Shown here: positions 1 through 62,516 of the stretch, piece by piece
How positions within the stretch are numbered: the first letter of the stretch is position 1
Layout: each line of letters starts with the position of its first letter
Source of the DNA: Fibrobacter sp.
GTDB taxonomy: Bacteria > Fibrobacterota > Fibrobacteria > Fibrobacterales > Fibrobacteraceae
Direction: 5' to 3'
DNA: 62,516 bases
NCBI GenBank assembly: GCA_017503015.1
Contig: JAFVTX010000025.1
Location: forward strand, 1-62,516
The notes under the pieces: model-generated
The model's database searches: none
Seen by the model: only the letters and a program-made list of their open reading frames with translations
Told to the model about the DNA's origin: nothing
Translations under genes and position numbers: made by a program

Positions 1-37
1 ACAACTCACAACCCACAACTCACAACTCACAACTATT
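1..37. repeat. Degenerate heptamer tandem repeat (ACAACTC x5)
   Basis: Five consecutive 7-nt units of the form ACAACTC (one ACAACCC, last ACAACTA) run up to the first gene. Similar 7-nt degenerate tandems, each with a different unit, occur at 787-857, 13761-13788, 31316-31351 and 51917-51976. Confidence 0.75.
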
Positions 38-54
38 TTACTACTATTACACCC

Positions 55-783
55 ATGCTTTACGGTATTTGTTCTGATATTCATTCCAATGCTACGGCTT
101 TTCGTGCCGTGCTGGAATCCATGAAAGAAAACAAGGTGGAGCGCAGAATCTGCCTGGGCGACCTTGTGGGTTACGGCGTCGACGCCAACGAATGTGTACA
201 GCTCGCCAAGGAAAACATGGATGTGTGCCTGATAGGAAACCACGACAGCGTGGCTATCAAGTACGAGTCCAGCATGGGATTTAACCCTTACGCCAAGCAG
301 GCCGTGGAATGGATGCAAGAGAACATGAATGCCGAATCGGTGGCCTACATCCGTTCGTTGCCCTACATTCACGAAGAAAACGACATTACCTTTGTGCATG
401 CGTCGCCCATGTCCCCTGCGGATTGGCTCTACATTACCGACTTGGAAGACGCCCTGAACGCTTTTGACCATTTTTCTGGAACTTATTGCTTTATCGGCCA
501 TACCCACAGCCCTGTGATTGTGGCGAGCCGCCCCATGGCCATTCCCAAGGTGCTGGACGAATACGAATACACCATCGAGAATACGGAACGGCTTTTGGTG
601 AATGTGGGCAGCGTAGGCCAGCCTCGTGACCGGGACTGCCGCGCCAGCTGGTGCCTGTTGGATACGGAGACCAAGTGCATCCGCATTATCCGCGTGGAAT
701 ACGATGTCTTTATCACCCAGGAGCGTATGCGCAAGGCGGGAATGCCCAATTTCCTCATCGACCGCCTGAGCGTAGGAAGATAA
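55..783 (+). CDS. Calcineurin-like metallophosphoesterase (YfcE/MJ0936 type)
   Basis: This is a 242-residue cytosolic phosphoesterase predicted to hydrolyse phosphodiester or phosphomonoester bonds with two bound metal ions. The metal-ligand motifs of the family are visible in order: DIHSN at residues 8-12, GD at 35-36, GNHD at 61-64, a His in the VHASP segment near 115, and GHTH at 148-151. There is no signal peptide. The length fits the small single-domain proteins annotated as YfcE-like or diadenosine-tetraphosphatase-like enzymes. The substrate cannot be read from sequence. No clear ribosome-binding site precedes the ATG, which lies just after a heptamer repeat. It is followed on the same strand by rlmH, separated by another repeat, so an operon is possible but not shown. 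Confidence 0.85.
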   Translation: MLYGICSDIHSNATAFRAVLESMKENKVERRICLGDLVGYGVDANECVQLAKENMDVCLIGNHDSVAIKYESSMGFNPYAKQAVEWMQENMNAESVAYIRSLPYIHEENDITFVHASPMSPADWLYITDLEDALNAFDHFSGTYCFIGHTHSPVIVASRPMAIPKVLDEYEYTIENTERLLVNVGSVGQPRDRDCRASWCLLDTETKCIRIIRVEYDVFITQERMRKAGMPNFLIDRLSVGR

Positions 784-786
784 CGA

Positions 787-857
787 TGTGGAATGTGTAG
801 TGACTAATGTGTAATGAGCTGTCGAATTTTACATTTCACATCTCACACTACACACCT
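787..857. repeat. Opposed heptamer repeats between the phosphoesterase and rlmH
   Basis: Units of 7 nt such as GTGTAGT/GTGTAAT (796-816) are followed by ACATTTC/ACATCTC/ACACTAC (831-851). The two blocks are roughly inverse complements, so the spacer could fold into an imperfect hairpin. There is no coding potential. Confidence 0.55.
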
Positions 858-863
858 TTGATT

Positions 864-1325
864 ATGAAATGGGTTCTCGCAGTTTTTGGTAAGGCCGGCT
901 CGCCGTTTATCGCCGACGAGGTGGACAAGTACGTGAAGCGGCTCCGTGGGGGAGTGTACCCGCTGGAGGTGGTGGAACTGAAGGAATCCAAGCTCGATGA
1001 CCGCGCCCAGTCCCTGGCGCAGGAAGCGACACTTTTTGACAAGAAATTCCCGAAATCGGAATACCGCCGCGTTATCCTTTCAGAAGAGGGCAAACTCATG
1101 GATACGGTGAAGCTCTCCGACACCTTGCGTGACCGTTTTTCGGGCAATATCGTATTCTTGATTGGTTCCGCTTATGGTATTGACGAGAACCTGAAAAAGT
1201 CCGCCGATTTGCTGCTTTCCCTTTCGCCCCTGACCTTTACCCACGACCATGCACGGGTGATTATGGCGGAACAGCTCTACCGCGTGCAGATGGTAATGCA
1301 GAACCATCCGTATCATCATAGGTGA
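864..1325 (+). CDS. rlmH: 23S rRNA (pseudouridine1915-N3)-methyltransferase RlmH
   Basis: A SPOUT-class methyltransferase that uses S-adenosylmethionine to methylate pseudouridine 1915 in helix 69 of 23S rRNA on assembled 70S ribosomes. The start at 864 gives MKWVLAVFGK and a 153-residue protein, matching the usual ~155. The longer upstream reading is repeat sequence and was not used. The knotted SAM-binding core shows as FLIGSAYGID, and the family's conserved C-terminal segment is present (HDHARVIMAEQLYR, ending NHPYHH). It stands alone between repeat-filled spacers; the next gene, prfC, is also a translation factor. Confidence 0.93.
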   Translation: MKWVLAVFGKAGSPFIADEVDKYVKRLRGGVYPLEVVELKESKLDDRAQSLAQEATLFDKKFPKSEYRRVILSEEGKLMDTVKLSDTLRDRFSGNIVFLIGSAYGIDENLKKSADLLLSLSPLTFTHDHARVIMAEQLYRVQMVMQNHPYHHR

Positions 1326-1350
1326 TGATTGTCTTGGGGGGGGCTCAATC

Positions 1351-1433
1351 GTCATGGCGGGCAACCCAATCGTCATGGCGGGCTTGACCCGCCATCTAGA
1401 ATGCTAGATAGCGGCTCGTGGGCCGCTATGACG
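1351..1433. repeat. Dispersed GTCATGGCGG-type palindromic repeat
   Basis: Two starts of GTCATGGCGGGC are followed by GACCCGCCATCTAGA and a GCGGCTCGTGGGCCGC stem ending in ATGACG. The same family occurs at 20709-20802 and, in frame, inside hrpA at 30544-30620. A run of eight G (1336-1343) lies just before it. Confidence 0.75.
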
Positions 1434-1480
1434 TGGTAACAGTATGTTGCTTTCTTCGTCATTTTGTTATATTTGGCGCC

Positions 1481-3046
1481 ATGAATCCGGAAATTGAAAA
1501 ACGCCGCACTTTCGCTATTGTCAGCCACCCCGACGCGGGTAAGACCACCATCACCGAAAAGTTCCTGTGGTACGGAAACGTAATCCGCGAGGCGGGCCAT
1601 GTGCGCGCCAAGGCAAACCGCAGCTACACCGTCAGTGACTGGATGAAGATCGAACAGCAGCGCGGTATCTCGGTTTCCAGTTCCGTTCTGAATTTCCCCT
1701 TCGAAGGTTGCATGTTCAACCTGGTGGATACCCCGGGGCACCAGGACTTCTGCGAAGACACCTACCGCGCATTGACCGCCGTGGATGCCGCCCTGGTGCT
1801 TATCGACAGCGTGAACGGTGTGGAAAAGCAGACCATCAAGCTCATGGACGTGTGCCGCATGCGTCACACCCCGATTATCACCTTCATCAACAAGATGGAC
1901 CTGGATGGCCGCCATGTGCTGGACCTGCTGGACCAAATTGAAAGTGTTTTGCACATCAAGACCGCCCCCTTTACGCTCCCCATCGGAGTAGGAAAGCTGT
2001 TCAAGGGCGTGTATTCCATCGCCGAGAATACCTTTCACACTTTCAACAAGGAAGAAGGCCATCAGGAAATCATCCAGATGGAAGGTCCCGACGACCCGCG
2101 CCTGGTGGAAATGTGCGGCGAAAACTGGGTGAACCAGTTCAAGGAAGAATACGAGATGGTCACCGGCGGCATGGACCCCTTCGACCACGAGAAGTTCCTG
2201 AAGGGGGAGATGTGCCCCGTGTTCTTCGGCTCTGCGGTGAACAACTTCGGTGTCCGTCAACTTTTGAACGCTTTCGCCAAACTGGCCCCGCCCCCCATGG
2301 TGCGCGAGACCGACAAGCGCCCGGTGAGCCCCGACGAAGATGCTTTCAGCGCCTTCGTCTTCAAGATTCAGGCCAACATGGACCCCAAGCACCGCGACCG
2401 TACCGCATTCCTGCGCATCTGCTCCGGCAGTTTTACCCGCGGGGAGAAAGTTTTCCATGTGCGCACGGGCCGCGAAATCCGCCTGGCCGCTCCGACCGCC
2501 TTCCTCGCCAAGGACAAGGAAGTCATCGACCACGCCTGGGCGGGCGATATCGTGGGCATCAATGACCCGGGGCTTTTCCGCATCGGCGATACGCTGACCG
2601 ACGGCGAGAAAATGAGTTTCACGGGCATTCCGGATTTTGCTCCGGAACACTTTGCCCGAGTGACGCTTTTGAATCCGCTTAAGAGCAAGCAGATGGCCAA
2701 GGGCCTTGCCGAACTCAGTGAAGAAGGTGCAACCCAGCTCTACGAACCGCTCAAGTCCGCAATTCCTGTGATTGGCGTGGTGGGGGAGTTGCAGTTCGAC
2801 GTGCTCAAGTTCCGCCTGCAGAGCGAATACGGCGCCGACGTGTCCCTGGACCGCGTGCCCGCCCACGGAATCCGCTGGGTGTCTGGCCCCGAAGCCGACA
2901 TGGCCAAGTTCGCCGAGGAATACGCCATGGACTGCATGATGGACAAGGAACGTAACCTGGTTTGTCTGTTCCCCAACGAGTACCGCCTGAACCTCGCGAT
3001 GAAGAACTACGAGAACCTCAAGTTCGCCGAAACCTCCCAAGGGTAG
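1481..3046 (+). CDS. prfC: Peptide chain release factor 3
   Basis: RF3 is a translational GTPase that recycles RF1/RF2 from the ribosome after termination. The start at 1481 gives MNPEIEKRRTFAIVSHPDAG and 521 residues, close to the E. coli length; the upstream in-frame extension is repeat DNA. The GTPase motifs are clear: G1 HPDAGKTT near residue 16, switch II DTPGHQDF near 86, and G4 NKMD near 140. After the G domain come the beta-barrel domain II and the domain III typical of RF3 (GVVGELQFDVLKFRL, about residues 425-440). The C-terminus ends shortly after FPNEYRLNLAMK. The protein is intact. A repeat follows directly, before the PFK gene. Confidence 0.95.
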   Translation: MNPEIEKRRTFAIVSHPDAGKTTITEKFLWYGNVIREAGHVRAKANRSYTVSDWMKIEQQRGISVSSSVLNFPFEGCMFNLVDTPGHQDFCEDTYRALTAVDAALVLIDSVNGVEKQTIKLMDVCRMRHTPIITFINKMDLDGRHVLDLLDQIESVLHIKTAPFTLPIGVGKLFKGVYSIAENTFHTFNKEEGHQEIIQMEGPDDPRLVEMCGENWVNQFKEEYEMVTGGMDPFDHEKFLKGEMCPVFFGSAVNNFGVRQLLNAFAKLAPPPMVRETDKRPVSPDEDAFSAFVFKIQANMDPKHRDRTAFLRICSGSFTRGEKVFHVRTGREIRLAAPTAFLAKDKEVIDHAWAGDIVGINDPGLFRIGDTLTDGEKMSFTGIPDFAPEHFARVTLLNPLKSKQMAKGLAELSEEGATQLYEPLKSAIPVIGVVGELQFDVLKFRLQSEYGADVSLDRVPAHGIRWVSGPEADMAKFAEEYAMDCMMDKERNLVCLFPNEYRLNLAMKNYENLKFAETSQG

Positions 3047-3054
3047 GCGGTATT

Positions 3055-3105
3055 GTCATCCCCGCGCCCCTCTTTGTCATCCCCGCGCAGGCGGGGATCT
3101 CCTTA
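3055..3105. repeat. GTCATCCCCGC / GCGGGGATCTCC repeat
   Basis: One partial and one full copy of the repeat GTCATCCCCGCG...CGGGGATCTCC lie directly after prfC. Other copies are at 4879-4930, 8277-8456 and, inverted within hrpA, at 28702-28728. Confidence 0.8.
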
Positions 3106-3202
3106 CGATTCTTTTTTGCTTTTGCTATATTTACACCCGTAAATTTTTTAACCCGAAACCGCGCGGTTTACTGACTGCGCGAAAATTCAAAAGGAAGAAA
3201 CA

Positions 3203-4867
3203 ATGGCTGACAATCTGTCCGTCCTCGGCCAGGCCCGCAAGGCCTACAAGCCGAAACTCCCCGTAGCGCTCCGCAATGGCGCTCTCAAAGTTGCTCTCGT
3301 GAAGGGCAAGCCCACCCAGTCCGTCCGTGACCAGGCCAAGATCAAGGCCCTGTTCCCCAACACCTACGGCGCTCCCTACATCGGCATGAAGAAGGCTACC
3401 AAGGCTGCTGCCGGTAAGGCTCTCAACGTGGGCGTGGTGCTCTCCGGTGGTCAGGCTCCTGGTGGACACAACGTGATCGCGGGTATCTTCGACGGTATCA
3501 AGAGCATCAGCAAGAATTCCAAGCTCCTCGGCTTCCTCGGCGGCCCCTCCGGCCTCGAAAACGGCAAGTTCATCGTGATCAACGAAAAGATCATGGACTC
3601 CTACCGCAACACTGGTGGATTCGACATCATCCAGTCCGGCCGTACCAAGCTCGAAACTGAAGAACAGTTCAAGAAGTGCATGGCCGTTGCCAAGGCCCAG
3701 AAGCTCGACGCTATCGTGATCATCGGTGGTGACGACTCCAACACGAACGCTGCTGTTCTCGGTGAATACTTCCAGGCCCACGGCGCAAGCTGCGTGGTTT
3801 GCGGCTGCCCCAAAACCATCGACGGCGACCTCAAGAACGAATACATCGAAACCTCCTTCGGTTTCGACACCGCCGTCAAGACCTACTCCGAACTCATCGG
3901 CAACATCATGCGCGATGCCAACTCCGCTCAGAAGTACTGGCACTTCATCAAGCTCATGGGCCGCAGCGCTTCTCACATTGCTCTCGAAGCCGCTCTCCAG
4001 ACCCACCCGAACATCTGCCTGATTTCTGAAGAAGTCAAGGCCAAGAAGATGAAGCTGAAGCAGGTCATCAAGTACGTGGCCGACATCGTCGCTGCCCGTG
4101 CCGCTGCCGGCAAGAACTTCGGTGTGGCCCTCATTCCGGAAGGCCTCCTGGAATTCATCCCCGATGTAGGCGTGCTCATTTCCGAACTCTCCGAAGCCCT
4201 CGCTCATCACGAAAAGGAAGTGGAAGGTCTCGACACTGCCGCCAAGGTGGAAAAGGTCTGCAAGTGGATTTCCAAGGCTTCCGCCGAAGTCCTCAAGAGC
4301 CTCCCCGCCACCACTCAGGGCCAGCTGATGCTCGACCGCGACAGCCACGGCAACGTGCAGGTTTCCCTCATCGAAACCGAAAAGCTCATCATCGAGATGG
4401 TCAAGAAGGAACTCAAGAGCCGGAAGTCCTTCAAGGGCAAGTTCAGCGCTCTCAACCACTTCTTCGGTTACGAAGGCCGCTGCGCCGCTCCGTCCAACTT
4501 CGACGCTGACTACTGCTACAGCCTCGGCTTCACCGCCTCTGTGCTCGCCTTCAACAAGATGAACGGCTACATGAGCTCTGTGCGTGACCTCACGAAGGGC
4601 ATCGAAAAGTGGACTGCCGGTGGCATTCCTATCACCATGATGATGAACATCGAACGTCGTCACGGTGCCGACAAGCCGGTGATCCAGAAGGCTCTCGTGG
4701 AACTCGACGGCGCTCCGTTCAAGTTCTTCGCCAAGAACCGCGACGTTTGGGCCAAGACTGAATCCTACACCTATCCGGGTCCGATCCAGTACTGGGGTCC
4801 CAGCGAAGTTTGCGACATCACGAACTTCACGATCAAGCTGGAACGCGGCGCCCTCAAGGTGAAGTAA
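3203..4867 (+). CDS. pfp: Pyrophosphate-dependent 6-phosphofructokinase
   Basis: This enzyme interconverts fructose 6-phosphate and fructose 1,6-bisphosphate with pyrophosphate in place of ATP, a reversible glycolytic and gluconeogenic step. The 554-residue length and architecture match the long (beta-type) PPi-PFKs. Visible motifs are LSGGQAPGGHN near residue 80, GGDDSNTNA near 175 (the Asp in GGDD is the feature that blocks ATP use in this family), the catalytic PKTIDGDL near 200, and MGRSASHIALE near 252 for substrate binding. A good ribosome-binding site (AGGAAG) lies 8 nt before the ATG. A terminator at 4938-4969 closes the unit, so it is probably monocistronic. With PEPCK (36.4 kb) it fits a succinate-producing fermenter. 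Confidence 0.95.
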   Translation: MADNLSVLGQARKAYKPKLPVALRNGALKVALVKGKPTQSVRDQAKIKALFPNTYGAPYIGMKKATKAAAGKALNVGVVLSGGQAPGGHNVIAGIFDGIKSISKNSKLLGFLGGPSGLENGKFIVINEKIMDSYRNTGGFDIIQSGRTKLETEEQFKKCMAVAKAQKLDAIVIIGGDDSNTNAAVLGEYFQAHGASCVVCGCPKTIDGDLKNEYIETSFGFDTAVKTYSELIGNIMRDANSAQKYWHFIKLMGRSASHIALEAALQTHPNICLISEEVKAKKMKLKQVIKYVADIVAARAAAGKNFGVALIPEGLLEFIPDVGVLISELSEALAHHEKEVEGLDTAAKVEKVCKWISKASAEVLKSLPATTQGQLMLDRDSHGNVQVSLIETEKLIIEMVKKELKSRKSFKGKFSALNHFFGYEGRCAAPSNFDADYCYSLGFTASVLAFNKMNGYMSSVRDLTKGIEKWTAGGIPITMMMNIERRHGADKPVIQKALVELDGAPFKFFAKNRDVWAKTESYTYPGPIQYWGPSEVCDITNFTIKLERGALKVK

Positions 4868-4878
4868 TTATCCGCATT

Positions 4879-4930
4879 GTCATCCCCGGCTTGACAAGAA
4901 TGTCATCCTCGCGAAGGCGGGGATCTCCTT
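4879..4930. repeat. GTCATCC / GCGGGGATCTCC repeat
   Basis: Another copy of the dispersed repeat, again placed directly after a stop codon, between pfp and its terminator. Confidence 0.75.
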
Positions 4931-4937
4931 TTCCCAA

Positions 4938-4969
4938 AGAGGACTGCTTAACGGCAGTTCTCTTTTTTA
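4938..4969 (+). terminator. Rho-independent terminator of pfp
   Basis: Stem AGAGgACTGC / GCAGTtCTCT with a 6-nt loop, followed by TTTTTT. Confidence 0.8.
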
Positions 4970-5131
4970 TAGTGGGGGAGGAATCCCCCTGGCTTCAGCC
5001 CCGCCCACGCCGGGTCTTCCGCACACCCCCTCTGCGGGGCTCAAACGCCGCCCCGCAACGCCCTGCTTTGTTTTTAGCAACGCCCTGCTTTGTTTTTAAA
5101 ATGTTATCTTGTAATAAAACGGAGGACCCCT

Positions 5132-5302
5132 ATGGCCTGTGCAAATTGCAAAATCCGTGCCCAGTACGACAAGAATCCCAAGTCCCTCATCGGGCGGTTC
5201 TGGCGGTTCCACATCAACTTCTGCCCCGGCTGGCGCTCGTACCTGAAAAGTCTCTCCGAAGAGGAACGTATCGCCATCAAGGAAAAGTACGACATTAAGT
5301 AG
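5132..5302 (+). CDS. Small conserved cysteine-containing protein (56 aa)
   Basis: A 56-residue basic protein starting MACANCKIRAQYDKNPKSL, with a strong ribosome-binding site (GGAGGA) 7 nt before the ATG. It has a CxxC pair at residues 3-6 and one more Cys near 31 (NFCPGW), followed by the charged segment SLSEEERIAIKEKYDIK. I recall similar short proteins in Fibrobacter and Treponema genomes, with no known function; this was not checked. The aromatic core (RFWRFHINFCPGWRSYLK) suggests a small folded domain, perhaps RNA- or membrane-associated, but that is inference. A longer open frame in another phase overlaps it and was rejected because it crosses repeat sequence and lacks a ribosome-binding site. 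Confidence 0.8.
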   Translation: MACANCKIRAQYDKNPKSLIGRFWRFHINFCPGWRSYLKSLSEEERIAIKEKYDIK

Positions 5303-5379
5303 CCTGCATTTTTCAGACCGGCGTCCGCCTGCATGTTTCGGCCTGCCAGGCGTCACACAGTTCACACCCTCATAAAAAA

Positions 5380-5405
5380 GCCCCGCAAGTTGCGGGGCCG
5401 TTTTC
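5380..5405. terminator. Bidirectional terminator between the 56-aa gene and aquaporin
   Basis: Stem GCCCCGCAA / TTGCGGGGC with A-rich sequence on the left and TTTT on the right. It can terminate the small gene (+) and the aquaporin (-). Confidence 0.8.
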
Positions 5406-5448
5406 GTATAGTCATTACGACTTGCGTAAACGTTGTTTTTGCAAGGGC

Positions 5449-6171
5449 TTATTTCTTAGCTTCGGCGAGGAACTTGTAGCACACGCCGCCAATTACGCCA
5501 CCGAGAATCGGGGCCACCCAGAAGAGCCAGAGCTGCTTGATGGCGGCGCCGCCCACGAACACGGCCATGGCGGTAGAGCGGGCCGGATTCACGGAGGTGT
5601 TGGTTACCGGGATGGAGATGAGGTGGATGAGCGTGAGGCAGAGGCCGATGGCAATGGGGGCAAAGCCAGCGGGAGCGCGGCCGTCGGTGGCGCCCATGAT
5701 TACGAACAGGAAGATGGCCGTGAGCACGGTTTCAATGAGGAATGCAGAAAGCATGCCGGAGGTCTTGCCGCCGAAGGCGTTCAGGCCGTTGGTGAGGGAA
5801 TCGGACCAGCCGTTGGTAGCAAATGCGCCGATGCCTGCGTTGGCAAGGTCGGGGCAGGCGATTACGTAGAGGAGCGCTGCGGCAATGATACCGCCAATGA
5901 CCTGTGCCACGATGTAGGCCGGAGCTTCCTTAGCGGGGAAGCGGCCGCCGGCAACCTGACCGAGTGTGACGGCCGGGTTCAGGTGGCAACCCGAAATGTG
6001 GCCGATGGCGTATGCCATGGTGAGCACCGTAAGGCCAAACGCGAGGGACACGCCCACGTAGCCGATACCGGTGGTCGGGACGCCGCAAGCGAGCACGGCC
6101 GCACCGCAGCCGCCAAACACAAGCCAGAAGGTGCCGATAGCTTCGGCAATAGCACGAGTACTAAGTTTCAT
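5449..6171 (-). CDS. aqpZ: Aquaporin Z-type water channel
   Basis: An inner-membrane water channel of the MIP family with six membrane spans. Both pore-forming NPA boxes are intact: HLNPAVT in the first half (about residues 63-69) and SVNPARS in the second (about 187-193). The narrow-filter His and the small residues typical of water-selective channels are consistent with AqpZ rather than a glycerol facilitator, although selectivity was not modelled. I chose the Met at 6171 ([15 protein letters not shown]), giving 240 residues, because GGAG lies 6 nt upstream; the Met four codons earlier lacks a site. It is transcribed alone, opposite to the small gene before it and downstream of aspS, from which it is separated by a strong terminator. 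Confidence 0.93.
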
Positions 6172-6216
6172 AAACATCTCCATAGGTTAGGGTTGAATTC
6201 GCGCTGCAATTTAGCA

Positions 6217-6242
6217 AAAAATAGTCCGGTTGAACCGGACTA
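6217..6242 (-). terminator. Rho-independent terminator of aspS
   Basis: Perfect 10-bp inverted repeat TAGTCCGGTT-G-AACCGGACTA. Read on the minus strand, the run TTTTTT follows, as expected for termination of aspS. Confidence 0.85.
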
Positions 6243-6286
6243 CTTTGAAAGGGTAGATGCTCGCCTTCGCGAGCATGACATGCTAC

Positions 6287-6322
6287 GTCATTGCGAGGAG
6301 CGTTGCGACGTGGCAATCCACG
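6287..6322. repeat. GTCATTGCGAGG...GGCAATCC repeat
   Basis: The repeat abuts the stop codon of aspS. Relatives lie in frame in hrpA (30478-30512) and in the lipoprotein signal-peptide region (24977-25004). Similar repeats are common in many bacterial genomes. Confidence 0.7.
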
Positions 6323-6323
6323 A

Positions 6324-8117
6324 TTACTTCTTGTCGGCACCCTTAGGCATCTGCACGGAAATATGAATATCCTGCAGCTGCTGGAGGTCCACTTCGCTGG
6401 GGCACTGGTCCATCGGGCTAGAAGCGCTGGTGTTCTTCGGGAACGCGATGAAGTCACGGATAGATTCTTCACCTTCCATGGTAGCGACAACGCGATCCAA
6501 GCCGAAGGCCAAGCCACCATGCGGAGGAGCGCCGTACTTGAAGGCGTCGACGAAGAAGCCGAACTTTTCCTTCACCTGTTCTTCGGAGAGACCCAGCAGG
6601 CGGAACACCTTCTCCTGGACTTCCGGGTTGTGAATACGGATAGAGCCGCCACCGATTTCCACGCCGTTCAGAACAAGGTCGTAGGCTTCGGCGTTGCAAT
6701 CCTTGAGGTTGCCACCCAGCATCATGTCCAGGTGTTCCGGAAGCGGGTTGGTGAACGGGTGGTGCATGGCCATGTAGCGGCCTTCGGTGTCGCTGTATTC
6801 GAACATCGGGAATTCGGTAATCCACACAAATTCGCGCTTCTTCGGATCGCGGAGGCCCTTGATGCGGGCGACTTCCAGGCGGAGCTGACCCATGGCGGTT
6901 GCAGCAACCTTTTCGGGGCCTGCGATGAAGAACATCATGTCGCCGCACTTGGCACCGACGGCGTCGCGCAGTTCGTTTAACTGCTCAGTCGTAAAGAACT
7001 TGCCGACCTGGGTTTCCACTTCGTCATTTTCCTTGACACGCATCCACACGAGTCCCTTGGAACCGTACTTGCCCACGTAGGCGGTGAGTTCGTCAATCTG
7101 CTTGCGGGTGAAGTCCACGCAGCCCTTGGCGGCGATACCGCGGATCTTGCCACCGGCGGCAACGCAGTTCTTGAACACGCCGAATTCGGACTTGGCGCCG
7201 ATTTCAGACACGTCGTGGATTTCGAGGTCGAAGCGGAGGTCCGGCTTGTCGCTCCCGTACTTGAGCATGGCTTCGTGCCACTTCATGCGGCGGATGTGAC
7301 GCGGCGGTTCGAAGTTCCAAACCTTACCGAGAACTTCGGTCACGAACTTGTCGAACATGGCCATCACGTCGTCCTGGTCCACGAAGGACATCTCGACGTC
7401 AATCTGCGTAAATTCAGGCTGACGGTCTGCGCGGAGGTCTTCGTCGCGGAAGCACTTGGCAATCTGGAAGTAGCGGTCCATGCCGGCAATCATCAAGAGC
7501 TGCTTGTACTGCTGCGGAGACTGGGGCAGGGCGTAGAACTTGCCCGGGTTCACACGGCTCGGCACCAGGTAGTCGCGGGCGCCTTCCGGAGTGGACTTGC
7601 AGAGCACCGGAGTCTCGATGTTTTCGAAACCGTTAGCGTAGAAGAAGTCGTACACGGCCTTGAGGAAGCGGCTCTTGAGGAGGAGCTTCTTCTGGATCCA
7701 CGGACGGCGGAGGTCCAGGTAACGGTACTGCAGGCGCAGGTCGTCGTTTTCCTTGCACTCTTCGTTAGGGTCGTTGATGGCGAGCGGGGAGGTGAGGGCC
7801 GCGTTCAGGATTTCGATGGAGTCAATCTTGACTTCGATTTCGCCCGTGGCGAGCTTCTCGTTGGCGTTGCCCTCTTCGCGGGCGTAGACCTTGCCGGTCA
7901 CCGTAATCACGTATTCGTTGCGGAGCTGTTCGGCGGTCTTCATCACGTCGGCATTGTAGTCCGGGTTGAAGACGATCTGGGTCTTGCCATACTTGTCGCG
8001 GAGGTCCACAAAAATCACACCACCATGGTCGCGGCGGCGGTCCACCCAACCGGCGAGTGTTACGGTCTGGCCAACATCTGCCTTGCGCAGCTGGCCGCAG
8101 TTATGAGTACGTTTCAT
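6324..8117 (-). CDS. aspS: Aspartyl-tRNA synthetase
   Basis: A class II aminoacyl-tRNA synthetase charging tRNA-Asp. The start at 8117 gives MKRTHNCGQLRKADVGQTV and 597 residues, with AAGGA upstream; the in-frame extension beyond it has no homology pattern. The N-terminal OB fold binds the anticodon (LAGWVDRRRDHGGVIFVDLR, about residues 18-37). The class II catalytic core follows: motif 2 with FRDEDLRADRQPEFTQID near 215, and motif 3 GLAFGLDRVVATM near 545. The insertion between about 280 and 410 corresponds to the GAD domain of the bacterial type. Whether it discriminates Asp from Asn cannot be decided without knowing whether GatCAB is present. Confidence 0.96.
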   Translation of the reverse strand: MKRTHNCGQLRKADVGQTVTLAGWVDRRRDHGGVIFVDLRDKYGKTQIVFNPDYNADVMKTAEQLRNEYVITVTGKVYAREEGNANEKLATGEIEVKIDSIEILNAALTSPLAINDPNEECKENDDLRLQYRYLDLRRPWIQKKLLLKSRFLKAVYDFFYANGFENIETPVLCKSTPEGARDYLVPSRVNPGKFYALPQSPQQYKQLLMIAGMDRYFQIAKCFRDEDLRADRQPEFTQIDVEMSFVDQDDVMAMFDKFVTEVLGKVWNFEPPRHIRRMKWHEAMLKYGSDKPDLRFDLEIHDVSEIGAKSEFGVFKNCVAAGGKIRGIAAKGCVDFTRKQIDELTAYVGKYGSKGLVWMRVKENDEVETQVGKFFTTEQLNELRDAVGAKCGDMMFFIAGPEKVAATAMGQLRLEVARIKGLRDPKKREFVWITEFPMFEYSDTEGRYMAMHHPFTNPLPEHLDMMLGGNLKDCNAEAYDLVLNGVEIGGGSIRIHNPEVQEKVFRLLGLSEEQVKEKFGFFVDAFKYGAPPHGGLAFGLDRVVATMEGEESIRDFIAFPKNTSASSPMDQCPSEVDLQQLQDIHISVQMPKGADKK

Positions 8118-8276
8118 GAGTTTATCCTTGGATAAAATTTTTCGCGCGAAAATGTAGCAAAATTTGCCAAAGGGGGAGGCCTCCCGCACCACCTAAAGGT
8201 GGCCATGTACACTAAGCGCTAAAGTGCTAAGTGTACAAAGGTCGCTCCAGCCGCTTTGTCAGCCCGCCTTACTTAG

Positions 8277-8456
8277 GTCATCCCCGCGCAGGCGGGGATC
8301 TCCTTGCGGCTTCCGCTACCCCCTCTCCTAGGGGGCCACCCCCTAAAACCCCTCCCTCTGTCATCCCCGCCCATTCGGCCTTGCTCAGGGCAGGCTCCGG
8401 CGGGGATACACTATCACCCCCCCCCTTTGTCATCCCCGCGAAGGCGGGGATCTCCC
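8277..8456. repeat. Cluster of GTCATCCCCGC repeats
   Basis: Three or four copies of the GTCATCCCCGC...GGGGAT element, in a spacer that also holds a run of nine C (8417-8425). The rest of the 8118-8636 spacer is AT-rich near the downstream gene; no gene is seen in it. Confidence 0.8.
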
Positions 8457-8636
8457 ATCCTCACCCCCGTACGGGCAATTTCCCACCCATTTTATAGGTT
8501 TACCGAGGTGACTACCGTCACATGTTTTTCTTGTTGTAATATTTTCGTAAGTATTTTGTGCGATTTACTCTTGACTGACAAAGTAAAATATTCTAAATTG
8601 TACTATGTAAAGAAAAAAAAACAAGGTGTAGAAAAT

Positions 8637-11600
8637 ATGAAAAAATGGTCATTTTCGAACAAATTTGTTCTAATCGCTGGCCTGGTCTTGGCAAGCCAGG
8701 GGTTTGCTGCTCTTGACTGTGCGACTGGCACGGGTTGGGGCGATTTTTTGACACAGGAAGCCACCAAGGGTAGCGACGGCTACTATGAAATTGATACGCC
8801 GGAAAAACTGGCGTGGGTTTCTTGCAAAACTACAAATGGGTCGTTGGTTTCTAATAAATTTAAATTGACCACTGATATAGATCTTGGAGGAAAACTTTTC
8901 ATCCCTATTGCAGCAGGAAAAGGTGAAAAAGTAAATGGAACTAATGTGAAATTTACAGGGACTTTGGATGGTCAAGGACATACCATTAAGGGCTTGTATA
9001 TCAAGGGTTCTGAAATTGCAAAATCGGAAGTAAATGGTGCCCCAATTTATGCGCAAAACATTGGTCTTGTTGCTATTCTTAGCGGTGGAACCATTAAGAA
9101 CCTTGTTTTGGAAGTTTCCGAAATTTATGCTTCGAGCTCTGCTGGAGAGGACGGAACTCAGGGTAAGGACAATCCTATCTCTGTGGGTACCCTCGTGGGG
9201 TGGATGGAAAAAGGAAAAATTGAAAATTGTGTTGTTGAAGGGAGTATTACCACAAGTGGGGGATCGAATCGAGTCGGTGGCTTGGTCGGAAATGTGTGGA
9301 GTGCGACTATCACCGATTGTGTAAGTGATGTGTCCATATCTGCAAGTGGAACAGACACCCATGTGGGTGGTGTTGTTGGTGCGCTAAGAAAGGGGGGGAC
9401 TGTGAACCTATCCTCTTGTGTTTTTGAAGGTGATACCCTTATCAGTACAGGAGGAACTGCTGGTGGAATCGTTGGATACCATGAAAATGCTACTGTGAAT
9501 GCAAACAACTTGTATTATACCGGTGATTATCCGGGTACAGGTAAGCCCAAAGCCGGTGTTACTATTCCTACCTCCCAAAAAGACGATGATGAACTCAATT
9601 CAGAAGAAGTCGTGTGCGGATTGAATGGGGGCTCATGGAATAGTGCTACTCAAATCTGTTCTGGTGATACTACGAGAAATGTCTGGTCAGAAGGTGTGAC
9701 CGGTATTTCTATGAACGGTTCCGACGGCTACAAGGTTTCTTTCAATGCCAACGGTGGAACTTTTGCCTCTGGAGCAAAGATCTTCAAGATCGTTGCCAAC
9801 GGCGCTACGATTACGGCTGATGAAATTACTGTGCCAACGCTTGCCAATAAAAAATTCGCTGGCTGGGCCACAACGACAGGTGCTAAAGAACCGACCACCC
9901 TAGGTGTTGCCAGTGCAAATACGACTATTTATGCCGTTTGGTACGACATTTATACGGTTACCTTCAATACAAATTCTGATCCCTTTACGATTCAGGTTCC
10001 TAAGCATGGAGTCGTTGCGGTAGAAGGCTTTACCGTTCCTAGTTCTTATAAGATTCCCGACCCTGAAAGCGAAGGTGATTCCATAAAGTATTACTTTACG
10101 GGATGGGCTTTTGAAGCGAAATGGTTGGAAGTGAATCAAGATCCTACATCCTCCGACACCCTGCATTTGGCCAATATCGATGTCGTTCAGGATACTGCTT
10201 TGTACCCTGTTTGGACCAGAGCGGAAACATATTCTGTGACATTTGATGCGACCCTACATGGAAAGACTTATGTCCGGTTTGTCAAGAAGGTAAATCAGGG
10301 CGATGCGGTTGAAGAACCGGATGTGCGAGATATTTTCACAGATCCGGGATACAAGATCGTTGACTGGTGCACTAATGAAAATTGTACAGAAGGAAGTAAG
10401 TATGATTTTGCTAGTTCGTTAGATAGTAATCTTACTCTGTATGCTGAATGGGATCTTGAGAAATACGCGATTAACTATGTGATGAATAGTGGTACGAATA
10501 ATGTCGCCAATCCAGACTCGTTCACCGTTGAATCTGACACCATTATCTTTGCCGAGCCTACACGTTCTGGCTACGCCTTTGAAGGGTGGTTCTATGATGC
10601 CGGCTTTACACAACCGGCTACTGGAATAGCGACGAATACCGTTACGGGCGACATAACTTTGTATGCTGGGTGGATTCAGCAGTTCTATACGGTCGAATAT
10701 CTTTCGGGTAACGAAGTGTCGGCAACGATTGTGGCCGATAAGGTGCCTGTGGGTACGGGCTTAACCCTGAAGGGTGAGGCGTTTGCTCTTGAACGTGATG
10801 GGTATGTCCATAAGGGCTGGAGCAAGACGCCCAATGGACCTCTTGCATATAACTTTGGTGATACCTACAGCAATCATGAGGATTTGATTCTCTATCCTCA
10901 CTGGGTAAAGGCAACATCTTATGGTGCTGTAACTGTTTACACCTATGAAAACGATACCGGCCGTAAGGAAGCTGTCATTGATGGCAATTCTTCTCTTTAT
11001 ACAAGCATCCCTAAAGATATCGAAGTAGATACGGTGATCTTTGAAAGGGAATTCCCGGTGGGTAACCGTTCAACCATTGTGCTGCCCTTTGATATTGCGG
11101 TCGCAAATACTCATGGTGGCAAGTTTAATGTTCTGTCTTCCATATCGGGCGATTTCAAGACGATTACTCTTGGCGAAAAGTCTTCGCAGCTGTATGCCTA
11201 CGAACCCTATGTGATGCTTGCCGATCAGTCTACGCTGACTTTTGATGGACCTGTTACCCTCAAGAAGACCGTAGATGGCGAAAAGCAAATCGGTACTAGC
11301 GATTGGTACTTTGTGCCTGCATACGAGAAGATTGTGTTCGGCGAACGGGATGATTTGTTAGGTCGTGCCTACGGGTTTGCCGGTAAGGCCGTGGATAAAA
11401 TTACGGTAGGTCAGTTTGTAAAGGTTGGAGGCAGCGCCTATGTAAATCCGATGAGAGCCTACCTGGTGTACAGGGGTGAATTGAATGGCTCCTCTGCCAC
11501 CAAGTCTGCTGTCGGTTCTGGTTTCGGAACGGTACTCCCGGATGAGATCAACGTGGTTGTCCAGGATGAACAAGGCAACATTGTGGAACGGGGTGTCTTG

Positions 11601-11723
11601 GATACCAAGACAGGCGAGTTCCACATGGATAGCTGGTACGACCTGCAAGGCCGTAAGCTGAACGGACAGCCCAAGGTTCAGGGAACCTACTACCGCAACG
11701 GTAAGAGGGTTATCGTAAAGTAG
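8637..11723 (+). CDS. Large secreted surface protein with GLUG-like and InlB-like repeats
   Basis: A 1028-residue secreted protein. A Sec signal peptide (MKKWSFSNKFVLIAGLVLAS, cleavage near QGFA-ALD) is followed by a GLUG-like beta-helix region of about residues 60-300 (RVGGLVGN, HVGGVVGA, TAGGIVGY). Five repeats of the Listeria-Bacteroides/InlB B-repeat type then span about 355-760, each opening with Y-x-V/I-x-F/Y and closing with a Trp (TTIYAVW, TALYPVW, LTLYAEW, ITLYAGW, LILYPHW). The C-terminus WYDLQGRKLNGQPKVQGTYY...NGKRVIVK resembles the type IX sorting tails of Bacteroidetes, so export to the cell surface is inferred. AAGGTG lies 8 nt before the ATG; the longer upstream reading covers repeats and was dropped. 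A run of seven G at 9392-9398 inside the gene could slip. The base composition is lower in GC than the neighbours. The ligand is unknown; adhesion to plant fibre or cells is a guess. Confidence 0.85.
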   Translation: MKKWSFSNKFVLIAGLVLASQGFAALDCATGTGWGDFLTQEATKGSDGYYEIDTPEKLAWVSCKTTNGSLVSNKFKLTTDIDLGGKLFIPIAAGKGEKVNGTNVKFTGTLDGQGHTIKGLYIKGSEIAKSEVNGAPIYAQNIGLVAILSGGTIKNLVLEVSEIYASSSAGEDGTQGKDNPISVGTLVGWMEKGKIENCVVEGSITTSGGSNRVGGLVGNVWSATITDCVSDVSISASGTDTHVGGVVGALRKGGTVNLSSCVFEGDTLISTGGTAGGIVGYHENATVNANNLYYTGDYPGTGKPKAGVTIPTSQKDDDELNSEEVVCGLNGGSWNSATQICSGDTTRNVWSEGVTGISMNGSDGYKVSFNANGGTFASGAKIFKIVANGATITADEITVPTLANKKFAGWATTTGAKEPTTLGVASANTTIYAVWYDIYTVTFNTNSDPFTIQVPKHGVVAVEGFTVPSSYKIPDPESEGDSIKYYFTGWAFEAKWLEVNQDPTSSDTLHLANIDVVQDTALYPVWTRAETYSVTFDATLHGKTYVRFVKKVNQGDAVEEPDVRDIFTDPGYKIVDWCTNENCTEGSKYDFASSLDSNLTLYAEWDLEKYAINYVMNSGTNNVANPDSFTVESDTIIFAEPTRSGYAFEGWFYDAGFTQPATGIATNTVTGDITLYAGWIQQFYTVEYLSGNEVSATIVADKVPVGTGLTLKGEAFALERDGYVHKGWSKTPNGPLAYNFGDTYSNHEDLILYPHWVKATSYGAVTVYTYENDTGRKEAVIDGNSSLYTSIPKDIEVDTVIFEREFPVGNRSTIVLPFDIAVANTHGGKFNVLSSISGDFKTITLGEKSSQLYAYEPYVMLADQSTLTFDGPVTLKKTVDGEKQIGTSDWYFVPAYEKIVFGERDDLLGRAYGFAGKAVDKITVGQFVKVGGSAYVNPMRAYLVYRGELNGSSATKSAVGSGFGTVLPDEINVVVQDEQGNIVERGVLDTKTGEFHMDSWYDLQGRKLNGQPKVQGTYYRNGKRVIVK

Positions 11724-11729
11724 GACCGT

Positions 11730-11864
11730 ATGAAAAAGCCGTACCAAGTCCCGACAATAAAATTTGTATATTTGGGTCTGCCTAATCGAAATCTTTTGTC
11801 GGATGATGAAGAAAAAGAATTGCCGGATGTAATCGGCGTGATTCAGGGATCTCCGGTCCCTTAA
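11730..11864 (+). CDS. Short peptide A (44 aa), paralogue of the next gene
   Basis: The reading MKKPYQVPTIKFVYLGLPNR...LLSDDEE, 44 residues, begins 6 nt after the surface-protein stop with a GTAGGA-like site. It aligns end to end with the following gene: both share KK-x-Y-x-x-P-x-[IL]-x-x-V-x(7)-LL then an acidic segment, and differ in the tail. There is no signal peptide or membrane span. Short peptides with this K-K-x-Y-x-x-P pattern are, from memory, common as unnamed proteins in Prevotella, Bacteroides and Fibrobacter, where a conserved leader followed by a variable tail suggests a processed precursor. Function unknown. It could also be translated only weakly. Confidence 0.6.
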   Translation: MKKPYQVPTIKFVYLGLPNRNLLSDDEEKELPDVIGVIQGSPVP

Positions 11865-11874
11865 TGGAGAAAAG

Positions 11875-12015
11875 ATGGAAATGAAAAAGAAAGAGTATCT
11901 CGCGCCGGAATTGACTGTGGTGGAGATGGATCCGCAGGCTTCGTTGCTTGATGCCAGCGAATATAATGATGGCCCCTTGAGTCTCGTGCCTACGTCTAAC
12001 GACCATCTGGCCTAG
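11875..12015 (+). CDS. Short peptide B (46 aa), leader-like conserved N-terminus
   Basis: MEMKKKEYLAPELTVVEMDP...ASLLDASEYNDGPLSL..., 46 residues. GGAG lies 5 nt before the chosen ATG; a second ATG two codons later has poorer spacing. It lies 10 nt after peptide A, in the same direction, so the surface protein and both peptides probably form one transcript. The conserved part (Y-x-x-P-E-L-x-x-V-E-x...LLDAS) is followed by a short tail rich in G, P, S, N and D. That pattern recalls ribosomally made peptide precursors, but no modifying enzyme or transporter is present in the window, so this remains a hypothesis. Confidence 0.65.
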   Translation: MEMKKKEYLAPELTVVEMDPQASLLDASEYNDGPLSLVPTSNDHLA

Positions 12016-12022
12016 GCGGGAT

Positions 12023-12673
12023 TTATTTTTTTGTAGTATCGGTAGTGGCTTTTTCCACGGTTTTGATGGCGGCTTCTTTTGCCGCCTTTTTCGCGTTCTC
12101 GACAGCCTTTTCTGCTTCTTTTTCGGCGGCTTCCTTGGCGGCATCTACGGCGGAGTCCGCCATTTCGGTGGCTTTCTTTTCGGCCATGTCGATGATATCT
12201 ACCTCTTCAGAGGAGATTCCCATAGTCTCTAGGCTCCACCTATAGGCACTGTACGAAAGGGCGTTGTTGCGGGCGTCCCTGAGTCCGCCCGAGGCGGGAA
12301 TCAGGTGGATGATGGTCAGGAACAGGAAACAGAGTATTAGGGCTTTTACAACGCCGAGCCCTGCACCGAGAAGTCTGTTCACGCCGCTGATGGCGGAATC
12401 CTTGACGATGTTGTGCAGAAAATGCCCGATGAACGAGAAAAGCAAGAAGGGAACCAGGAATCCGACGCAGACGCAGATGATTTTTACGGTCAGTCCGTCA
12501 ATTTCCAAGTTTGTGGCGATAAAATTCCCGATGACATCCGTGGCAAAATAGGCTCCCAGCAGGCCTGCTACCCAGGCAACCAGTTTAAAGATGCTCTTCA
12601 GAAGACCATGCCACAGCCCAAGCAGGGCGAATATCGCGATGATGACACAGCAGACAATATCAATCCAGACCAT
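12023..12673 (-). CDS. CvpA-family membrane protein with Ala/Lys/Glu-rich tail
   Basis: A 216-residue inner-membrane protein. Four hydrophobic segments (about residues 3-22, 28-50, 62-86 and 100-125) match the CvpA (colicin V production) family, whose members are linked to envelope integrity in several bacteria. After GLRDARNNALSYSAYRW the protein ends in a ~70-residue Ala/Lys/Glu helix (AAKEAAEKEAEKAVENAKKA), probably a coiled coil in the cytoplasm or periplasm. It starts 14 nt after the stop of the Ser/Thr kinase gene and is almost certainly cotranscribed with it, so a role in envelope signalling is plausible but unproved. Confidence 0.8.
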   Translation of the reverse strand: MVWIDIVCCVIIAIFALLGLWHGLLKSIFKLVAWVAGLLGAYFATDVIGNFIATNLEIDGLTVKIICVCVGFLVPFLLFSFIGHFLHNIVKDSAISGVNRLLGAGLGVVKALILCFLFLTIIHLIPASGGLRDARNNALSYSAYRWSLETMGISSEEVDIIDMAEKKATEMADSAVDAAKEAAEKEAEKAVENAKKAAKEAAIKTVEKATTDTTKK

Positions 12674-12687
12674 TTATAAATCTCGAC

Positions 12688-13707
12688 TTATAGGAAATGA
12701 ACAAGTATCCAGAGGGTTGCCACTACTACTGCTCCTAAGATGGCCCCTGCAATAAAGAATTTCTTAGACCTGTCGGGGACGATTTGCGGCTCTACCAGGG
12801 ATTCCTTGCTGTTGAGGGTGGCAAGGACCCATTCGGCCAGGTACGGCTCCATGTGCCTGGGGTAGCCCTTCATGATTTTGGACAAGTCGTCTGCGGCGTC
12901 TGCGGCAGAGAGGTAGCGCTTTGAAGGGTTCTTGGCCAAAAGCTTGAGGATGACTTTTATCAGTGCCTTGGGAGTCCCCTTGGGGAAAGCTTCCGCCTTG
13001 ATGCGGAGCTTTTGGATGCGCTTGAATGTCTTGGAGAGGTTCTCTCCGCGGAAAACGTTTTCGCCCAGGAGCATTTCGGCCCCGATGATACCCATGCTGA
13101 ACAGGTCCGAAAGGGGAGTGGCGTCTTCGTTCAGGGTCTGTTCCGGACTCATGTAGGCGCCGGTTCCGATTTGGGAACCTGCAACCGTGAGCGTCAGGTC
13201 GTCTTCGTTTTCTTTTTCGGCGTGGGCGACGCCAAAGTCCAACAGGCGGATGCGACCGTCCTTGTCGATCATCAGGTTCGCGGGCTTCAGGTCCCTGTGG
13301 ACAATGCCGTAGCGGTGCACCTCGCTTAAGGCTGTGAGAATCTCGTACAAGATGGAAAGTACCACCCAGAGAGGGGGTTGCTTGCAGCAGTCCAAAAGTT
13401 CCCGGAGGCTCTTGCCCTCTACGAACTCCATCGATAGTGAAAGCTGGCCGTCGCTCTCCTTCCAGAGGGCGTAAGGCTGGATGATGGCTGGGTGGTTCAG
13501 GTGGGCGAGAATTTTCGCTTCCCGCTCGAAACGCAAAATGAAATCGTCCTGGTTCAACAGGACCTGGCGCATCTGCTTGACCACCACCATGCGGTCGAGA
13601 GACGGGTCGTGGCAGAGCCACACGTTTCCCATGGCTCCGTGTCCCAGCATTTGTGTGGGCGTGTAGCCACCGATTTTCTTGGGGAGTTTAGTCTTCGCTT
13701 CGGCCAT
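12688..13707 (-). CDS. Membrane-anchored Hanks-type Ser/Thr protein kinase
   Basis: A 339-residue eukaryotic-like protein kinase. The glycine loop is GHGAMGNVW (residues 22-30), the ATP-binding Lys is K44, the catalytic loop HRDLKPANL covers 137-145 (D139, K141, N144), DFG starts at D157, and the activation segment ends in GTGAYMSPEQ near 182-191. All catalytic residues are present, so it should be active. A single membrane span lies at the extreme C-terminus (about 318-337), with no extracellular sensor domain after it, unlike PknB; the kinase domain therefore faces the cytoplasm and is tail-anchored. AGGA precedes the ATG. The CvpA-like gene follows 14 nt downstream. Substrates are unknown. 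Confidence 0.9.
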   Translation of the reverse strand: MAEAKTKLPKKIGGYTPTQMLGHGAMGNVWLCHDPSLDRMVVVKQMRQVLLNQDDFILRFEREAKILAHLNHPAIIQPYALWKESDGQLSLSMEFVEGKSLRELLDCCKQPPLWVVLSILYEILTALSEVHRYGIVHRDLKPANLMIDKDGRIRLLDFGVAHAEKENEDDLTLTVAGSQIGTGAYMSPEQTLNEDATPLSDLFSMGIIGAEMLLGENVFRGENLSKTFKRIQKLRIKAEAFPKGTPKALIKVILKLLAKNPSKRYLSAADAADDLSKIMKGYPRHMEPYLAEWVLATLNSKESLVEPQIVPDRSKKFFIAGAILGAVVVATLWILVHFL

Positions 13708-13760
13708 GGTCCTAAAGATAATATAAGTTTATGAGAATATGTAAAATAAGTAACGAATTA

Positions 13761-13788
13761 TCAGTATTCAGTTCTCAGTCTTCAGTAC
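13761..13788. repeat. Degenerate heptamer tandem repeat (TCAGTAT x4)
   Basis: Four 7-nt units: TCAGTAT, TCAGTTC, TCAGTCT, TCAGTAC, in the spacer between nadB and the kinase gene. Confidence 0.75.
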
Positions 13789-13828
13789 AAAATTTGGCAC
13801 CAAAGGCGCGACTATAAAAACTCACCAC

Positions 13829-15412
13829 TCACTTCTTGTCGCTCAGGTAAATGCTTTGGTGCTTGGTTTTGGGGCTCGGGTTCGGGTAGTCCAGAATGTA
13901 GTGCAGCCCGCGGGATTCGTGCCTGCGGAGCGCCGCGATAAGGATCATCTTCGACACCTGCAGGGCGTTCTGGAATTCCAAGAAATGGATGTTCTCCGTT
14001 TCCTTGTTCTTGATGGCGGCTTGCAGGTCGGCTTCCAGTTCTTCGATGACTTTCAGCCCCTGGTTCAGACCAGCTACCGTGCGGACGATTCCGCAGTGGG
14101 TCCACATCATGTCTTGCAGAATCTTGCGGCGCTTTTTCCAGTAGGGAGCCTTCGCGAAACTGATGAACTGTTTTTTGCCCTTGGGCGGAACGGTCAGCTT
14201 GCTTTTCAGAAGACCGCTCTTCTGGATGTCATCGACGGCCCGGAGCGCAAAGACCACGCTTTCCAGCAGGGAGTTGGAGGCGAGGCGGTTTGCCCCGTGG
14301 ACGCCCGTGGCGGCGACTTCGCCGCAGGCGTACAGGCCCTTGATTTCGGTACGGGACCAGGTGTCCACCAGTACGCCTCCGCACATGTAATGTGCCGCGG
14401 GCACCACGGGAATCCATTCCTTGGTGATGTCGATGCCTGCTTCCAGGCACTTGGCGTAGATGTTCGGGAAATGGCTCTTGATGTCCTTGGGCGTGCGACC
14501 GCTCAGGTCGATGTACATGTGGGGCTTGCCCAGGCGCTGCATCTCGCTGTGGATGGCCCGGGCCACGATGTCGCGGGGCGCGAGAGAATGGAGCGGGTGC
14601 ACCTGGTTCATGAACTCTTCGCCCTTGTCGTTCTTCAGGATCCCGCCGAACCCTCGGACCGCTTCTGAAATCAGGAACGGCTTCTTTAGGCTGGGCGCAT
14701 AAAGGCTTGTGGGGTGGAACTGCATGAACTCAATGTCTTGCAGGGCGGCTCCTGCACGGGCGGCAATGGCCATGCCGTCGCCGCAGCTGTCCGGCGGGCA
14801 GACGGTGTACTGCCAGATGCGGCCGGCGCCACCTGTAGAGAGGATGGTGGCCTTGGCGTAGATTTTTTCAATTTCGCCGGTCTTCTGGTGGATGATTTCG
14901 GCACCGATGCACTGCTTGGCCTTGCCTGTGCCCTTGCAAATCAAGTCCTTGATGTAGCAGTTTTCCAGATAGTCGATGTTCTTCTGCTTGTGGAGCTCTG
15001 CCAAAAGGGCCCGCATAATCTCCTTGCCGGTAAGGTCTGCGGCATGCAATATGCGGTGGTGGCTATGGCCACCCTCCAGGTGCAGGTCGAACTGGGTCTT
15101 GTCCGTGGGGTTCGGGGTAAAGAGCACGCCCCATTTCACCAGCTGTTTGATGGTGGCAGGCCCGCTCTTGGTGAGGATGTTCACGGGTTCTTTTTTGCAG
15201 AGACCGGCACCCGCTTCCAGGGTATCCGCGATATGGAATTCGAACTTGTCCGTCTTTTCGGTGACGGTGGCGATGCCCCCCTGGGCGTAGTTGGAGGAAC
15301 CGTCGGGCTTTGCTCCCTTGGTGAGGATGACTACGGAAAGGCCCTTTTCGGCGGCATGCAGGGCGGCGGAAAGGCCCGAAATCCCTGCTCCAAGTACTAG
15401 AATGTCGTACAT
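13829..15412 (-). CDS. nadB: L-aspartate oxidase
   Basis: A flavoprotein oxidising L-aspartate to iminoaspartate, the first step of de novo NAD biosynthesis. The FAD Rossmann motif is at the N-terminus (GAGISGLSAALHAAEKG, about residues 8-24), and the family's SNYAQGGIA is near 57. The substrate-site region ...HYMCGGVLVDTWSRT is near 345, and ACGEVAATGVHGANRLASNS near 368 is typical of NadB. I chose the Met at 15412, preceded by GGAG, giving 527 residues; the longer form starts in the upstream spacer. Under anaerobic conditions fumarate is the likely electron acceptor, which is inference from the family. nadA and nadC are not adjacent, but NAD synthetase is encoded at 44.5 kb. Confidence 0.95.
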   Translation of the reverse strand: MYDILVLGAGISGLSAALHAAEKGLSVVILTKGAKPDGSSNYAQGGIATVTEKTDKFEFHIADTLEAGAGLCKKEPVNILTKSGPATIKQLVKWGVLFTPNPTDKTQFDLHLEGGHSHHRILHAADLTGKEIMRALLAELHKQKNIDYLENCYIKDLICKGTGKAKQCIGAEIIHQKTGEIEKIYAKATILSTGGAGRIWQYTVCPPDSCGDGMAIAARAGAALQDIEFMQFHPTSLYAPSLKKPFLISEAVRGFGGILKNDKGEEFMNQVHPLHSLAPRDIVARAIHSEMQRLGKPHMYIDLSGRTPKDIKSHFPNIYAKCLEAGIDITKEWIPVVPAAHYMCGGVLVDTWSRTEIKGLYACGEVAATGVHGANRLASNSLLESVVFALRAVDDIQKSGLLKSKLTVPPKGKKQFISFAKAPYWKKRRKILQDMMWTHCGIVRTVAGLNQGLKVIEELEADLQAAIKNKETENIHFLEFQNALQVSKMILIAALRRHESRGLHYILDYPNPSPKTKHQSIYLSDKK

Positions 15413-15564
15413 CTGAACTCCATGACGAAACGTCCCCGATTTTGGGGGATAGACAATAGATAGCAATTTTGGGGCTATACGGCTATATTTGTACTGTTTT
15501 TAACAGAAACCCGTGTTTTTTTGCTAAATTTTCGCCCGTCAAAATTATTTATGGAGTCATCTCT

Positions 15565-17517
15565 ATGTTAACGTGGATTAATGAAAAGGCCAAGTGGGTC
15601 ATTGTCATTTTTGCTGCCGGTATTGTCGTGGGCCTTCTGGCCATGGACCGCGTGCCCAACACGAACCAGAGCTATCCGGTAGCTATCGTGAATGACCACA
15701 AGGTCTCCTATGGTGAATTCGACACCCGCATCAAGAGAATCGTGCAGAACCAGTACCAGGGCCAACATCTCGAAGACGAACAGTATGCCCAGCTCCGTTC
15801 CGAAGTGTTCCGCTCCTTTGTGCGCCAGGTCATGATGGAAGGCATCTACGAAGACGCCGAACTGCGTGCTTCTGTGGTCGAACTCAAGAGCGAATTCAAG
15901 AACAATCCCGATGCCATCCGCGCCCGTCTGGTGCAAGAGGCCCAGAGCCGTCTGTACGCTATCCAGCAGCAGGCTACCTCCCAAGAAGACCTGATGCAGC
16001 GCTCCCAGGCCTACATCGCCTCTCTTCCCAAGTTCCTGGTGGACACCAACTTCAACAAGGCCGAATTCGACGCCTGGCTCGAGACTCCCCAGGCTTTCCA
16101 GTGGGGCGTGATGCTCCAGTTCGAAGAAGACCTGAAGAACGCCACCATTCCTTCCCGTCAACTGCAGGTGCTGGTCGGGGCTTCGGTGCACCCCACCTCT
16201 CTTGAATCCAAGTGGAACGTGGACCGCCGCATGACGGATTACGACATGGACGTGGCATACGTCAATGCAAACGACTTTGCCGTAGAAGAAGCCACTATCG
16301 ACAGCGCTATGGTCAAGGGCTATTTCAACGCCCATGTAGATAGCTTCTTTGTAGAAAAGGACGAGGTCCTCTTTGACTACGTGAAGCTCCCGGTGGCCGC
16401 TACCGACGCCGATGACGAACGCATCCGCGAATACGCCATGACGCTTTACTACCAGCTTTCCGATACCTCTTCTACTGCCAACTTCGAAGACATGGCCCGC
16501 ATTTCTTCCGAAGATCCGGGCAGCGCCGAAAACGGCGGCATGCTCTCCCAAGAAGCCGGTCACGGCGCCTTTGTCGAGGAATTCGAGAAGGCCGCCCTGG
16601 CTCTGGATTCCGGCGCTATTTCTGAACCGGTCAAGACCCGCTTCGGCTACCACATCATCAAGAGCTACGGCAAGACTACTGACTCTACCGGCGCAGTTTC
16701 CGCCAAGGTGGGCCATATCCTCTTGGTGGTGAACGCTTCTTCCGAAACTGTAGATAGCCTTGAAAACGTTCTCTCCGGAATCAAGACCGATATGGCCGCC
16801 GGCAAGTCCTTTGCCGATGCCGCCAAGGATCGTAACCTTACGGTGGAACGCTCCGAATGGGTTGGCCCCGGCGACAACATTGCCGCCCTCGGCTACCTGA
16901 AGGGACTGACTTCCTTTGCCTGGCCCAACGAAAACCTTTCTGAAGACGTGGGCGATGTCTCTCCGGTTCTCAAGAACAACCAGTGGGTTGTGGTGGCCAC
17001 CAAGGCCAAGGAACTCAAGGCCGGCGAACGTGACGTGAGCGTTTACTATGACGCAATCAAGAAGAACCTGCTCAAGAAGAAGAGCGCTGCCGCTGCAGCC
17101 GCTTACCTGACCTCCATGGCCGACAAGGTGAAGGCCTGGGCTCCGGCTGATTCTGCCGCCGACTCTACGGCAGCCAATGCTCCTGCCGAAATCGAAAAGG
17201 TAAAGATTGAATCCAAGAGCGCTTCTGTGGAAGGATTTATTCCGGGCTTCGGCTATGCCAACCCGAATGTGGCCAAGGTGCTCAAGAACCAGAAAGAAGG
17301 CGAATGGGGCCCTGTGGTGGAAACCGACAACGGTGCCGTGATGATTAAGGTCAAGTCCAAGAAGGCTGTGGACCAGGCCGCTCTCGAAACCGCCATCAAG
17401 GACGACAAGGACAATGCCGCCCGCTTCACTTCTATGACGGCCTTCAGCCAGTATGTGGGTGACTTGGAAAAGGCAACGCCTGTGGTGAACAATCTGGACC
17501 TGTTCTACAAGGACTAG
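15565..17517 (+). CDS. PpiD/SurA-like periplasmic peptidyl-prolyl isomerase
   Basis: A 650-residue membrane-anchored foldase. MLTWINEKAKWVIVIFAAGI forms an N-terminal signal anchor (span about residues 10-28), so the bulk lies in the periplasm. A SurA-N/PpiD-N type chaperone region covers about 35-250. A PpiC (parvulin) rotamase domain is centred on about 300-385 (ISSEDPGSAENGGMLSQEAG, ...TRFGYHIIKSYG), and a second partial parvulin-like segment begins near 390 (VGHILLVVNASSETVDSL). This resembles PpiD and the PpiC proteins of Bacteroidetes and Fibrobacter more than soluble SurA. The start at 15565 has GGAG 8 nt upstream. It probably helps fold outer-membrane and secreted proteins. A terminator follows at 17550-17578. 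Confidence 0.87.
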   Translation: MLTWINEKAKWVIVIFAAGIVVGLLAMDRVPNTNQSYPVAIVNDHKVSYGEFDTRIKRIVQNQYQGQHLEDEQYAQLRSEVFRSFVRQVMMEGIYEDAELRASVVELKSEFKNNPDAIRARLVQEAQSRLYAIQQQATSQEDLMQRSQAYIASLPKFLVDTNFNKAEFDAWLETPQAFQWGVMLQFEEDLKNATIPSRQLQVLVGASVHPTSLESKWNVDRRMTDYDMDVAYVNANDFAVEEATIDSAMVKGYFNAHVDSFFVEKDEVLFDYVKLPVAATDADDERIREYAMTLYYQLSDTSSTANFEDMARISSEDPGSAENGGMLSQEAGHGAFVEEFEKAALALDSGAISEPVKTRFGYHIIKSYGKTTDSTGAVSAKVGHILLVVNASSETVDSLENVLSGIKTDMAAGKSFADAAKDRNLTVERSEWVGPGDNIAALGYLKGLTSFAWPNENLSEDVGDVSPVLKNNQWVVVATKAKELKAGERDVSVYYDAIKKNLLKKKSAAAAAAYLTSMADKVKAWAPADSAADSTAANAPAEIEKVKIESKSASVEGFIPGFGYANPNVAKVLKNQKEGEWGPVVETDNGAVMIKVKSKKAVDQAALETAIKDDKDNAARFTSMTAFSQYVGDLEKATPVVNNLDLFYKD

Positions 17518-17549
17518 TTGTACAGCGTTGTTAAGCCCGAACAAATTTT

Positions 17550-17578
17550 GCCACCTGCAGATGCGGGTGGCTTTTTCT
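17550..17578 (+). terminator. Rho-independent terminator of the PPIase gene
   Basis: Stem GCCACCtGC / GCgGGTGGC with an AGAT loop, followed by TTTTTCTTT. Confidence 0.85.
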
Positions 17579-17606
17579 TTGTGCCGCTTTTTTTCGGAAA
17601 AAAGAA

Positions 17607-17640
17607 AACCGACACACCTTTGTGATGCATCGGTTTTTTT
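17607..17640. terminator. Hairpin downstream of tRNA-Glu
   Basis: AACCGA/TCGGTT arms with T-runs on both sides. On the minus strand it lies just after the tRNA 3' end and probably ends that transcript. Confidence 0.55.
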
Positions 17641-17641
17641 A

Positions 17642-17714
17642 TACCCCCAAGCGGACTCGAACCGCTGTTGCGGGAATGAGAATCCCGAGTCCTGGGCCAC
17701 TAGACGATGGGGGC
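17642..17714 (-). tRNA. tRNA-Glu (anticodon CTC)
   Basis: The 73-nt cloverleaf can be folded by eye: acceptor GCCCCCA/TGGGGGT (a G-U at the first pair), D arm GTC...GAC, anticodon stem CGGGA/TCCCG with loop TTCTCAT giving anticodon CTC, and T arm AGCGG-TTCGAGT-CCGCT. CCA is not encoded. It reads GAG codons. Confidence 0.92.
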
Positions 17715-17734
17715 GAGCGAACCAAATATATAAA

Positions 17735-17766
17735 AATCCGCCCAGATTTAAAGGCTCCGGGCGGAA
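17735..17766 (-). terminator. Rho-independent terminator of fabZ
   Basis: ATTCCGCCC ... GGGCGGAT followed by TTTTATA on the minus strand, directly downstream of fabZ. Confidence 0.8.
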
Positions 17767-17794
17767 TCTTTTTGAGATTTTTTAGAAAGTCCTG

Positions 17795-18286
17795 CTAGAC
17801 CATGGCGGCGCTGAAATCCGCCTTGGTGCAGAGGGTTTCCTTTCCTTCGGCATCAACGGTATAGAGCTCGCCGCTGTACTTGAAAATGCCGTGGCGGGCC
17901 ATGACCAGCTTGGCCTTCAAAACGATTTCGGCAGGGGGGATTACCGGTGCACGGAATCGGCAGTTTTCTACGCCCATAAAGGCGGGACGCTTGCCCGTGG
18001 TTTCCGCTTCGCGGCCGATCATGGTCAAGAGCGTTGCCGCCTGGGCCATAGATTCAATCTGGATGACGCCGGGGAGCACGGGGTTTCCGGGGAAATGCCC
18101 CTTCAGAAATCCTTCTTCGCCGGTCAGGTGCCACTTGCCTACGATTTCCATGTTCTCGACGTCGAGGCTGAGGATTTCGTCAACGAAGGCGAAGGGCGCC
18201 TTCTGCGGCAAGATATTGTGGACGGTGTCGGCCTCGTAGAGGATTCCGTCTTTGTTGGATTTAGGTAATGATTCTAGTAGGGACAT
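17795..18286 (-). CDS. fabZ: 3-hydroxyacyl-ACP dehydratase FabZ
   Basis: A hot-dog-fold dehydratase that removes water from 3-hydroxyacyl-ACP in fatty-acid elongation. The catalytic His64 lies in GHFPGNPVLPGV (63-74), with Glu78 (IQIESMAQA) 14 residues later, the exact FabZ spacing; the N-terminal ILPQKAPFAFVDEI corresponds to the ILPHR-PFLLVD segment. At 163 residues it is slightly longer than most FabZ proteins because of an extra N-terminal stretch. GGAGA lies 6 nt before the ATG. It is not next to lpx or other fab genes. A symporter gene lies upstream in the same direction, separated by about 28 nt, so cotranscription with it is possible. Confidence 0.9.
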   Translation of the reverse strand: MSLLESLPKSNKDGILYEADTVHNILPQKAPFAFVDEILSLDVENMEIVGKWHLTGEEGFLKGHFPGNPVLPGVIQIESMAQAATLLTMIGREAETTGKRPAFMGVENCRFRAPVIPPAEIVLKAKLVMARHGIFKYSGELYTVDAEGKETLCTKADFSAAMV

Positions 18287-18314
18287 TTTTTCTCCGTAAT
18301 ATGCGGGCGAATGG

Positions 18315-19856
18315 TTAAAGTTTCAGTGTGCTGAGGCGGGTGTGTTCCACCTGGTCGAACTCGTCCTGAATTTCCTTGCTGGGGGCCTTGGTCAAGAGGC
18401 TCACCACCACGATGGTCACAAAGCTCAAGACGAAGCCGGGCACCAGTTCGTAAATCTGGAAGATTTCGGCAGGGAAGCTGGAAAGGTAGAACTTCCACAC
18501 GAAGGTGGTGATGCCGCCCACCAGCATGCCGGCGATGGCTGCGGGGAGGGTGGTACGTTTCCAGAAGAGGGCGAGGAGCATAATCGGGCCGAAGGTGGCG
18601 CCAAATCCACCCCAGGCGAAGCTCACCAGGCTCATGACCACGTCCAGGAAACTCTTGCCGTGCTTCACTCCGTCGGCACTGGGAGCGCCCTGCATGGCCA
18701 CGATGACGGCGATAACGGTGATAAGCACCACCACGCCACGGCTCACCCACATGACTTCCTTGTTGCTTGCATTCTTGCGGAACAGGTGCTTGTAGAGGTC
18801 GTTACTGAAGGCAGAAGCGGAAACAAGCAGCTGGGAGTCGGCGGTACTCATGATGGCGGCAAGGATGGCGGCCATCAAGATGGCGGCAATGGCCGGGTGG
18901 CAGAGCGCCTGGCAGAGGATCATGAAGATGCGTTCCGGGTCGTCCACCTTGATGCCGTTCGCTTCCACGTAGTAGCGACCGAGAATGGCAATCATGATGG
19001 CGGCACCGAGACAGATGGTGACCCAGGTCATGGCGACGCGGCGGGAGAACTTGATGTCTTCGGCGTTCTTGATGCTCATGAAGCGCACCAGGATGTGCGG
19101 CATGCCGAAGTAGCCGAGGCCCCACGCGAGGCTAGAAATCAGGGCGATAAGGCCGATGGACTTGCCGGTGGTGGCGTTGGTGAACAGGCTCATCAGGTAG
19201 GGGTTCTGGGCGTTCACCGCGTCCATGGTGGAGGCAAATCCGCCAGAGCCGCTCATGATAATCAGGGGGATGGCGACCACGGCCACAAGCATCATCATGG
19301 CCTGGATAAAGTCGGTCCAGCACACGGCAAAGAAGCCGCCCATGAAGGTGTAGCTCACCACGACTACAGCCCCAAGAATCAGGCCCGTGGTGTAGTTCAT
19401 GCCGAAGATGGTGCCGAACAGTTTAGCGCTGGCCACAAATCCCGATACCGTATAGAACAGGAAGAAGGCGAGAATGAATATGGAGGCAATCACGCGGATG
19501 ATGCCCTTGTTGTCGCGGAAGCGGTTAGAGAAAAAGTCGGGGAGAGTGATGGAATCGCCGCAGAAGTGGCTGTACTTGCGGAGGCGCTTGCCTACGATTT
19601 TCCAGTTGAAATAAGTGCCGATGACAAGGCCGATACCGATCCAGGCTTCGGAGAACCCGCTCACGAACACGGCACCGGGGAGCCCCATCAGGAGCCAGCC
19701 GCTCATGTCGGAGGCCTGGGCGGACATGGCCACCACCCACTTGTTCATTCCACGGTTGCCCAGGTAGTAGGCGTTCAGGCTGTTGGCCTTCTTGGAAAAG
19801 TAAAAACCGATGCCGAGCATCATCAACAGGTACAGGATAAAAACGGTAATGACCAT
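18315..19856 (-). CDS. putP: Sodium/solute symporter (PutP-like)
   Basis: An inner-membrane secondary transporter of the SSS family with about 13 hydrophobic spans in 513 residues. Family features include ASDMSGWLLMGLPGA near residue 48 (PutP-like Na/substrate-site segment), the conserved YTVSGFVASAKLFG near 135, and a tail of basic residues. The sequence is closest by eye to proline symporters, but substrate assignment within the family is unreliable. Start: the ATG at 19856 has AAGGAG 11 nt upstream, a little long; the in-frame TTG ten codons earlier was rejected. fabZ follows at about 28 nt. Confidence 0.85.
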   Translation of the reverse strand: MVITVFILYLLMMLGIGFYFSKKANSLNAYYLGNRGMNKWVVAMSAQASDMSGWLLMGLPGAVFVSGFSEAWIGIGLVIGTYFNWKIVGKRLRKYSHFCGDSITLPDFFSNRFRDNKGIIRVIASIFILAFFLFYTVSGFVASAKLFGTIFGMNYTTGLILGAVVVVSYTFMGGFFAVCWTDFIQAMMMLVAVVAIPLIIMSGSGGFASTMDAVNAQNPYLMSLFTNATTGKSIGLIALISSLAWGLGYFGMPHILVRFMSIKNAEDIKFSRRVAMTWVTICLGAAIMIAILGRYYVEANGIKVDDPERIFMILCQALCHPAIAAILMAAILAAIMSTADSQLLVSASAFSNDLYKHLFRKNASNKEVMWVSRGVVVLITVIAVIVAMQGAPSADGVKHGKSFLDVVMSLVSFAWGGFGATFGPIMLLALFWKRTTLPAAIAGMLVGGITTFVWKFYLSSFPAEIFQIYELVPGFVLSFVTIVVVSLLTKAPSKEIQDEFDQVEHTRLSTLKL

Positions 19857-19938
19857 TTGAAGTCGTACTCCTTTTGTTTTCTTCAAAATTAAAAATTTTC
19901 GCCGAATTCTTTATTTATATTCTGGTCAAATTGGAAAA

Positions 19939-20697
19939 ATGCCGATGAAATATGGTGAAATTGTCCAGGGCGAGTTCTTGGAGCGGCCGAACCGCTTTAT
20001 CGCCCACGTGAAAATAGACGGCAAAAAGACGGTGGTCCACGTGAAGAACACGGGACGCTGTCGTGAACTGTTGCAGCCAGGCGTAAAAGTTTTTCTGGAA
20101 AAGTCGAAAAATCCGGAACGCAAGACGCCCTACGACCTGGTGACGGTGGAAAAGGTCACTCCCCGCGGGAAAATCCTGGTGAACATGGACAGTCAGGCTC
20201 CCAACAAGGTGGCCGCCGAATGGATTTGTTCCAGCCGGGAACGCTTTCCGGAGATTACCTTTCTAAAGCCGGAATACACCTTCGGGAATTCCCGCTTCGA
20301 CTTTTACATCGAATATCGGGGAGCGGGGAAGACCAGGGCACAGAAAGCGCGGCTCCACAAGATGTTCCTGGAAGTGAAGGGTGTGACTTTGGAATACGAC
20401 GGTTCTGCCTCTTTCCCAGACGCTCCGACGGAGCGGGGCGTCAAGCACCTGCGGGAACTTGCCCGCATTCTTGGGACCCGAACGTCTGCAGACGACGGAA
20501 CACCTTACGAATGTGGCGTGCTGTTTCTGGTCCAGATGAAGGGCTGCCACCGCTTTGGACCCGACGAAAAAATCCATCCGGAGTTCGCGGGAGCCCTGCG
20601 GGATGCCCGAGACGCAGGTGTGGAAATTTTTGTAGTGGACTGCAAGGTGACTCCGAAGACGGTTAGCGCCGACAAGCCCGTGCCGCTAGTGCTTTAA
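19939..20697 (+). CDS. sfsA: SfsA family protein
   Basis: A 252-residue SfsA (sugar fermentation stimulation) protein. The N-terminal OB-like segment (GEFLERPNRFIAHVKIDGK, VKNTGRCRELL) matches the family. The second half has a nuclease-like fold with the conserved EYTFGNSRFDFYIE (about residues 110-123) and FLEVKGVTLEYDGSASFPDA (about 147-166), whose acidic/Lys residues (D, E-V-K) match the PD-(D/E)xK pattern. The E. coli protein binds DNA and affects maltose genes, but its biochemical role is not settled. It carries an extra ~10-residue basic insert (GAGKTRAQKARLHK). Two close ATGs exist; the first has GG about 5 nt upstream. It is divergent from the symporter. Confidence 0.9.
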   Translation: MPMKYGEIVQGEFLERPNRFIAHVKIDGKKTVVHVKNTGRCRELLQPGVKVFLEKSKNPERKTPYDLVTVEKVTPRGKILVNMDSQAPNKVAAEWICSSRERFPEITFLKPEYTFGNSRFDFYIEYRGAGKTRAQKARLHKMFLEVKGVTLEYDGSASFPDAPTERGVKHLRELARILGTRTSADDGTPYECGVLFLVQMKGCHRFGPDEKIHPEFAGALRDARDAGVEIFVVDCKVTPKTVSADKPVPLVL

Positions 20698-20708
20698 GTT
20701 GTGTAAAC

Positions 20709-20802
20709 GTCATGGCGTGCTACGACACGCCATCTAGGTTCCGGCTCGTGGGCCGGAATGACGCAGATTTGTACGTCATGGCGGACCTGATCCGCCATCT
20801 AG
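20709..20802. repeat. Dispersed GTCATGGCG-type palindromic repeat
   Basis: Two linked units (GTCATGGCGTGC..., GTCATGGCGGAC...CCGCCATCTAG), with GGCTCGTGGGCC between them. It fills the space between the converging sfsA and nudC genes and overlaps the end of nudC by a few bases. Confidence 0.75.
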
Positions 20803-21650
20803 CTTTCTTTTATCGTAAATCCACGCCTGAAATTCTCGATGAGGCAGCAACTGATGCTTACGTCGGTCTCGTATTCGGGAATGTCTTCGCGCCGGACCCA
20901 CATGGCTTCGGAAAGCTCCGCCTCTTGCATGTGGATGGTGTCGTCGCCATCCAGTTCGGCGGTGAACCCTGCGATAAGCGAGTCGCTGAAAGGCCACGGC
21001 TGGCTCCCGAAATAGCGGACGTTTTTCACACGAAGGCCCGCCTCTTCTAGAACCTCCCGGTGTACCGCCTGTTCCAGGCTCTCACCGATTTCCACGAATC
21101 CCGAAATCAAGAAGAGTCTTGGGTTCGGGTTGTCGATGTTGTGGGCCATCAGGAGCTTGTCACCGTTGTGCACGGCCACAATCACCACCGGCGAGATTCG
21201 CGGGTACACGACGTTCCCGCATTTGGGGCAAACCATGGAACGTTCTTTTTCGCCACGGGCCATTTCACTTCCGCAGCGGCCGCAGAACCTATTCAGGGAT
21301 TCCCAGTGGGCGAGGTGGGCGGCGGTGGCTCCACCCAGGCGTTCTACGGGACTCATATTGCGGAAGGTCCGGCTGACCATGTATTCGTAACCCTCGGGAG
21401 CGTCACCGCAGGTAACACTATCATCCAAAAAAAACGCCGTCTCGTCGATACTGAAAAGGTAATGACCTTCAAAATTTTCGAGGCTCTTGCCTTCAAGTTC
21501 TAGTAGTTCGCCTACGCGGGGAATGGTGTAGGCGGTACCCTTCTTCAATAAGGTTTTTGCTCCGTCATACCGGATAACAAAATCCGTAGATTTCGGTCCA
21601 CAGATTTTGAATTCGTTGTAGAGCTTGTGGGGGAGTATTTCGTGGATCAT
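20799..21650 (-). CDS. nudC: NAD(H) pyrophosphatase / decapping Nudix hydrolase NudC
   Basis: A 283-residue Nudix enzyme that cleaves NAD(H) to NMN(H) and AMP and, in E. coli, removes NAD caps from RNA. The four-Cys zinc ribbon is at about residues 119-140 (CGRCG...CPKCG). The Nudix box GFVEIGESLEQAVHREVLEE AG begins near 187, and the diagnostic NudC SQPWPFSDSL follows near 219. The family pattern is intact, so it should be active. It is a single gene between two spacers. The start at 21650 has an AGAGA-like site. Confidence 0.93.
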   Translation of the reverse strand: MIHEILPHKLYNEFKICGPKSTDFVIRYDGAKTLLKKGTAYTIPRVGELLELEGKSLENFEGHYLFSIDETAFFLDDSVTCGDAPEGYEYMVSRTFRNMSPVERLGGATAAHLAHWESLNRFCGRCGSEMARGEKERSMVCPKCGNVVYPRISPVVIVAVHNGDKLLMAHNIDNPNPRLFLISGFVEIGESLEQAVHREVLEEAGLRVKNVRYFGSQPWPFSDSLIAGFTAELDGDDTIHMQEAELSEAMWVRREDIPEYETDVSISCCLIENFRRGFTIKES

Positions 21651-21722
21651 TTAATTGTCTCTTTTTGCGGAAACAATATAGTCAAAAAAAAGAACCCGCA
21701 TTGGTGCTGCGGGTTTGTGGAG

Positions 21723-22466
21723 CTATTCGCACTGGAGTTTGTTGCCATTCCCAGAGCATCCGGGCAAGTCCTTTGCTACTCCGGGTGGAACTTTCGTTCC
21801 GCAACGTGGGTAATCGACCCATCCATTTTTATTTCCATGCTCAGCATTGTGTGCATCTTTTAGGGCTTGGCAGTCGACGTCTTGCGAAGGTGAAGATTGT
21901 GTCTGTTCATCTGGTTGCTGTTCTGGTTGCTGTTGCTGCTGTGGCTCAGGGTCGTTGCTCGCCTGTTGGGTATTGCCTGAATTTCCTTCGCATTCGTCTC
22001 CAATATTTGCGACAGTCCAGTTGTGAGTCAGTTTGGTACATTCGTCGGAATTGACGTTTGTAGCGTAGACAAGACTCCGTTCGGCCAAGATAGATACGGT
22101 AACGGCCCATGAACTGCCCAACGCGCAGTCATTGAGGCCACTTAAGCTAGTAGCAATCCAACCAATAGCAGCACTTTGATTTCCATCGTATACAATGTCC
22201 TCGTCTGCGCAGCTTTTGTATTTAAAGTAGGACGAAACACCGTTTGTTCCAGGAGCTTCGTAACCAATGTTCTTCCAACTTCCAATGACAGTTTTGTCGG
22301 CTTGGTACGCTTCTTGCAAATGTATGTAAACTCCGGCTGCCGTTGGTGCTTCGCTAGCCTTTGCCTTGGCGATCATCGCGAAAAGTTTTGGTACGCCAAC
22401 GGCCGCCAACACGCCCATGATGACGATGACCACCATTATTTCGATGAGGGTGAAGCCTTTTTTCAT
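21723..22466 (-). CDS. Type IV pilin-like / pseudopilin protein
   Basis: A 247-residue protein with a class III (prepilin) signal, MKKGFTLIEIMVVIVIMGVL, cleaved after Gly4, and the hydrophobic assembly helix with Glu at mature position 5 (FTLIE). The C-terminal region is unusual. After a globular part with Cys pairs (about residues 83-150) there is a low-complexity Gln/Pro/Glu/Ser stretch (QQQQQPEQQPDEQ, about 173-190), then a short Cys-containing C-terminal domain (CQALKDAHNAEHGNKNGW...CSGNGNKLQCE). I know of no match for that tail. No pilus or type II secretion genes are nearby, so this is an orphan pilin. Fibrobacter pilins have been linked to cellulose attachment, which would be a reasonable but untested role. 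Confidence 0.8.
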   Translation of the reverse strand: MKKGFTLIEIMVVIVIMGVLAAVGVPKLFAMIAKAKASEAPTAAGVYIHLQEAYQADKTVIGSWKNIGYEAPGTNGVSSYFKYKSCADEDIVYDGNQSAAIGWIATSLSGLNDCALGSSWAVTVSILAERSLVYATNVNSDECTKLTHNWTVANIGDECEGNSGNTQQASNDPEPQQQQQPEQQPDEQTQSSPSQDVDCQALKDAHNAEHGNKNGWVDYPRCGTKVPPGVAKDLPGCSGNGNKLQCE

Positions 22467-22663
22467 AAAAAATCCCTTGATCCCGATGAATACGACGAAT
22501 ATAGTTTATTTGCGTTAGTTTGTGCTTGTTTTAAAGCGGAAAGTGCAAAAAACGACATGAAAAACTTACATTTGTAGAAAATTTGGCGTTTTTAGGCAAA
22601 TTTTGCCCTTTTTTGAGAACGTTGCACCTGTCCTGGTTTTACATTACCTACATTTGGCCTAAA

Positions 22664-22853
22664 GTTTCCTGTGCCCTGAAAAGCCCATGCTGGCGCCCTA
22701 CTGGGTGGCCCGCAAGGAGAGAACCCCGTGAAAGCCGGGGGCGGTCGCGCCGCTGTAAGGGAGGACGAAACCGGCATGAACCAATGCACGAGCTGTCGTG
22801 TGTGAAGGAACCGGGAGTAGATTGAGCCCCGAGCCAGAAGAACTGTGGGAAAC
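22664..22853 (+). promoter_or_regulatory. Cobalamin riboswitch
   Basis: The conserved core is recognisable: CCCCGTGAAAGCCGGGGGCGGT, then CGCCGCTGTAAGGGAGGACGAA, and at the 3' end GAGCCCCGAGCCAGAAGAACTG (the B12-box region). The outer P1 helix can pair GTTTCC (22664) with GGGAAAC (22847-22853). It ends about 10 nt before the ribosome-binding site of the TonB-dependent receptor gene, so ligand binding probably controls translation initiation. Confidence 0.9.
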
Positions 22854-22869
22854 GCTTTGTTGAGGAACG

Positions 22870-24891
22870 ATGCGAACGACATCTTTCTGCAAGGCCGCAT
22901 ACGCTGCGGCTCTTTGGTGCTGTGCTGCCACGGGTTTTGCCGTGGCTCACGTGCCTGATGCAGCCCCGGTCCAGGACCTCGGGGTGTCCGAGGTGTCCGG
23001 TGACGACGGGTACAAGCCTACAACAAGTGCCAATTATACAGAAATTACCTCCGATGCTTGGGAGGGCAAGGCTCTGTCGGCGGCAGACCTTCTCTCGACG
23101 CTGCCCGGAATTCAGTCCTACAAGCAGGGCGGGTTAGGCAGTTTCCAGACGGTTTCTATCCGCGGGATTGCGGCCCGAAATATTCTGATTTGCGTAGATG
23201 GCGTTCCGCTGAACGATGCCAGCGGCGGGGCGGTGAACCTGGGTTCCATCGACCTGAACCAGAAGGAAAAGGTGGAGGTTTACAAGAACAACGTTCCTGC
23301 AAAATTTGGCGTGTCCGGTGTCGGCGGGGCCATCAACTTTGTGACCAAGAACGCCGTCAAGAAAGGCGGCCGGGTCCTTGCCGCCTACGGTAACCACAAC
23401 ACCTGGGAGGGTTCGTTCCAGGTGGCGACTCCCGTGACCGACAGCATCATGTTCGCCTCTTCTTTTGCCACGAGGCATTCCGACAACGACTACGAATATA
23501 CCAACCGGAACGGTACCCAGTACAACGACGAGGACGACTACACCGCCACCCGCGAAAACGCCAAGTTTACCGATGTCTCGGGGAATGTCCAGTTCCGTAT
23601 GCTTCACGGGAACGGGTATTTTTCCACCTTGTCGGCGACGGCCTCCAGGGCCGAAAGCGGTAACCCCGGCAAGGAACAGAACCAAACCAAGGTAGCGAAG
23701 TTTGTGGGGGAGTCTGCGCTAATCCGCTACGGGCTTGAATCGGTAGGCTACCTTGATGACAAGTTGTTCTTGTATGGCGCTCTTTCGGCACGGTTCGACA
23801 AGAACATGTCCAGTTCCTTCTACCCCCTGGACCACATCGGCTTTGGGAACAATGTCTTTATGGATTACGGAACGGCCACCTACAAGCTGGTTCCCGAGCT
23901 GTGGACCGAGTTTACTCCTTTGGAACATTTGACCGGAACGGCCCGCGTGGCCTACGAATGGGAACGCGCCGAAGCCCGAGGGAATTCCAAGGACTGGGCG
24001 CTGGACCGTAAGACCTTCGTTGGTTCCGGAGATTTGTATTACCAGTTTTTCAGGTACGCAGGTCTCGGCGGTGAAGGTTCCGTGCAGGCGTTGAAGGACC
24101 GCCTGGACAAGGGAGCCTTCGTGTTGCCGACGGGGACCCATACCCTGGATAAGGCGGCAGATCGGGACGCTACATTTGCGGGCCGAATTTATTCAAGGTT
24201 CGGTGCCAGCGCTTCTCCATTCATGGGGGAGGTTTCCATAGGCCGTTTTTACCAGCAGCCCGCCCTGATGGAGCTTTACGGCACATTCCCCGGCGCGGTT
24301 TCCAATCCGGAATTGAAACGGGAAAAGGCAACCAAGTTCGAGGCAACGGGCACATACAGGTTTCCGGGGAACCGCACGGCTTTTCAGGCCACCTATTTTG
24401 AGTCCCATGTGGAAGACGGAATCTATTGGCTGATGTCGGTAGAGCTGCTGCGTCCTGAAAATGTAGCCCGTTCCCTTGTCCGAGGAGTGGAGATGGAACT
24501 GAACAGCAGCCCTGCGAAATTTTTGGATGTGGTGCTTCGGGCGACTATCCAAAAGACAAGGGACCGTTCCCATTCCAACACCTATAACGGTAACAAGCTC
24601 CCCGGTGAGCCGGATCGCAGCTATTATGCAGAAGCGACCCTTCATTTGCCATTCCGTTTCGACTTTGTTTGGGCTTCGGACTGGCGAAGCGTTATGTATA
24701 GCGACCGAGCCAACAGAACGGAACAGCCGGCCGTGGCGACCCACCGTGCCTCCCTTTCGTACAATCCCTTTGATAATACCCGTTTGACTTTTAGCGTGAA
24801 TAACATTACCGACGAAAAGTACCGAAATTTCTATACGCCTTTTCCCATGCCAGGAAGAGAATACAAGTTCACAATCATACAGGGGTTCTAG
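22870..24891 (+). CDS. TonB-dependent outer-membrane receptor, probably vitamin B12 (BtuB-like)
   Basis: A 673-residue outer-membrane beta-barrel receptor. A signal peptide covers about residues 1-26. The plug domain spans about 50-165 with the usual segments (LLSTLPGIQSYKQGG, VSIRGIAARNILICVDGVPL, ...VEVYKNNVPAKFGVSGVGGA). The barrel ends in a typical strand with terminal Phe (REYKFTIIQGF). The start has GAGGA 4 nt upstream. The cobalamin riboswitch directly before it makes corrinoid the likely ligand, rather than a siderophore. A clear TonB box is not evident, although the segment VQDLGVSEVSG near residue 36 is a candidate. It is followed after 67 nt by a surface-lipoprotein gene, a layout like Bacteroides btuB-btuG. 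Confidence 0.88.
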   Translation: MRTTSFCKAAYAAALWCCAATGFAVAHVPDAAPVQDLGVSEVSGDDGYKPTTSANYTEITSDAWEGKALSAADLLSTLPGIQSYKQGGLGSFQTVSIRGIAARNILICVDGVPLNDASGGAVNLGSIDLNQKEKVEVYKNNVPAKFGVSGVGGAINFVTKNAVKKGGRVLAAYGNHNTWEGSFQVATPVTDSIMFASSFATRHSDNDYEYTNRNGTQYNDEDDYTATRENAKFTDVSGNVQFRMLHGNGYFSTLSATASRAESGNPGKEQNQTKVAKFVGESALIRYGLESVGYLDDKLFLYGALSARFDKNMSSSFYPLDHIGFGNNVFMDYGTATYKLVPELWTEFTPLEHLTGTARVAYEWERAEARGNSKDWALDRKTFVGSGDLYYQFFRYAGLGGEGSVQALKDRLDKGAFVLPTGTHTLDKAADRDATFAGRIYSRFGASASPFMGEVSIGRFYQQPALMELYGTFPGAVSNPELKREKATKFEATGTYRFPGNRTAFQATYFESHVEDGIYWLMSVELLRPENVARSLVRGVEMELNSSPAKFLDVVLRATIQKTRDRSHSNTYNGNKLPGEPDRSYYAEATLHLPFRFDFVWASDWRSVMYSDRANRTEQPAVATHRASLSYNPFDNTRLTFSVNNITDEKYRNFYTPFPMPGREYKFTIIQGF

Positions 24892-24958
24892 CCCCCTCGC
24901 TATACGGAGTTCATAGAGTTATGGCAAAGTATAGTGTAAAGCCAGAAAAGGACAAAAC

Positions 24959-26095
24959 ATGAATAAGAAACATAATGTCATTGCGAGCATGGCGAAGCAA
25001 TCTCTCGCCTGCATTGCTGTGGCCAGCCTTGCTTTTGGTCTCTCCGCTTGCGGTGACGACTCCAGCTCTTCTAGCACAAGCGGCCCCATCGTTGGCGACG
25101 TGGAACTTGCCGGTGTCATTTTTGATGGCGGCGACTACCAGGTGCCCGAAGGAGAACTCCGTTGGATTGATGTGGAGGGCAACATCTCCGAAAAGAGCCT
25201 TTCGTTCTACCAGGATTCGAGAGTCGCGACCAATGGCAACGACGTGTTCGTTATGGAAGGTCTGGGCACGGATAACGTTTCCCTGGTCAAGCCCGAATTC
25301 ATTGAAGAGGGTGCCAAGAAGGCTGTGGTCTGGCAGGTAAAATTTGAAAATTCCAACCCGGTGGACATGGCTTTCGATGGCGAAGAAGCCTGGGTGGCTC
25401 TCCAGAATGCCGACTCTCTCGTGAAAATCTCTACCAAGGATGGCAAGGTCGTAAAGTCCATCAAGACTGGCGAATTTGCCACAGGAGAAGAGGTTTCTCC
25501 GTATGTGACCGATGTGGAATTTGATGACGGCACGCTTTATGTGCTGATGCAGCGCTATTCTTCGGATGAAAACTTCGTTTTCACTTACCCGAAGGGCCTG
25601 GTGGCTATTTACGACGGTTCTACCGGCAAACTGCAGGACACGATTCAGCTTGTGACGAACAATCCGACAAAGTTGACCTTCTACAAAGGCGACCTTTATG
25701 TGGCCTCTCTAGGTGAATACGACGGTAAGGCCGATGACAACCGCGGCATTGAAAAGGTTGATCTCGATGCCAAGAAATCAAGCCTTGTTATTTCTGGCAA
25801 AAAGCTGGGTGCCGGTATCTACGGGTTTACCGCAGAAGATGGAATTGCCTTTGCGGCCCTCTATAAGGAATGGGGCAGCACGCCGGTTGTAAAGATCGAC
25901 CTTGAAAAGGGTTCTTTCGAAGAAGTGAAGGGCATTGCCGATGCCCAGGCCACCCTTGCCTACAAGGACGAGGCTCTCTATGTGGGCGACCATACCATGG
26001 GCAAGGAAAAGATCTATGTCTATAAGGACGGCAAGCTGACCGGCTTTGAACAGCCCAAGGGTGCCCAGGTTCCTTACAGCATCGCCTTGTTCTAA
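24959..26095 (+). CDS. Predicted beta-propeller-like lipoprotein in the cobalamin locus (BtuG-like)
   Basis: A 378-residue lipoprotein: signal peptide with lipobox GLSAC (Cys near residue 31), then a DDSSSSS linker of the kind seen in exported lipoproteins. The body shows repeated short units, each with a beta-turn and patterns such as NPVDMAFDGEEAWVALQNAD, YVTDVEFDDGTLYVLMQRYS, NPTKLTFYKGDLYVASLGEY and AYKDEALYVGDHTMG, which look like YncE/YVTN-type propeller blades (about six visible). It lies 67 nt after the riboswitch-controlled receptor and ends in a terminator. Bacteroides BtuG is a surface propeller lipoprotein that hands B12 to BtuB, so the same role is inferred here from context and fold only. 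The signal region contains a copy of a dispersed repeat (24977-25004). Confidence 0.75.
   Translation: MNKKHNVIASMAKQSLACIAVASLAFGLSACGDDSSSSSTSGPIVGDVELAGVIFDGGDYQVPEGELRWIDVEGNISEKSLSFYQDSRVATNGNDVFVMEGLGTDNVSLVKPEFIEEGAKKAVVWQVKFENSNPVDMAFDGEEAWVALQNADSLVKISTKDGKVVKSIKTGEFATGEEVSPYVTDVEFDDGTLYVLMQRYSSDENFVFTYPKGLVAIYDGSTGKLQDTIQLVTNNPTKLTFYKGDLYVASLGEYDGKADDNRGIEKVDLDAKKSSLVISGKKLGAGIYGFTAEDGIAFAALYKEWGSTPVVKIDLEKGSFEEVKGIADAQATLAYKDEALYVGDHTMGKEKIYVYKDGKLTGFEQPKGAQVPYSIALF
24977..25004. repeat. GTCATTGCGAGC...GCGAAGCAATC repeat inside the lipoprotein signal sequence
   Basis: A copy of the intergenic repeat forms codons for VIASMAKQSL of the signal peptide. Confidence 0.7.
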
Positions 26096-26136
26096 TTGAC
26101 ATATAACAATTATTTTTGAATTTAGCCTTGCGAGCA

Positions 26137-26156
26137 AGCCCCGCGGGGCTTTTTCT
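26137..26156 (+). terminator. Rho-independent terminator of the cobalamin operon
   Basis: AAGCCCC-GCGGGGCTT hairpin followed by TTTTCTATAT. Confidence 0.85.
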
Positions 26157-26171
26157 ATATTTGGGGCGCTT

Positions 26172-26960
26172 ATGGAAGACCTGAAAAAATACCTGGATTT
26201 GGCGGAACGCCTGGGCCGCGAGGCGGGGGAGCTTTGCCTTCGCCTGCAGGGCGAACTGGGCGATGTGAAGTACAAGTCTGTTAAAGATGTAGTGACCGTT
26301 GCCGACGTGGGCAGCGAGAAGCTCATTGTGGAAGGAATCCGCAAGGCGTTTCCGAGCCATTCTATCAGAACTGAAGAAATGGGCGTGGTAGAAGGCTCCG
26401 ACCCGGATTTCCGCTGGATTATCGACCCGGTGGATGGCACGGTGAACTTTAGCCGGGGCATTCCCCTTTGGGGAATTTCCATTGCGCTCCATTATAAGGG
26501 TAAGCCCCTGGTGGCGGTGATAAACCTGCCTAAGCTTGGGGAGTTCTTTACGGCGACCCTCGGGGGCGGCACCTTCATGAACGGCAAGCGGGTCTGCGTG
26601 AGCAAGGAATCCAACCCGCTCCATGCCATCGTGAGCAACGGGGATTTTAACGTGGGCGTGGCGACAGAAATCAACGCCCGCAATTCCAAAAATTTTGCCC
26701 GGGAGGCCGAGGCCTTCGAGCGGGTCAAGTGCCTGGGTTCTGCGGTGGTGGAATCCTGCTTTGTGGCCTGCGGCCGCATAGACGGATTCGTGATGACCAT
26801 GAGTTACCCCTGGGATATTGCCGCCGGAGCCCTGATGGTTACGGAAGCGGGTGGCATGGCCACTCATATCGACGGCACACCCATGCAGTTCGTGGACGGC
26901 GAACAGGTGCTTTTCAGCAACGGCCTGATTCACGAAACCTTGGTAAAGACGGTCTCGTAG
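26172..26960 (+). CDS. Inositol-monophosphatase family phosphatase
   Basis: A 262-residue Mg-dependent, Li-sensitive-type sugar phosphatase fold. The metal site is intact: EEMG near residue 73, IDPVDGTVNF (82-91) and WDIAAGALMVTEAGG (about 214-228). Members of the family act on inositol phosphates, histidinol phosphate, 3'-phosphoadenosine-5'-phosphate (CysQ) or fructose bisphosphate; the sequence alone does not choose, although the overall pattern is closest to SuhB/HisN-type. It starts 16 nt after the previous terminator's T-run, and the HAD gene follows 19 nt downstream, so the two phosphatases probably form an operon. Confidence 0.87.
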   Translation: MEDLKKYLDLAERLGREAGELCLRLQGELGDVKYKSVKDVVTVADVGSEKLIVEGIRKAFPSHSIRTEEMGVVEGSDPDFRWIIDPVDGTVNFSRGIPLWGISIALHYKGKPLVAVINLPKLGEFFTATLGGGTFMNGKRVCVSKESNPLHAIVSNGDFNVGVATEINARNSKNFAREAEAFERVKCLGSAVVESCFVACGRIDGFVMTMSYPWDIAAGALMVTEAGGMATHIDGTPMQFVDGEQVLFSNGLIHETLVKTVS

Positions 26961-26979
26961 CGTATTGTAGGACTGTATC

Positions 26980-27837
26980 ATGAAAATCCTGTTTACCGAT
27001 CTGGACGGAACCCTGCTGGACGACAACAAGGATATTTCCGCAGAAGATTTGTCCGCCATCCGCAAGATGATTGAGGCCGGCCACAAGTTCGTGATGACCA
27101 CGGGGCGGCCCTTGACCAGCGTCAAGAAACTGGCCGAAAAGTACGGCTTTATGGAGGCCGGATTTTACCTGGTGAGTTTCAATGGCGGGCTCATTTACGA
27201 CTGCGGGGCAAAAAAGCCCATACTGACCCGGCGAATTTCCGTTGACGACGTGAAGTTCATTATGGATGCGGCCTTTAGCTCGGGAATGCACGCTCATACC
27301 TACGCCGGAGACCTGGTGGTTTCGGAACACGAGACGGAACAGCTCAAGACCTACTGCCGCCTGATGCAGATGGACTACGTGGTTGTAGATGATATCCGGG
27401 AGTATTTTGCTGGAAAAACCGGATGCGATGCGGCTCCGACGGCACCCATAAATGTGGTGGTGAAGCCCCCTATCAAGGTGAACATCATTACGCCCTTCGG
27501 TCATTCCAGCCTGGAAAGTTTCCGTGCCGAAATGCGCAAGACCACGGCGGGAAAACTGTTTGACGTGTTCAGCAAGCCCGAAATGCTGGAATTTTCGCAC
27601 CTGCAGAGCAACAAGGGCGACGCGGTGCGCTTTATGGCGGAATTTTACGGAGTCCCGATGGGGGATACCATTGCCGTAGGCGACGAAGAAAACGATTGCC
27701 CCATGATTGAGGCGGCAGGCATTGGCGTTGCTATGGCGAATGCCTCGCAAGTGGTCAAGGATGCCGCCGATTATGTGACAGAACGGGATAACAACCACTC
27801 GGGAATCGCCGAAGTCATCGAAAAGTTTGTAAAGTAG
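26980..27837 (+). CDS. Cof-type HAD-superfamily phosphatase
   Basis: A 285-residue HAD phosphatase, subclass IIB (Cof/YbiV-like). Motif I is FTDLDGTLLDDN (residues 5-16; nucleophile D7, acid D9), motif II is TTGRP near 46, the motif III Lys region is HLQSNKGDAVRFM near 208, and motif IV is VGDEENDCPMIEAAG near 233. Substrates in this family are usually sugar phosphates or pyridoxal phosphate; none can be assigned here. It follows the inositol-phosphatase-like gene by 19 nt and is followed by a 46-residue zinc-finger-like gene at 13 nt. Confidence 0.9.
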   Translation: MKILFTDLDGTLLDDNKDISAEDLSAIRKMIEAGHKFVMTTGRPLTSVKKLAEKYGFMEAGFYLVSFNGGLIYDCGAKKPILTRRISVDDVKFIMDAAFSSGMHAHTYAGDLVVSEHETEQLKTYCRLMQMDYVVVDDIREYFAGKTGCDAAPTAPINVVVKPPIKVNIITPFGHSSLESFRAEMRKTTAGKLFDVFSKPEMLEFSHLQSNKGDAVRFMAEFYGVPMGDTIAVGDEENDCPMIEAAGIGVAMANASQVVKDAADYVTERDNNHSGIAEVIEKFVK

Positions 27838-27850
27838 GGAGGAGGAATCT

Positions 27851-27991
27851 ATGGAAGAAAAACAAACCTATCGTGAAGTAATGCCCGGGGAACTGCCCTG
27901 CGAAAAGCCGGATTGCGACGGCGTGATGGTTGTCGATCCGGACAACAGCTACAAACTCACCTGCGACAAATGCGGACACATAAAGGAGTGA
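27851..27991 (+). CDS. Small four-cysteine protein (46 aa)
   Basis: MEEKQTYREVMPGELPCEKP... reads for 46 residues with a very strong GGAGG ribosome-binding site 6 nt before the ATG. It contains C-x(4)-C and C-x-x-C pairs (CEKPDC, CDKCGH), consistent with one zinc ribbon of the kind found in small DNA-, RNA- or ribosome-binding proteins. It is the last gene of the two-phosphatase unit. Function unknown. Confidence 0.75.
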   Translation: MEEKQTYREVMPGELPCEKPDCDGVMVVDPDNSYKLTCDKCGHIKE

Positions 27992-28000
27992 CACGAATGT

Positions 28001-28045
28001 GTCATCCTGAGCGGAGTGCGTAGCACGTAGTCGAAGGATCTGGAT
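28001..28045. repeat. GTCATCCTGAGCGGAG...TCGAAGGATC repeat
   Basis: A dispersed repeat of the 'GTCATCCTGAGC...GTCGAAGGATCT' family, directly before hrpA; a paired inverted copy lies at 47481-47588. Confidence 0.8.
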
Positions 28046-28047
28046 CC

Positions 28048-31000
28048 TTGATGATGATTACATCAAACCTGAAAATCACCTACCCCGACCTCCCCGTCGT
28101 TGATCATCGGGAAGAGTTTTTCGAATTGCTCGAAAAGCACCAGGTGGTGATTGTCAAGGCGGACACCGGTTCCGGAAAATCCACGCAGCTACCGAAGTTC
28201 TTGCTGGAATGGTATTTCTCAAAGGGCGAAGCCCGTACTCATACCTCAGAGCGCGAAGCGCGACCTCACAAACTCTTTAAAATCGGTGTCACAGAACCTC
28301 GCCGGCTGGCGGCGATTTCCATTGCGGACCGCCTGCGCGAAGAACTCAAGGACGAAACGCTCGTTTCTACGAAGATCCGCTTCTGGGAACAGGGCCAGAG
28401 TGATGCCCCCATCAAGGTGATGACCGACGGCATCCTGTTGCAAGAATTCCGCCGCGATAGGCTTTTTAGGCAATATTCGGCCATCGTGATAGACGAAGCC
28501 CATGAACGTTCGTTGAACATCGACATCCTTCTTGGCATTTTCAAGACGGTTCTGCAGGCCCGCCCCGAATTCAAGCTGATTGTGGCCTCCGCGACGCTGG
28601 ATGCCAGGCTCTTCGAGGAATTTTACGACAACAGCTGCGTGCTGGAAGCCGAGGGCCGCACATTCCCTGTGGACGTAGAATACTATTTCGGTGGAGGGAA
28701 TGGAGATCCCCGCCTTCGCGGGGATGACAATACGGGGCGCGACACTAGCGGCAAGGGCGATTCGGGCTTGCTTGACGAGGCACGGGATGCGATTCTGGAC
28801 TTGGAAAGCCGTCACCGCGACCACCTGCTCTGTTTTTTACCGACGGAACGTGACATCCAGGATTTGGCGGGGGAACTTGCCCACGAACTGGATTCTGCGA
28901 CGTTCGATATTCTCCCGCTGTACGGGCGCATGAGCCCTGATGAACAGCGTCGCATTTTCAAGCATACGGAAAAGACCCGCGTGGTGCTCGCGACGAACAT
29001 CGCGGAAACTTCGCTCACGATTCCTGGAATCGCCTACGTGGTGGATACTGGTACGGCCCGCATTTCGCGGTACAACGCGCAGTCGCGCATCCAGGGCTTG
29101 CCCGTCGAGGACATCTCGAAGGCCAGTGCCCGGCAGCGCACAGGGCGTGCGGGGCGCGTAAAGCCGGGTGTCTGCATCCGCCTCTATTCTCCCGAGGATT
29201 TCGAGAAGCGCGACGAGTTTACGGAGCCGGAAATCCGGCGGAGTAATCTCGCCAACGTTGTCCTACAGTTGCGCAGTCTCGGGCTGGAGCTGGAAAATTT
29301 TCCGTTCCTGCAACCGCCACCGAATTCGGCTTTCCGAGGGGCGTACAAGACCTTGTTTGAACTGGGAGCGCTTACTGCCGATAACGCCAGCGGGCAAGTG
29401 ACCAAGCTCGGCCGCGAGATGACGCGCCTCCCCATGGACGTGGCGCTCTCGGCGGTGCTCCTGCGGGCGCGGGATGCCGGCGTATTGCAGCCCGCGCTGA
29501 TTGTCTGTTCGGCGCTCTCCATCCAGGACCCCCGTGTAGTGCCCAGCGAGGAGCCGGAACGCACCCGCATCCGCCAGCTGCATCGCAGGTTTGCTGGCCA
29601 CAAGAGCGATTTCCTCACGTTTATATGCATGTGGAATGCCTTCTGTGCCGAATGGGATGGTAAGACCTGGAATAAACTGCGCAAGTTCTGCGACAAGAAC
29701 AGCTTGCACTTTTTGCGGTGCCGCGAGTGGATTGATTTGTACGAGCAGTTCGGGCGCATCCTCGACGTGAAATTCGAGAATCGCGTATGCCCGCTGGACA
29801 GTTTCCATCGGGACAACCTGCACATCGCGCTTCTTTCGGGATTCCTGGGCGGCATTGCCCTGCGCGACTTGGAAAACGGTTGTTACCGCCTGGTGAGCGG
29901 GCGCGAGACGCACGTGTTCCCGGGCAGTGACCTTTACGGCAAGAGCGTGGAATGGCTTTTTAGCGCCGAGGTGCGTGAGACGAGCCGCATCTTCCTCAAC
30001 AAGGCTGCCGAAATCAAGCCCGAATGGATTATGCAGGTGGCGGAACCTTTCTGCACGCGCCGCTGGTATGCGCCCACATGGAACCAGGAACGGGGTTTCG
30101 TGGAAGCGGTGGAGGAGGTGAGTTTTCGCGGGCTTGTGATTAGCCGCGGTCACCGCGTGGATTACGCCCGCGTGAACCCCGACGAATGTGCCGAGATTTT
30201 CTGGCGGGAGGCCGTTGTGCTTGGCCAGATGGCGCGCCCGTTCGCCTTCATGACGCACAACGAGCGCGTCGTTGAGGACTTGCATGCGCTGGAGGCCCGC
30301 AAACGCCAATTCGGGCTTGCCCCGAGCGAAGACGCCCTGGTGGATTACTACACGCGCATCGCGCATGAAGTCAATTCCATCAAGACATTGAAGGACTACA
30401 TCCGCGAACACACCGACCAGTTCCTGAAATTCGATGCGAAGTATTGGCTGGAGCAGAACGATAGCGGATTTAGTGGTGTCATTGCGAACCCCGAAGGGGT
30501 GAAGCAATCTCTAAGCGACTTTTGGGGCAAGGGTGGAAAGAACGTCATTCCGGGTAGAGCCTGCCCCGGACTCGATCCGGGGACACGGAATCTAGATGGC
30601 GGATCACGGTCCGCCATGACGGATGGTAAGAGCCGCGCCGACCTCGTACCCACACTCGGCGGTTCTCTCGAACGTTTCCGCATTGAGGGCCTGGACGGTT
30701 CTAGCCGCATGGTGTCGGGCGAACTGGTGTTCGATGCGACTCGTGACTGTGACGGCATTACGCTGGACTTGCCTTGCGACATGCTCCCGCAGGTGACGCC
30801 TGCGTCTCTTGCGCTTTCAATCCATCAATGGCGGGAATGGATGGCTCAGTCCGTCATCCGTGAATTGCCCAAGAATGCGAAAAAGCAGCTGGAAAATCGC
30901 CGCACCTTTATTGATGACGGCTTCTGCGACAAATTGAAGGCGAACCCGCACAAGGCTCCGCTTTTGCTCCTGTACGAAGTCTTCTCCGATATGAAACAGC

Positions 31001-32082
31001 TGGATTGCGATGTTCCGACGGTTACTCCTGAAAAGGAGAATCACCTGCGCTTGCATGTAAGGGTGGCTCAACATTCCTTCGATATCAATCCGGAGTGGGG
31101 GAGTTTCCGGCTTTTTGCGGCGGTGCGCCCTGTGGTAGAATCCAGCGGAATCGATTTTTCTTTGGACGGTATGCGTTTTGGCTGGCGACTCGGGGAATCC
31201 GCGCTCATGACCCCGCAGGAATCCGCCTTCTGGCAGTCCTTCCGCAAGCGGGTGGATAAATTTTCTTCCAAAAACGAAAAAATTACATTGCTTGTTTCGC
31301 GATTGGAGATGGGTTCATTTTTCGAACCTCGCGCCTCGAACCTCGAGCCTCTTTCGAACTGGCTCGTCAAATCCCTCGTCGCCGACCATCTGGACCCAGC
31401 CCGTTGCGTTCTTTTTACAGGTCTTGAATATTCCCGCGGCAAGAAACTTCACGATTTCAAGAATTTGGCAGCCAACACCCGGAGCGAAGACGAAGAGACC
31501 CGCATGGCACTTGCCCGCGCCACCTACGAGTCCGCCTTGCTTGGGGCAGAACCCTTCGTGAAACTCTGGGACATTTTGCGGGAATTCTCGGTAGCTATGC
31601 GTCAAGGGGGCGACCATGCCCGCGATGCGCTGGCCGCGTTAAAGGCAAAACACAAGTCTATCGGAAAAATTCTGGCCCTCTATTCCCTAAATTCTGTAGA
31701 AAGGACGCTTTTCGAAAGGATTTCCGCCCTTTCACAGGCGCTCGTCGATGAGTTCAAATTTGAGGGTGATAACTGCCTTGCCCTTGGGGCGCTCAATGAC
31801 CCCCTCAACCTCTCTGTTCGGGAACTTCGCGAAATGTTCCGACCTTTCCTCAAGGCCCGCTATATCAAGGATCACGAACTCAAGAAAGTCCGTGAAATCC
31901 TTTCCAAGATGGAACGGATGCAACCGGACGATGCCGAATATCCCACGCTATACCTGCAGGCACGAGCCATGCTCGAGGACTTCGAAATACTTAAGTTCAA
32001 GCGCAAGGGAGACGACTCCGAAGAGGTTATCGAAGATGACGCCCTCGCTAAGCTGAAAAAGAGCTTTGGTCGCCTGAAATAG
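28048..32082 (+). CDS. hrpA: HrpA-type ATP-dependent RNA helicase with repeat-derived inserts
   Basis: A 1344-residue DEAH-box helicase; HrpA acts on RNA, and in E. coli it rescues stalled ribosomes. The helicase core is intact: motif I GSGKST near residue 41, DEAHERS near 149, SATL near 186, TNIAETSLTIPG near 315, and QRTGRAGRVKPG near 362. The OB-fold/C-terminal HrpA domains and DUF3418-type region follow. Compared with the family, it carries extra segments that match intergenic repeats in frame (28229-28272, 28702-28728, 30478-30512, 30544-30620, 31316-31351), for example GDPRLRGDDN and RACPGLDPGTRN. They fall between conserved blocks, and the frame is kept. AAGGA lies about 11 nt before the first ATG, in a repeat, so the second or third Met is also possible. 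Confidence 0.92.
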   Translation: MMMITSNLKITYPDLPVVDHREEFFELLEKHQVVIVKADTGSGKSTQLPKFLLEWYFSKGEARTHTSEREARPHKLFKIGVTEPRRLAAISIADRLREELKDETLVSTKIRFWEQGQSDAPIKVMTDGILLQEFRRDRLFRQYSAIVIDEAHERSLNIDILLGIFKTVLQARPEFKLIVASATLDARLFEEFYDNSCVLEAEGRTFPVDVEYYFGGGNGDPRLRGDDNTGRDTSGKGDSGLLDEARDAILDLESRHRDHLLCFLPTERDIQDLAGELAHELDSATFDILPLYGRMSPDEQRRIFKHTEKTRVVLATNIAETSLTIPGIAYVVDTGTARISRYNAQSRIQGLPVEDISKASARQRTGRAGRVKPGVCIRLYSPEDFEKRDEFTEPEIRRSNLANVVLQLRSLGLELENFPFLQPPPNSAFRGAYKTLFELGALTADNASGQVTKLGREMTRLPMDVALSAVLLRARDAGVLQPALIVCSALSIQDPRVVPSEEPERTRIRQLHRRFAGHKSDFLTFICMWNAFCAEWDGKTWNKLRKFCDKNSLHFLRCREWIDLYEQFGRILDVKFENRVCPLDSFHRDNLHIALLSGFLGGIALRDLENGCYRLVSGRETHVFPGSDLYGKSVEWLFSAEVRETSRIFLNKAAEIKPEWIMQVAEPFCTRRWYAPTWNQERGFVEAVEEVSFRGLVISRGHRVDYARVNPDECAEIFWREAVVLGQMARPFAFMTHNERVVEDLHALEARKRQFGLAPSEDALVDYYTRIAHEVNSIKTLKDYIREHTDQFLKFDAKYWLEQNDSGFSGVIANPEGVKQSLSDFWGKGGKNVIPGRACPGLDPGTRNLDGGSRSAMTDGKSRADLVPTLGGSLERFRIEGLDGSSRMVSGELVFDATRDCDGITLDLPCDMLPQVTPASLALSIHQWREWMAQSVIRELPKNAKKQLENRRTFIDDGFCDKLKANPHKAPLLLLYEVFSDMKQLDCDVPTVTPEKENHLRLHVRVAQHSFDINPEWGSFRLFAAVRPVVESSGIDFSLDGMRFGWRLGESALMTPQESAFWQSFRKRVDKFSSKNEKITLLVSRLEMGSFFEPRASNLEPLSNWLVKSLVADHLDPARCVLFTGLEYSRGKKLHDFKNLAANTRSEDEETRMALARATYESALLGAEPFVKLWDILREFSVAMRQGGDHARDALAALKAKHKSIGKILALYSLNSVERTLFERISALSQALVDEFKFEGDNCLALGALNDPLNLSVRELREMFRPFLKARYIKDHELKKVREILSKMERMQPDDAEYPTLYLQARAMLEDFEILKFKRKGDDSEEVIEDDALAKLKKSFGRLK
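28229..28272. repeat. In-frame repeat in hrpA (insert 1)
   Basis: GGCGAAGCCCG, then CATACCTCA, a GAGCGCGAAGCGCG stem, and ACCTCACAA. It codes for GEARTHTSEREARPHK between helicase motifs I and Ia. A similar CATACCTCA-stem-ACCCCACA block lies in the spacer at 48891-48925. Confidence 0.6.
28702..28728. repeat. In-frame repeat in hrpA (insert 2)
   Basis: An inverted copy of GTCATCCCCGCGAAGGCGGGGATCTCC, giving residues GDPRLRGDDN. Confidence 0.8.
30478..30512. repeat. In-frame repeat in hrpA (insert 3)
   Basis: GTCATTGCGAACC...GGGTGAAGCAATCTC, of the same family as the repeats at 6287 and 24977. Confidence 0.7.
30544..30620. repeat. In-frame repeat in hrpA (insert 4)
   Basis: GTCATTCCGGG...CCCCGGACTCGATCCGGGG...ATCTAGATGGCGG...CCGCCATGAC, a complete composite palindrome coding for RACPGLDPGTRN and following residues. 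Confidence 0.8.
31316..31351. repeat. In-frame heptamer repeat in hrpA (insert 5)
   Basis: Four 7-nt units: CGAACCT, CGCGCCT, CGAACCT, CGAGCCT, coding for EPRASNLEPL. Confidence 0.65.
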
Positions 32083-32110
32083 GGCGTGCTGAAAAAACGC
32101 ACATATAAAA

Positions 32111-32140
32111 AAACGCCACCGGATTTCTCCGATGGCGTTT
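32111..32140. terminator. Bidirectional terminator between hrpA and glnN
   Basis: AAACGCCAcCGG-ATTTCT-CCGaTGGCGTTT with an A-run on the left, shared by the converging hrpA (+) and glnN (-). Confidence 0.85.
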
Positions 32141-32165
32141 GTGTGTCTATTGAGCAACAGGGGGG

Positions 32166-34286
32166 TTAGTATATAAACAACATCTCGCGATACTTGGGCA
32201 GGGGCCACTTCTCGTCGGGGATAACCTTTTCGAGCTTGTCCACCTGCACGCGGAGATCCGCCATCGCTTCGAGGATGTTCTCGTGCTTTTCGCCCAGGGC
32301 CTTTTCCATGCGCTCGATTGCAGAGGCGAGGGCCTTGTAGCCTTCTCCCAGTTCCTGAGCGTAGGAATCCACCGCGGCAAATCCCTGTTCCTTGGCCATG
32401 GCGTTGGTCTTGAGGGCCGTACTGTAGGCGCAGAGCACCTGCGGCAAGATAACGTTCTTCGCGATGTCGTCGGAAATCTTGCCTTCGATGTGGATCTTCT
32501 TGTGGTATTCTTCCAGGTTCACTTCGTAACGGGATTCCAGTTCGCGCTTGTTGAACACGCCGTACTTTTCGAAGAGGGCGATGTTTTCGGCTTTGTTCAG
32601 GGCCTGCAGCGCTTCCATGGTGGTGCGGGTGTTGGGGAGGCCGCGCTTGGCCGCTTCTTCCACCCATTCGTCGGTGTAGCCGTTACCGTTGAAGATAACG
32701 CGCTTGTGTTCCTTCACGATCTTCTGCAGCAAGGACTGCAGTTCTTCGTGGAACTTGTCGGCCGGAACCTTTTCGAGCTTGTCGGCGATGATGTCGAATG
32801 CTTCGGCAACAATCGTGTTCAAGATGACGTTGGGTTCGGAGCAGCTCTGGCTGGAGCCCGGAGCGCGGAATTCGAACTTGTTGCCGGTGAAGGCGAAGGG
32901 CGATGTACGGTTACGGTCGGTCGCGTCGCGGGGGAGAGGCGGCAGCGTGTCGCTCCCGAGCTTCAGGGCGCCTGCCTGCTTGCTGGACTTCGGGTCACCC
33001 TTTTCGAGCTGGTCGATTACGTCGGCAAGCTGGTCGCCCAGGTACATGGAGATGATTGCCGGAGGCGCTTCGTTGGCACCGAGACGGTGGTCGTTGCCTG
33101 CGCCCGAAACTGCCATGCGGAGCAAGTCGGCGTGAGTATCGACGGCGTAAATCACCGCGCAGAGCGTAGTGAGGAAGATGGCGTTCTGGTGCGGGTCCTT
33201 GCCCGGGTTCAAGAGGTTCGTCTTGCCGTAGTTCACCGACCAGTTGTTATGCTTGCCGGAACCGTTGATGCCAGCAAACGGCTTTTCGTGCAGCAGGCAC
33301 ACGAGGCCATGACGGTCGGCGACCTGGCGGAGCACTTCCATAATCTGCATGTTGTGGTCGCAGGCGAGGTTCACTTCCTCGAACATCGGGGCAAGTTCGA
33401 ACTGTGCGGGGGCGACTTCGTTGTGGCGGGTCTTTGCTGGAATGCCAAGTTTCCAGAGTTCCTTTTCCACATCATTCATGAAGTTCAAGATGCGGGCGGG
33501 AATGCTACCAAAGTAATGGTCTTCCATCTGCTGGTGCTTTGCCGGAGCTGCACCGAACAGCGTACGGCCGGCCTGGTAGAGGTCCGGGCGCTGCAGGTAG
33601 AAACGCTTGTCGATGAGGAAGTATTCCTGTTCGGCTCCGAGGGTGACGGTGACCTTCTGCTGGGCAACGCCGAACATGCCCATGAGGCGGTCGGCGGACT
33701 TCTGCAGGGCCTGAATGGAGCGGAGCAGCGGAGTCTTCTTGTCCAAGGCTTCGCCGGTGTAGCTACAGAATGCAGTCGGAATGCAGAGCGTGGCGCCGTT
33801 ACCGTGACGTTTGATGAATGCGGGGGAGGTGGGGTCCCAGGCGGTGTAGCCACGGGCTTCGAAGGTGGAACGCAGGCCGCCGCTCGGGAAAGAGGACGCG
33901 TCCGGTTCTCCCACGATCAGGTTCTTGCCGCTGAAGGCCATGATGGCCTTGCCGTTTTCGGGTTCCAGGAAGGAGTCGTGCTTTTCGGCGGTAGAACCGG
34001 TGAGCGGCTGGAACCAGTGCGTGAAGTGGGTGGCACCCCGGTCGATGGCCCACTTCTTCATGGCATGTGCGACTTCGTTTGCGATGCTCGCGTCAAGGGG
34101 TGCGCCCTCGTCGATGGTGGCGAACAGTTTCTTGCAGATATCCTTGGGCAGATAGGCGCGCATGGCCTCCGCGTTAAAGACGTCCTCGCCGTAAAAGTCG
34201 AGACTTGCGGGTGCGGCGGGCATGTTTGCGCCCGCGGCTTCGCTTGCGATTTCCTTGATGGCTTTCAGCCTGTATTCGTTGCTCAT
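32166..34286 (-). CDS. glnN: Glutamine synthetase type III
   Basis: A 706-residue GSIII enzyme making glutamine from glutamate, ammonia and ATP, in the cytosol as a dodecamer. The length excludes GSI/GSII (about 350-470). Typical GSIII blocks are visible: [19 protein letters not shown] near residue 88, the Glu cluster [10 protein letters not shown] near 217, [16 protein letters not shown] near 285, and [13 protein letters not shown] near 340. No adenylylation-site pattern of GSI is expected. A sigma-54 promoter (34327-34342) and an upstream palindrome (34446-34462) indicate control by an enhancer-binding protein, probably the NifA-like regulator at 48.9 kb, so expression should rise under nitrogen limitation. 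Confidence 0.96.
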
Positions 34287-34326
34287 GGCAATCTCCTAGT
34301 GTGAATTTTGTTTTCGCTGCCATGAA

Positions 34327-34342
34327 AGCAAAAATTATGCCA
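34327..34342 (-). promoter_or_regulatory. Sigma-54 promoter of glnN
   Basis: On the minus strand: TGGCATA-ATTT-TTGCT, with correct -24/-12 spacing. The predicted start is about 30 nt before the ATG. Confidence 0.75.
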
Positions 34343-34942
34343 AAATGTGTTAAATCGTAATGCTCTGCTAAAAAAGCAAAAAAATGGGAATAACTGTACT
34401 TACATGAAATGGTTGTTTTTCGTAAATTGAAAAAGAAATCAATGTTTTACAAGAGTTGTAAATTTTGTTTATCCACTAAATCAAAGTATTCTATTTCAAC
34501 ATTTTTTTTGATAAAGTAGTTTTCATGTTTGAAAATTTTCATGGATAATTGTTTCAACTATTTCTCTCTAGATTCTTGGACTTCGATACTATTATATATT
34601 GATACAAAGCGTGTCTCTGAAAATGCGTCACAATCGTTGTTTTGCACTACAAGGTTTTTGCTCGAGAGGTTGATGAATCCTTAATTTTTGTGTGTGAATA
34701 AAATTGCAAAATTCGCTCACCTCATATAATCCTTTTGTAGATGTCGGTGCATGCATGAAGTTTGTAAAGAATTGGAAAATTCTTTGCTAGTTTGTGTGTA
34801 GTGTAAAACATGCTTTCTTTGGGGCATCAAAAAAATGAGAACTATAAATGACTAGTTCAGCGCTCTTACTGCGATGACATAAATCATTTACCCAATGGCT
34901 GTAATAAGCCGTTTCGGTTTCGTTCTATTGAGGATGTAGCTA
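34343..34942. other. AT-rich non-coding region upstream of glnN
   Basis: About 600 bases without an acceptable gene between the glnN promoter and the end of glgC. Apart from the palindrome at 34446-34462 I see nothing I can name; a small RNA is not excluded. Confidence 0.5.
34446..34462. promoter_or_regulatory. Activator-site palindrome upstream of glnN
   Basis: A perfect TTTACAA-GAG-TTGTAAA centred about 138 bp upstream of the predicted glnN start. The same palindrome is present twice before dapF. Confidence 0.7.
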
Positions 34943-36193
34943 TTAAGCTTTAATCACCGTATCCTTGGCAAGAACCACGATGCCGGAGTCGGTCACGTGG
35001 AACAACTTTTTGTCTCGTTCCAGGTCATAGCCGATCTGGAATCCGGCTGGAATATGCAGGCCCTTCTCGATGATGGCACGGCGCACCTTAGCGCCCGGGC
35101 CGATGGTCACGTTCGGGAATAGGATAGCCTCCTCTACCAGGGCATCTTTCTGGATGGTGACTCCTGGACTGAGAATGCTCTTGACCACGGTGCCGCCGCC
35201 GATGATACAGCCCGAAGACACGATGGAATCGATGGCCGCCCCCTGGTGGGCGTTGCCTTCGCCGGCAAAGAACCTTGCGGGAGGCTGGTTCCAGTTGTAG
35301 GTGCGGATAGGCCAGTAGTTGTTGTATAGGTCGAAGGGTGGGTTTTCGGAGCACAGGTCCATGTTGGCCTCGAAGAAGGCGTCAAGGGTTCCCACGTCGC
35401 GCCAGTAGCCCTTGGTAGAGGCCTGTTCGCCACGGACGATGTTGGTGTTGAAATCGTACACGTAGACGGGGTAGTCCTTGTAGAGGCTCGGGATAATGTG
35501 CTTGCCGAAGTCGGTGGCGCCGCTCGCGGCACCCTTCATGAGTTCCCGGACCAGGAACTTGCTGGTAAAGATGTAGTTGCCCATGCTGGCGAGGCAGTAG
35601 CCGGGGTTGCCGGGCATTTCTTTCGGGTTCTTGGGCTTTTCCTCGAAACCGATCATTCGGTTGTCCGCATCCACCTCGATGATGCCGAATTCAGAAGCTT
35701 CGGACACGGGCACCGGGATAGCTGCAATGGTCAAAAGGGCGGCGCGACTCAGGTGGAAATCGATCATCTGGTTGATGTCCATCTTGTAGATGTGGTCGCC
35801 TCCGAAGATGGCCACCAGGTCGGGGCGCTCGTCGGTAATCAGGTTGATGTTCTGGAAAATGGCATCGGCGGTGCCACGGTACCAGTCGTCGCCGGTACGC
35901 ATCTGGGCGGGCACCAGGTCCACATACTGGTCTAGGCTCGCGTTCAGGTTCCAGGCGGCGGAAATGTGCTTGTTCAGGGAATCGCTCTTGAACTGGGTCA
36001 GCACCTTGATCTTGAAAATGCCGGAGTTGATGAAGTTGTTCAGCACGAAGTCGATGATACGGTAAGTTCCCCCGAAGTGGACGGCGGGTTTTGCCCGGTC
36101 CCGGGTGAGGGGTTGAAGACGGCTACCTTGACCGCCGGCCATGATCATGCAAAGGATGTTTTTTTGATGCTCTCTAGAGTAGGACCAGTTCAT
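34943..36193 (-). CDS. glgC: Glucose-1-phosphate adenylyltransferase (ADP-glucose synthase)
   Basis: The first committed enzyme of glycogen synthesis, making ADP-glucose from glucose 1-phosphate and ATP. It has 416 residues. The nucleotidyltransferase motif MIMAGGQGSRLQPLTRDRAKP begins near residue 12, the catalytic YRGTADAIFQN near 104, the glucose-site FEEKPKNPKE near 178, and a C-terminal left-handed beta-helix (about 290-390) with hexapeptide-like repeats. Rumen Fibrobacter species store large amounts of glycogen, which fits. It is transcribed alone; no clear terminator was found downstream. Confidence 0.96.
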   Translation of the reverse strand: MNWSYSREHQKNILCMIMAGGQGSRLQPLTRDRAKPAVHFGGTYRIIDFVLNNFINSGIFKIKVLTQFKSDSLNKHISAAWNLNASLDQYVDLVPAQMRTGDDWYRGTADAIFQNINLITDERPDLVAIFGGDHIYKMDINQMIDFHLSRAALLTIAAIPVPVSEASEFGIIEVDADNRMIGFEEKPKNPKEMPGNPGYCLASMGNYIFTSKFLVRELMKGAASGATDFGKHIIPSLYKDYPVYVYDFNTNIVRGEQASTKGYWRDVGTLDAFFEANMDLCSENPPFDLYNNYWPIRTYNWNQPPARFFAGEGNAHQGAAIDSIVSSGCIIGGGTVVKSILSPGVTIQKDALVEEAILFPNVTIGPGAKVRRAIIEKGLHIPAGFQIGYDLERDKKLFHVTDSGIVVLAKDTVIKA

Positions 36194-36381
36194 ATTTCCT
36201 CGGAAAAATGCTTATTTGCTTGTACACCACTAATTTACCTTATTTTTTAGAAAAAAACACAAAAAAAGGAAAAAAGCACCTTTTTTTAGGAGGTTGGACC
36301 TTTTGCCGGGGTTTGTTTTTTGTAAATTTATCCCCGTTCGAAATTATCGAAACTTAACGTTAAACCAAACAGGAGCTCTAT

Positions 36382-38244
36382 ATGAGTCTGACTCTCAACG
36401 ACATCAAGCACAGCAAGATCAAGGCTTGGGTTGAAGAATGCATCGCAATGTGCGAACCGGACAACGTGGTTGTTGTTGACGGTTCCAAGGAAGAATATGA
36501 CGCCCTCATGCAGAAGTGTGTCAAGGCTGGCCTTGCCACTCCGCTCAAGAAGAAGGAAAACTGCTTCTTGTTCCGTTCTCTGCCGTCTGACGTGGCCCGT
36601 GTCGAATCCCGTACGTTCATCTCTTCCGTGAAGGAAGAAGACGCCGGTCCGACCAACCACTGGATCGACCCCAAGGAACTTAAGGAAACCATGAAGGGCC
36701 TCTACAAGGGTTGTATGCACGGCCGTACCATGTACGTGATTCCGTTCTGCATGGGTCCCCTCGGTTCCCCGATTTCCAAGAACGGTATCGAACTGACCGA
36801 CTCCGAATACGTCGTGCTCAACATGGACATCATGACTCGCGCCGGCAAGAAGGTCCTCGACATTTTCAATGCCGACCAGAACGCTGAATTCGTGCCCTGC
36901 CTCCACTCCGTGGGTAAGCCGCTCAACAACGGCGAAACCGACGGCGGTATCTGGCCCTGCGCTGACGTCGAACACAAGTACATCACCCAGTTCCCGGAAG
37001 AACGCCTCATCTGGTCGTACGGTTCGGGCTACGGTGGAAACGCCCTCCTCGGCAAGAAGTGCTTTGCTCTCCGTATCGCTACCGTTCTCGCTCGCGACGA
37101 AGGCTGGCTCGCCGAACACATGCTCATCCTCAAGCTCACCAACCCGAAGGGCGAAGTCAAGTACGTGACTGGCGCCTTCCCGTCTGCTTGCGGTAAGACG
37201 AACCTCGCCATGCTTATCCCCACAATCCCGGGCTGGAAGGTTGAAACCATCGGTGACGACATTGCATGGATGAAGTTTGGCAAGGATGGCCGTCTCTACG
37301 CTATCAACCCGGAAGCCGGCTTCTTCGGCGTTGCTCCGGGCACCTCTGCAGAATCCAACAAGAACGCTCTTATCTCTGCCGAAAAGAACACCATCTACAC
37401 CAACTGCGCCCTCACTGAAGACGGCGACGTCTGGTGGGAAGGCATCGGCTACCCGGCCAAGGGCAAGCTCGTTGACTGGAAGGGTCAGACCCGCGACGCT
37501 CTCCCCAAGGACAAGGCTCCCAAGGGCGAAGAAATGGCTCACCCCAACGCTCGCTTCACCGCTCCTGCCAACCAGTGCCCCTGCATTGCCAAGGAATGGG
37601 AAGATCCTGCCGGCGTGCCTATCTCTGCAATCCTCTTCGGTGGCCGTCGTCCGTCCACCATTCCTCTGGTCCACCAGTCCCTGAGCTGGAACCACGGCGT
37701 GTTCCTCGGCTCCATCGTGGGTTCTGAAATCACCGCTGCTTCCACCATCAACGCTGCTGAAGTCGGTAAGATCCGTCGCGACCCGTTCGCCATCCTCCCG
37801 TTCTGCGGCTACAACATGGGCGACTACTTCAAGCACTGGATTGAAATCGGCAAGAAGTCTACCGAAGACAAGCTTCCGAAGATCTTCTACGTGAACTGGT
37901 TCCGCAAGGATGCCAACAACGAGAAACTCCCGGGTGGCTTTATGTGGCCGGGTTACGGCGACAACAGCCGCGTGCTCGCTTGGATCTTCGACCGTTGCGA
38001 CGGTGTCGATAACGCCAAGGAAACTCCGATCGGTTACATGCCGAAGGACGGCGCCATCAATACTGAAGGCCTCGCTGACTACTACAAGGAAACTCTCCCG
38101 GAAATCACGAAGGTTGACGTGGAAGGCTGGAAGAAGGAACTCGCCGACGTTAAGGAAAACCACTATCCGAAGTTCGGCAAGCACCTCCCGAAGGAACTCT
38201 CTGAAATCATCGACATGATCCAGGATCGTTTGAATAAGGCATAA
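36382..38244 (+). CDS. pckG: Phosphoenolpyruvate carboxykinase (GTP)
   Basis: Interconverts oxaloacetate and PEP with GTP/GDP; in succinate-forming rumen bacteria it runs mainly as the CO2-fixing step from PEP to oxaloacetate. The 620 residues match the GTP class (the ATP class is about 540 and unrelated in motif). Key segments are [16 protein letters not shown] near residue 119, the P-loop [13 protein letters not shown] near 268, and [20 protein letters not shown] near 505. AGGAG is placed 6 nt before the ATG. The codon choice is strongly biased (CTC, GGC, AAG), as for a highly expressed gene. Two hairpins follow the stop (38356-38394, 38399-38424). Confidence 0.97.
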
Positions 38245-38355
38245 TAAGGCGAGTAAAGCGGGAACAAACTCGTTTGTTCCCATTTCCGAGCCGATATGCC
38301 TGCGCTCGTAGAGCGCAACGCTTAATCAACCTTATCTTTCCTAACGGAAATCCTT

Positions 38356-38394
38356 TAAAATCCCTGCTGCCAGCGATGGTGGCGGGGATTTTAT
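38356..38394 (+). terminator. Terminator of pckG
   Basis: AAAATCCC-tgct-GCCA-gcga-TGGtGGCGGGGATTTT. A second hairpin (GGGCTTTGTAAGCCC then TTTTT) follows at 38399-38424. Confidence 0.75.
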
Positions 38395-38454
38395 TAAAGG
38401 GGGCTTTGTAAGCCCACTTTTTATGTTACGAAAGGTGTAATAACTGCTCGTGTT

Positions 38455-38471
38455 TTTACAAAAAATGAAAT
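38455..38471. promoter_or_regulatory. Degenerate activator palindrome upstream of gltB
   Basis: TTTACAA-AAA-ATGAAAT matches TTTACAA-N3-TTGTAAA at 11 of 14 fixed positions, centred about 122 bp before the predicted start. Confidence 0.45.
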
Positions 38472-38558
38472 TTATTCCTTTTCTAAAACCGCCTTCGATT
38501 TTCCATTCTTTACATTTTCTTTCCGCTTTTTCAATAATTGGCGGGTTGTGCTGAGATT

Positions 38559-38574
38559 TGGCACGGTTTTTGCA
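38559..38574 (+). promoter_or_regulatory. Sigma-54 promoter of gltBD
   Basis: TGGCACG-GTTT-TTGCA, a full consensus match. The predicted start is near 38585, leaving a 60-nt leader before gltB. Confidence 0.88.
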
Positions 38575-38644
38575 AAGTCCTTTCGCAAAAATAGGAATAA
38601 TGCGCGGATTTGAAAATGATTCGCAAATTTAGGAAAGGACGAGT

Positions 38645-41600
38645 ATGAACGCTCAAGCTCTTTACGACCCGATGAACGAACACGACGCCTGCGGTGTCGG
38701 CCTGGTCGCCAATATTAATAACGTCGCCTCGCACCAGATTGTGCTGCAGGGCATTACCGTTTTGAAGAGGCTCATGCACCGCGGTGCAGCAGGTGGAGAC
38801 CCGGAAACCGGCGACGGTGCGGGTCTCTTACTTTCTATGCCCCACAAGTTTTTCCGCAAGTTGCACCCGGAATTGCCTGCCCGCTATGGTGTGGCGATGT
38901 TCTTTGTGGAGAATACGCTTGCGGCGGATGCCTTTGACGCGAAGATCAAGGAGATTGCCGCTGCCGAGAGCATGCCAGTGCTGAACTTCCGCGAGGTGCC
39001 GGTGAATGCCGACAAGATCGGCCGCACTGCCCGCGAGACGTTGCCGCATATCCGCCAGGTGTTCTTTGACGGGACGGCGTTTGAAAATGACGGCACGTTT
39101 GATATTAAGTTGTATGTGGTACGTCGCCTAATGGAAAAGGCCTGCAAGGGCTTGTACGTTTGCAGCTGCAGCCGCCGTAGCATCGTGTACAAGGGCCTGC
39201 TTCTGGCGAGCCAGATTGAAGGCTTCTACAAGGACTTGAACGATCTCGATTTCGAGAGCCCGATTGCCCTTGTTCACCAGCGTTATTCTACGAATACTTT
39301 CCCGACTTGGCCGCTGGCGCACCCGTTCCGCTACCTCGCTCACAACGGCGAAATCAATACTCTGCGCGGAAACCTCAACAGCCTGCGTGCCCGCGAACCG
39401 CATCTGAAGAGCGAGATTATCGGCGACGATTTGCAGAAACTTTTGCCGCTTGTTCCGGCGGGGCAGAGCGATTCGGCTAGCCTTGACAACATGTTTGAGC
39501 TCCTCGTCGCTGCGGGTCGTAGCCTTCCGCATGCGATGATGATGCTCATGCCTCAGGCCTGGGGCAAAAAACATTACCTGGGTCGCGACGTGCGTGGGTT
39601 CTTCGAATATGAATCCATGCTCATGGAGCCGTGGGATGGCCCGGCCGCCGTGGCGTTCAGCGATGGCGTAAATGCGGGTGCGATTCTCGACCGCAACGGC
39701 CTTCGTCCGGCACGTTACACTCTGTGTAAAGACGGTCTTTTCGTGATGGCCTCCGAGACGGGCGTGCTCGACCTCCGCGATGACGAGGTGGAAGAAAAGG
39801 GCCGCCTCAAGCCCGGCGAAATCATTTATTTGGATTTGGAAAATCACCGCATCTTGAAGAATGCGGAAATGAAAGCGCAGGTGGCCCGTGCCAAACCTTA
39901 CCGCCGCTGGGTTGCCGAGAACAAGATGAGCGTCCGCGGGCTCTTCAGCGAAATCAACCCGTCCGACGTGCCCGACGACATTCTGGTGCAGCAGAAGCGT
40001 TTTGGCTATTCCGCCGAAGACCTGAGCATCATTTTGCAGCCCATGGCGAAGAACGGTGCAGAGCCGATTGGCTCCATGGGTAACGATGCCGCGCTGGCTG
40101 TACTTTCGGACAAGCCGCAACCGCTGTTCAACTACTTCAAGCAACTGTTCGCTCAGGTGACTAACCCGCCGATTGACCCGATTCGCGAAGAGCTGGTGAT
40201 GAGCCTTACGACATACATCGGGAACCACGGCAACATTCTGGAAGAAACTCCGGAACAGGCTCACCTGATTAAGATTCCGCGCCCGATTGTGACGGAAGAT
40301 GAAATCCGCCGCTTTGAAAATATCGGCGACAAGGCGTTCAAGGCGAAGGTGCTCAAGATGCAGTTCCCGCTGGGCGGTGACGGTTCCGTGCTGGAGGCTG
40401 CCTTGCAGAACTTGGCCGGCGATGCCGTGCGTGCGGTGCAGGACAGCTACGATATCATCGTGCTTTCGGACAAGAACATTGACTGGGGCTACGTGCCTAT
40501 GCCTTCGCTTTTGGCGACGGCTTGCGTGAACCGTGCCCTGGTGGAAGCGGGTGTTCGCCCCGAAATCGGTTTGATCGTGCAGAGCGGTGAAGTGCGCGAA
40601 GTGATGCACTTTGCGTTGCTTCTCGGTTACGGTGCCACGGTCATCAACCCGTATCTCGCTTTCGAGAGCATTACCAACATGTGCCACAACGGCGACCTGG
40701 ATGTGGATCCGGTGACGGCTGCTGCAAATTATGTAAAGGCTGTCGATAAGGGCCTGCTGAAGATTATGTCAAAGATGGGTATTTCTACCCTCCGCAGCTA
40801 CCGCAGCGCCCAGATTTTTGAAGCCGTGGGCCTGAACCACGAACTCATCGAGAAGTTCCTGCCAGGTACGGCAAGCCGCATCGAAGGTATCGGCCTCGAA
40901 GAAATTGCCCGCGAAGTGGGCGAGCGTCAGAAGATTGCGTTTGCCGATGCAAGCAAGGTTCTGCAGTCGGGCGGCCAGTATGCGTTCCGCAAGGAAGGCG
41001 AGAAGCACCTGTGGACTCCGCAGTCGCTTGCCGCATTCCGCCAGGCGGTGCAGGGTGGCGACTATGAGAAGTTCAAGGTCTACAGCAAGCTGATTAACGA
41101 CCAGTCCGAACGTCAGGCGACTTTGCGCGGGCTCTTCAAGTTCAAGGCTGCAACGCCGATTGATATTGGCGAAGTTGAATCTCGCGAATCTATCGTGAAG
41201 CATTTTGTGGCTGGTGCCATGAGCCTGGGTTCCTTGAGCCCCGAAGCCCACGAGACTATTGCCATTGCCATGAACCGCATTGGTGCCATGAGCAACTGCG
41301 GCGAAGGTGGCGAGGACCCTGACCGCGATACTCCGGCCGCAAACGGTGATATCCGCAGTTCTGCGATTCGCCAGGTTGCCTCGGGCCGATTTGGCGTGAC
41401 CATCGACTACCTGCGTCATGCAAAGGATTTGCAGATCAAGATGGCCCAGGGCGCAAAGCCCGGCGAAGGTGGCCAGCTGCCAGCCCATAAAGTGAACGAG
41501 TTCGTGGCACGTATCCGCCATTCTATCCCGAACGTGTCTCTGATTTCTCCGCCGCCGCATCACGATATTTACTCCATCGAAGACCTGGCGCAGTTGATTT

Positions 41601-43069
41601 ATGACCTGCGCAACGCCAACCCGAAGGCCCGCGTTTCCGTGAAACTCGTGTCTGAAGTGGGCGTGGGTACAATTGCCGCGGGTGTCGCTAAAGCTCATGC
41701 CGACGTGGTACTGATTTCCGGTCACGATGGCGGTACGGGTGCATCTCCGCTTACCTCCATCAAGCATGCAGGCCTCCCGTGGGAACTCGGTATTGCCGAA
41801 GCGGAACAGACGCTGGTGCTGAACGATTTGCGCGGACGCATCAAGCTCCAGGTGGATGGCCAGCTCAAGACAGGCCGTGACGTGGTGGTGGCTGCCCTCC
41901 TCGGTGCCGAAGAATTCGGCTTTGCTACGAACCTTCTGGTAAGTCTCGGTTGCGTGATGGACCGCAAGTGCCATACGAACCAGTGCCCCATGGGTATCGC
42001 TACGCAGGATCCTGAATACCGCAAGCGTTTTGCGGGCAAGCCCGAATATGTGGAAAACTTCCTCTACTTTATTGCCGACGAAGTCCGCGAAATCCTTGCA
42101 AGCCTTGGCCTGCGTTCCCTGGCAGAGGCCTGCGGCCGTAGCGACTTGCTGGAACGGGACGAAGCTATTGCCTTCTACAAGGCGCACAACCTGGACTTCT
42201 CCAAGATTTTCAAGACCGTGGGTGGCGGCATCAAGTCCTTCGACAAGAACTTTGTGAAAGAAGAACTGGTGAACTTCGACCGTCGCGAACTGTTGCCTTT
42301 CGTGTTCAATACCCTCAAGAATGGCGAGTCCGTGGAACTTTGCACCATAGTGCACAATACCGACCGCACCGTGGGTACGGAACTTTCCGGCGAGGTGGAT
42401 GAACGCTTTGGCGTGAAGGGCCTCCCCGAAGATACCATCAAGATTCACCTGCAGGGTGTCGCGGGCCAGAGCTTCGGTGCATTCCTCGCTCCGGGTATCA
42501 CCCTCGATTTGCAGGGCGAAGCCAACGACTTTATGGGCAAGGGCCTTTCGGGCGGTAAGATTATCGTGCGCCCGCCTAGCAATGCAAGCTTCAAGGCCGA
42601 AGACAACGTGATTGCGGGTAACGTCATCGGTTATGGCGGAACTTCGGGCAAGATTTTCATCAACGGTCTCGCGGGCGAACGCTTCGGTATCCGTAACTCG
42701 GGTATGCTTTTGGTCAGCGAAGGCGTGGGTGACCACGGCTGCGAATACATGACAGGCGGTCGCGTGGTTGTGCTCGGTCGCGTGGGCGTGAACTTCGCCG
42801 CGGGTATGACAGGCGGTTTTGCCTACGTCTACGATGAGACGGGGCATTTTGACCTGAGCTGCAACGTGGATTCCGCCGACCTAGAAAGTGTGCTTCCGGG
42901 CACGGAGAGCGAAAGCGAACTGCTCGGCATCATCAATCAGCACGTTGAGGCGACGGGTAGCGAGAAGGGCAAGCGCATTCTGGAAAACTGGAACAGCGAA
43001 CGCCCGAAGTTCGTGAAGATTTTCCCGGTGGATTACAGGAACGCTTTGGCGAAGAAGGGGAGGGCATAA
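38645..43069 (+). CDS. gltB: Glutamate synthase, large subunit
   Basis: Transfers the amide nitrogen of glutamine to 2-oxoglutarate. It has 1474 residues. The N-terminal glutamine amidotransferase domain should be processed to expose the nucleophile Cys16 (NEHDACGVGLVA). The central and FMN-binding synthase domains follow (NCGEGGEDPDRD near 890, ISGHDGGTGASPL near 1028), then the 3Fe-4S cluster Cys motif CVMDRKCHTNQCPMG near 1104, and a C-terminal beta-helix domain (repeated GG-x-x-x/GVGD...). The frame is intact. It overlaps gltD by one base (TAATG). A sigma-54 promoter at 38559-38574 places it under nitrogen control together with glnN and the P-II gene. Confidence 0.97.
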   Translation: MNAQALYDPMNEHDACGVGLVANINNVASHQIVLQGITVLKRLMHRGAAGGDPETGDGAGLLLSMPHKFFRKLHPELPARYGVAMFFVENTLAADAFDAKIKEIAAAESMPVLNFREVPVNADKIGRTARETLPHIRQVFFDGTAFENDGTFDIKLYVVRRLMEKACKGLYVCSCSRRSIVYKGLLLASQIEGFYKDLNDLDFESPIALVHQRYSTNTFPTWPLAHPFRYLAHNGEINTLRGNLNSLRAREPHLKSEIIGDDLQKLLPLVPAGQSDSASLDNMFELLVAAGRSLPHAMMMLMPQAWGKKHYLGRDVRGFFEYESMLMEPWDGPAAVAFSDGVNAGAILDRNGLRPARYTLCKDGLFVMASETGVLDLRDDEVEEKGRLKPGEIIYLDLENHRILKNAEMKAQVARAKPYRRWVAENKMSVRGLFSEINPSDVPDDILVQQKRFGYSAEDLSIILQPMAKNGAEPIGSMGNDAALAVLSDKPQPLFNYFKQLFAQVTNPPIDPIREELVMSLTTYIGNHGNILEETPEQAHLIKIPRPIVTEDEIRRFENIGDKAFKAKVLKMQFPLGGDGSVLEAALQNLAGDAVRAVQDSYDIIVLSDKNIDWGYVPMPSLLATACVNRALVEAGVRPEIGLIVQSGEVREVMHFALLLGYGATVINPYLAFESITNMCHNGDLDVDPVTAAANYVKAVDKGLLKIMSKMGISTLRSYRSAQIFEAVGLNHELIEKFLPGTASRIEGIGLEEIAREVGERQKIAFADASKVLQSGGQYAFRKEGEKHLWTPQSLAAFRQAVQGGDYEKFKVYSKLINDQSERQATLRGLFKFKAATPIDIGEVESRESIVKHFVAGAMSLGSLSPEAHETIAIAMNRIGAMSNCGEGGEDPDRDTPAANGDIRSSAIRQVASGRFGVTIDYLRHAKDLQIKMAQGAKPGEGGQLPAHKVNEFVARIRHSIPNVSLISPPPHHDIYSIEDLAQLIYDLRNANPKARVSVKLVSEVGVGTIAAGVAKAHADVVLISGHDGGTGASPLTSIKHAGLPWELGIAEAEQTLVLNDLRGRIKLQVDGQLKTGRDVVVAALLGAEEFGFATNLLVSLGCVMDRKCHTNQCPMGIATQDPEYRKRFAGKPEYVENFLYFIADEVREILASLGLRSLAEACGRSDLLERDEAIAFYKAHNLDFSKIFKTVGGGIKSFDKNFVKEELVNFDRRELLPFVFNTLKNGESVELCTIVHNTDRTVGTELSGEVDERFGVKGLPEDTIKIHLQGVAGQSFGAFLAPGITLDLQGEANDFMGKGLSGGKIIVRPPSNASFKAEDNVIAGNVIGYGGTSGKIFINGLAGERFGIRNSGMLLVSEGVGDHGCEYMTGGRVVVLGRVGVNFAAGMTGGFAYVYDETGHFDLSCNVDSADLESVLPGTESESELLGIINQHVEATGSEKGKRILENWNSERPKFVKIFPVDYRNALAKKGRA

Positions 43070-44433
43070 TGCAGCAAAAAAACCGAATCGCAGACATCTA
43101 CCGCCCTGTCGAAGAGCGTGTCAAGGACAACAACGAAGTCGAACGCAAACTCACTTCGATAGAAATCATCGGCCAGGCGGAACGCTGCCACACCTGTGGA
43201 ATCCCGTTCTGCCATGGTGCGGGTTGCCCCCTCGGAAACCTCGTTCCCGAATTCAATGCGGCGATTGCTGCCGGGAATGCGGAACGCGCCTACGATATCA
43301 TCAGCAAGACGGCGTTCTTCCCGGAGTTTACGGGCCGCGTTTGTCCCGCGCTCTGCGAATCCGCCTGTACCGGCAACGTGCATAACGACCCGGTGATGGT
43401 ACGCCAGATCGAGAAGTTCATCATCGAGACCGCCTTTGAGGAAGGTCGCGTGGTGTTGCCGACGGCTGAGCCCAACGGAAAGTCTGCCGCCGTCATCGGC
43501 TCCGGTCCTTCGGGGCTGTTTGCTGCTGAGGCGTTGCGACGCAAGGGCTATGCCGTCACGGTTTTCGAGAAGCATGCGAAGGCGGGAGGCCTGCTGCGTT
43601 ACGGCATTCCGAACTGGAAGCTCGACAAGTCCATTATCGATCGGCGTATCGCCTTGCTTGAAGCAGCCGGAATCAAGTTTATCTACAATACCGAAATAGG
43701 GAAGGACATTGCGGCAGAATACGTCCACAAGAATTTTGACGAGGTGTTCATCGCCATCGGTACGCCGAACGCCCGCGACTTGAAAATCCCGGGCCGTGAA
43801 GCCGAAGGTATTTTCCTCGCTCTCGATTTTTTGCACGGTGCTGAAATGCCGGGCGAAAAGAATCCCGAAAAGTTCAGTGCCAAGGGCCGCAAGGTGTTGG
43901 TGATTGGCGGTGGCGATACGGGTAACGACTGCGTGGGCAAGGCCATCCGTGAAGGCTGCGAAAGCGTGCTCCAGGTTGAATTCATGCCCAAGCCGCCCGA
44001 GGAGCGTTCTCCGTCCACTCCGTGGCCGGATTGGCCGTATATGCTGCGCACGAGCTACGCCCAGCACGAAGGCGGTGAGCGTCGCTGGAACGTATCTTCC
44101 AAGCAGTTCATTGTGAAGGACGGTCGCGTGGCAGGCGTAGAAGCGGTTCGTGTGGAATGGGAAATGTCTCCGCAGGGCCGCCCGCTCAAGCCTGCTGAAG
44201 TCCCGAATTCTACCGAGGTCATCGATACCGACCTGGTGGTGCTCGCCATGGGATTCACCGGCGTGCCTGCCGAGGGAATCGTGAATGACCTGGGCCTACA
44301 ACTTACCCCGCGAACAGCGATTATCCCGGATCCGTCCCGACACATCTATGCGGTGGGCGACTGCGCGAACGGTGCTTCCCTGGTGGTACGCGCCATGGCC
44401 GACGCGAAGGCGAAAGTCGCGGTTCTCAAGTAA
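43069..44433 (+). CDS. gltD: Glutamate synthase, small subunit
   Basis: A 454-residue NADPH-dependent flavoprotein feeding electrons to GltB. Two 4Fe-4S Cys motifs lie at the N-terminus (CHTCGIPFCHGAGCPLGNL near residue 41; CPALCESACTGN near 95). The FAD motif GSGPSGLFAAEAL begins near 140 and the NADPH motif GGGDTGNDCVG near 280. Overlap with gltB suggests translational coupling. NADPH rather than NADH use is inferred from the family, not visible. Confidence 0.96.
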   Translation: MQQKNRIADIYRPVEERVKDNNEVERKLTSIEIIGQAERCHTCGIPFCHGAGCPLGNLVPEFNAAIAAGNAERAYDIISKTAFFPEFTGRVCPALCESACTGNVHNDPVMVRQIEKFIIETAFEEGRVVLPTAEPNGKSAAVIGSGPSGLFAAEALRRKGYAVTVFEKHAKAGGLLRYGIPNWKLDKSIIDRRIALLEAAGIKFIYNTEIGKDIAAEYVHKNFDEVFIAIGTPNARDLKIPGREAEGIFLALDFLHGAEMPGEKNPEKFSAKGRKVLVIGGGDTGNDCVGKAIREGCESVLQVEFMPKPPEERSPSTPWPDWPYMLRTSYAQHEGGERRWNVSSKQFIVKDGRVAGVEAVRVEWEMSPQGRPLKPAEVPNSTEVIDTDLVVLAMGFTGVPAEGIVNDLGLQLTPRTAIIPDPSRHIYAVGDCANGASLVVRAMADAKAKVAVLK

Positions 44434-44460
44434 CGGCTGCTGTAAACTGCCCACGGAACT

Positions 44461-46479
44461 ATGTTCAGATTTTACCGGTTCGCATGTGTTTCGACCGTGT
44501 TGAAGGTGGCCGATACCGCCTACAATACCGAAGAAATTATCAGGAGCGCGAAAATTGCTGCCTCTAACGGGGCGGCTTTTGTCGTTTTCCCGGAACTTTG
44601 CATTACGGGCTATACCTGCAGCGACTTGTTCCACCAGGAACTGCTTTTGCAGAACAGCACCCATGCGCTTGTGCGGATTGCGGACGCCTTAAAAGAAAGC
44701 GACGCCGTGATTGCGGTTGGCCTGCCTTTGCGCATATTCGGAAGGCTGTATAACTGCGCTGCCTTTGTGCAGCACGGGCGCGTTGTGGCGATTACGCCCA
44801 AGATTCACTTGCCGAACCAACGCGAATTCTACGAGAAACGCCATTTTTCGAGCGGGCGGGATTTACTGCGCGGGGCATGTGGCACTTCGGCAGGGAGTGC
44901 CGCTAGCATCGTGAAGTGTGCGATAGAAGGCGCAGGCGAAGTCCCTGTCACGAATTTTATTACTGTGAAGGGCGCGGGTTCCGAGGTTCGCATAGGCGTG
45001 GAACTCTGCGAGGACTTGTGGACACCGGCACCACCCAGCGGGGAACTTGCCCTTGCAGGCGCGAACGTCATCGTGAATCTCTCTGCAAGTGATGCGCTGG
45101 TAGGCAAGCGCGATTACCGCAGGAACTTGGTGATGAACCAGTCGGCGCGTTGCATGGCGGCCTACGTGTACGCCTCCGCCGGAGTACACGAATCTACAAC
45201 GGACATGGTCTTCAGTGGCTACCTGATGATTGCAGAAAACGGGAGCATGCTCGCCGAAAGCAAGCCTTTCTCGCGGGAAACCGAAATCGTTTATGCTGAT
45301 GTGGACGTGGAACGCCTGAATATGCAACGCCTGAGCGAAGGAAGCTTCCAGGATTTTGACAGCCGTGCTATCATTGCACGGGCGGCTACTCTTGATAACC
45401 TGCACGCATGCGAAAAGCTACAGTACCGCTATGTTTCGCCGACACCCTTTGTTCCTGGCTCGCTCGAAACTCGTGACGCTTCTTGCACCGAGATTTTCAA
45501 CATACAGTGCGCGGGGCTTGCCAAGCGCCTAGAGGCGACCCGAAGCAAGCGTGCTGTAATTGGCCTGAGCGGCGGGCTTGATTCTACGCTTGCGCTTCTT
45601 GTGGTTGCGGAAACGTTCAAGCTGTTGAACCGCCCTGCAAAAGAAATACTTGCGCTCACGATGCCTGGATTCGGGACAACACATCGCACCAGGAACAATG
45701 CAGTTGAACTCGCGAAACTCCTGGGCGTGGAACTCCGCACCGTCGATATCCAAAAGGCGTGCCTCCAGCATTTTGCCGACATCGGGCACGACCCGCAAAA
45801 GCTCGATGTGACTTACGAGAACGTGCAGGCCCGCGAACGCACGCAAATCCTGATGGATATCGCGAACAGCGAAGGCGGAATCGTCATCGGAACAGGAGAC
45901 CTCTCCGAAATTGCGCTCGGGTGGAGCACTTACAATGCCGATCACATGTCCATGTATGCGGTGAACTGCGATATTCCCAAGACGCTCGTGCGCCATATCG
46001 TAAGCTGGTATGCCGACCGCGCGACTCATAACCCGAATCAAACCGGCGCGGAATCTATCCCGGATCAAAAAGCCACGCATCTCGCCTCCAGCGACGAAGC
46101 CGCCCTTGCCGCAGTCCTCCGCGACATCCTCGACACGCCCGTCTCTCCGGAACTTTTGCCTGCCGATTCAAGCGGCCAGATTGCTCAAAAAACGGAAAGC
46201 ATTCTCGGGGCGTACGAACTGCACGATTTTTTCCTTTACCATTTTGCGAAATACGGAGCCGCTCCCGAAAAACTCCGCTACCTCGCGAAATACGCGTTCG
46301 CAAACAGGCATACTGACGAAGAAATCGACAAGGCTCTCGCTGTTTTTATCAGGCGCTTCTTTACGCAGCAATTCAAGCGCAGCTGCATTCCCGATGGCCC
46401 GAAGGTCGGAACCATCTCGCTGTCGCCCCGTGCCGACTGGCGCATGCCCAGCGATGCGAGCTGTAGTGATTGGACTTAA
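44461..46479 (+). CDS. nadE: Glutamine-dependent NAD+ synthetase
   Basis: Final NAD biosynthesis step, amidating nicotinate adenine dinucleotide with ammonia taken from glutamine. It has 672 residues. The N-terminal nitrilase-type glutaminase has Glu45 (FPELCITG), the Lys region TPKIHLPNQREFYEKRHF near 114, and Cys183 (GVELCEDLW). The C-terminal synthetase begins with the PP-loop GLSGGLDSTLALL near 366 and has GTGDLSEIALGWSTYNAD near 477. It is 27 nt after gltD and in the same direction, so it may share the sigma-54-driven transcript. Window partner: nadB. Confidence 0.96.
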   Translation: MFRFYRFACVSTVLKVADTAYNTEEIIRSAKIAASNGAAFVVFPELCITGYTCSDLFHQELLLQNSTHALVRIADALKESDAVIAVGLPLRIFGRLYNCAAFVQHGRVVAITPKIHLPNQREFYEKRHFSSGRDLLRGACGTSAGSAASIVKCAIEGAGEVPVTNFITVKGAGSEVRIGVELCEDLWTPAPPSGELALAGANVIVNLSASDALVGKRDYRRNLVMNQSARCMAAYVYASAGVHESTTDMVFSGYLMIAENGSMLAESKPFSRETEIVYADVDVERLNMQRLSEGSFQDFDSRAIIARAATLDNLHACEKLQYRYVSPTPFVPGSLETRDASCTEIFNIQCAGLAKRLEATRSKRAVIGLSGGLDSTLALLVVAETFKLLNRPAKEILALTMPGFGTTHRTRNNAVELAKLLGVELRTVDIQKACLQHFADIGHDPQKLDVTYENVQARERTQILMDIANSEGGIVIGTGDLSEIALGWSTYNADHMSMYAVNCDIPKTLVRHIVSWYADRATHNPNQTGAESIPDQKATHLASSDEAALAAVLRDILDTPVSPELLPADSSGQIAQKTESILGAYELHDFFLYHFAKYGAAPEKLRYLAKYAFANRHTDEEIDKALAVFIRRFFTQQFKRSCIPDGPKVGTISLSPRADWRMPSDASCSDWT

Positions 46480-46487
46480 TAGTTTGC

Positions 46488-46534
46488 TTTACAAAAATTG
46501 TAAAAGAATTTGTTGAATTTACAAAAATTGTAAA
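46488..46534. promoter_or_regulatory. Two activator-site palindromes upstream of dapF
   Basis: Two perfect copies of TTTACAA-AAA-TTGTAAA (46488-46504 and 46518-46534), exactly 30 bp apart, centred about 142 and 112 bp before the predicted start. The same sequence class is at 34446. Confidence 0.75.
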
Positions 46535-46611
46535 AATAATACATTGGAATATTTGCTTAAATTTGCCAAAATTAGGCAGTTTTAGACATGTTTTAACATT
46601 TTGTGTAAAAT

Positions 46612-46627
46612 TGGCACATTTTTTGCA
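46612..46627 (+). promoter_or_regulatory. Sigma-54 promoter of dapF
   Basis: TGGCACA-TTTT-TTGCA, a full match. The predicted start (about 46638) sits at the dapF ATG (46639), so the message would be nearly leaderless. Confidence 0.75.
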
Positions 46628-46638
46628 AGTTGGCAGGC

Positions 46639-47469
46639 ATGAGCTTAAAATTTTCAAAATGGACCGGCCTGGGTAACGATTTCGTGCTGCTGGAACCGGG
46701 AGAATCGCTGGATCTTGGCGATGGATTTGAACAGCAAGTTGTTCGGCTTTGCGACCGCCGTTTCGGTATCGGCGCCGATGGTGTTGTCCTCGTGACTCCG
46801 CTGGAGGGCGACGGCTGCACCAAGGGCGTCGACTTCGAGATGCGCATCTTTAACGCCGACGGTTCCGAGGCCGCCATGTGCGGGAACGCCACGCGGTGCG
46901 TGGCAAAGTTCATTGTCAGCCGCGGACTTGCTAAGGATGCCGGCACCAAGGTCTTTGTTCTGCATACCAAGAGCGGCCTTGTGAAGCCCTCGCTTCTGGA
47001 AGACGGTCGGGTCTGTGTGGATATGGGCCTCCCCAGGGATTTCCTCGGGAGTATCAAACTTCCCGCCGACAGTTTCGACTTTACCGCCGAGACGGTCTCC
47101 ATGGGAAATCCCCATGCGGTCATTTTCGTCGATGATATCGAGAAGATCCAGCTGGAAAAGTGGGGGAGTGTCCTGGAAGTAGATAAGCAGTTCCCGGACC
47201 GCTGTAACATCGAGTTTGCGCAGGTCTTGCCTGCAGAGCAGGGGGCGCCCACCCAAATCCGCATGCGGGTTTGGGAACGAGGCTGTGGCGTCACCATGGC
47301 CTGTGGAACCGGGAGTTGCGCCACCCTCGTTGCGGCCCAGCGCACGGGCCGCGTGGGCGTCGAAGCCGACATCATTCTCGACGGCGGGACGCTCCACATC
47401 AAGCATCAAGACGGCGGCCCCGTCCTCATGACCGGCCCTGCTACTGAAGTTTTCAGAGGAGAAATTTAA
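46639..47469 (+). CDS. dapF: Diaminopimelate epimerase
   Basis: Converts LL- to meso-diaminopimelate for lysine and peptidoglycan. It has 276 residues. The two catalytic Cys are present, Cys81 in AMCGNATRC and Cys222 in TMACGTGSC. N-terminal GLGNDFVLLE and RRFGIGADGVV are typical. I start at ATG 46639; a TTG three codons earlier was rejected. No good ribosome-binding site precedes it, because the -12 element ends 12 nt upstream. dapL follows after a repeat. Sigma-54 control of dapF is unusual. Confidence 0.93.
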   Translation: MSLKFSKWTGLGNDFVLLEPGESLDLGDGFEQQVVRLCDRRFGIGADGVVLVTPLEGDGCTKGVDFEMRIFNADGSEAAMCGNATRCVAKFIVSRGLAKDAGTKVFVLHTKSGLVKPSLLEDGRVCVDMGLPRDFLGSIKLPADSFDFTAETVSMGNPHAVIFVDDIEKIQLEKWGSVLEVDKQFPDRCNIEFAQVLPAEQGAPTQIRMRVWERGCGVTMACGTGSCATLVAAQRTGRVGVEADIILDGGTLHIKHQDGGPVLMTGPATEVFRGEI

Positions 47470-47480
47470 AACAAGGATGT

Positions 47481-47588
47481 GTCATCCTGAGCGTAGGCGT
47501 GAAACGCCGAAGTCGAAGGATCTAAATCTGAAGCCTATGAATAGATTCTTCGACTACACGACTTACGGCGCTCCGCTCAGAATGACAC
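47481..47588. repeat. Inverted pair of GTCATCCTGAGC repeats between dapF and dapL
   Basis: GTCATCCTGAGCG...GTCGAAGGATCT faces AGATTCTTCGAC...CGCTCAGAATGACA, making a long imperfect palindrome. Confidence 0.85.
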
Positions 47589-47603
47589 TTTGGAAACGCG
47601 ATT

Positions 47604-48806
47604 ATGAATATACTTAACACCAATTACGATCTTCTTCCCGGCAGTTACCTCTTTTCTACCATCGCCAAAAAGATTGCCGAATACCAGGGCAAAAAGCCCG
47701 ATGCCGACATCATCCGCCTGGGAATCGGCGACGTGACCACGCCGCTTGTCCCCGAAGTTATCAAGGCCATGCACAAGGCTGTTGACGAGATGGCGGAGAA
47801 GGGGACTTTCCGCGGGTACGGGCCCGAGCAGGGCTACGACTTTTTGCGTCAGGCCATTGTGGCGGGGGAGTACACCTCCCGCGGGATTGATATGGATCCG
47901 GAGGATATCTTTGTCAGCGACGGTTCCAAGTGCGATGTGGCGAACATCCAGGAACTTTTTACAGAAAATGTAAAGATAGCCATTCCGGACCCTGTCTATC
48001 CGGTCTATCTGGACTCCAACGTGATGGCCGGGCGCGCGGGCGTGTTGCAAGATGATGGACATTTTTCTAAGGTCACCTACCTGGCCTCCACCGCCGAAAA
48101 CAACTTCCAGCCGGACCTGCCCAAGAATCCGGTGCAGATGATTTACCTCTGCAGCCCGAACAACCCCACGGGCACGGTGCTCAGCCGCGAGACCCTCCAG
48201 AAGTTCGTGGATTACGCCAACGAGAACGGTGCGATAATACTCTTTGACGGGGCTTACAACTGCTACATCCAGGACGAGTCGCTGCCCCATTCTATTTTCG
48301 AGATTCCGGGAGCCCGCACCTGCGCTATCGAGTTCCGCAGTTTCAGCAAGACGGCGGGCTTTACCGGCGTGCGCTGCGCCTACACGGTGATCCCTCACGA
48401 ACTTTCGAAACTCCATTCCATGTGGAACCGCCGCCAGTGTACCAAGTTCAACGGCGTGAGCTACGTGACCCAGCGTGCCGCCGAGGCCATCTACAGTCCG
48501 GTCGGCTGGCGGGAGACCAAAGAAGTCATTGCGGGTTACATGCGCACGGCTGGGGTTATCCGCAAGGAACTCACCGAGGCTGGCTATACCGTGTTCGGCG
48601 GCGAGCATGCTCCCTACATCTGGTGGAAGATTGAAGGCGGCGAAAAGTCCTTCGATTTCTTTGACCGTCTGCTTGCCACCTGCGAAGTGGTGGGTACACC
48701 CGGTAGCGGTTTCGGTCCTTGCGGTGAGGGTTATTTCCGCCTGACCGCCTTCGGCGACTATGAGCGCACGAAAGTCGCACTCCAGCGAATAAAGGAAAGG
48801 CTCTGA
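47604..48806 (+). CDS. dapL: LL-diaminopimelate aminotransferase
   Basis: A PLP enzyme forming LL-diaminopimelate directly from tetrahydrodipicolinate and glutamate, bypassing the acylated route. It has 400 residues. The DapL features are RLGIGDVTTPL near residue 38, FRGYGPEQGY near 71, FVSDGSKCDVANIQ near 103, the YLCSPNNPTGTV region near 179, and the PLP Lys in FRSFSKTAGFTGVRCAY near 246. It is the partner of DapF, 134 nt upstream. No dapD/C/E-type gene is in the window. Confidence 0.94.
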   Translation: MNILNTNYDLLPGSYLFSTIAKKIAEYQGKKPDADIIRLGIGDVTTPLVPEVIKAMHKAVDEMAEKGTFRGYGPEQGYDFLRQAIVAGEYTSRGIDMDPEDIFVSDGSKCDVANIQELFTENVKIAIPDPVYPVYLDSNVMAGRAGVLQDDGHFSKVTYLASTAENNFQPDLPKNPVQMIYLCSPNNPTGTVLSRETLQKFVDYANENGAIILFDGAYNCYIQDESLPHSIFEIPGARTCAIEFRSFSKTAGFTGVRCAYTVIPHELSKLHSMWNRRQCTKFNGVSYVTQRAAEAIYSPVGWRETKEVIAGYMRTAGVIRKELTEAGYTVFGGEHAPYIWWKIEGGEKSFDFFDRLLATCEVVGTPGSGFGPCGEGYFRLTAFGDYERTKVALQRIKERL

Positions 48807-48849
48807 GCTCGCCATGCTGTGCAAGGCTTTGAGCTATGAGGTCGTTCGC

Positions 48850-48940
48850 CTTTGGCTCACTCTGAGCAAAATTTTAACTACTCGTTTATCATACCTCAAA
48901 GTGCCGTAGGCACGACCCCACACCTCGAACCCCATTTGCT
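48850..48940. repeat. CATACCTCA-stem-ACCCCACACCTCGAACC repeat
   Basis: The spacer before the sigma-54 activator. GTGCCGTAGGCAC forms a stem, flanked by CATACCTCAAA and ACCCCACACC. Hairpins of the TCGTTCGCCTTTGGCTCACTCTGAGC type also occur. A related unit lies in hrpA (28229-28272). Confidence 0.5.
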
Positions 48941-48945
48941 ATCTT

Positions 48946-50469
48946 ATGTCCATGCCAATTCCCATCGGTTCCGAAATTTCGGTTATTCAAAAAATCAGCG
49001 TCGCCATCATCCACGAGCGCAATGTGGAAAAGTTACTCGAGAATGTGCTTGGCATTCTTGAATCCGAGCTCGGCATGTTGCGGGGCACTTTCGCGCTCCT
49101 CTTTGGCGATACCCTCAAGATCGAGGCGTCCCGTGGGCTCGACGAATCCGAAAAACAGCGTGGATTGTACCGGATGGGCGAGGGCATTACGGGCCATGTG
49201 GCGGAGCGTGGCATCAGCCATGTGATTCCCGACCTGCGCAAGGATTCCCGCTTCTTGAACCGTACGGGGAGCCGTCATTACGAAAATCAGGTGGCCTTCA
49301 TCTGTGTGCCGCTGATTCACGACGGCCAGGTCATCGGCACGCTCTCTATCGACCGCCCGGTGGATGGCGCGACGGATTTGGACCGGGACGTGGCCCTGCT
49401 GGAAATCATCGCCAACATCACGGGCGACGCCGCCAACGAATGTATCGAGCTGCACAACGAACGCGAAGCCATGCTGGAAGAGAACCGCAAGCTCCGCGAC
49501 ATGCTTTCTAACAATCCGGGCGATCTGGTAGGGAATTGCCGGGAGATGCAGCTGATTTACGAACAGGTACGCCAGGTGGCGCCCAGCGACGCTACGGTCC
49601 TGATCCGTGGCGGGAGCGGTACGGGTAAAGAGATGATAGCCCGTGCCATTGTGAATTTGTCTGCAAGAAAGGACAAGCCCTTTATTACCCTGAACTGTGC
49701 GGCCCTTCCGGAAAACCTGGTGGAAAGCGAACTGTTCGGTCACGAGAAGGGTGCCTTTACGGGAGCGGTGAACCGCCGTATCGGTCGCGCCGAAGCCGCC
49801 AACGGAGGCACGCTCTTTTTGGACGAAATCGGTGACCTTACCATGCAGACCCAGGTGAAACTCTTGCGGTTCTTGCAGGAGCGCACCTTCAGCAGGGTAG
49901 GCAGCAACGAGGAACTCCATTCGGACGTTCGCTTTTTGGCGGCTACCAGCCGTAACCTGGAAGAACTCATCGCCCAGGGCAAGTTCCGCGAAGACCTTTT
50001 CTACCGCCTGAATATTTTCCCCATTTCCATGCCCGACCTGGCTAAGCGCAAGTCCGACATCATCTTGCTTGCGGAGCATTTCATCGAGAAGATGAACCTG
50101 CGCTACGCGAAGAAGGTGGTGCGTCTTTCGACGACGGCCATCAACCTGCTCATGAGCTACCACTGGCCGGGCAACGTCCGCGAACTGGAAAACTGCATGG
50201 AACGGGCGGTGCTTACCGCAAGCGACGACTGCATCCACAGTTATAACCTGCCTCCATCGCTTCAAACCAGTCTCAGCACGGGGCAGTCGGGTGCTGCCAG
50301 TACGAAAATAGCCCCTCTCGACGTGATGCTGAACAACTACGAGCGTGAAATCATCACCGAGGCCATCAAGCGCAACAACGGAAATCTCTCAGCCGCAGGC
50401 CGCGACCTGGGCGTGTCTCCCCGCATGATGAACTACCGCATGAACAAGCTGGGCATCAAGTCAAAATAA
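48946..50469 (+). CDS. NifA-like sigma-54-dependent transcriptional activator (GAF-AAA-Fis)
   Basis: A 507-residue enhancer-binding protein. The N-terminal GAF domain (about residues 15-165) could sense a small molecule or bind P-II, as in NifA. The AAA+ domain has Walker A GGSGTGKE near 222, the sigma-54-contact loop GAFTGA near 269, Walker [12 protein letters not shown] near 286, and an arginine-finger region [10 protein letters not shown]. The Fis-type helix-turn-helix is at the C-terminus ([20 protein letters not shown], about 478-497). No phosphorylatable receiver domain is present, so it is not NtrC. Divergent/adjacent to amtB and P-II genes, it is the probable activator of the glnN, gltBD, dapF and P-II promoters. 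The exact start (48946 or 48952) is uncertain because no ribosome-binding site is visible. Confidence 0.9.
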
Positions 50470-50498
50470 AACATTGCATTTGTGCGTCACCATTTTGT

Positions 50499-50524
50499 TA
50501 AGCCCGCCCTGAGCGGGCTTTTTC
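50499..50524 (+). terminator. Terminator of the sigma-54 activator gene
   Basis: AAGCCCGC-CCTGA-GCGGGCTT followed by TTTCTA. Confidence 0.85.
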
Positions 50525-50546
50525 TATATCGTCAAGGTACGACATT

Positions 50547-50578
50547 AAAAAAATCCCGCAGGATTTCTCCCGCGGGAT
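50547..50578 (-). terminator. Terminator of amtB
   Basis: ATCCCGC...GCGGGAT hairpin; on the minus strand it is followed by TTTTTTT. Confidence 0.85.
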
Positions 50579-50601
50579 AGCCTCTATTTATGGAGTATAA
50601 C

Positions 50602-51867
50602 TTACATATTGCTGAAGATCTGGAATCCGCTGTAGGCTTCTTGACCGTGTTCGCTTTGGTCGAGACCGCGAAGTTCTTGTCTTTCAGTAACGCGCAGTCC
50701 GATAGTCTTCTTGATGACGTAGAAGATCAGGCTTGCGGCTGCGAAGCAGGGCACTGCGTAGGCAAGCACGCCAACAGCCTGCGTTCCCAGCGTGTAGTCG
50801 CCGGTCATATCGAAGATACCCACGGCGAGAGTTCCCCACACGCCGTTTACCAGGTGAACAGAGAGGGCACCGACCGGGTCGTCCAAGTGCAGGCGGTCGA
50901 ACATGAACACCGCACCCACAACCAGCACGCCAGCGATAGCGCCGATAATCCAGGAGGAGAGCGGAGTTACCACGTCGGCACCGGCAGTGATAGCCACGAG
51001 ACCGGCAAGGCAGCCGTTCAAGGCCATAGTGGCGTCGGGCTTCTTGGAGACAATCCAGCTGGTGAGTGTCGCGGTAATGATACCGGCAACAGCGGCGAGG
51101 TTCGTGGTCACCAAAATCCAGCTAGTAGCCTTCGGGTCGCCAGAGAGAGCGGAACCGGCGTTGAATCCCCACCAACCGAACCACAGCATGAACACGCCGA
51201 TGGTGGCGAGCGGAATGTTGTGAGCCGGGATGGCATGCACCTTGCCGCCCACATACTTGCCGATACGGGGTCCAAGAATCATCACGCCTGCAAGCGCTGC
51301 CCAGCCACCCACGGAGTGCACCAGCGTAGAACCGGCCAGGTCATGGAAGCCGTGTGCACCGAGGGTAGAAAGCCAGCCGCCGCCCCATGTCCAGCTACCC
51401 ACGATAGGATAGACAAAGGCAACATAGATGATGGTGAAAATGAGGAAGGAATGGAGCTTCACGCGTTCTGCTACGGCGCCCGAGACGATGGTGGCTGCGG
51501 TGGCGGCGAACATGGCCTGGAAAAGCCAGTCTGCAAACAACGTAAAGTGGCCGTTGTAGGCGGCGGTGAAGCTGTCCGGGTTAGCCCAATCGCCGATGCC
51601 AAGGCCTGCGAATCCGAGAATCCCGTTGAAGGTTCCCGGATACATGAGGCCAAAGCCCAGCAGCGCGTACATGGTGATGCCTATGGCGGGGACCGCGATG
51701 TTCTTGAACGCGACGTTCGCAGAGCACTTGGCCCGCACAAGACCCGCTTCCACGCAGGCGAATCCGAGACCCATGATGAACACCAGCATGGCGCTGATCA
51801 TGATCCAGATGTTTTCTGTCATAAAGATGGCGTCGCTGACAGGTACGACTTGTGTAACTTCGTTCAT
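50602..51867 (-). CDS. amtB: Ammonium transporter
   Basis: An inner-membrane ammonium channel of 421 residues with about 11 spans. The two pore His are in STLVHSVGGWAALAG (first half) and GALSVHLVNGVWGTL (second half), and FMLWFGWWGFNAGS is typical. N-terminal MNEVTQVVPVSDAIFM precedes the first span; AAGGA lies 6 nt before the ATG. The P-II gene lies 139 nt upstream in the same direction with a sigma-54 promoter, so both are probably cotranscribed; P-II would block the channel when nitrogen is plentiful. Confidence 0.96.
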   Translation of the reverse strand: MNEVTQVVPVSDAIFMTENIWIMISAMLVFIMGLGFACVEAGLVRAKCSANVAFKNIAVPAIGITMYALLGFGLMYPGTFNGILGFAGLGIGDWANPDSFTAAYNGHFTLFADWLFQAMFAATAATIVSGAVAERVKLHSFLIFTIIYVAFVYPIVGSWTWGGGWLSTLGAHGFHDLAGSTLVHSVGGWAALAGVMILGPRIGKYVGGKVHAIPAHNIPLATIGVFMLWFGWWGFNAGSALSGDPKATSWILVTTNLAAVAGIITATLTSWIVSKKPDATMALNGCLAGLVAITAGADVVTPLSSWIIGAIAGVLVVGAVFMFDRLHLDDPVGALSVHLVNGVWGTLAVGIFDMTGDYTLGTQAVGVLAYAVPCFAAASLIFYVIKKTIGLRVTERQELRGLDQSEHGQEAYSGFQIFSNM

Positions 51868-51916
51868 TGGTAGTCCTTAAAATATGGTTTGAAAAGATGG
51901 TATAGTTGCGAGCTCT

Positions 51917-51976
51917 AAGTTACTAGTTACTAGTCTTTTTTGAGAGCCTCTAGTAACTAGTATCTATTAACTAGCC
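51917..51976. repeat. Heptamer-based inverted repeat between P-II gene and amtB
   Basis: AGTTACT repeated, then about 20 nt later TAGTAAC-TAGTATC-TATTAAC-TAG. Each arm is a 7-nt tandem, and the arms can pair. It lies inside the likely glnK-amtB transcript. Confidence 0.7.
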
Positions 51977-52006
51977 CGCAGGGCGTAACTGCGCCGAAGG
52001 CGCTAT

Positions 52007-52348
52007 TTATCCAATCGCCTCCGGCCCAGTTTCTCCGGTACGGATGCGGATACACTGTTCGAGGCTGGTGACGAAAATCTTTCCGTCACCGATTTCGCCG
52101 GAGCGCGCGCCCTTGATGATGGCGTCGATACAGGGCTGCACGAATTCGTCGTTTACCGCAATCTTGAGGCAGATTTTCTTGAGCAAATTCACTTCGGTCA
52201 CCACGCCGCGGAAGCGCTGGTTATAGCCCTTCTGCTGGCCGCAGCCGAGCACGTTGGTTACTGACATCTTGAAAATGTTGTTTTCGTAAAGCGCTTGCTT
52301 CACGAGATTGAGTCGTTCGGGTTGAATGTAGGCCGTAACGAGTTTCAT
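52007..52348 (-). CDS. glnK: P-II nitrogen regulatory protein
   Basis: A 113-residue P-II signalling protein that binds ATP/ADP and 2-oxoglutarate and regulates AmtB and other nitrogen proteins. The start at 52348 ([14 protein letters not shown]) has AAGGA 9 nt upstream; the longer reading crosses the promoter and is wrong. The ATP-binding segments are normal: GCGQQKGY (35-42) and [12 protein letters not shown]...IRIRTGE. The T-loop is unusual: the uridylylation Tyr51 of E. coli is Thr here and Tyr46 is Phe ([16 protein letters not shown]), and position 49 is Val, not Ser. Covalent control at those sites is thus not expected. It is followed by amtB. Confidence 0.93.
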
Positions 52349-52399
52349 GGCGCTTGTCCTTGTTTTCATTCCAAGGAATTTTGGAATTCGCGCCATATA

Positions 52400-52415
52400 T
52401 GCAAAGAGCGTGCCA
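52400..52415 (-). promoter_or_regulatory. Sigma-54 promoter of glnK-amtB
   Basis: On the minus strand: TGGCACG-CTCT-TTGCA, a full consensus match. The predicted start is about 41 nt before the ATG. Confidence 0.88.
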
Positions 52416-52519
52416 AAAAAGAGAAATGCGCGAAATTTCGCGAAAAACGGCGAAATCGCTGGGAAAATGAAAGAAAACCGCGCTGACTTTACGGATAATG
52501 TTTTTCGTTTATTGAATAA

Positions 52520-52536
52520 TATCCAAAAAACGTAAA
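52520..52536. promoter_or_regulatory. Degenerate activator palindrome upstream of glnK
   Basis: TATCCAA-AAA-ACGTAAA matches the TTTACAA-N3-TTGTAAA palindrome at 10 of 14 positions, about 139 bp before the predicted start. A weaker one (8 of 14) is centred near 52496. Confidence 0.35.
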
Positions 52537-52597
52537 ATCCCTGCCGCGCATGGACAGGGTGTAACGAATAAAGTAATCTTTTTTTTGCGGAAGAGAA

Positions 52598-53077
52598 TTA
52601 CAGCTCGTGATAGTACGGGCAGATGTTTTCGTAATGTCCGTCCTTCATTCGGAAACCTTTCGGGATGGTTCCGAGCTGGACAAATCCGAGGCGCTCGTAC
52701 AGGTGCCGCGCATGCGTGTTGCTTTCGACGACGGCATTGAACTGCAAAACTCCGAAACCGTGCTTTTTAGCTTGTTCAAGACAGTCCTTTACGAGCATTT
52801 CGCCGATGTGCTTGCCCCTGGATTCCGAAGCGACTGCGTAGCTCGCATTTGAGATGTGTCCGCAACGGCCCACGTTGTTCGGGTGCAGAATGTATAGCCC
52901 GTAAATCTTGCCGTCCTCGACCGCAACGGCGCAGTAGGTCTGTGCGGCAAAGAACTGCTTGCCGGTTTCGGGCGTGAGCAAGTCCTCTTGCGGAAAGGCG
53001 ATGCCTTCTTCCACCACCTCGTTCCAGATGTGGATCATTGCCGCAAGGTCCATTTCGTTGTACTGCCTGATAAGCAT
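52598..53077 (-). CDS. GNAT-family N-acetyltransferase
   Basis: A 159-residue cytosolic acetyltransferase. The acetyl-CoA-binding signature (R-x-x-G-x-G/A variant) is at ESRGKHIGEMLVKDCLEQAK, about residues 84-103, followed by the N-A-V-V-x-x-N-T-H-A-x-x-L-Y-x-x-L-G-F pattern typical of phosphinothricin-type and amino-acid acetyltransferases (about 113-132). The acceptor substrate is unknown. It is a single gene; the upstream spacer (53078-53393) is AT-rich. Confidence 0.85.
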   Translation of the reverse strand: MLIRQYNEMDLAAMIHIWNEVVEEGIAFPQEDLLTPETGKQFFAAQTYCAVAVEDGKIYGLYILHPNNVGRCGHISNASYAVASESRGKHIGEMLVKDCLEQAKKHGFGVLQFNAVVESNTHARHLYERLGFVQLGTIPKGFRMKDGHYENICPYYHEL

Positions 53078-53393
53078 AGTGGGAAAGATAGAATTTTTTT
53101 TGTGAATGGCGACGTTAATGAGAAAAAAGATTACCTATGGCCAGATTTTTTTTCTGAAATCGCTTTATGAAATAGAATATCAAAAAAAAGAGGGGTTTTG
53201 TAAATTAAAAACCTAATTGTTTATTTGTCTGTGGAAAAACATAAGTTTGGGGTGATATTGCCTAAAAAAGAAGTTGTTTTAGTAAAAAAATGTTGTAAAG
53301 AGAATTTTTTATTTATATTTCTTTTGGTATGTTGAATGAGAGTCAAACACTTGTTTCCGAACGAAAAAATTGACAGATTTTGGAGGAGCCTGT
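53078..53393. other. AT-rich spacer before the secreted-protein pair
   Basis: About 315 bases, markedly AT-rich with A/T runs and no gene. It marks the beginning of the low-GC accessory stretch that runs to about 59.3 kb. Confidence 0.5.
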
Positions 53394-53873
53394 ATGAATA
53401 GAAAAAGAATTATTGAATGTGCTATTGTTTTAATGGTGTTATTTCTTGCCGGTTGTGCATCTACTTATGGCTTAAAAGAAAACTGGGTTGATGACGATGA
53501 CATGAAGACCATTTTAGCGGAACCAGACATAAATAAAGTAGCACCCATTCTTGGTACACCCGTTTTTACGGAATATAGAGGGGATACCGTAGAGTTTGTG
53601 TACAATTACAGGCCTCACCTTTACAAATCTGTTCGCAATGGTCGGGATTTTAAGCCCAATGATAACGATCGAGTGGATTTGTGGAGCGTTCGTACCGGGT
53701 TTGTCGGCATAATGGTTGTAAACAGCCGAGTTGTTGGCTTACGACCGAGGCCTGATTATGAGCCGGTAGCGAATGACACCAAAGTATCGCAGGGGTCCTC
53801 TTTCTGGATTATCCTACTTAGTGTCCTTGCTACAGTGGGAATTGTAACAGTACTTATCATTTCAGAATCGTAG
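53394..53873 (+). CDS. Small lipoprotein of unknown function
   Basis: A 159-residue lipoprotein. The N-terminal MNRKRIIECAIVLMVLFLAG with lipobox LAGC (Cys at 21) is preceded by a strong GGAGGAG site, which decides this start over an upstream Met. The mature part (WVDDDDMKTILAEP, APILGTPVFTEYRGDTVEFV, ...WSVRTGFVGIMVVNSRVVGL) recalls SmpA/OmlA-type small lipoproteins in length and layout, but I would not assign it. A hydrophobic C-terminal span (FWIILLSVLATVGIVTVLII) makes it unusual: a lipoprotein with a second membrane segment. It is followed by the next gene after 6 nt. Confidence 0.75.
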   Translation: MNRKRIIECAIVLMVLFLAGCASTYGLKENWVDDDDMKTILAEPDINKVAPILGTPVFTEYRGDTVEFVYNYRPHLYKSVRNGRDFKPNDNDRVDLWSVRTGFVGIMVVNSRVVGLRPRPDYEPVANDTKVSQGSSFWIILLSVLATVGIVTVLIISES

Positions 53874-53879
53874 GCGTCT

Positions 53880-54332
53880 ATGCTGAAATTATTTCTGTTC
53901 GTTTTATTTGCGGGCTCTGTGGTGGTTGCTGCATCGGACGATGCAATATGCATCGATTTTTGCTCAAAATGTGCGGAAGGACAATCGGATTTGTGCGCTG
54001 AAATTCTTAAAACCTGCCAATGCGAAGTTTTGAGTAATGCTGAAAAACAGACTGTTGCCGAATCCGAAAATACGGCTGCAGAAAATGTTCATGGGGATTC
54101 CAATACACCGATTTTGAAGGCGACTTTTGCTCCTTCGCAAGAGAACAAACAACAGATAAATGGGCCCATCATGAACGTAAACTTCGGCAACAGGGGAGAT
54201 GACAGGTATACGGCTGAACTTCAGTCTGACGGGTCGTATAAAATGAAGGACACGGACAATACGGCGGTGTGGATTGCTATTGGAAGTGCATCGTTATTGA
54301 CGATCGTTTTCATCATTGTTTTGGCTTTGTGA
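53880..54332 (+). CDS. Secreted/membrane protein with Cys-rich N-terminus
   Basis: A 150-residue protein with a signal peptide (MLKLFLFVLFAGSVVVAAS), a Cys-rich segment (CIDFCSKCAEGQSDLCAEIL...CQCE, about residues 24-48), a linker, and a C-terminal span (WIAIGSASLLTIVFIIVLAL). The six or so Cys could form disulphides in the periplasm. It lies 6 nt after the lipoprotein gene, so the pair is an operon; both have a C-terminal hydrophobic segment. No family recognised. A terminator follows at 54382-54408. Confidence 0.75.
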   Translation: MLKLFLFVLFAGSVVVAASDDAICIDFCSKCAEGQSDLCAEILKTCQCEVLSNAEKQTVAESENTAAENVHGDSNTPILKATFAPSQENKQQINGPIMNVNFGNRGDDRYTAELQSDGSYKMKDTDNTAVWIAIGSASLLTIVFIIVLAL

Positions 54333-54381
54333 AAAGAATTCAGAATAAATTGTGCAATTCAAAAATTTAGAATGCAAAAAA

Positions 54382-54408
54382 GGGCCGCGATTGCGACCCC
54401 TCTTTTTT
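54382..54408 (+). terminator. Terminator of the two-gene unit
   Basis: GGGcCGC-GATT-GCGaCCC followed by TCTTTTTT. Confidence 0.8.
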
Positions 54409-54472
54409 ACTTTTAAAAGGTGATGCCTTAAGCCTGGAACACTTCGGTTCCACTCAATGGAGGCAAGTCCGG

Positions 54473-54742
54473 GGCAAGCTCAGGGTCCTTCCCTTAATCA
54501 GTTCCTACTTCTTCACGTGCCTGTGGTACTCCTGTAAACTACAAACTTCGAATCTTCCGAAGTCGTGCTTGTCCCCTGTGAGCGAAGGCAAAGAAGCCTT
54601 GGCTGAGTTGCCGTGCGAGAGGCTGGCCTTTGGGGTCTTGTAACATCCTGAATTAAAGGCCAGCCGGTCTTCCAGGCCTTCCACGGTAGAGGTGAGGGCG
54701 GCGATGGTCGTGGTGATAGGAATGCCCGAGACGACCGCCTTG
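54473..54742. repeat. Direct repeat: copy of the carB 3' end
   Basis: It aligns with 59373-59545: the last ~45 codons of carB plus the stop and ~30 bases beyond, same orientation. There are point differences and one 99-nt insert (54575-54673). The similarity ends at 54742, where PIN-toxin sequence begins. Confidence 0.85.
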
Positions 54743-54795
54743 CCTCCAAAGACAAATGCGGATATCAGGACATTTGTCTCAAGCAGGATTTTCAT
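54505..54795 (-). pseudogene. PIN-toxin start fused to the carB 3' end
   Basis: A 96-residue chimera. Residues 1-19 (MKILLETNVLISAFVFGGK) are the N-terminus of a PIN-domain toxin, with the first catalytic Asp already Glu (usual LLDTN). Then the sequence changes to [21 protein letters not shown], the C-terminal domain of CarB, and ends in CarB's last residues ([15 protein letters not shown]). A 33-residue insert (EDRLAFNSGCYKTPK...) interrupts the CarB part and contains a 10-bp inverted repeat. The PIN domain has lost its remaining acidic residues, so it cannot be a nuclease. It overlaps the antitoxin stop by one base (TGATG), showing the original toxin-antitoxin layout. Whether the chimera is translated into a stable protein is unknown. 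Confidence 0.8.
54575..54673. repeat. Insert with 10-bp inverted repeat within the carB copy
   Basis: About 99 nt absent from genuine carB. It has GGCTGGCCTT (54621-54630) and AAGGCCAGCC (54656-54665) as perfect inverted arms with a 25-nt loop. It keeps the frame. Confidence 0.7.
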
Positions 54796-55019
54796 CAAGC
54801 GGTTCGGGTCCGTCTGAAGTTGGCCATGTCAGCAAGCATCTCCTGCTCGTTCTTCCAGCCCTTGTCGTCGGCGAAAATTCCCTGAATCTGTTTCATGGTC
54901 GCTTTTGCCGCTTTTTTGCGGGATGCCGAGAGAAACCGGACATAACCCAAGGCCGAACGCAAATCTTCCTCGGTAAGCGTTTCGATGATTTCAGAAAATT
55001 CGGCAGCCATTGCAGTCAT
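54795..55019 (-). CDS. Antitoxin-like protein of a broken PIN toxin module
   Basis: 74 residues (MTAMAAEFSEIIETLTEEDL...), a short helical protein with no DNA-binding motif that I can name. Its stop overlaps the PIN fragment by one base in the order antitoxin-toxin, the usual arrangement. AAGAGG lies 6 nt before the ATG. Such helical proteins with the E-D-L-x-x-A-L-x-Y-V-R-F-L pattern precede PIN toxins in several genomes, from memory. With the toxin lost, it would be a solitary antitoxin. Confidence 0.65.
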   Translation of the reverse strand: MTAMAAEFSEIIETLTEEDLRSALGYVRFLSASRKKAAKATMKQIQGIFADDKGWKNEQEMLADMANFRRTRTA

Positions 55020-55518
55020 AGCAAACCTCTTTTCTTAATAAAAAAAATCAAGCTGTAAATGCAACACGGAAAAATATATCCCGTTATCTTGGGCAATCAT
55101 AGCGAACATCTCCGTAATGCGTTCGCTCAGCGTTGGTATCGGTTTAATGTAGGTTGCCATACATTGTTTTTTTCCTGCATAAATATTCGTTTTTTGGGGT
55201 GCTTCTGCTCAAAAGTGGTTGGTAACACTCAAAATTCTAAAAAAAATTTAAGAACAGGTACATTGTTTGCAAATTTTATGTATATTTCTTTCGTATGAAT
55301 TTGATGGGTATAAGAAAAATGGGCGAAATAGGCTTAAAAATGGCTCGTTTTATTCTGTTCCCCCCCCCGTGTAAAATTTAGTTTACAAAATGATTTTGTC
55401 AGAGACGATTTCCGAGTTGGAAACCGCCCTTTTGGCGTTTGTATTCCGTCAAGGGTATTGCGAACGCTGAAATGAGCGGTAATAACTCTTTTTAGTTCAA
55501 ATTAACAGTAGGTATTTT
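55020..55518. other. AT-rich promoter region of the SPFH operon
   Basis: About 500 bases with no credible gene (a 79-residue open frame at 55059-55298 was rejected). It holds a run of nine C (55360-55368) immediately followed by a palindrome TGTAAA-ATTTAG-TTTACA (55370-55387), about 130 bp before the SPFH gene. Confidence 0.55.
55370..55387. promoter_or_regulatory. Palindrome upstream of the SPFH operon
   Basis: TGTAAA-N6-TTTACA, a perfect inverted repeat next to the C9 tract. Its half-sites are those of the nitrogen palindrome, but in the opposite order. A possible operator. Confidence 0.4.
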
Positions 55519-56973
55519 ATGGGTCTTTTTGGATTTGGCAGTAATGCTCCTAAGGTAAATGAAGGCGGCTTTATGGACGCCATCCGGTGCGACGAACCGT
55601 CGTATCTTATTTGGAAGTGGCGTCCTGCGGGGCAGGAAGCGAATACCACAAAAAAAGAGAATGCCATTCGGTATGGTTCCACCGTTCGCGTCAAAGATGG
55701 TGAAGTCGCTGTATTTGTATATAATCAAAAAGACGGAACGCAGCAGGATTTTATCGAAGGTCCGTTTGACAAGAAAATTGAAACGGCGAACTTCCCTGTA
55801 CTTGCAAGTATTGTTGGCTTGGCGTTTGGCGGGGCTTCTCCTTTCCAGGCCGAAGTCTACTATATCAATCTTGCTGGCATCATCCAGATTAAGTTCGCGA
55901 TTCCGTATTTTGATGTGTTTGATCCGCGTCAACCCGATTTAGGCGTTCCCGTTGCGGTCCGCGGAACGATGAGCTTTAAGATTGCGGACTATCGTGAATT
56001 TATCAAGCTGCATCGCCTTGTGAATTTTGATTTGGACGCGTTCCAAAAGCAAATTAAGGATGCTTGCGTTAAGTATGTCAAGGATACCGTTATCAATATC
56101 GTTGATAATATCCCGCTCGTTCAAATAGAAAAGAAAATAATAGCAGTGAGCGATGCCATTGAAGAACGTCTCAAGAAGCGTTTGCAGAGTGAATTCGGTG
56201 TTGTTGTTTCTTCTGTAGATATTGCTACGATTGAGGTGGACAAGACGAGTGATGCTTATGTGACCCTTAAGAGTGTTACGCAGGATATTCAGACTCAATT
56301 TACCAAAACACAGGCGAATGTGAATTTGGATACGATGAAGGCGCAGAGCGCTGTGAATATCCAGAATATGCAGGATATGCAGCGTATCAATGCCGAAAAT
56401 ATGGAGGAATCGCTCCGTATTCAGCGAGAAGAAGCCCAGCGTGCGCAGAAATTGCAGACTGAAGGTGCAAATTTTATGGCTCATCAGCTAAATCAGCAGA
56501 CCAAGGTTGCTTTGGCTGGCACAGACGCCTTGGGACAACTCGGGGCAAATGGCGGAATGAATATGGGCGGAAACGGCGCTTTCAATCCTGGTGCAATGAT
56601 GGCTAGCATGGCTGTTGGTGGTGCCGTTGGTCAGAATATGGCGGGAATGATGAATAATATGATGGGTGGAATGCAGGGTGTTCCCGGTATGACTCCCAAT
56701 ATGGCTCCTCCGCCCCCGCCCATGCCTCCGCAGATTCAGTTCAATGTGGTTGTCAATGGCCAGTCTGCAGGACCTTTTGATATGAATGCGTTGCAGCAGA
56801 TGATTGCTGCGGGGACTTTGACCAAGGATACTCTGGTGTGGAAAGTGGGGATGCCTGCTTGGGCTGCGGCCTCAACTGTGCCGGAGCTCGCGTCTTTATT
56901 CACACCAGCTGTTCCCCCGGTACCTCCGGTTCCGGGAAATCCCGGCGTGCCGCCTGTTCCGCCTTCATTGTAG
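55519..56973 (+). CDS. SPFH-domain protein with C-terminal GYF_2 domain (YdjI-like)
   Basis: A 484-residue protein starting MGLFGFGSNAPKVNEGGFMD. Residues ~15-290 form an SPFH/virion-core-protein-like domain (YGSTVRVKDGEVAVFVYNQKD, FIEGPFDKKIETANFPVLAS, AVRGTMSFKIADYREFIKLH). Similar proteins (YdjI in Bacillus) bind membranes and scaffold other proteins. A Gln/Met/Gly-rich linker follows (about 295-400). The C-terminal GYF_2 domain (about 405-460: VVVNGQSAGPFDMNALQQMI, LVWKVGMPAWAAA) is predicted to bind proline-rich ligands, and the protein ends in its own PPVPPVPGNPGVPPVP tail, a possible self-ligand. It is the first gene of a five-gene operon, all 2-20 nt apart. The role is unknown; membrane stress is a guess by analogy. 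Confidence 0.85.
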   Translation: MGLFGFGSNAPKVNEGGFMDAIRCDEPSYLIWKWRPAGQEANTTKKENAIRYGSTVRVKDGEVAVFVYNQKDGTQQDFIEGPFDKKIETANFPVLASIVGLAFGGASPFQAEVYYINLAGIIQIKFAIPYFDVFDPRQPDLGVPVAVRGTMSFKIADYREFIKLHRLVNFDLDAFQKQIKDACVKYVKDTVINIVDNIPLVQIEKKIIAVSDAIEERLKKRLQSEFGVVVSSVDIATIEVDKTSDAYVTLKSVTQDIQTQFTKTQANVNLDTMKAQSAVNIQNMQDMQRINAENMEESLRIQREEAQRAQKLQTEGANFMAHQLNQQTKVALAGTDALGQLGANGGMNMGGNGAFNPGAMMASMAVGGAVGQNMAGMMNNMMGGMQGVPGMTPNMAPPPPPMPPQIQFNVVVNGQSAGPFDMNALQQMIAAGTLTKDTLVWKVGMPAWAAASTVPELASLFTPAVPPVPPVPGNPGVPPVPPSL

Positions 56974-56982
56974 GAGAGAAGT

Positions 56983-57351
56983 ATGAGTGACAACAGTTTC
57001 TTTTCGATGGATCGTCTTGTAGAGTTTGGTCTTGGTATGGCCGTAGCTCAGCAGATGACGAATGCCATGAATCAGACGCTTTGCCAAATGCAGACTCCGA
57101 CTGCGTCGATGCCTCAAAATGTGGTGTTGAATTCGGTAAATAACGGTGTCTACTATGTTGTCTTGGATGGAAAACAGGCGGGGCCGTTTTCTCAGAGTGA
57201 ACTTTCGAGGCTCATAAATGAGAAAAAAGTTACAAAGGATACTTTTGTGTGGAAGCCGGGGATGCGAGAATGGCTGACGGCAGAGAATATTCCAGATGTT
57301 CTTAAGTTGGTTGCATTAATGCCTCCAGAAATTCCGCAAATGCTAAAGTAG
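56983..57351 (+). CDS. Small GYF_2-domain protein
   Basis: A 122-residue protein. Residues 1-45 are Met/Gln-rich (MAVAQQMTNAMNQTL), like the linker of the SPFH protein. The rest is a GYF_2 domain (YYVVLDGKQAGPFSQSEL, FVWKPGMREW, about 52-105) closely resembling the C-terminus of its neighbour, so a partial duplication of that gene is likely. GGAGAG precedes the ATG. It lies 9 nt after the SPFH gene. Confidence 0.8.
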   Translation: MSDNSFFSMDRLVEFGLGMAVAQQMTNAMNQTLCQMQTPTASMPQNVVLNSVNNGVYYVVLDGKQAGPFSQSELSRLINEKKVTKDTFVWKPGMREWLTAENIPDVLKLVALMPPEIPQMLK

Positions 57352-57360
57352 GAGCAAACA

Positions 57361-57708
57361 ATGAAACCGAATTGGTTTATGATTTTACTTTCTTTGGGAA
57401 TGTCCGCTCTTGCTGGATATGGTCTGTATTCCATGAATGTCGATAACGATAATGTATGGTTGATTACCATAATGGGTGGAATAACGATTTATTCTGCCCT
57501 TGTGGGTGTTTTGGGCTTTCGTTTTGAAAGGGAAGGGCATTCTGTTAATATTCGGCTAATGTCGTCGCTCTTTTTGATTGCGTTTATAGCCGATAATCTT
57601 GTCTTCTCTATTGTTGGACTCTATGTAGCTCCATACATCGTCTTGACAGGCCTGTTGTTATTCGTGTACGCAGGCGCTGTTTACAAGATGATAAACACAA
57701 AGGTTTAA
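57361..57708 (+). CDS. Small integral membrane protein
   Basis: A 115-residue protein with about four hydrophobic segments (residues 5-25, 33-50, 65-85, 88-108), starting MKPNWFMILLSLGMSALAGY. No family recognised. It lies 9 nt after the GYF gene with GGAGC upstream, so it is translated with it; it may be the membrane anchor of the SPFH complex. Confidence 0.75.
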   Translation: MKPNWFMILLSLGMSALAGYGLYSMNVDNDNVWLITIMGGITIYSALVGVLGFRFEREGHSVNIRLMSSLFLIAFIADNLVFSIVGLYVAPYIVLTGLLLFVYAGAVYKMINTKV

Positions 57709-57726
57709 CTTAAAAAAGGAATCTAT

Positions 57727-58674
57727 ATGCCGTTTTGTCAAAATTGCGGAAATAAGTTGGAAGAAGGTGTCGCATTCTGTTCCATATGTGGAACGGCAAC
57801 CGAATGGGCTGGCACAGCAAATAAACCTGAAGAATACGCCAAGCGTGAACAGGTGTTTGTTGGAAAGGTGAGAAAATGTCCTAATTGCGGAACAGTTTTG
57901 AATACTGATGCAGTCAGATGTCCAGATTGTGGAATGGAATTAGGAATTTCACAAATTGGAAGTGCTATTTCGGATTTCAAAAATAAAATAAGAGAATTTG
58001 ATATTAAGCGAAAAAGCGATTTGCGGAATCGGTTCCTTAATGGAAGTAGCTTGAGTCTTGCGGCATACAATATGGAATTTAAAAAGCGAACTTTTTCTTC
58101 TGAAGAAGAGAAGAATAAGTTTATTGATGATTATATAGCGAATAATAAAGTTTTTTTGACGTCTGGAGATACCGATGGTGATGGGGGACTTATAAATTAT
58201 AAACCTACAGCATCGGAGCAGGAATTTGCTCAGTATTTGAAGACTGTTGCGGTTCCTCATAATAAGGGTGAAATTCTAGAATTCCTATCGTTGGCAAAAT
58301 CATCTCTTGCGGGGAAGTCTGTCAATAGTTATTGGTATAAACACTGGTCTGCTTTGCTGTATAGATGTGTTGATGAGGGAAAATTGTTTTATGGCGATGA
58401 ACAAGGTTTTTGTGAAAGATTAGATTCTTTTGTCAAAGATGTTGTGCCTCCACAAAAAACAATGCTAGAAAATATGCAAAACCTTAATGCGAGAATTTAT
58501 AGTCCTATTTGGTGGAAGAAAGTGTTTTCTTCTGGGAAATCGAGTGGGGGTGAATCAGCAGGAGGTTCTGGCGGCCTAAAAAAGATTATGAAATGGAGTG
58601 GTATTGGGTGTGGCGGCCTTTTCGTTTTAATGATTGTGATTTCTGCCATAGCAGCTGCTTTAGGTGTTAAATAA
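57727..58674 (+). CDS. Double zinc-ribbon protein with C-terminal membrane anchor (YdjG-like)
   Basis: A 315-residue protein. It has two zinc ribbons at the N-terminus: CQNCGNKLEEGVAFCSICG (residues 4-22) and CPNCGTVLNTDAVRCPDCG (about 54-72). The middle region is helical and has no recognised domain (FKNKIREFDIKRKSDLRNRF). The C-terminus has a Gly/Ser hinge (GKSSGGESAGGSGG) and a single span (GLFVLMIVISAIAAALG), a tail anchor. Zinc-ribbon membrane proteins are partners of SPFH/PspA proteins in Bacillus (YdjG), which suggests the same role here, by context only. Confidence 0.8.
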   Translation: MPFCQNCGNKLEEGVAFCSICGTATEWAGTANKPEEYAKREQVFVGKVRKCPNCGTVLNTDAVRCPDCGMELGISQIGSAISDFKNKIREFDIKRKSDLRNRFLNGSSLSLAAYNMEFKKRTFSSEEEKNKFIDDYIANNKVFLTSGDTDGDGGLINYKPTASEQEFAQYLKTVAVPHNKGEILEFLSLAKSSLAGKSVNSYWYKHWSALLYRCVDEGKLFYGDEQGFCERLDSFVKDVVPPQKTMLENMQNLNARIYSPIWWKKVFSSGKSSGGESAGGSGGLKKIMKWSGIGCGGLFVLMIVISAIAAALGVK

Positions 58675-58676
58675 AG

Positions 58677-59297
58677 ATGTCTAGTTCGTGTGAAAAAATA
58701 GAACTGGATTTACATAGACAATTTGCAGAAAATCAAAACAGCCACCAGAATGTATTTATGCAGCTGGTGGTTGCTTTTATTGGCATATTTGCTGGACTAG
58801 GCTATGTGTACACTCATTTGGAAACAAGTGTCGTAAAAATTACTGAAGATGCTTTACTGTTTAAACCTTTTGTTATGCATGTTTCCATAATGATAGCGGG
58901 TTTCTTATTTTGCTTGATGGCTTTAGTTGTTATACATTTCGGTTGGTCTTTCCGTCGTGATATGCTGTTGAATCGTAAAATACGTGAATTGGCTTACGGA
59001 ACGGATTGTTATAATCGATTTGAAATATTTTTTAAGGATTATGGAAAAAATGTTGATGATATGCCTGGGTTTTATGAAATATTTTTCAAGGCGATTTTAG
59101 CAATGCAAGTGACATTACTTTTGTTCGCCATCTCATTTGATAGTGGCTGTTGTGTTTGTGCGACTACTCAAACTTGCTGTTCCTTAATTAACTTTTGCTT
59201 GATAATTTTGGAATTTATTATACAGGCTTCTTATTACTATAGGAAACAGGATAAAGTTAAATATCAATTTGTAAGAATGTTTCCCGAAAACGAGTAG
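58677..59297 (+). CDS. Integral membrane protein, last gene of the SPFH operon
   Basis: A 206-residue protein with about four membrane spans (about residues 25-42, 62-87, 137-155, 165-187), a cytoplasmic-looking loop between them (RRDMLLNRKIRELAYGTDCY) and a Cys cluster before the last span (CCVCATTQTCCS). No family recognised. It starts 2 nt after the zinc-ribbon gene's stop without its own ribosome-binding site, indicating coupling. Confidence 0.7.
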   Translation: MSSSCEKIELDLHRQFAENQNSHQNVFMQLVVAFIGIFAGLGYVYTHLETSVVKITEDALLFKPFVMHVSIMIAGFLFCLMALVVIHFGWSFRRDMLLNRKIRELAYGTDCYNRFEIFFKDYGKNVDDMPGFYEIFFKAILAMQVTLLLFAISFDSGCCVCATTQTCCSLINFCLIILEFIIQASYYYRKQDKVKYQFVRMFPENE

Positions 59298-59315
59298 TAA
59301 TTGAATGGGTGAAAA

Positions 59316-59346
59316 ACAGGTGCCCCACTCGGGACACCTGTTTTGT
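59316..59346. terminator. Bidirectional terminator between the SPFH operon and carB
   Basis: ACAGGTGcCCC-ACTC-GGGaCACCTGT with TTTT on the right and AAAA on the left. Confidence 0.85.
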
Positions 59347-59372
59347 AGTTAAAGGAAATTCTGGCTCCCTTC

Positions 59373-59545
59373 GGCAAGCTCAGGGACCTTCCCAAATCAC
59401 ATCTTATTTCTTCACGTGCCTGTGGTACTCTTGGAGGCTGCAGACTTCGAATCTTCCGAAGTCGTGCTTGTCCATGAGGCCTTCCACGGTGGAGGTGAGG
59501 GCGGCGATGGTCGTGGTGATAGGAATGCCCGAGACGACTGCCTTG
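59373..59545. repeat. Direct repeat: genuine carB 3' end
   Basis: The inner copy of the carB 3'-end repeat, matching 54473-54742 apart from its 99-nt insert. Together the two bound the SPFH operon. Confidence 0.85.
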
Positions 59546-62516
59546 GAGCGCATCTGGATTTCGTCGACCATGGCTTCGGCGCCGTTTTCGGTGGTGTTCA
59601 CGATCCACTGCACTTCCTTGTCGTGGATGAGGTCCAGTAGGTTCGGGCGGCCACGGGAGATGCGGAACACGGCGCGGGTCTTGATGCCTTCGTTGTAAAG
59701 CATCGTCGAGGTACCGCGGGTGGCGTACAGTTCGTATCCGAGGTTCACGAGTTGGCGAATGAGCGGCACAGCCTTCTGCTTGTCTTCGTCCTTGAGCGAG
59801 ACGAAAATGTTGCCTTCGCTCGGCACCTTGTTGCCTGCAGCGAGCTGGCTCTTGAGGTAGGCAAGGCCGCGGTCGCGATCGAGGCTCATGACTTCGCCGG
59901 TGGATTTCATTTCCGGAGAAAGCGTGATGTCCACGCCCGGGAACTTGACGAACGGAAACACGGCTTCCTTGACGCTCACGTAAGGCACGTGGACTTCTTC
60001 GGTAAAGCCGATTTGTTCGAGGGTCTCGCCGAGCATGCAGCGGCTTGCGTAGCTGGCGAGCGGAACGCCGATGGACTTGGAAACGAACGGCACGGTGCGG
60101 GATGCGCGCGGGTTCACTTCGATCATGTAGAGTTCGCCATCCTTCACGGCGAGCTGCATGTTCATGAGGCCGACCACGTGGAGTTCCCTTGCAAAGTCCT
60201 TCGCATATTGGCGAACCTTGTCCTGGATTTCCTTGGAAAGCGTCATAGGCGGGATGACGCTTGCGGAGTCGCCGGAGTGAATGCCTGCGGGTTCCACGTG
60301 TTCCATGATGGCGCCCACCACGGTGTGCTTGCCGTCGCTGATGCAGTCCACGTCGAGTTCGGTAGCGTCTTCCAAGAAGCGGTCGATGAGGATGGGCTTG
60401 CCTTCGCCAATGGCGGCAGCTTCTTCTACGAACTTGCGGAGGTATTTTTCCTTATAGACAATCACCATGCCGCGGCCGCCGAGAACGAAGCTCGGGCGCA
60501 CAAGCACGGGGTAGCCAATGCGGTCGACAATAGCCAAGGCTTCTTCCACGTTGTGGGTGATGCCGGATGCGGCCTGCTTGATACCGACCTTGTCGACCAG
60601 CTGCTTGAAGAAGTCGCGGTCTTCGGCGAGGTCAATGTCTTCGGGGCTTGTACCTACGACGTTTGCGCCGGCCTTCTTGAGACGCATGGCGAGGTTCAGC
60701 GGAGTCTGACCACCGAATTGCACAATCACGCCCGCGCAGTTTTCGCGTTCGTAAATGCCCATCACGTCTTCGAGCGTGAGCGGTTCAAAGTAGAGCTTGT
60801 CGGAGGTGTCGTAGTCGGTGGAAACCGTTTCGGGGTTCGAGTTCACCATGATGACTTCGTAGCCTTCGCGACGCAGCGTAAAGGCAGCGTGGCAGCAGCA
60901 GTAGTCAAATTCGATACCCTGGCCGATTCGGTTCGGACCGCCGCCGAGCACCATGATGCGTTTCTTGCCGCGGTTGCCGATAATCGTGCGGACCGGTTCG
61001 GAATTTTCGGCCCAGCAACTGTAATAATACGGCGTAATGGCTTCGAATTCGCCAGCGCAAGTGTCTACGGAGTAGTAGCTCGGCTTGAGGCCAATCTGCT
61101 TACGCACTTCCATGACGTCTTCGGGGCGCTTGTGGAACATGTAGCCAATCTGGATATCGCTAAAGCCGAATTCCTTGGCCTGGCGGAACAGCGGAATGTT
61201 CTTGGCGAGGCCGGCGAGAGACTTGGCTGCCTTGATTTCGTCTTCAAAGTAGGCGAGTTCTTCCAAGTGACGCAAGAAATAGCGGTCGATTTTGGTGTGT
61301 TCGTAAAGCTTTTCGATACTCCAACCGCGACGGAAGGCTTCGTACAGCACGAAGATGCGTTCGGCGCTCGGACGGGCGACTTCCTTGGTGAGCGTTTCGT
61401 CGTCGTATTCCTTGAACTTTTCGCACTTGGCGCAAGAACCGAATCCACCGTAACCTGTTTCGAGGGAGCGCAGCGCCTTCTGCATGGCCTGCTTGAAGTT
61501 GGTGCCGATGGCCATCGCTTCGCCCACGGATTTCATCTGGGTGCCGAGCGTAGAATCGGCCTTCGGGAACTTTTCGAACGTGAATCGCGGAACCTTCACA
61601 ACAACGTAGTCGAGAGCCGGTTCAAAGCAGCTCGGGGTCGTTTGCGTAATGTCGTTGCGGAGTTCGTCGAGGGTGTAGCCTACAGCGAGGAGGGCTGCAA
61701 TCTTTGCGATGGGGAAGCCCGTTGCCTTAGAGGCAAGCGCAGAAGAACGGCTCACGCGCGGGTTCATTTCGATGATGATGCGGCGACCGGTCTTGGGTTC
61801 GATGGCCCACTGCACGTTGGATCCGCCAGTTTCCACGCCGATGGCTTCCATGACCTTCAGGGAGTCGTCACGCATGGCCTGGTAGGCGCGGTCATCGAGG
61901 CTCTGGATCGGGGCGACCGTGATGGAGTCGCCGGTGTGTACGCCCATGGGGTCCAGGTTTTCGATGGAGCAGACGATAACGGCGTTGCCCTTCTTGTCGC
62001 GCATGACTTCCATTTCGAATTCTTTCCAGCCAAGCAGCGATTCTTCGATAAGGACTTCGTTGTTGAGTGATGCGTCAAGACCGCGGTTCACGATGGTCTC
62101 GAATTCTTCGGGATTGTGGGCGATACCGCCGCCCGTGCCGCCAAGGGTAAAGCCCGGACGAATAATTAGCGGCCAGCTTCCGATAGTGTGGGCGATTGCC
62201 GTCGCTTCGCTCATGGAGTGTGCCGAACCGGAACGTGGGAGGTCCAGGCCAATCTTGAGCATGGCTTCCTTGAACAGGTGGCGGTCTTCGGCGCGCTGGA
62301 TGGATTCGGCCTTTGCACCGATGAGCTCCACCTGGTAGCGGTCCAAAATGCCGCGTTCATTGAGTTCCATGGCGAGGTTGAGTGCCGTCTGGCCACCGAG
62401 AGTCGGGAGCAAGGCGTCTGGGCGTTCGCGGCGGATGATTTCGTGCAGAATATCAACGTTTAGCGGCTCAATATAGGTGCGGTCGGCCATTTCGGGGACG
62501 GTCATGATGGTGGCCG
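59404..62516 (-). CDS. carB: Carbamoyl-phosphate synthase, large subunit (5' end outside window)
   Basis: Makes carbamoyl phosphate from bicarbonate, ammonia (via CarA) and two ATP for arginine and pyrimidines. About 1037 residues are seen; the ~55 N-terminal ones (first Rossmann segment) are beyond the right edge, so the visible Met ([14 protein letters not shown]) is not the start. Two ATP-grasp halves are present ([15 protein letters not shown] near visible residue 137 and [16 protein letters not shown] near 675), with the oligomerisation domain between them, then the C-terminal allosteric MGS-like domain. It is transcribed toward the SPFH operon. Its 3' end was copied at 54.5 kb. Confidence 0.96.

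Follow-up and report, generated by a model that had tools for sequence, protein, structure and literature searches.

The window, a stretch of 62,516 nucleotides from a Fibrobacter sp. contig, holds the following genes, among them that of a sigma-54 activator.

32166 to 34286, minus strand: glnN, type III glutamine synthetase (PF12437, 259.7 bits)
38645 to 43069, plus strand: gltB, glutamate synthase large subunit (NF008730, 1691.8 bits)
43069 to 44433, plus strand: gltD, glutamate synthase small subunit, directly after gltB (domain matches)
44461 to 46479, plus strand: nadE, glutamine-dependent NAD synthetase (domain matches)
46639 to 47469, plus strand: dapF, diaminopimelate epimerase (PF01678; start picked from orthologs)
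47604 to 48806, plus strand: dapL, LL-diaminopimelate aminotransferase (TIGR03542, 649 bits, cutoff 364.7)
48946 to 50469, plus strand: GAF-AAA+-Fis sigma-54 activator, a NifA-like homolog and the proposed binder of the sites below (domain matches)
50500 to 50520, plus strand: terminator-like hairpin after the activator gene, a weak candidate (6 such hairpins in 4.3 kb, 4.8 expected)
50602 to 51867, minus strand: amtB, ammonium transporter (TIGR00836, 381.4 bits, cutoff 343.3)
52007 to 52348, minus strand: glnK, P-II protein (PF00543)

An earlier note on this DNA had described sigma-54 elements in front of glnN, gltB, dapF and glnK, with palindromes upstream of them, and its coordinates and letters for both kinds of element proved correct. 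The boxes of gltB, dapF, and glnK fully match TGGCAC-N5-TTGC and the glnN box has one mismatch (TGGCAT), all four promoters conforming to TGGCAY-N5-TTGC. The genome encodes RpoN (PF04552, 178.7 bits, cutoff 22.8). Taken alone, the -24/-12 boxes are not unusually many in the window, with 27 at up to two mismatches compared with 18.7 expected, a number reached by 3 of 100 shuffles. The promoters and their upstream sites are as follows.

34327 to 34342, minus strand: sigma-54 promoter of glnN, TGGCATAATTTTTGCT (box scan)
34446 to 34462, no strand: enhancer site of glnN, perfect, starting 120 bp upstream of the -24 box (palindrome scan)
38425 to 38441, no strand: gltB enhancer site 1, GTTACGAAAGGTGTAAT, with the core TTAC-N7-GTAA (pair search; missed by the earlier note)
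38455 to 38471, no strand: gltB enhancer site 2, TTTACAAAAAATGAAAT, 30 bp from site 1 (palindrome scan)
38559 to 38574, plus strand: sigma-54 promoter of gltB (box scan)
46488 to 46504, no strand: enhancer site 1 (distal) of dapF-dapL-activator, TTTACAAAAATTGTAAA, perfect (palindrome scan)
46518 to 46534, no strand: enhancer site 2 of the dapF operon, perfect, 30 bp from site 1 (palindrome scan)
46612 to 46627, plus strand: sigma-54 promoter of dapF-dapL-activator, TGGCACATTTTTTGCA (at most one mismatch in all 33 dapF promoters)
52400 to 52415, minus strand: sigma-54 promoter of glnK (box scan)
52520 to 52536, no strand: weak candidate glnK site, no better than shuffles in the window

Perfect copies of TTTACAA-N3-TTGTAAA start at 34446, 46488, and 46518, with exactly 30 bp from the second to the third, and the copy at 38455 before gltB is degenerate, with three mismatches. 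The palindrome does occur in this 7-3-7 form, but the conserved core is the 6-5-6 form TTTACA-N5-TGTAAA, usually present as two copies, spaced by 30 to 31 bp, ahead of a sigma-54 box. The window contains 10 matches to the 7-3-7 form at up to three mismatches (2.3 expected), and none of 100 shuffles reaches this number. The gltB pair, with exactly 30 bp between 38425 and 38455, is equalled by none of 300 shuffles. At glnK, where a palindrome had also been proposed, position 52520 is not among the 7-3-7 matches of the window at up to three mismatches, and the best pair is matched by 41 of 300 shuffles, which is chance level. A sigma-54 box is present at all 30 glnK loci read, and some relatives have better palindrome sites there. 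A perfect 6-5-6 match at 47958 lies inside dapL, stays exact in 13 of 32 relatives, disappears from the more distant ones, and was thus treated as coding sequence and not counted.

The whole genome (2,962,420 bases, or 2.96 Mb, in 74 contigs) has TTTACAA-N3-TTGTAAA at up to one mismatch in three places, all of them those reported, with one match for the reversed control. Summed over 37 genomes of the genus, single palindromes at up to one mismatch are moderately enriched (172 versus 71 for the reversed control). Genome-wide counts of single palindromes are a weak test, and a clean separation is reached only by combining a site with a box, or by the pair. One site with a box is found in 41 of 61 genus genomes (reversed control, 0/61) and the pair with a box in 65 of 80 (reversed control, 0/80), being missing in 15 of the 80, including 3 of 40 high-quality genomes. 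The scan of related genomes for the palindrome paired with a -24/-12 element, as the earlier note had suggested, thus shows a strong enrichment, located at nitrogen or glutamine genes or at the activator operon. Every classified distinct promoter belongs to dapF, glnN, gltB, purF, pyrG, or the activator gene, with none left over: the 65 single-site promoters divide into dapF (51), glnN (5), purF (5), pyrG (2), gltB (1), and the activator (1), and the 68 pair promoters into dapF (64), gltB (3), and the activator (1). Neither the site-and-box scan nor the pair-and-box scan found purF or pyrG sites in the window's own genome. Sites and promoters are known here from sequence, and the compared genomes are related, hence not independent samples.

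We attach practically no probability to the palindromes being chance matches in intergenic DNA. These regions are AT-rich, and the own genome has as many 6-5-6 copies at one mismatch outside the window as the reversed control (7 versus 7), but the counts for pair and box contradict such a reading, as do the fixed register, conserved while the DNA between varies, and the co-occurrence of the pair with an activator ortholog across the phylum.

The gene order dapF-dapL-activator is kept in all 32 fetched genus regions that contain the three genes, which would share one transcript; nadE is located after the activator instead in 17 of 34 fetched regions of relatives. The pair of sites is seen in 33 of 33 dapF promoters, with a spacing of 30 bp in 6 and 31 bp in 27. 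Because the activator is the third gene behind this promoter, the two perfect dapF sites would be its own autoregulatory sites, a point understated in the earlier note.

The activator has the features of a bacterial enhancer-binding protein, with an AAA+ domain (PF00158, 236.2 bits), a Fis domain (PF02954, 30.5 bits), and the GAFTGA motif. It scores 459 bits against the NifA equivalog (TIGR01817), below the cutoff of 528.85, and 316.1 bits against the NtrC equivalog (TIGR01818), below the cutoff of 558.6, with a GAF domain replacing the receiver domain. Among PDB sequences, it is matched best by a Nif-specific regulatory protein (residues 11 to 504). The protein also resembles the Nlh group, for which there is no curated cutoff, with the AAA+ and Fis domains and a GAF domain matching Nlh1 and Nlh2 (4g3k, 62.2 bits, residues 9 to 178). 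The NtrC site is GCAC-N7-GTGC and the NifA site is TGT-N10-ACA; the site described here differs from the former in its half-site (TTAC in place of GCAC) and from the latter in being ACA-N5-TGT. Unlike NifA, the activator is associated here with targets that are assimilation and biosynthesis genes. The GAF-AAA+-Fis layout is shared with NifA and with Nlh1 and Nlh2 of Aquifex aeolicus, where Nlh1 has been speculated to control nitrogen assimilation rather than fixation (PMC9866876).

The GAF-AAA-Fis protein had been named as the natural candidate for binding the palindrome, and it remains the best one. Of the 24 genomes of the phylum, G000 and G038 have the pair, and these two are also the ones whose activator ortholog shows at least 82% identity. 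The pair is absent from the 22 others, whose best activator homologs (E <= 1e-100) reach at most 46% identity. In G038, the activator adjoins glnN and gltBD, without dapF or dapL (L105), and its sister genome G037 has neither a close ortholog nor the pair. These sisters are a better contrast for activator loss than the five genus genomes that lack a close ortholog (G007, G017, G021, G022, and G028), which are uninformative because dapF is absent in four of them and a fragment in one.

A GAF-less paralog of 381 residues on another contig (L038 on contig C44) has a near-identical recognition helix and might be the main reader of the sites, or might share them with the window's activator, one of the two being regulated and the other constitutive. 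Its Fis domain is nearly identical to that of the window's activator and unlike those of the genome's other four strong activators, and it includes the GAFTGA motif and matches the AAA+ domain in full. However, the 14 kb around the paralog contain no TTAC-N7-GTAA site or strict sigma-54 box, the best sites belong to the operon that encodes the window's activator, and the homologs of that protein adjoin nitrogen genes in other phyla, so that we regard a main role for the paralog as unlikely. Still less probable, in our assessment, is that the palindrome belongs to a factor of another type, for example a repressor or a Crp-like protein, while an unrelated activator drives the sigma-54 promoters. 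A symmetric AT-rich 17-mer is compatible with many families, and the third site described below abuts the promoter like an operator, but the tandem sites, spaced at 30 to 31 bp, precede a sigma-54 box by the distance usual for enhancers, the palindrome is linked to and co-occurs with a Fis-type activator, and TTAC-N7-GTAA has the geometry of the NtrC site. The window's activator is the probable binder.

Outside the phylum, a Victivallis MAG has the order gltB-gltD-dapF-dapL-activator (L152), and two Spirochaetota MAGs have an activator homolog beside amtB, glnK, and glnN (L162 and L163). The exact pair is found in none of 12 such genomes holding activator homologs. Over 80 homolog loci (1.23 Mb), the 6-5-6 form at up to one mismatch gives 5 matches compared with 2 for the control, none of the 5 being in the eight closest homologs inspected. 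The upstream regions of 9 out of 11 homologs outside the phylum are equalled by at least 10 of 200 shuffles; the region of locus L153 is equalled by a single one of the 200, but it scores negatively and lacks a strict sigma-54 box. At locus L155, from a Lentisphaerae MAG, the homolog and a glutamate dehydrogenase gene diverge around a degenerate pair spaced at 31 bp, with sigma-54 boxes on both sides, and none of 200 shuffles is as good. Among the loci of other phyla, the degenerate pair occurs only there.

The palindrome scan also revealed a third site at the dapF promoter, which the earlier note does not mention.

46593 to 46609, no strand: site 3, TTAACATTTTGTGTAAA, separated by 2 bp from the downstream -24 box and proposed to serve as an autorepressor (governor) site (palindrome scan)

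In all 33 dapF promoters, site 3 lies at offset -19 with up to two mismatches, and no other offset between -60 and -3 has such a site. The information content of its fixed columns is similar to that of the -24/-12 box, whereas columns -27 to -21 carry at most 0.34 bits. It also precedes the separate activator promoter in genome G032. Thirteen of 14 other target promoters do not have it; the exception is the pyrG promoter of G032, with a two-mismatch copy at -18, so the site is not entirely exclusive to promoters of the activator. The fixed register at dapF and the absence from 13 of 14 other targets suggest that site 3 may be a brake on the activator's own operon. A sigma-70 promoter-like match overlaps the site (TAGACA/TAAAAT-like, 46583 to 46611), and was rejected as the reason for the conservation because its hexamers vary among relatives, the first being unconserved and the second reading TAAAGT or TAAAAG.

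Site 3 could instead aid activation, for example by placing an activator dimer against the sigma-54 polymerase, a reading we hold to be possible though less probable. Direct contact would also need an exact register to the -24 box, as seen in 33 of 33 promoters, and the pyrG promoter with its site at -18 agrees with such a role, but the 13 promoters without the site would need the same help. The brake, which we favor, has a counterpart in E. coli glnAp2, where low-affinity governor sites downstream of a high-affinity NtrC pair have been proposed to limit transcription (PMC3870243). The arrangement here likewise places an additional activator-type site close to the promoter of the operon encoding the activator, and differs in that this third site adjoins the -24 box directly. 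The system is further similar to NtrC and glnAp2 as described there in the paired activator sites upstream of a sigma-54 glutamine synthetase promoter and in an activator encoded in an operon under its own control (PMC3870243), and dissimilar in the GAF domain replacing a receiver domain and in dapF-dapL as operon partners. FlbD of Caulobacter crescentus, a sigma-54 activator, is described as repressing an early gene too, through a site located at the promoter of that gene (PMC3930126). The proposed combination of activator and repressor is shared with FlbD, which has, by contrast, flagellar targets and an N-terminal response regulator domain. Caulobacter NtrC, a nitrogen activator, represses its own operon (PMC10274813); unlike the protein here it belongs to a two-component system, and a tandem enhancer with an abutting third site is not described for it in the part of that source drawn on here (PMC10274813).

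The reading of the locus as a sigma-54 nitrogen regulon is supported by the enriched paired motif, the nitrogen and glutamine genes behind it, and the presence of RpoN. We consider it likely that this nitrogen and glutamine regulon is run by the NifA-like GAF-AAA+-Fis activator and limits itself through site 3. An activator dimer would bind TTTACA-N5-TGTAAA, and two sites 30 to 31 bp apart, or three turns, would seat an activator oligomer, which would loop to the RNA polymerase-sigma-54 complex at the -24/-12 box and lead to promoter opening. The predicted targets are the activator's own operon, the ammonia assimilation genes glnN, gltBD with nadE, and probably glnK-amtB, and, in some species, the glutamine-using biosynthesis genes purF and pyrG. 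Once abundant, the activator would fill the slightly weaker site 3 and block the polymerase, making induction strong but capped. The GAF domain may read the nitrogen status, through 2-oxoglutarate or GlnK.

More tentatively, and with somewhat less than even confidence, we propose that a NifA-like module moved between gut phyla became the nitrogen master of the genus in place of NtrBC, linking glutamine status to ammonia assimilation and to purine, pyrimidine, NAD, and cell wall diaminopimelate synthesis, with the same protein acting on one promoter as enhancer-bound activator and as promoter-bound repressor. A transfer between phyla is suggested because the activator is nearer to Lentisphaerae, Kiritimatiellae, and Verrucomicrobia MAG proteins than to the best homologs that G037, G054, and G055 of its own phylum contain. 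NtrBC may be absent, as no activator of the genome scores above the NtrC cutoff.

Published work on the nitrogen control of this genus seems scarce; in the open-access literature retrieved for Fibrobacter with sigma-54 or RpoN, ammonia assimilation, or glutamate synthase, no title or abstract dealt with the subject. With a defined site, activator, and promoter set, the regulon can be tested by a small number of experiments. If site 3 acts as a brake, the dapF promoter would be a compact natural case of an activator capping its own sigma-54 operon from a promoter-locked site, and with purF, pyrG, and dapF-dapL as members, the reach of sigma-54 nitrogen control would widen to nucleotide and cell wall precursors.

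The genes with which this regulon is concerned, and the metabolic genes beside them, are assigned by domain and profile matches as follows.

32166..34286 (-), glnN, type III glutamine synthetase
38645..43069 (+), gltB, which with gltD (gltBD) encodes glutamate synthase
nadE, glutamine-dependent NAD synthetase
46639..47469 (+), dapF, diaminopimelate epimerase, followed by dapL
47604..48806 (+), dapL, LL-diaminopimelate aminotransferase, followed by the activator gene
48946..50469 (+), sigma-54 activator with GAF, AAA+ (with GAFTGA) and Fis-type HTH domains
50602..51867 (-), amtB, beyond the activator gene
52007..52348 (-), glnK, beyond amtB

The terminator scan found no strong plus-strand terminator-like site between dapF, dapL, and the activator gene and one after the activator gene, and a single dapF-dapL-activator operon therefore fits the sequence. 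The RpoN DNA-binding domain has one match in this genome, which encodes six strong sigma-54 activators. In the window, glnN and gltB are separated by a GlgC-like nucleotidyl transferase (34943-36193) and a GTP-dependent PEP carboxykinase (36382-38244); in another genome (G014, locus L084), they are directly divergent, with one pair of sites common to both.

Pattern scans of the window confirmed the positions of four -24/-12 elements and their upstream palindromes claimed in the earlier note. With up to one mismatch, the palindrome TTTACAA-N3-TTGTAAA occurs at three places in the 2.96-Mb genome, all inside the window (reversed pattern, one). The commoner core, TTTACA-N5-TGTAAA, has four exact matches genome-wide. 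These too all lie in the window, one within dapL, so that the perfect sites are concentrated there. Allowing one mismatch in the core adds nine matches, of which the window holds two and the rest of the genome seven, and since the reversed control also gives seven in total, isolated degenerate sites carry little weight.

The predicted enrichment of the palindrome paired with a -24/-12 element at nitrogen genes was recovered across the genus: one site plus box is found in 41 of 61 genomes (reversed control, 0/61) and the pair of sites plus box in 65 of 80 (reversed control, 0/80). We classified promoters by their downstream gene for 54 of 55 single-site entries and 68 of 69 pair entries, plus further fetched regions of relatives; the entry omitted from both lists is G017 contig 136, where a dapF fragment begins 38 bp past the box. 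The distinct single-site promoters belong to dapF (51), glnN (5), purF (5), pyrG (2), gltB (1), and the activator (1), and the distinct pair promoters to dapF (64), gltB (3), and the activator (1), with none unassigned in either list. PurF and PyrG were verified by their domains. At one locus (L106:7655, genome G019), the CTP synthase gene pyrG is divergent to dapF, and the two share a single pair, with a sigma-54 box for each.

The order dapF-dapL-activator is kept in all 32 fetched genus regions holding the three genes, with gltBD, nadE, glnN, and glnK-amtB as variable neighbours. Together with the window, these regions give 33 dapF promoters, each with a sigma-54 box with at most one mismatch and a pair whose two sites together have no more than two mismatches. 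The pair is spaced by 31 bp in 27 promoters and by 30 bp in 6, and its distal site starts 111 to 147 bp upstream of the -24 box. The box begins 41 to 53 bp before the dapF ATG in 26 promoters and 21 to 28 bp before it in 7. In the window (46612-46641), the predicted sigma-54 start, 12 bp past the -12 C, lies about 1 nt before the ATG, so the dapF transcript would be leaderless.

Sigma-54 activators usually occupy paired sites that are spaced by three turns and lie upstream of a -24/-12 box, and the geometry TTAC-N7-GTAA is that of the NtrC dyad, GCAC-N7-GTGC. The activator would be seated on the pair as on an enhancer. In 33/33 dapF promoters, a third site (46593..46609 in the window) starts exactly 19 bp upstream of the point where the -24 box begins; aligned on that box, its half-site positions -18, -16, -15, and -8 to -3 are invariant, and columns -27 to -21 carry at most 0.34 bits. 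This site touches the -24 box, and a dimer bound there would occupy the place of the polymerase, acting as a brake. Alternatively, it could be a general aid to activation. The site is also present at the separate activator promoter of G032 and is missing from 13 of the 14 other target promoters examined (purF, 5; pyrG, 2; glnN, 6; gltB, 1), one pyrG promoter having a similar copy with two mismatches at -18; because of this distribution, autoregulation fits better. In G032 (L090), dapF and the activator each have a sigma-54 promoter and a third site, and additional palindromes precede the two start codons by about 20 bp. Low-affinity NtrC sites at E. coli glnAp2 have been proposed to act as a governor (PMC3870243), and Caulobacter FlbD (PMC3930126) and NtrC (PMC10274813) are described as both activators and repressors. 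Judged by analogy with Azotobacter NifA, whose GAF domain binds 2-oxoglutarate (PMC9866876), the signal read by the window's activator may be the same metabolite.

Activator orthologs are present in the genus and in G038, a genome from another family of the same order. A scan of 24 genomes from the phylum for the bare pair found it in two: in the window's genome, where it lies at dapF only, and in G038, where glnN and gltB flank it; both genomes have a close activator ortholog, which is absent from the other 22, including G037, placed in the same genus as G038 and likewise without the pair. The SPRMM helix is limited, among the six strong activators, to the window's activator and a GAF-less paralog on contig C44, and the former is linked to the sites, whereas the paralog is not. 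The recognition helix of the paralog (L038:1060-2205) is nearly identical, and both proteins may use the sites. An NtrC-like protein on contig C32 (L034:1093-2538) scores 358.7 bits against an NtrC cutoff of 558.6; by eye, its receiver domain seems to lack an aspartate at what we take to be the phospho-acceptor position.

Among the 50 genomes with a glnK match, 30 loci were read, and all 30 have a sigma-54 box before glnK. The sites are weaker here, with about 7 of 30 loci having one with at most one mismatch within 210 bp of the glnK start (for example, CTTACAATTCTTGTAAA, which in four genomes has another site at a distance of 29 bp). The candidate site proposed at the window's own glnK was not borne out, being at chance level against shuffles. 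Given the boxes at every locus read but the weaker sites, glnK-amtB is a probable member of the regulon. The T-loop tyrosine of P-II is uridylylated in enterobacteria; in the window's P-II (52007-52348), it seems, from the printed residues, to be missing from what is presumably its position, so this protein may not be modified by GlnD.

Activator homologs with 61 to 70% identity are found in MAGs labelled Victivallis, Verrucomicrobia, Kiritimatiellae, and Lentisphaerae. Locus L152 has the order gltB-gltD-dapF-dapL-activator, glnK-amtB adjoin the homolog in L156, and in Spirochaetota MAGs it is accompanied by amtB, glnK, and glnN, and in L162 by gltBD too. In L155, the homolog and glutamate dehydrogenase are divergently oriented, and the region between them carries a degenerate 31-bp pair flanked by two sigma-54 boxes. 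The SPRMM-x-YR helix is kept in L153, L154, and L155 and not in L152. The exact pair occurs in none of the 12 genomes from other phyla holding homologs, and of 11 upstream regions only that of L155 beat all 200 shuffles, which argues against wide conservation of the site. In the tree, the genus activators group with the L153-L155 proteins (support, 0.95), and the best homologs found in G054, G055, and G037 fall elsewhere, which suggests transfer of the activator between phyla.

The sigma-54 regulon of nitrogen and glutamine genes, which has a site of its own, is real and strongly conserved; it probably includes an autoregulatory brake, and it is a variation on an already known type of system.

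What the first reader, a model, noticed from the sequence alone, without database searches (positions are those of the whole stretch)
55519..59297. Five-gene SPFH / GYF_2 / zinc-ribbon membrane operon without PspA
Genes 2-20 nt apart encode an SPFH protein with GYF_2 domain and Pro-rich tail, a second GYF_2 protein, two multi-span membrane proteins and a tail-anchored double zinc-ribbon protein. This resembles the Bacillus PspA-YdjG-YdjH-YdjI membrane-stress set but lacks PspA and adds GYF_2 domains whose likely Pro-rich ligand is the tail of the SPFH protein. A self-assembling membrane scaffold, used for stress or defence, is a reasonable hypothesis. Its mobile-looking flanks favour an accessory role.
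Basis: partly seen in the sequence, partly recalled or inferred. Interest (0 to 1): 0.72.

Follow-up and report, generated by a model that had tools for sequence, protein, structure and literature searches.

The report
Mobile SPFH–GYF membrane scaffold operon
This is a horizontally moving bacterial gene set that probably builds a protein cage on the inside of the cell membrane, held together by proline-binding domains; it recurs across several phyla, mostly in bacteria that lack the usual membrane-repair protein PspA, and its function is untested.

Summary
In detail: five co-directional genes at 55519-59297, 2-18 nt apart. They encode a Band_7_1 (SPFH) protein with a GYF_2 domain and Pro-rich tail, a small GYF_2 protein, a multi-span protein, a tail-anchored double zinc-ribbon protein and a four-span protein. 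Among 66 related loci in Bacteroidota, Firmicutes and Spirochaetes, a zinc-ribbon gene flanks SPFH-GYF in 48/50 testable loci, the small GYF gene follows in 49/57 and TM3 in 36/57. Gene 5 is confined to Fibrobacter relatives. The Pro-rich segments on both sides of the GYF domain are conserved (55/57 carry both). The host genome has no PspA, nor do 22 of 26 other carriers. The fold matches HflK/C, flotillin, prohibitin and stomatin cages. The island lies between direct repeats of the carB 3' end, is shared at 93-95% DNA identity by two other Fibrobacter lineages, and is rare (5/198 Bacteroidales). Best reading: a PspA-independent, YdjI-like membrane scaffold cross-linked by GYF-polyproline contacts. 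GYF binding and function are inferred. Defence is possible (five of eight Firmicutes loci adjoin candidate defence genes; Bacteroidota loci show almost none). New variant of a known kind.

The parts
55519..56973 (+). SPFH (Band_7_1, YdjI-like) protein, 484 aa: SPFH domain ~45-242, ~93-aa helix 245-337, Met-rich block 361-381, PPP linker, GYF_2 ~408-457, Pro-rich tail; no TM segment
56983..57351 (+). small GYF_2 protein (122 aa), paralogue of the SPFH protein's C-terminal ~120 aa
57361..57708 (+). 115-aa multi-span membrane protein (TM3), conserved module member, no Pfam family
57727..58674 (+). double zinc-ribbon protein with helical IPNTKED-type region and C-terminal TM anchor (315 aa)
58677..59297 (+). 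four-span membrane protein (206 aa), found only in Fibrobacter relatives in the phylum search; add-on gene
59312..59345 (+). probable intrinsic terminator hairpin between the operon and carB
   Evidence: -20.3 kcal/mol, z -3.5
54473..54742 (-). displaced copy of the carB 3' end with a ~99-nt insert; left boundary repeat of the island
59373..59545 (-). carB 3' end and flank matching the left repeat; right boundary of the island
54795..55019 (-). small ORF resembling an antitoxin beside a truncated PIN-toxin-like start, left part of the island (read by eye, no HMM run)
   Evidence: inference from sequence

Best explanation
The operon encodes a PspA-independent, YdjI-like membrane scaffold carried on a horizontally moving island. 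Shown: the SPFH protein has the fold of cage- or ring-forming SPFH proteins, lacks its own TM anchor, and ends in a conserved Met-rich block followed by a GYF_2 domain set between two Pro-rich segments; its partners (zinc-ribbon TM protein, small GYF protein, multi-span TM protein) are conserved neighbours. Inferred: SPFH subunits assemble into a ring or dome on the inner leaflet, recruited by the zinc-ribbon/TM and multi-span proteins as YdjG/H recruit YdjI. GYF domains bind Pro-rich segments of neighbouring subunits and of the small GYF protein, a detached copy of the SPFH C-terminus, which cross-links or caps the assembly. It probably stabilises the membrane under envelope stress, possibly including phage attack, in cells without PspA.
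For: Domains; AlphaFold model (pLDDT 71) matching HflK/C, flotillin, prohibitin, stomatin and vault proteins, best E 2.5e-8, and the GltJ and Smy2 GYF domains, the latter solved with a Pro-rich peptide. Neighbour conservation 48/50, 49/57, 36/57. Pro-rich motif on both sides of GYF in 55/57, tail 42% Pro against 3% in the body. Met-rich block 90% conserved, the highest of all regions. Small GYF homologous to SPFH residues 350-469, E 2e-12. No PspA in the host and in 22/26 carriers. dN/dS about 0.04-0.1 for genes 1-4 against UBA4375. B. subtilis YdjI lacks a TM segment and depends on YdjG/H (PMC8581546).
Against: No binding, assembly or phenotype data. The GYF-ligand pairing is inferred from sequence; the tail is disordered in the model. 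The Pro tails lack an obvious match to the PPG-type motif known for eukaryotic GYF domains (own knowledge). Eight of 43 small GYF proteins have no PP at the end. TM3 is missing in about a third of loci and all four genes are present in 28/50. The F. intestinalis copy has a stop at codon 52 of the SPFH gene, so the system is dispensable there.
Confidence: 0.55

Rival explanations
1. It is an anti-phage defence module: the scaffold senses phage-induced membrane damage and the TM proteins act as effectors or seal the membrane.
For: Five of eight Firmicutes loci adjoin PADLOC-type genes: Gabija GajA/GajB, CRISPR-Cas I-C, type IV restriction enzyme, AbiD, methyltransferase/DpdB-like. A relative of gene 5 lies beside Wadjet JetBCD. 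The carB hotspot carries Schlafen/AlbA_2 and restriction-type cargo. Sporadic distribution, 5/198 Bacteroidales.
Against: The Bacteroidota loci show almost no strong defence neighbours (14 families in 131 genes against 88 in 71, though fewer genes per side were sampled). No PADLOC model matches the five proteins. Not found in IMG/VR and not close in plasmids. Firmicutes sample is small.
Confidence: 0.22
2. It is a housekeeping-like membrane organiser (flotillin-type fluidity, or secretion and protein-quality control) that happens to be mobile, not a stress system.
For: Closest folds include HflK/C-FtsH and flotillins; a YdjI deletion changes membrane fluidity (PMC8581546); Bacteroidota loci are in ordinary chromosomal settings.
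Against: Rare and patchy distribution; present in only a few Fibrobacterota; broken in F. intestinalis.
Confidence: 0.18
3. It is a true PspA-YdjGHI system whose PspA is supplied elsewhere in the genome.
For: Same SPFH class and a zinc-ribbon TM partner; 3 of 26 carriers do have PspA above cut-off.
Against: No PspA in the host genome at 99.94% completeness or in 22/26 carriers; no TPM-domain YdjH; GYF_2 replaces the zinc ribbon of YdjI.
Confidence: 0.03

Closest known systems
Bacillus subtilis pspA-ydjGHI operon
   Same: YdjI-class SPFH protein without TM anchor, zinc-ribbon TM protein and further TM protein in one operon (PMC8581546, PMC11237479)
   Different: no PspA, no TPM-domain YdjH; SPFH ends in GYF_2 plus Pro tail, not a zinc ribbon; extra GYF protein; zinc-ribbon protein's middle region predicted helical rather than NTF2-like
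Flotillin/NfeD, QmcA-YbbJ and HflK/C cages
   Same: SPFH fold plus long helix; partner membrane proteins
   Different: from general knowledge, those are membrane-anchored by their own N-terminal part and have no GYF domain with a Pro tail
GltJ of Myxococcus (GYF domain 7z3c)
   Same: bacterial GYF_2 domain, closest solved structure by sequence
   Different: only the GYF domain matches; bits far below the GltJ family cut-off
SPFH-SHOCT-like operons in other Fibrobacter and Bacteroides (L028, L029, L172)
   Same: YdjI-class SPFH with zinc-ribbon and TM neighbours
   Different: C-terminal SHOCT-like piece (read by eye) in place of GYF; other partners such as YidD and TPR-type zinc-ribbon proteins

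Membership tests
PspA-YdjGHI system | pspA in the operon or genome | tested here: not met
   no PF04012 match in the host; absent in 22/26 carriers
PspA-YdjGHI system | YdjI-class SPFH domain without TM anchor | tested here: met
   Band_7_1 76 bits; no TM segment
PspA-YdjGHI system | C-terminal zinc ribbon on the SPFH protein | tested here: not met
   GYF_2 in its place
PspA-YdjGHI system | YdjG: two zinc ribbons, YpeB/NTF2-like domain, TM | tested here: inconclusive
   two ribbons and TM present; middle region all helical in the model, no PDB match
PspA-YdjGHI system | TPM-domain YdjH | tested here: not met
   no TPM match in any of the five proteins
SPFH ring/cage scaffolds | SPFH fold with long C-terminal helix | tested here: met
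SPFH ring/cage scaffolds | oligomeric ring or dome | not testable with these tools
   only single-chain models available
GYF domains | GYF_2 profile and fold | tested here: met
   (7z3c, 3fma)
GYF domains | binding of a Pro-rich ligand | not testable with these tools
   conserved Pro-rich segments in 55/57 homologues are circumstantial
Known anti-phage defence systems (PADLOC) | match to a defence protein model | tested here: not met
   no match for any of the five proteins except DruC at E 0.21

The most novel reading that the evidence does not exclude
A so far undescribed, horizontally spreading cross-phylum module in which an SPFH cage is cross-linked at its apex by GYF-polyproline contacts and capped by a detached GYF adaptor, acting as a PspA-free membrane-protection or anti-phage system.
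Probability: 0.25. Interest if true: 0.75.

Novelty: new variant of a known kind. Interest (0 to 1): 0.52.

Why it matters
Most carriers tested lack PspA, the best-known bacterial membrane-repair protein, so a conserved PspA-free SPFH module is a candidate for how they handle membrane damage. It would also give a bacterial case of GYF-polyproline recognition used to assemble a membrane scaffold, with ligand and reader encoded in the same protein. I found no description of this gene set in the papers searched, within an open-access library only.

Tried and rejected
Plasmid, phage and IMG/VR searches for mobile carriers: only one human-faecal record (MT835670.1, 58% identity, unannotated) and distant SPFH proteins. 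Fold search of the zinc-ribbon protein: no PDB match. Promoter and terminator consensus scans: no more sites than shuffles, though a strong hairpin follows the operon. Literature for GltJ GYF binding: no paper with both terms in the held library. GltJ family membership rejected (27 bits against a 450-bit cut-off). One PADLOC batch was over the size limit and was redone smaller.

Full report
What is there. The five ORFs reported at 55519-59297 exist as described, with gaps of 9, 9, 18 and 2 nt. Pfam gives Band_7_1 plus GYF_2 for ORF1, GYF_2 for ORF2, double zinc ribbon for ORF4, and nothing for ORF3 and ORF5. Hydropathy gives no TM segment in ORF1 and ORF2, several in ORF3, one C-terminal in ORF4 and four in ORF5. 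A strong hairpin (-20.3 kcal/mol, z -3.5) lies between ORF5 and carB. No PADLOC model matches any of the five better than E 0.21.

Who else has it. The nearby genomes of one genus and near-identical matches named Fibrobacter place the window in a Fibrobacter-like genome. A scan of GTDB genomes with the SPFH protein returned 66 loci: 98-99% identity in Fibrobacter intestinalis ATCC 43854 and Fibrobacter UBA4375, and mostly about 45-65% in Bacteroidota, Firmicutes and Spirochaetes. These are closer than the SPFH proteins of other Fibrobacter (about 25%), which points to horizontal origin. In 168 Fibrobacterota genomes the zinc-ribbon protein's tail region was found in only three, the window's own included. 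In 198 Bacteroidales genomes, anchor included, five carry SPFH-GYF.

Conserved neighbours. Clustering neighbours and searching with family HMMs showed zinc-ribbon genes, usually directly upstream, in 50/55 loci with enough upstream sequence and on either side in 48/50; the small GYF gene downstream in 49/57; TM3 in 36/57; all four in 28/50. The HMMs were built from these same loci, so the counts describe this set rather than testing it independently. In most Bacteroidota the zinc-ribbon protein begins with a weakly TerB/DUF533-like helical piece (E about 0.001-0.01, below cut-off), where the window's version has a second zinc ribbon; a region around 'IPNTKEDILEFL' is shared. Gene 5 has relatives only within the Fibrobacter family in the phylum search.

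Sequence hallmarks. In 57 SPFH-GYF proteins, 56 have a Pro-rich motif before the GYF domain, 56 after it and 55 both; the tail averages 42% Pro against 3% in the body. A Met-rich block at 361-381 is the most conserved part (90%). The small GYF protein is homologous to SPFH residues 350-469 (E 2e-12) and usually has PP near its end (35/43).

Structure. The SPFH model (mean pLDDT 71) has the SPFH domain, a 93-residue helix and the GYF fold, with a disordered Pro tail. Its best matches are HflK/C, flotillin, prohibitin, stomatin and vault proteins, then GYF domains, including Smy2 solved with a Pro-rich peptide. The zinc-ribbon model is helical without a PDB match.

PspA. The host genome has no PspA. 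Of 26 other carriers, 22 have none, three are above the cut-off and one is weak; two of the 26 are the near-identical Fibrobacter genomes. In B. subtilis YdjI lacks a TM anchor, has a C-terminal zinc finger and depends on YdjG/H (PMC8581546). YdjG has two zinc ribbons and a TM segment and YdjH a TPM domain (PMC11237479). The present module therefore probably works like that system but is not a member of it.

Island and selection. The carB 3' end is repeated at 54473-54742. The stretch 54735-59473 is shared with genome G084 at 93% DNA identity, and 55091-59190 with F. intestinalis at 95%; in G084 it lies beside a carB 3' copy, and in F. intestinalis the island's right end lies beside carB on a separate contig. 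PEPCK and carB are 89-90% identical to F. intestinalis. Other Fibrobacter carry different cargo after carB. Genes 1-4 show dN well below dS, while gene 5 has too few changes against UBA4375 to tell; dS varies between genes (0.02-0.50 against UBA4375), a sign of recombination. The F. intestinalis SPFH gene carries a stop at codon 52 and an altered start.

Function. Five of eight Firmicutes loci adjoin PADLOC-type genes (Gabija, CRISPR I-C, type IV restriction enzyme, AbiD, methyltransferase/DpdB-like), and a gene-5 relative adjoins Wadjet. Bacteroidota loci show little of this, although four genes per side were sampled in the first group and two in the second, so the contrast is not a controlled test. 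I favour a membrane scaffold for envelope stress, with anti-phage defence as the main rival. I do not claim either as shown.

Noticed in passing
54473-54742 and 59373-59545; G019, G025, G009, G036, G062, G064, G078, G084: The carB 3' end is partly duplicated, at varying lengths, in several genomes of the genus, with changing cargo between copies: a recurrent recombination or integration hotspot without an integrase seen here.
   Followed up: partly
54575-54673: A ~99-nt insert interrupts the displaced carB 3' copy, and the same insert is in the displaced copy of G084 (L140 12318-12587).
   Followed up: partly
54505-54798 (-): A PIN-toxin-like start of about 19 aa runs in frame into the displaced carB 3' end; the adjacent antitoxin-like ORF looks intact.
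   Followed up: no
L161 (G036:C7) 2-6225: A relative of gene 5 (34% identity) lies directly beside Wadjet JetB/JetC/JetD genes.
   Followed up: partly
L028, L029, L026, L030, L172: A parallel class of SPFH operons with a SHOCT-like C-terminus, zinc-ribbon/TPR-type and membrane proteins, sometimes with YidD.
   Followed up: partly
L124 9107-12373: In a Prevotella locus the module also neighbours a carB-like gene, at its 5' side; probably coincidence.
   Followed up: no
L074 6998-8449: F. intestinalis ATCC 43854 SPFH-GYF gene has a premature stop at codon 52 and a changed start region.
   Followed up: yes
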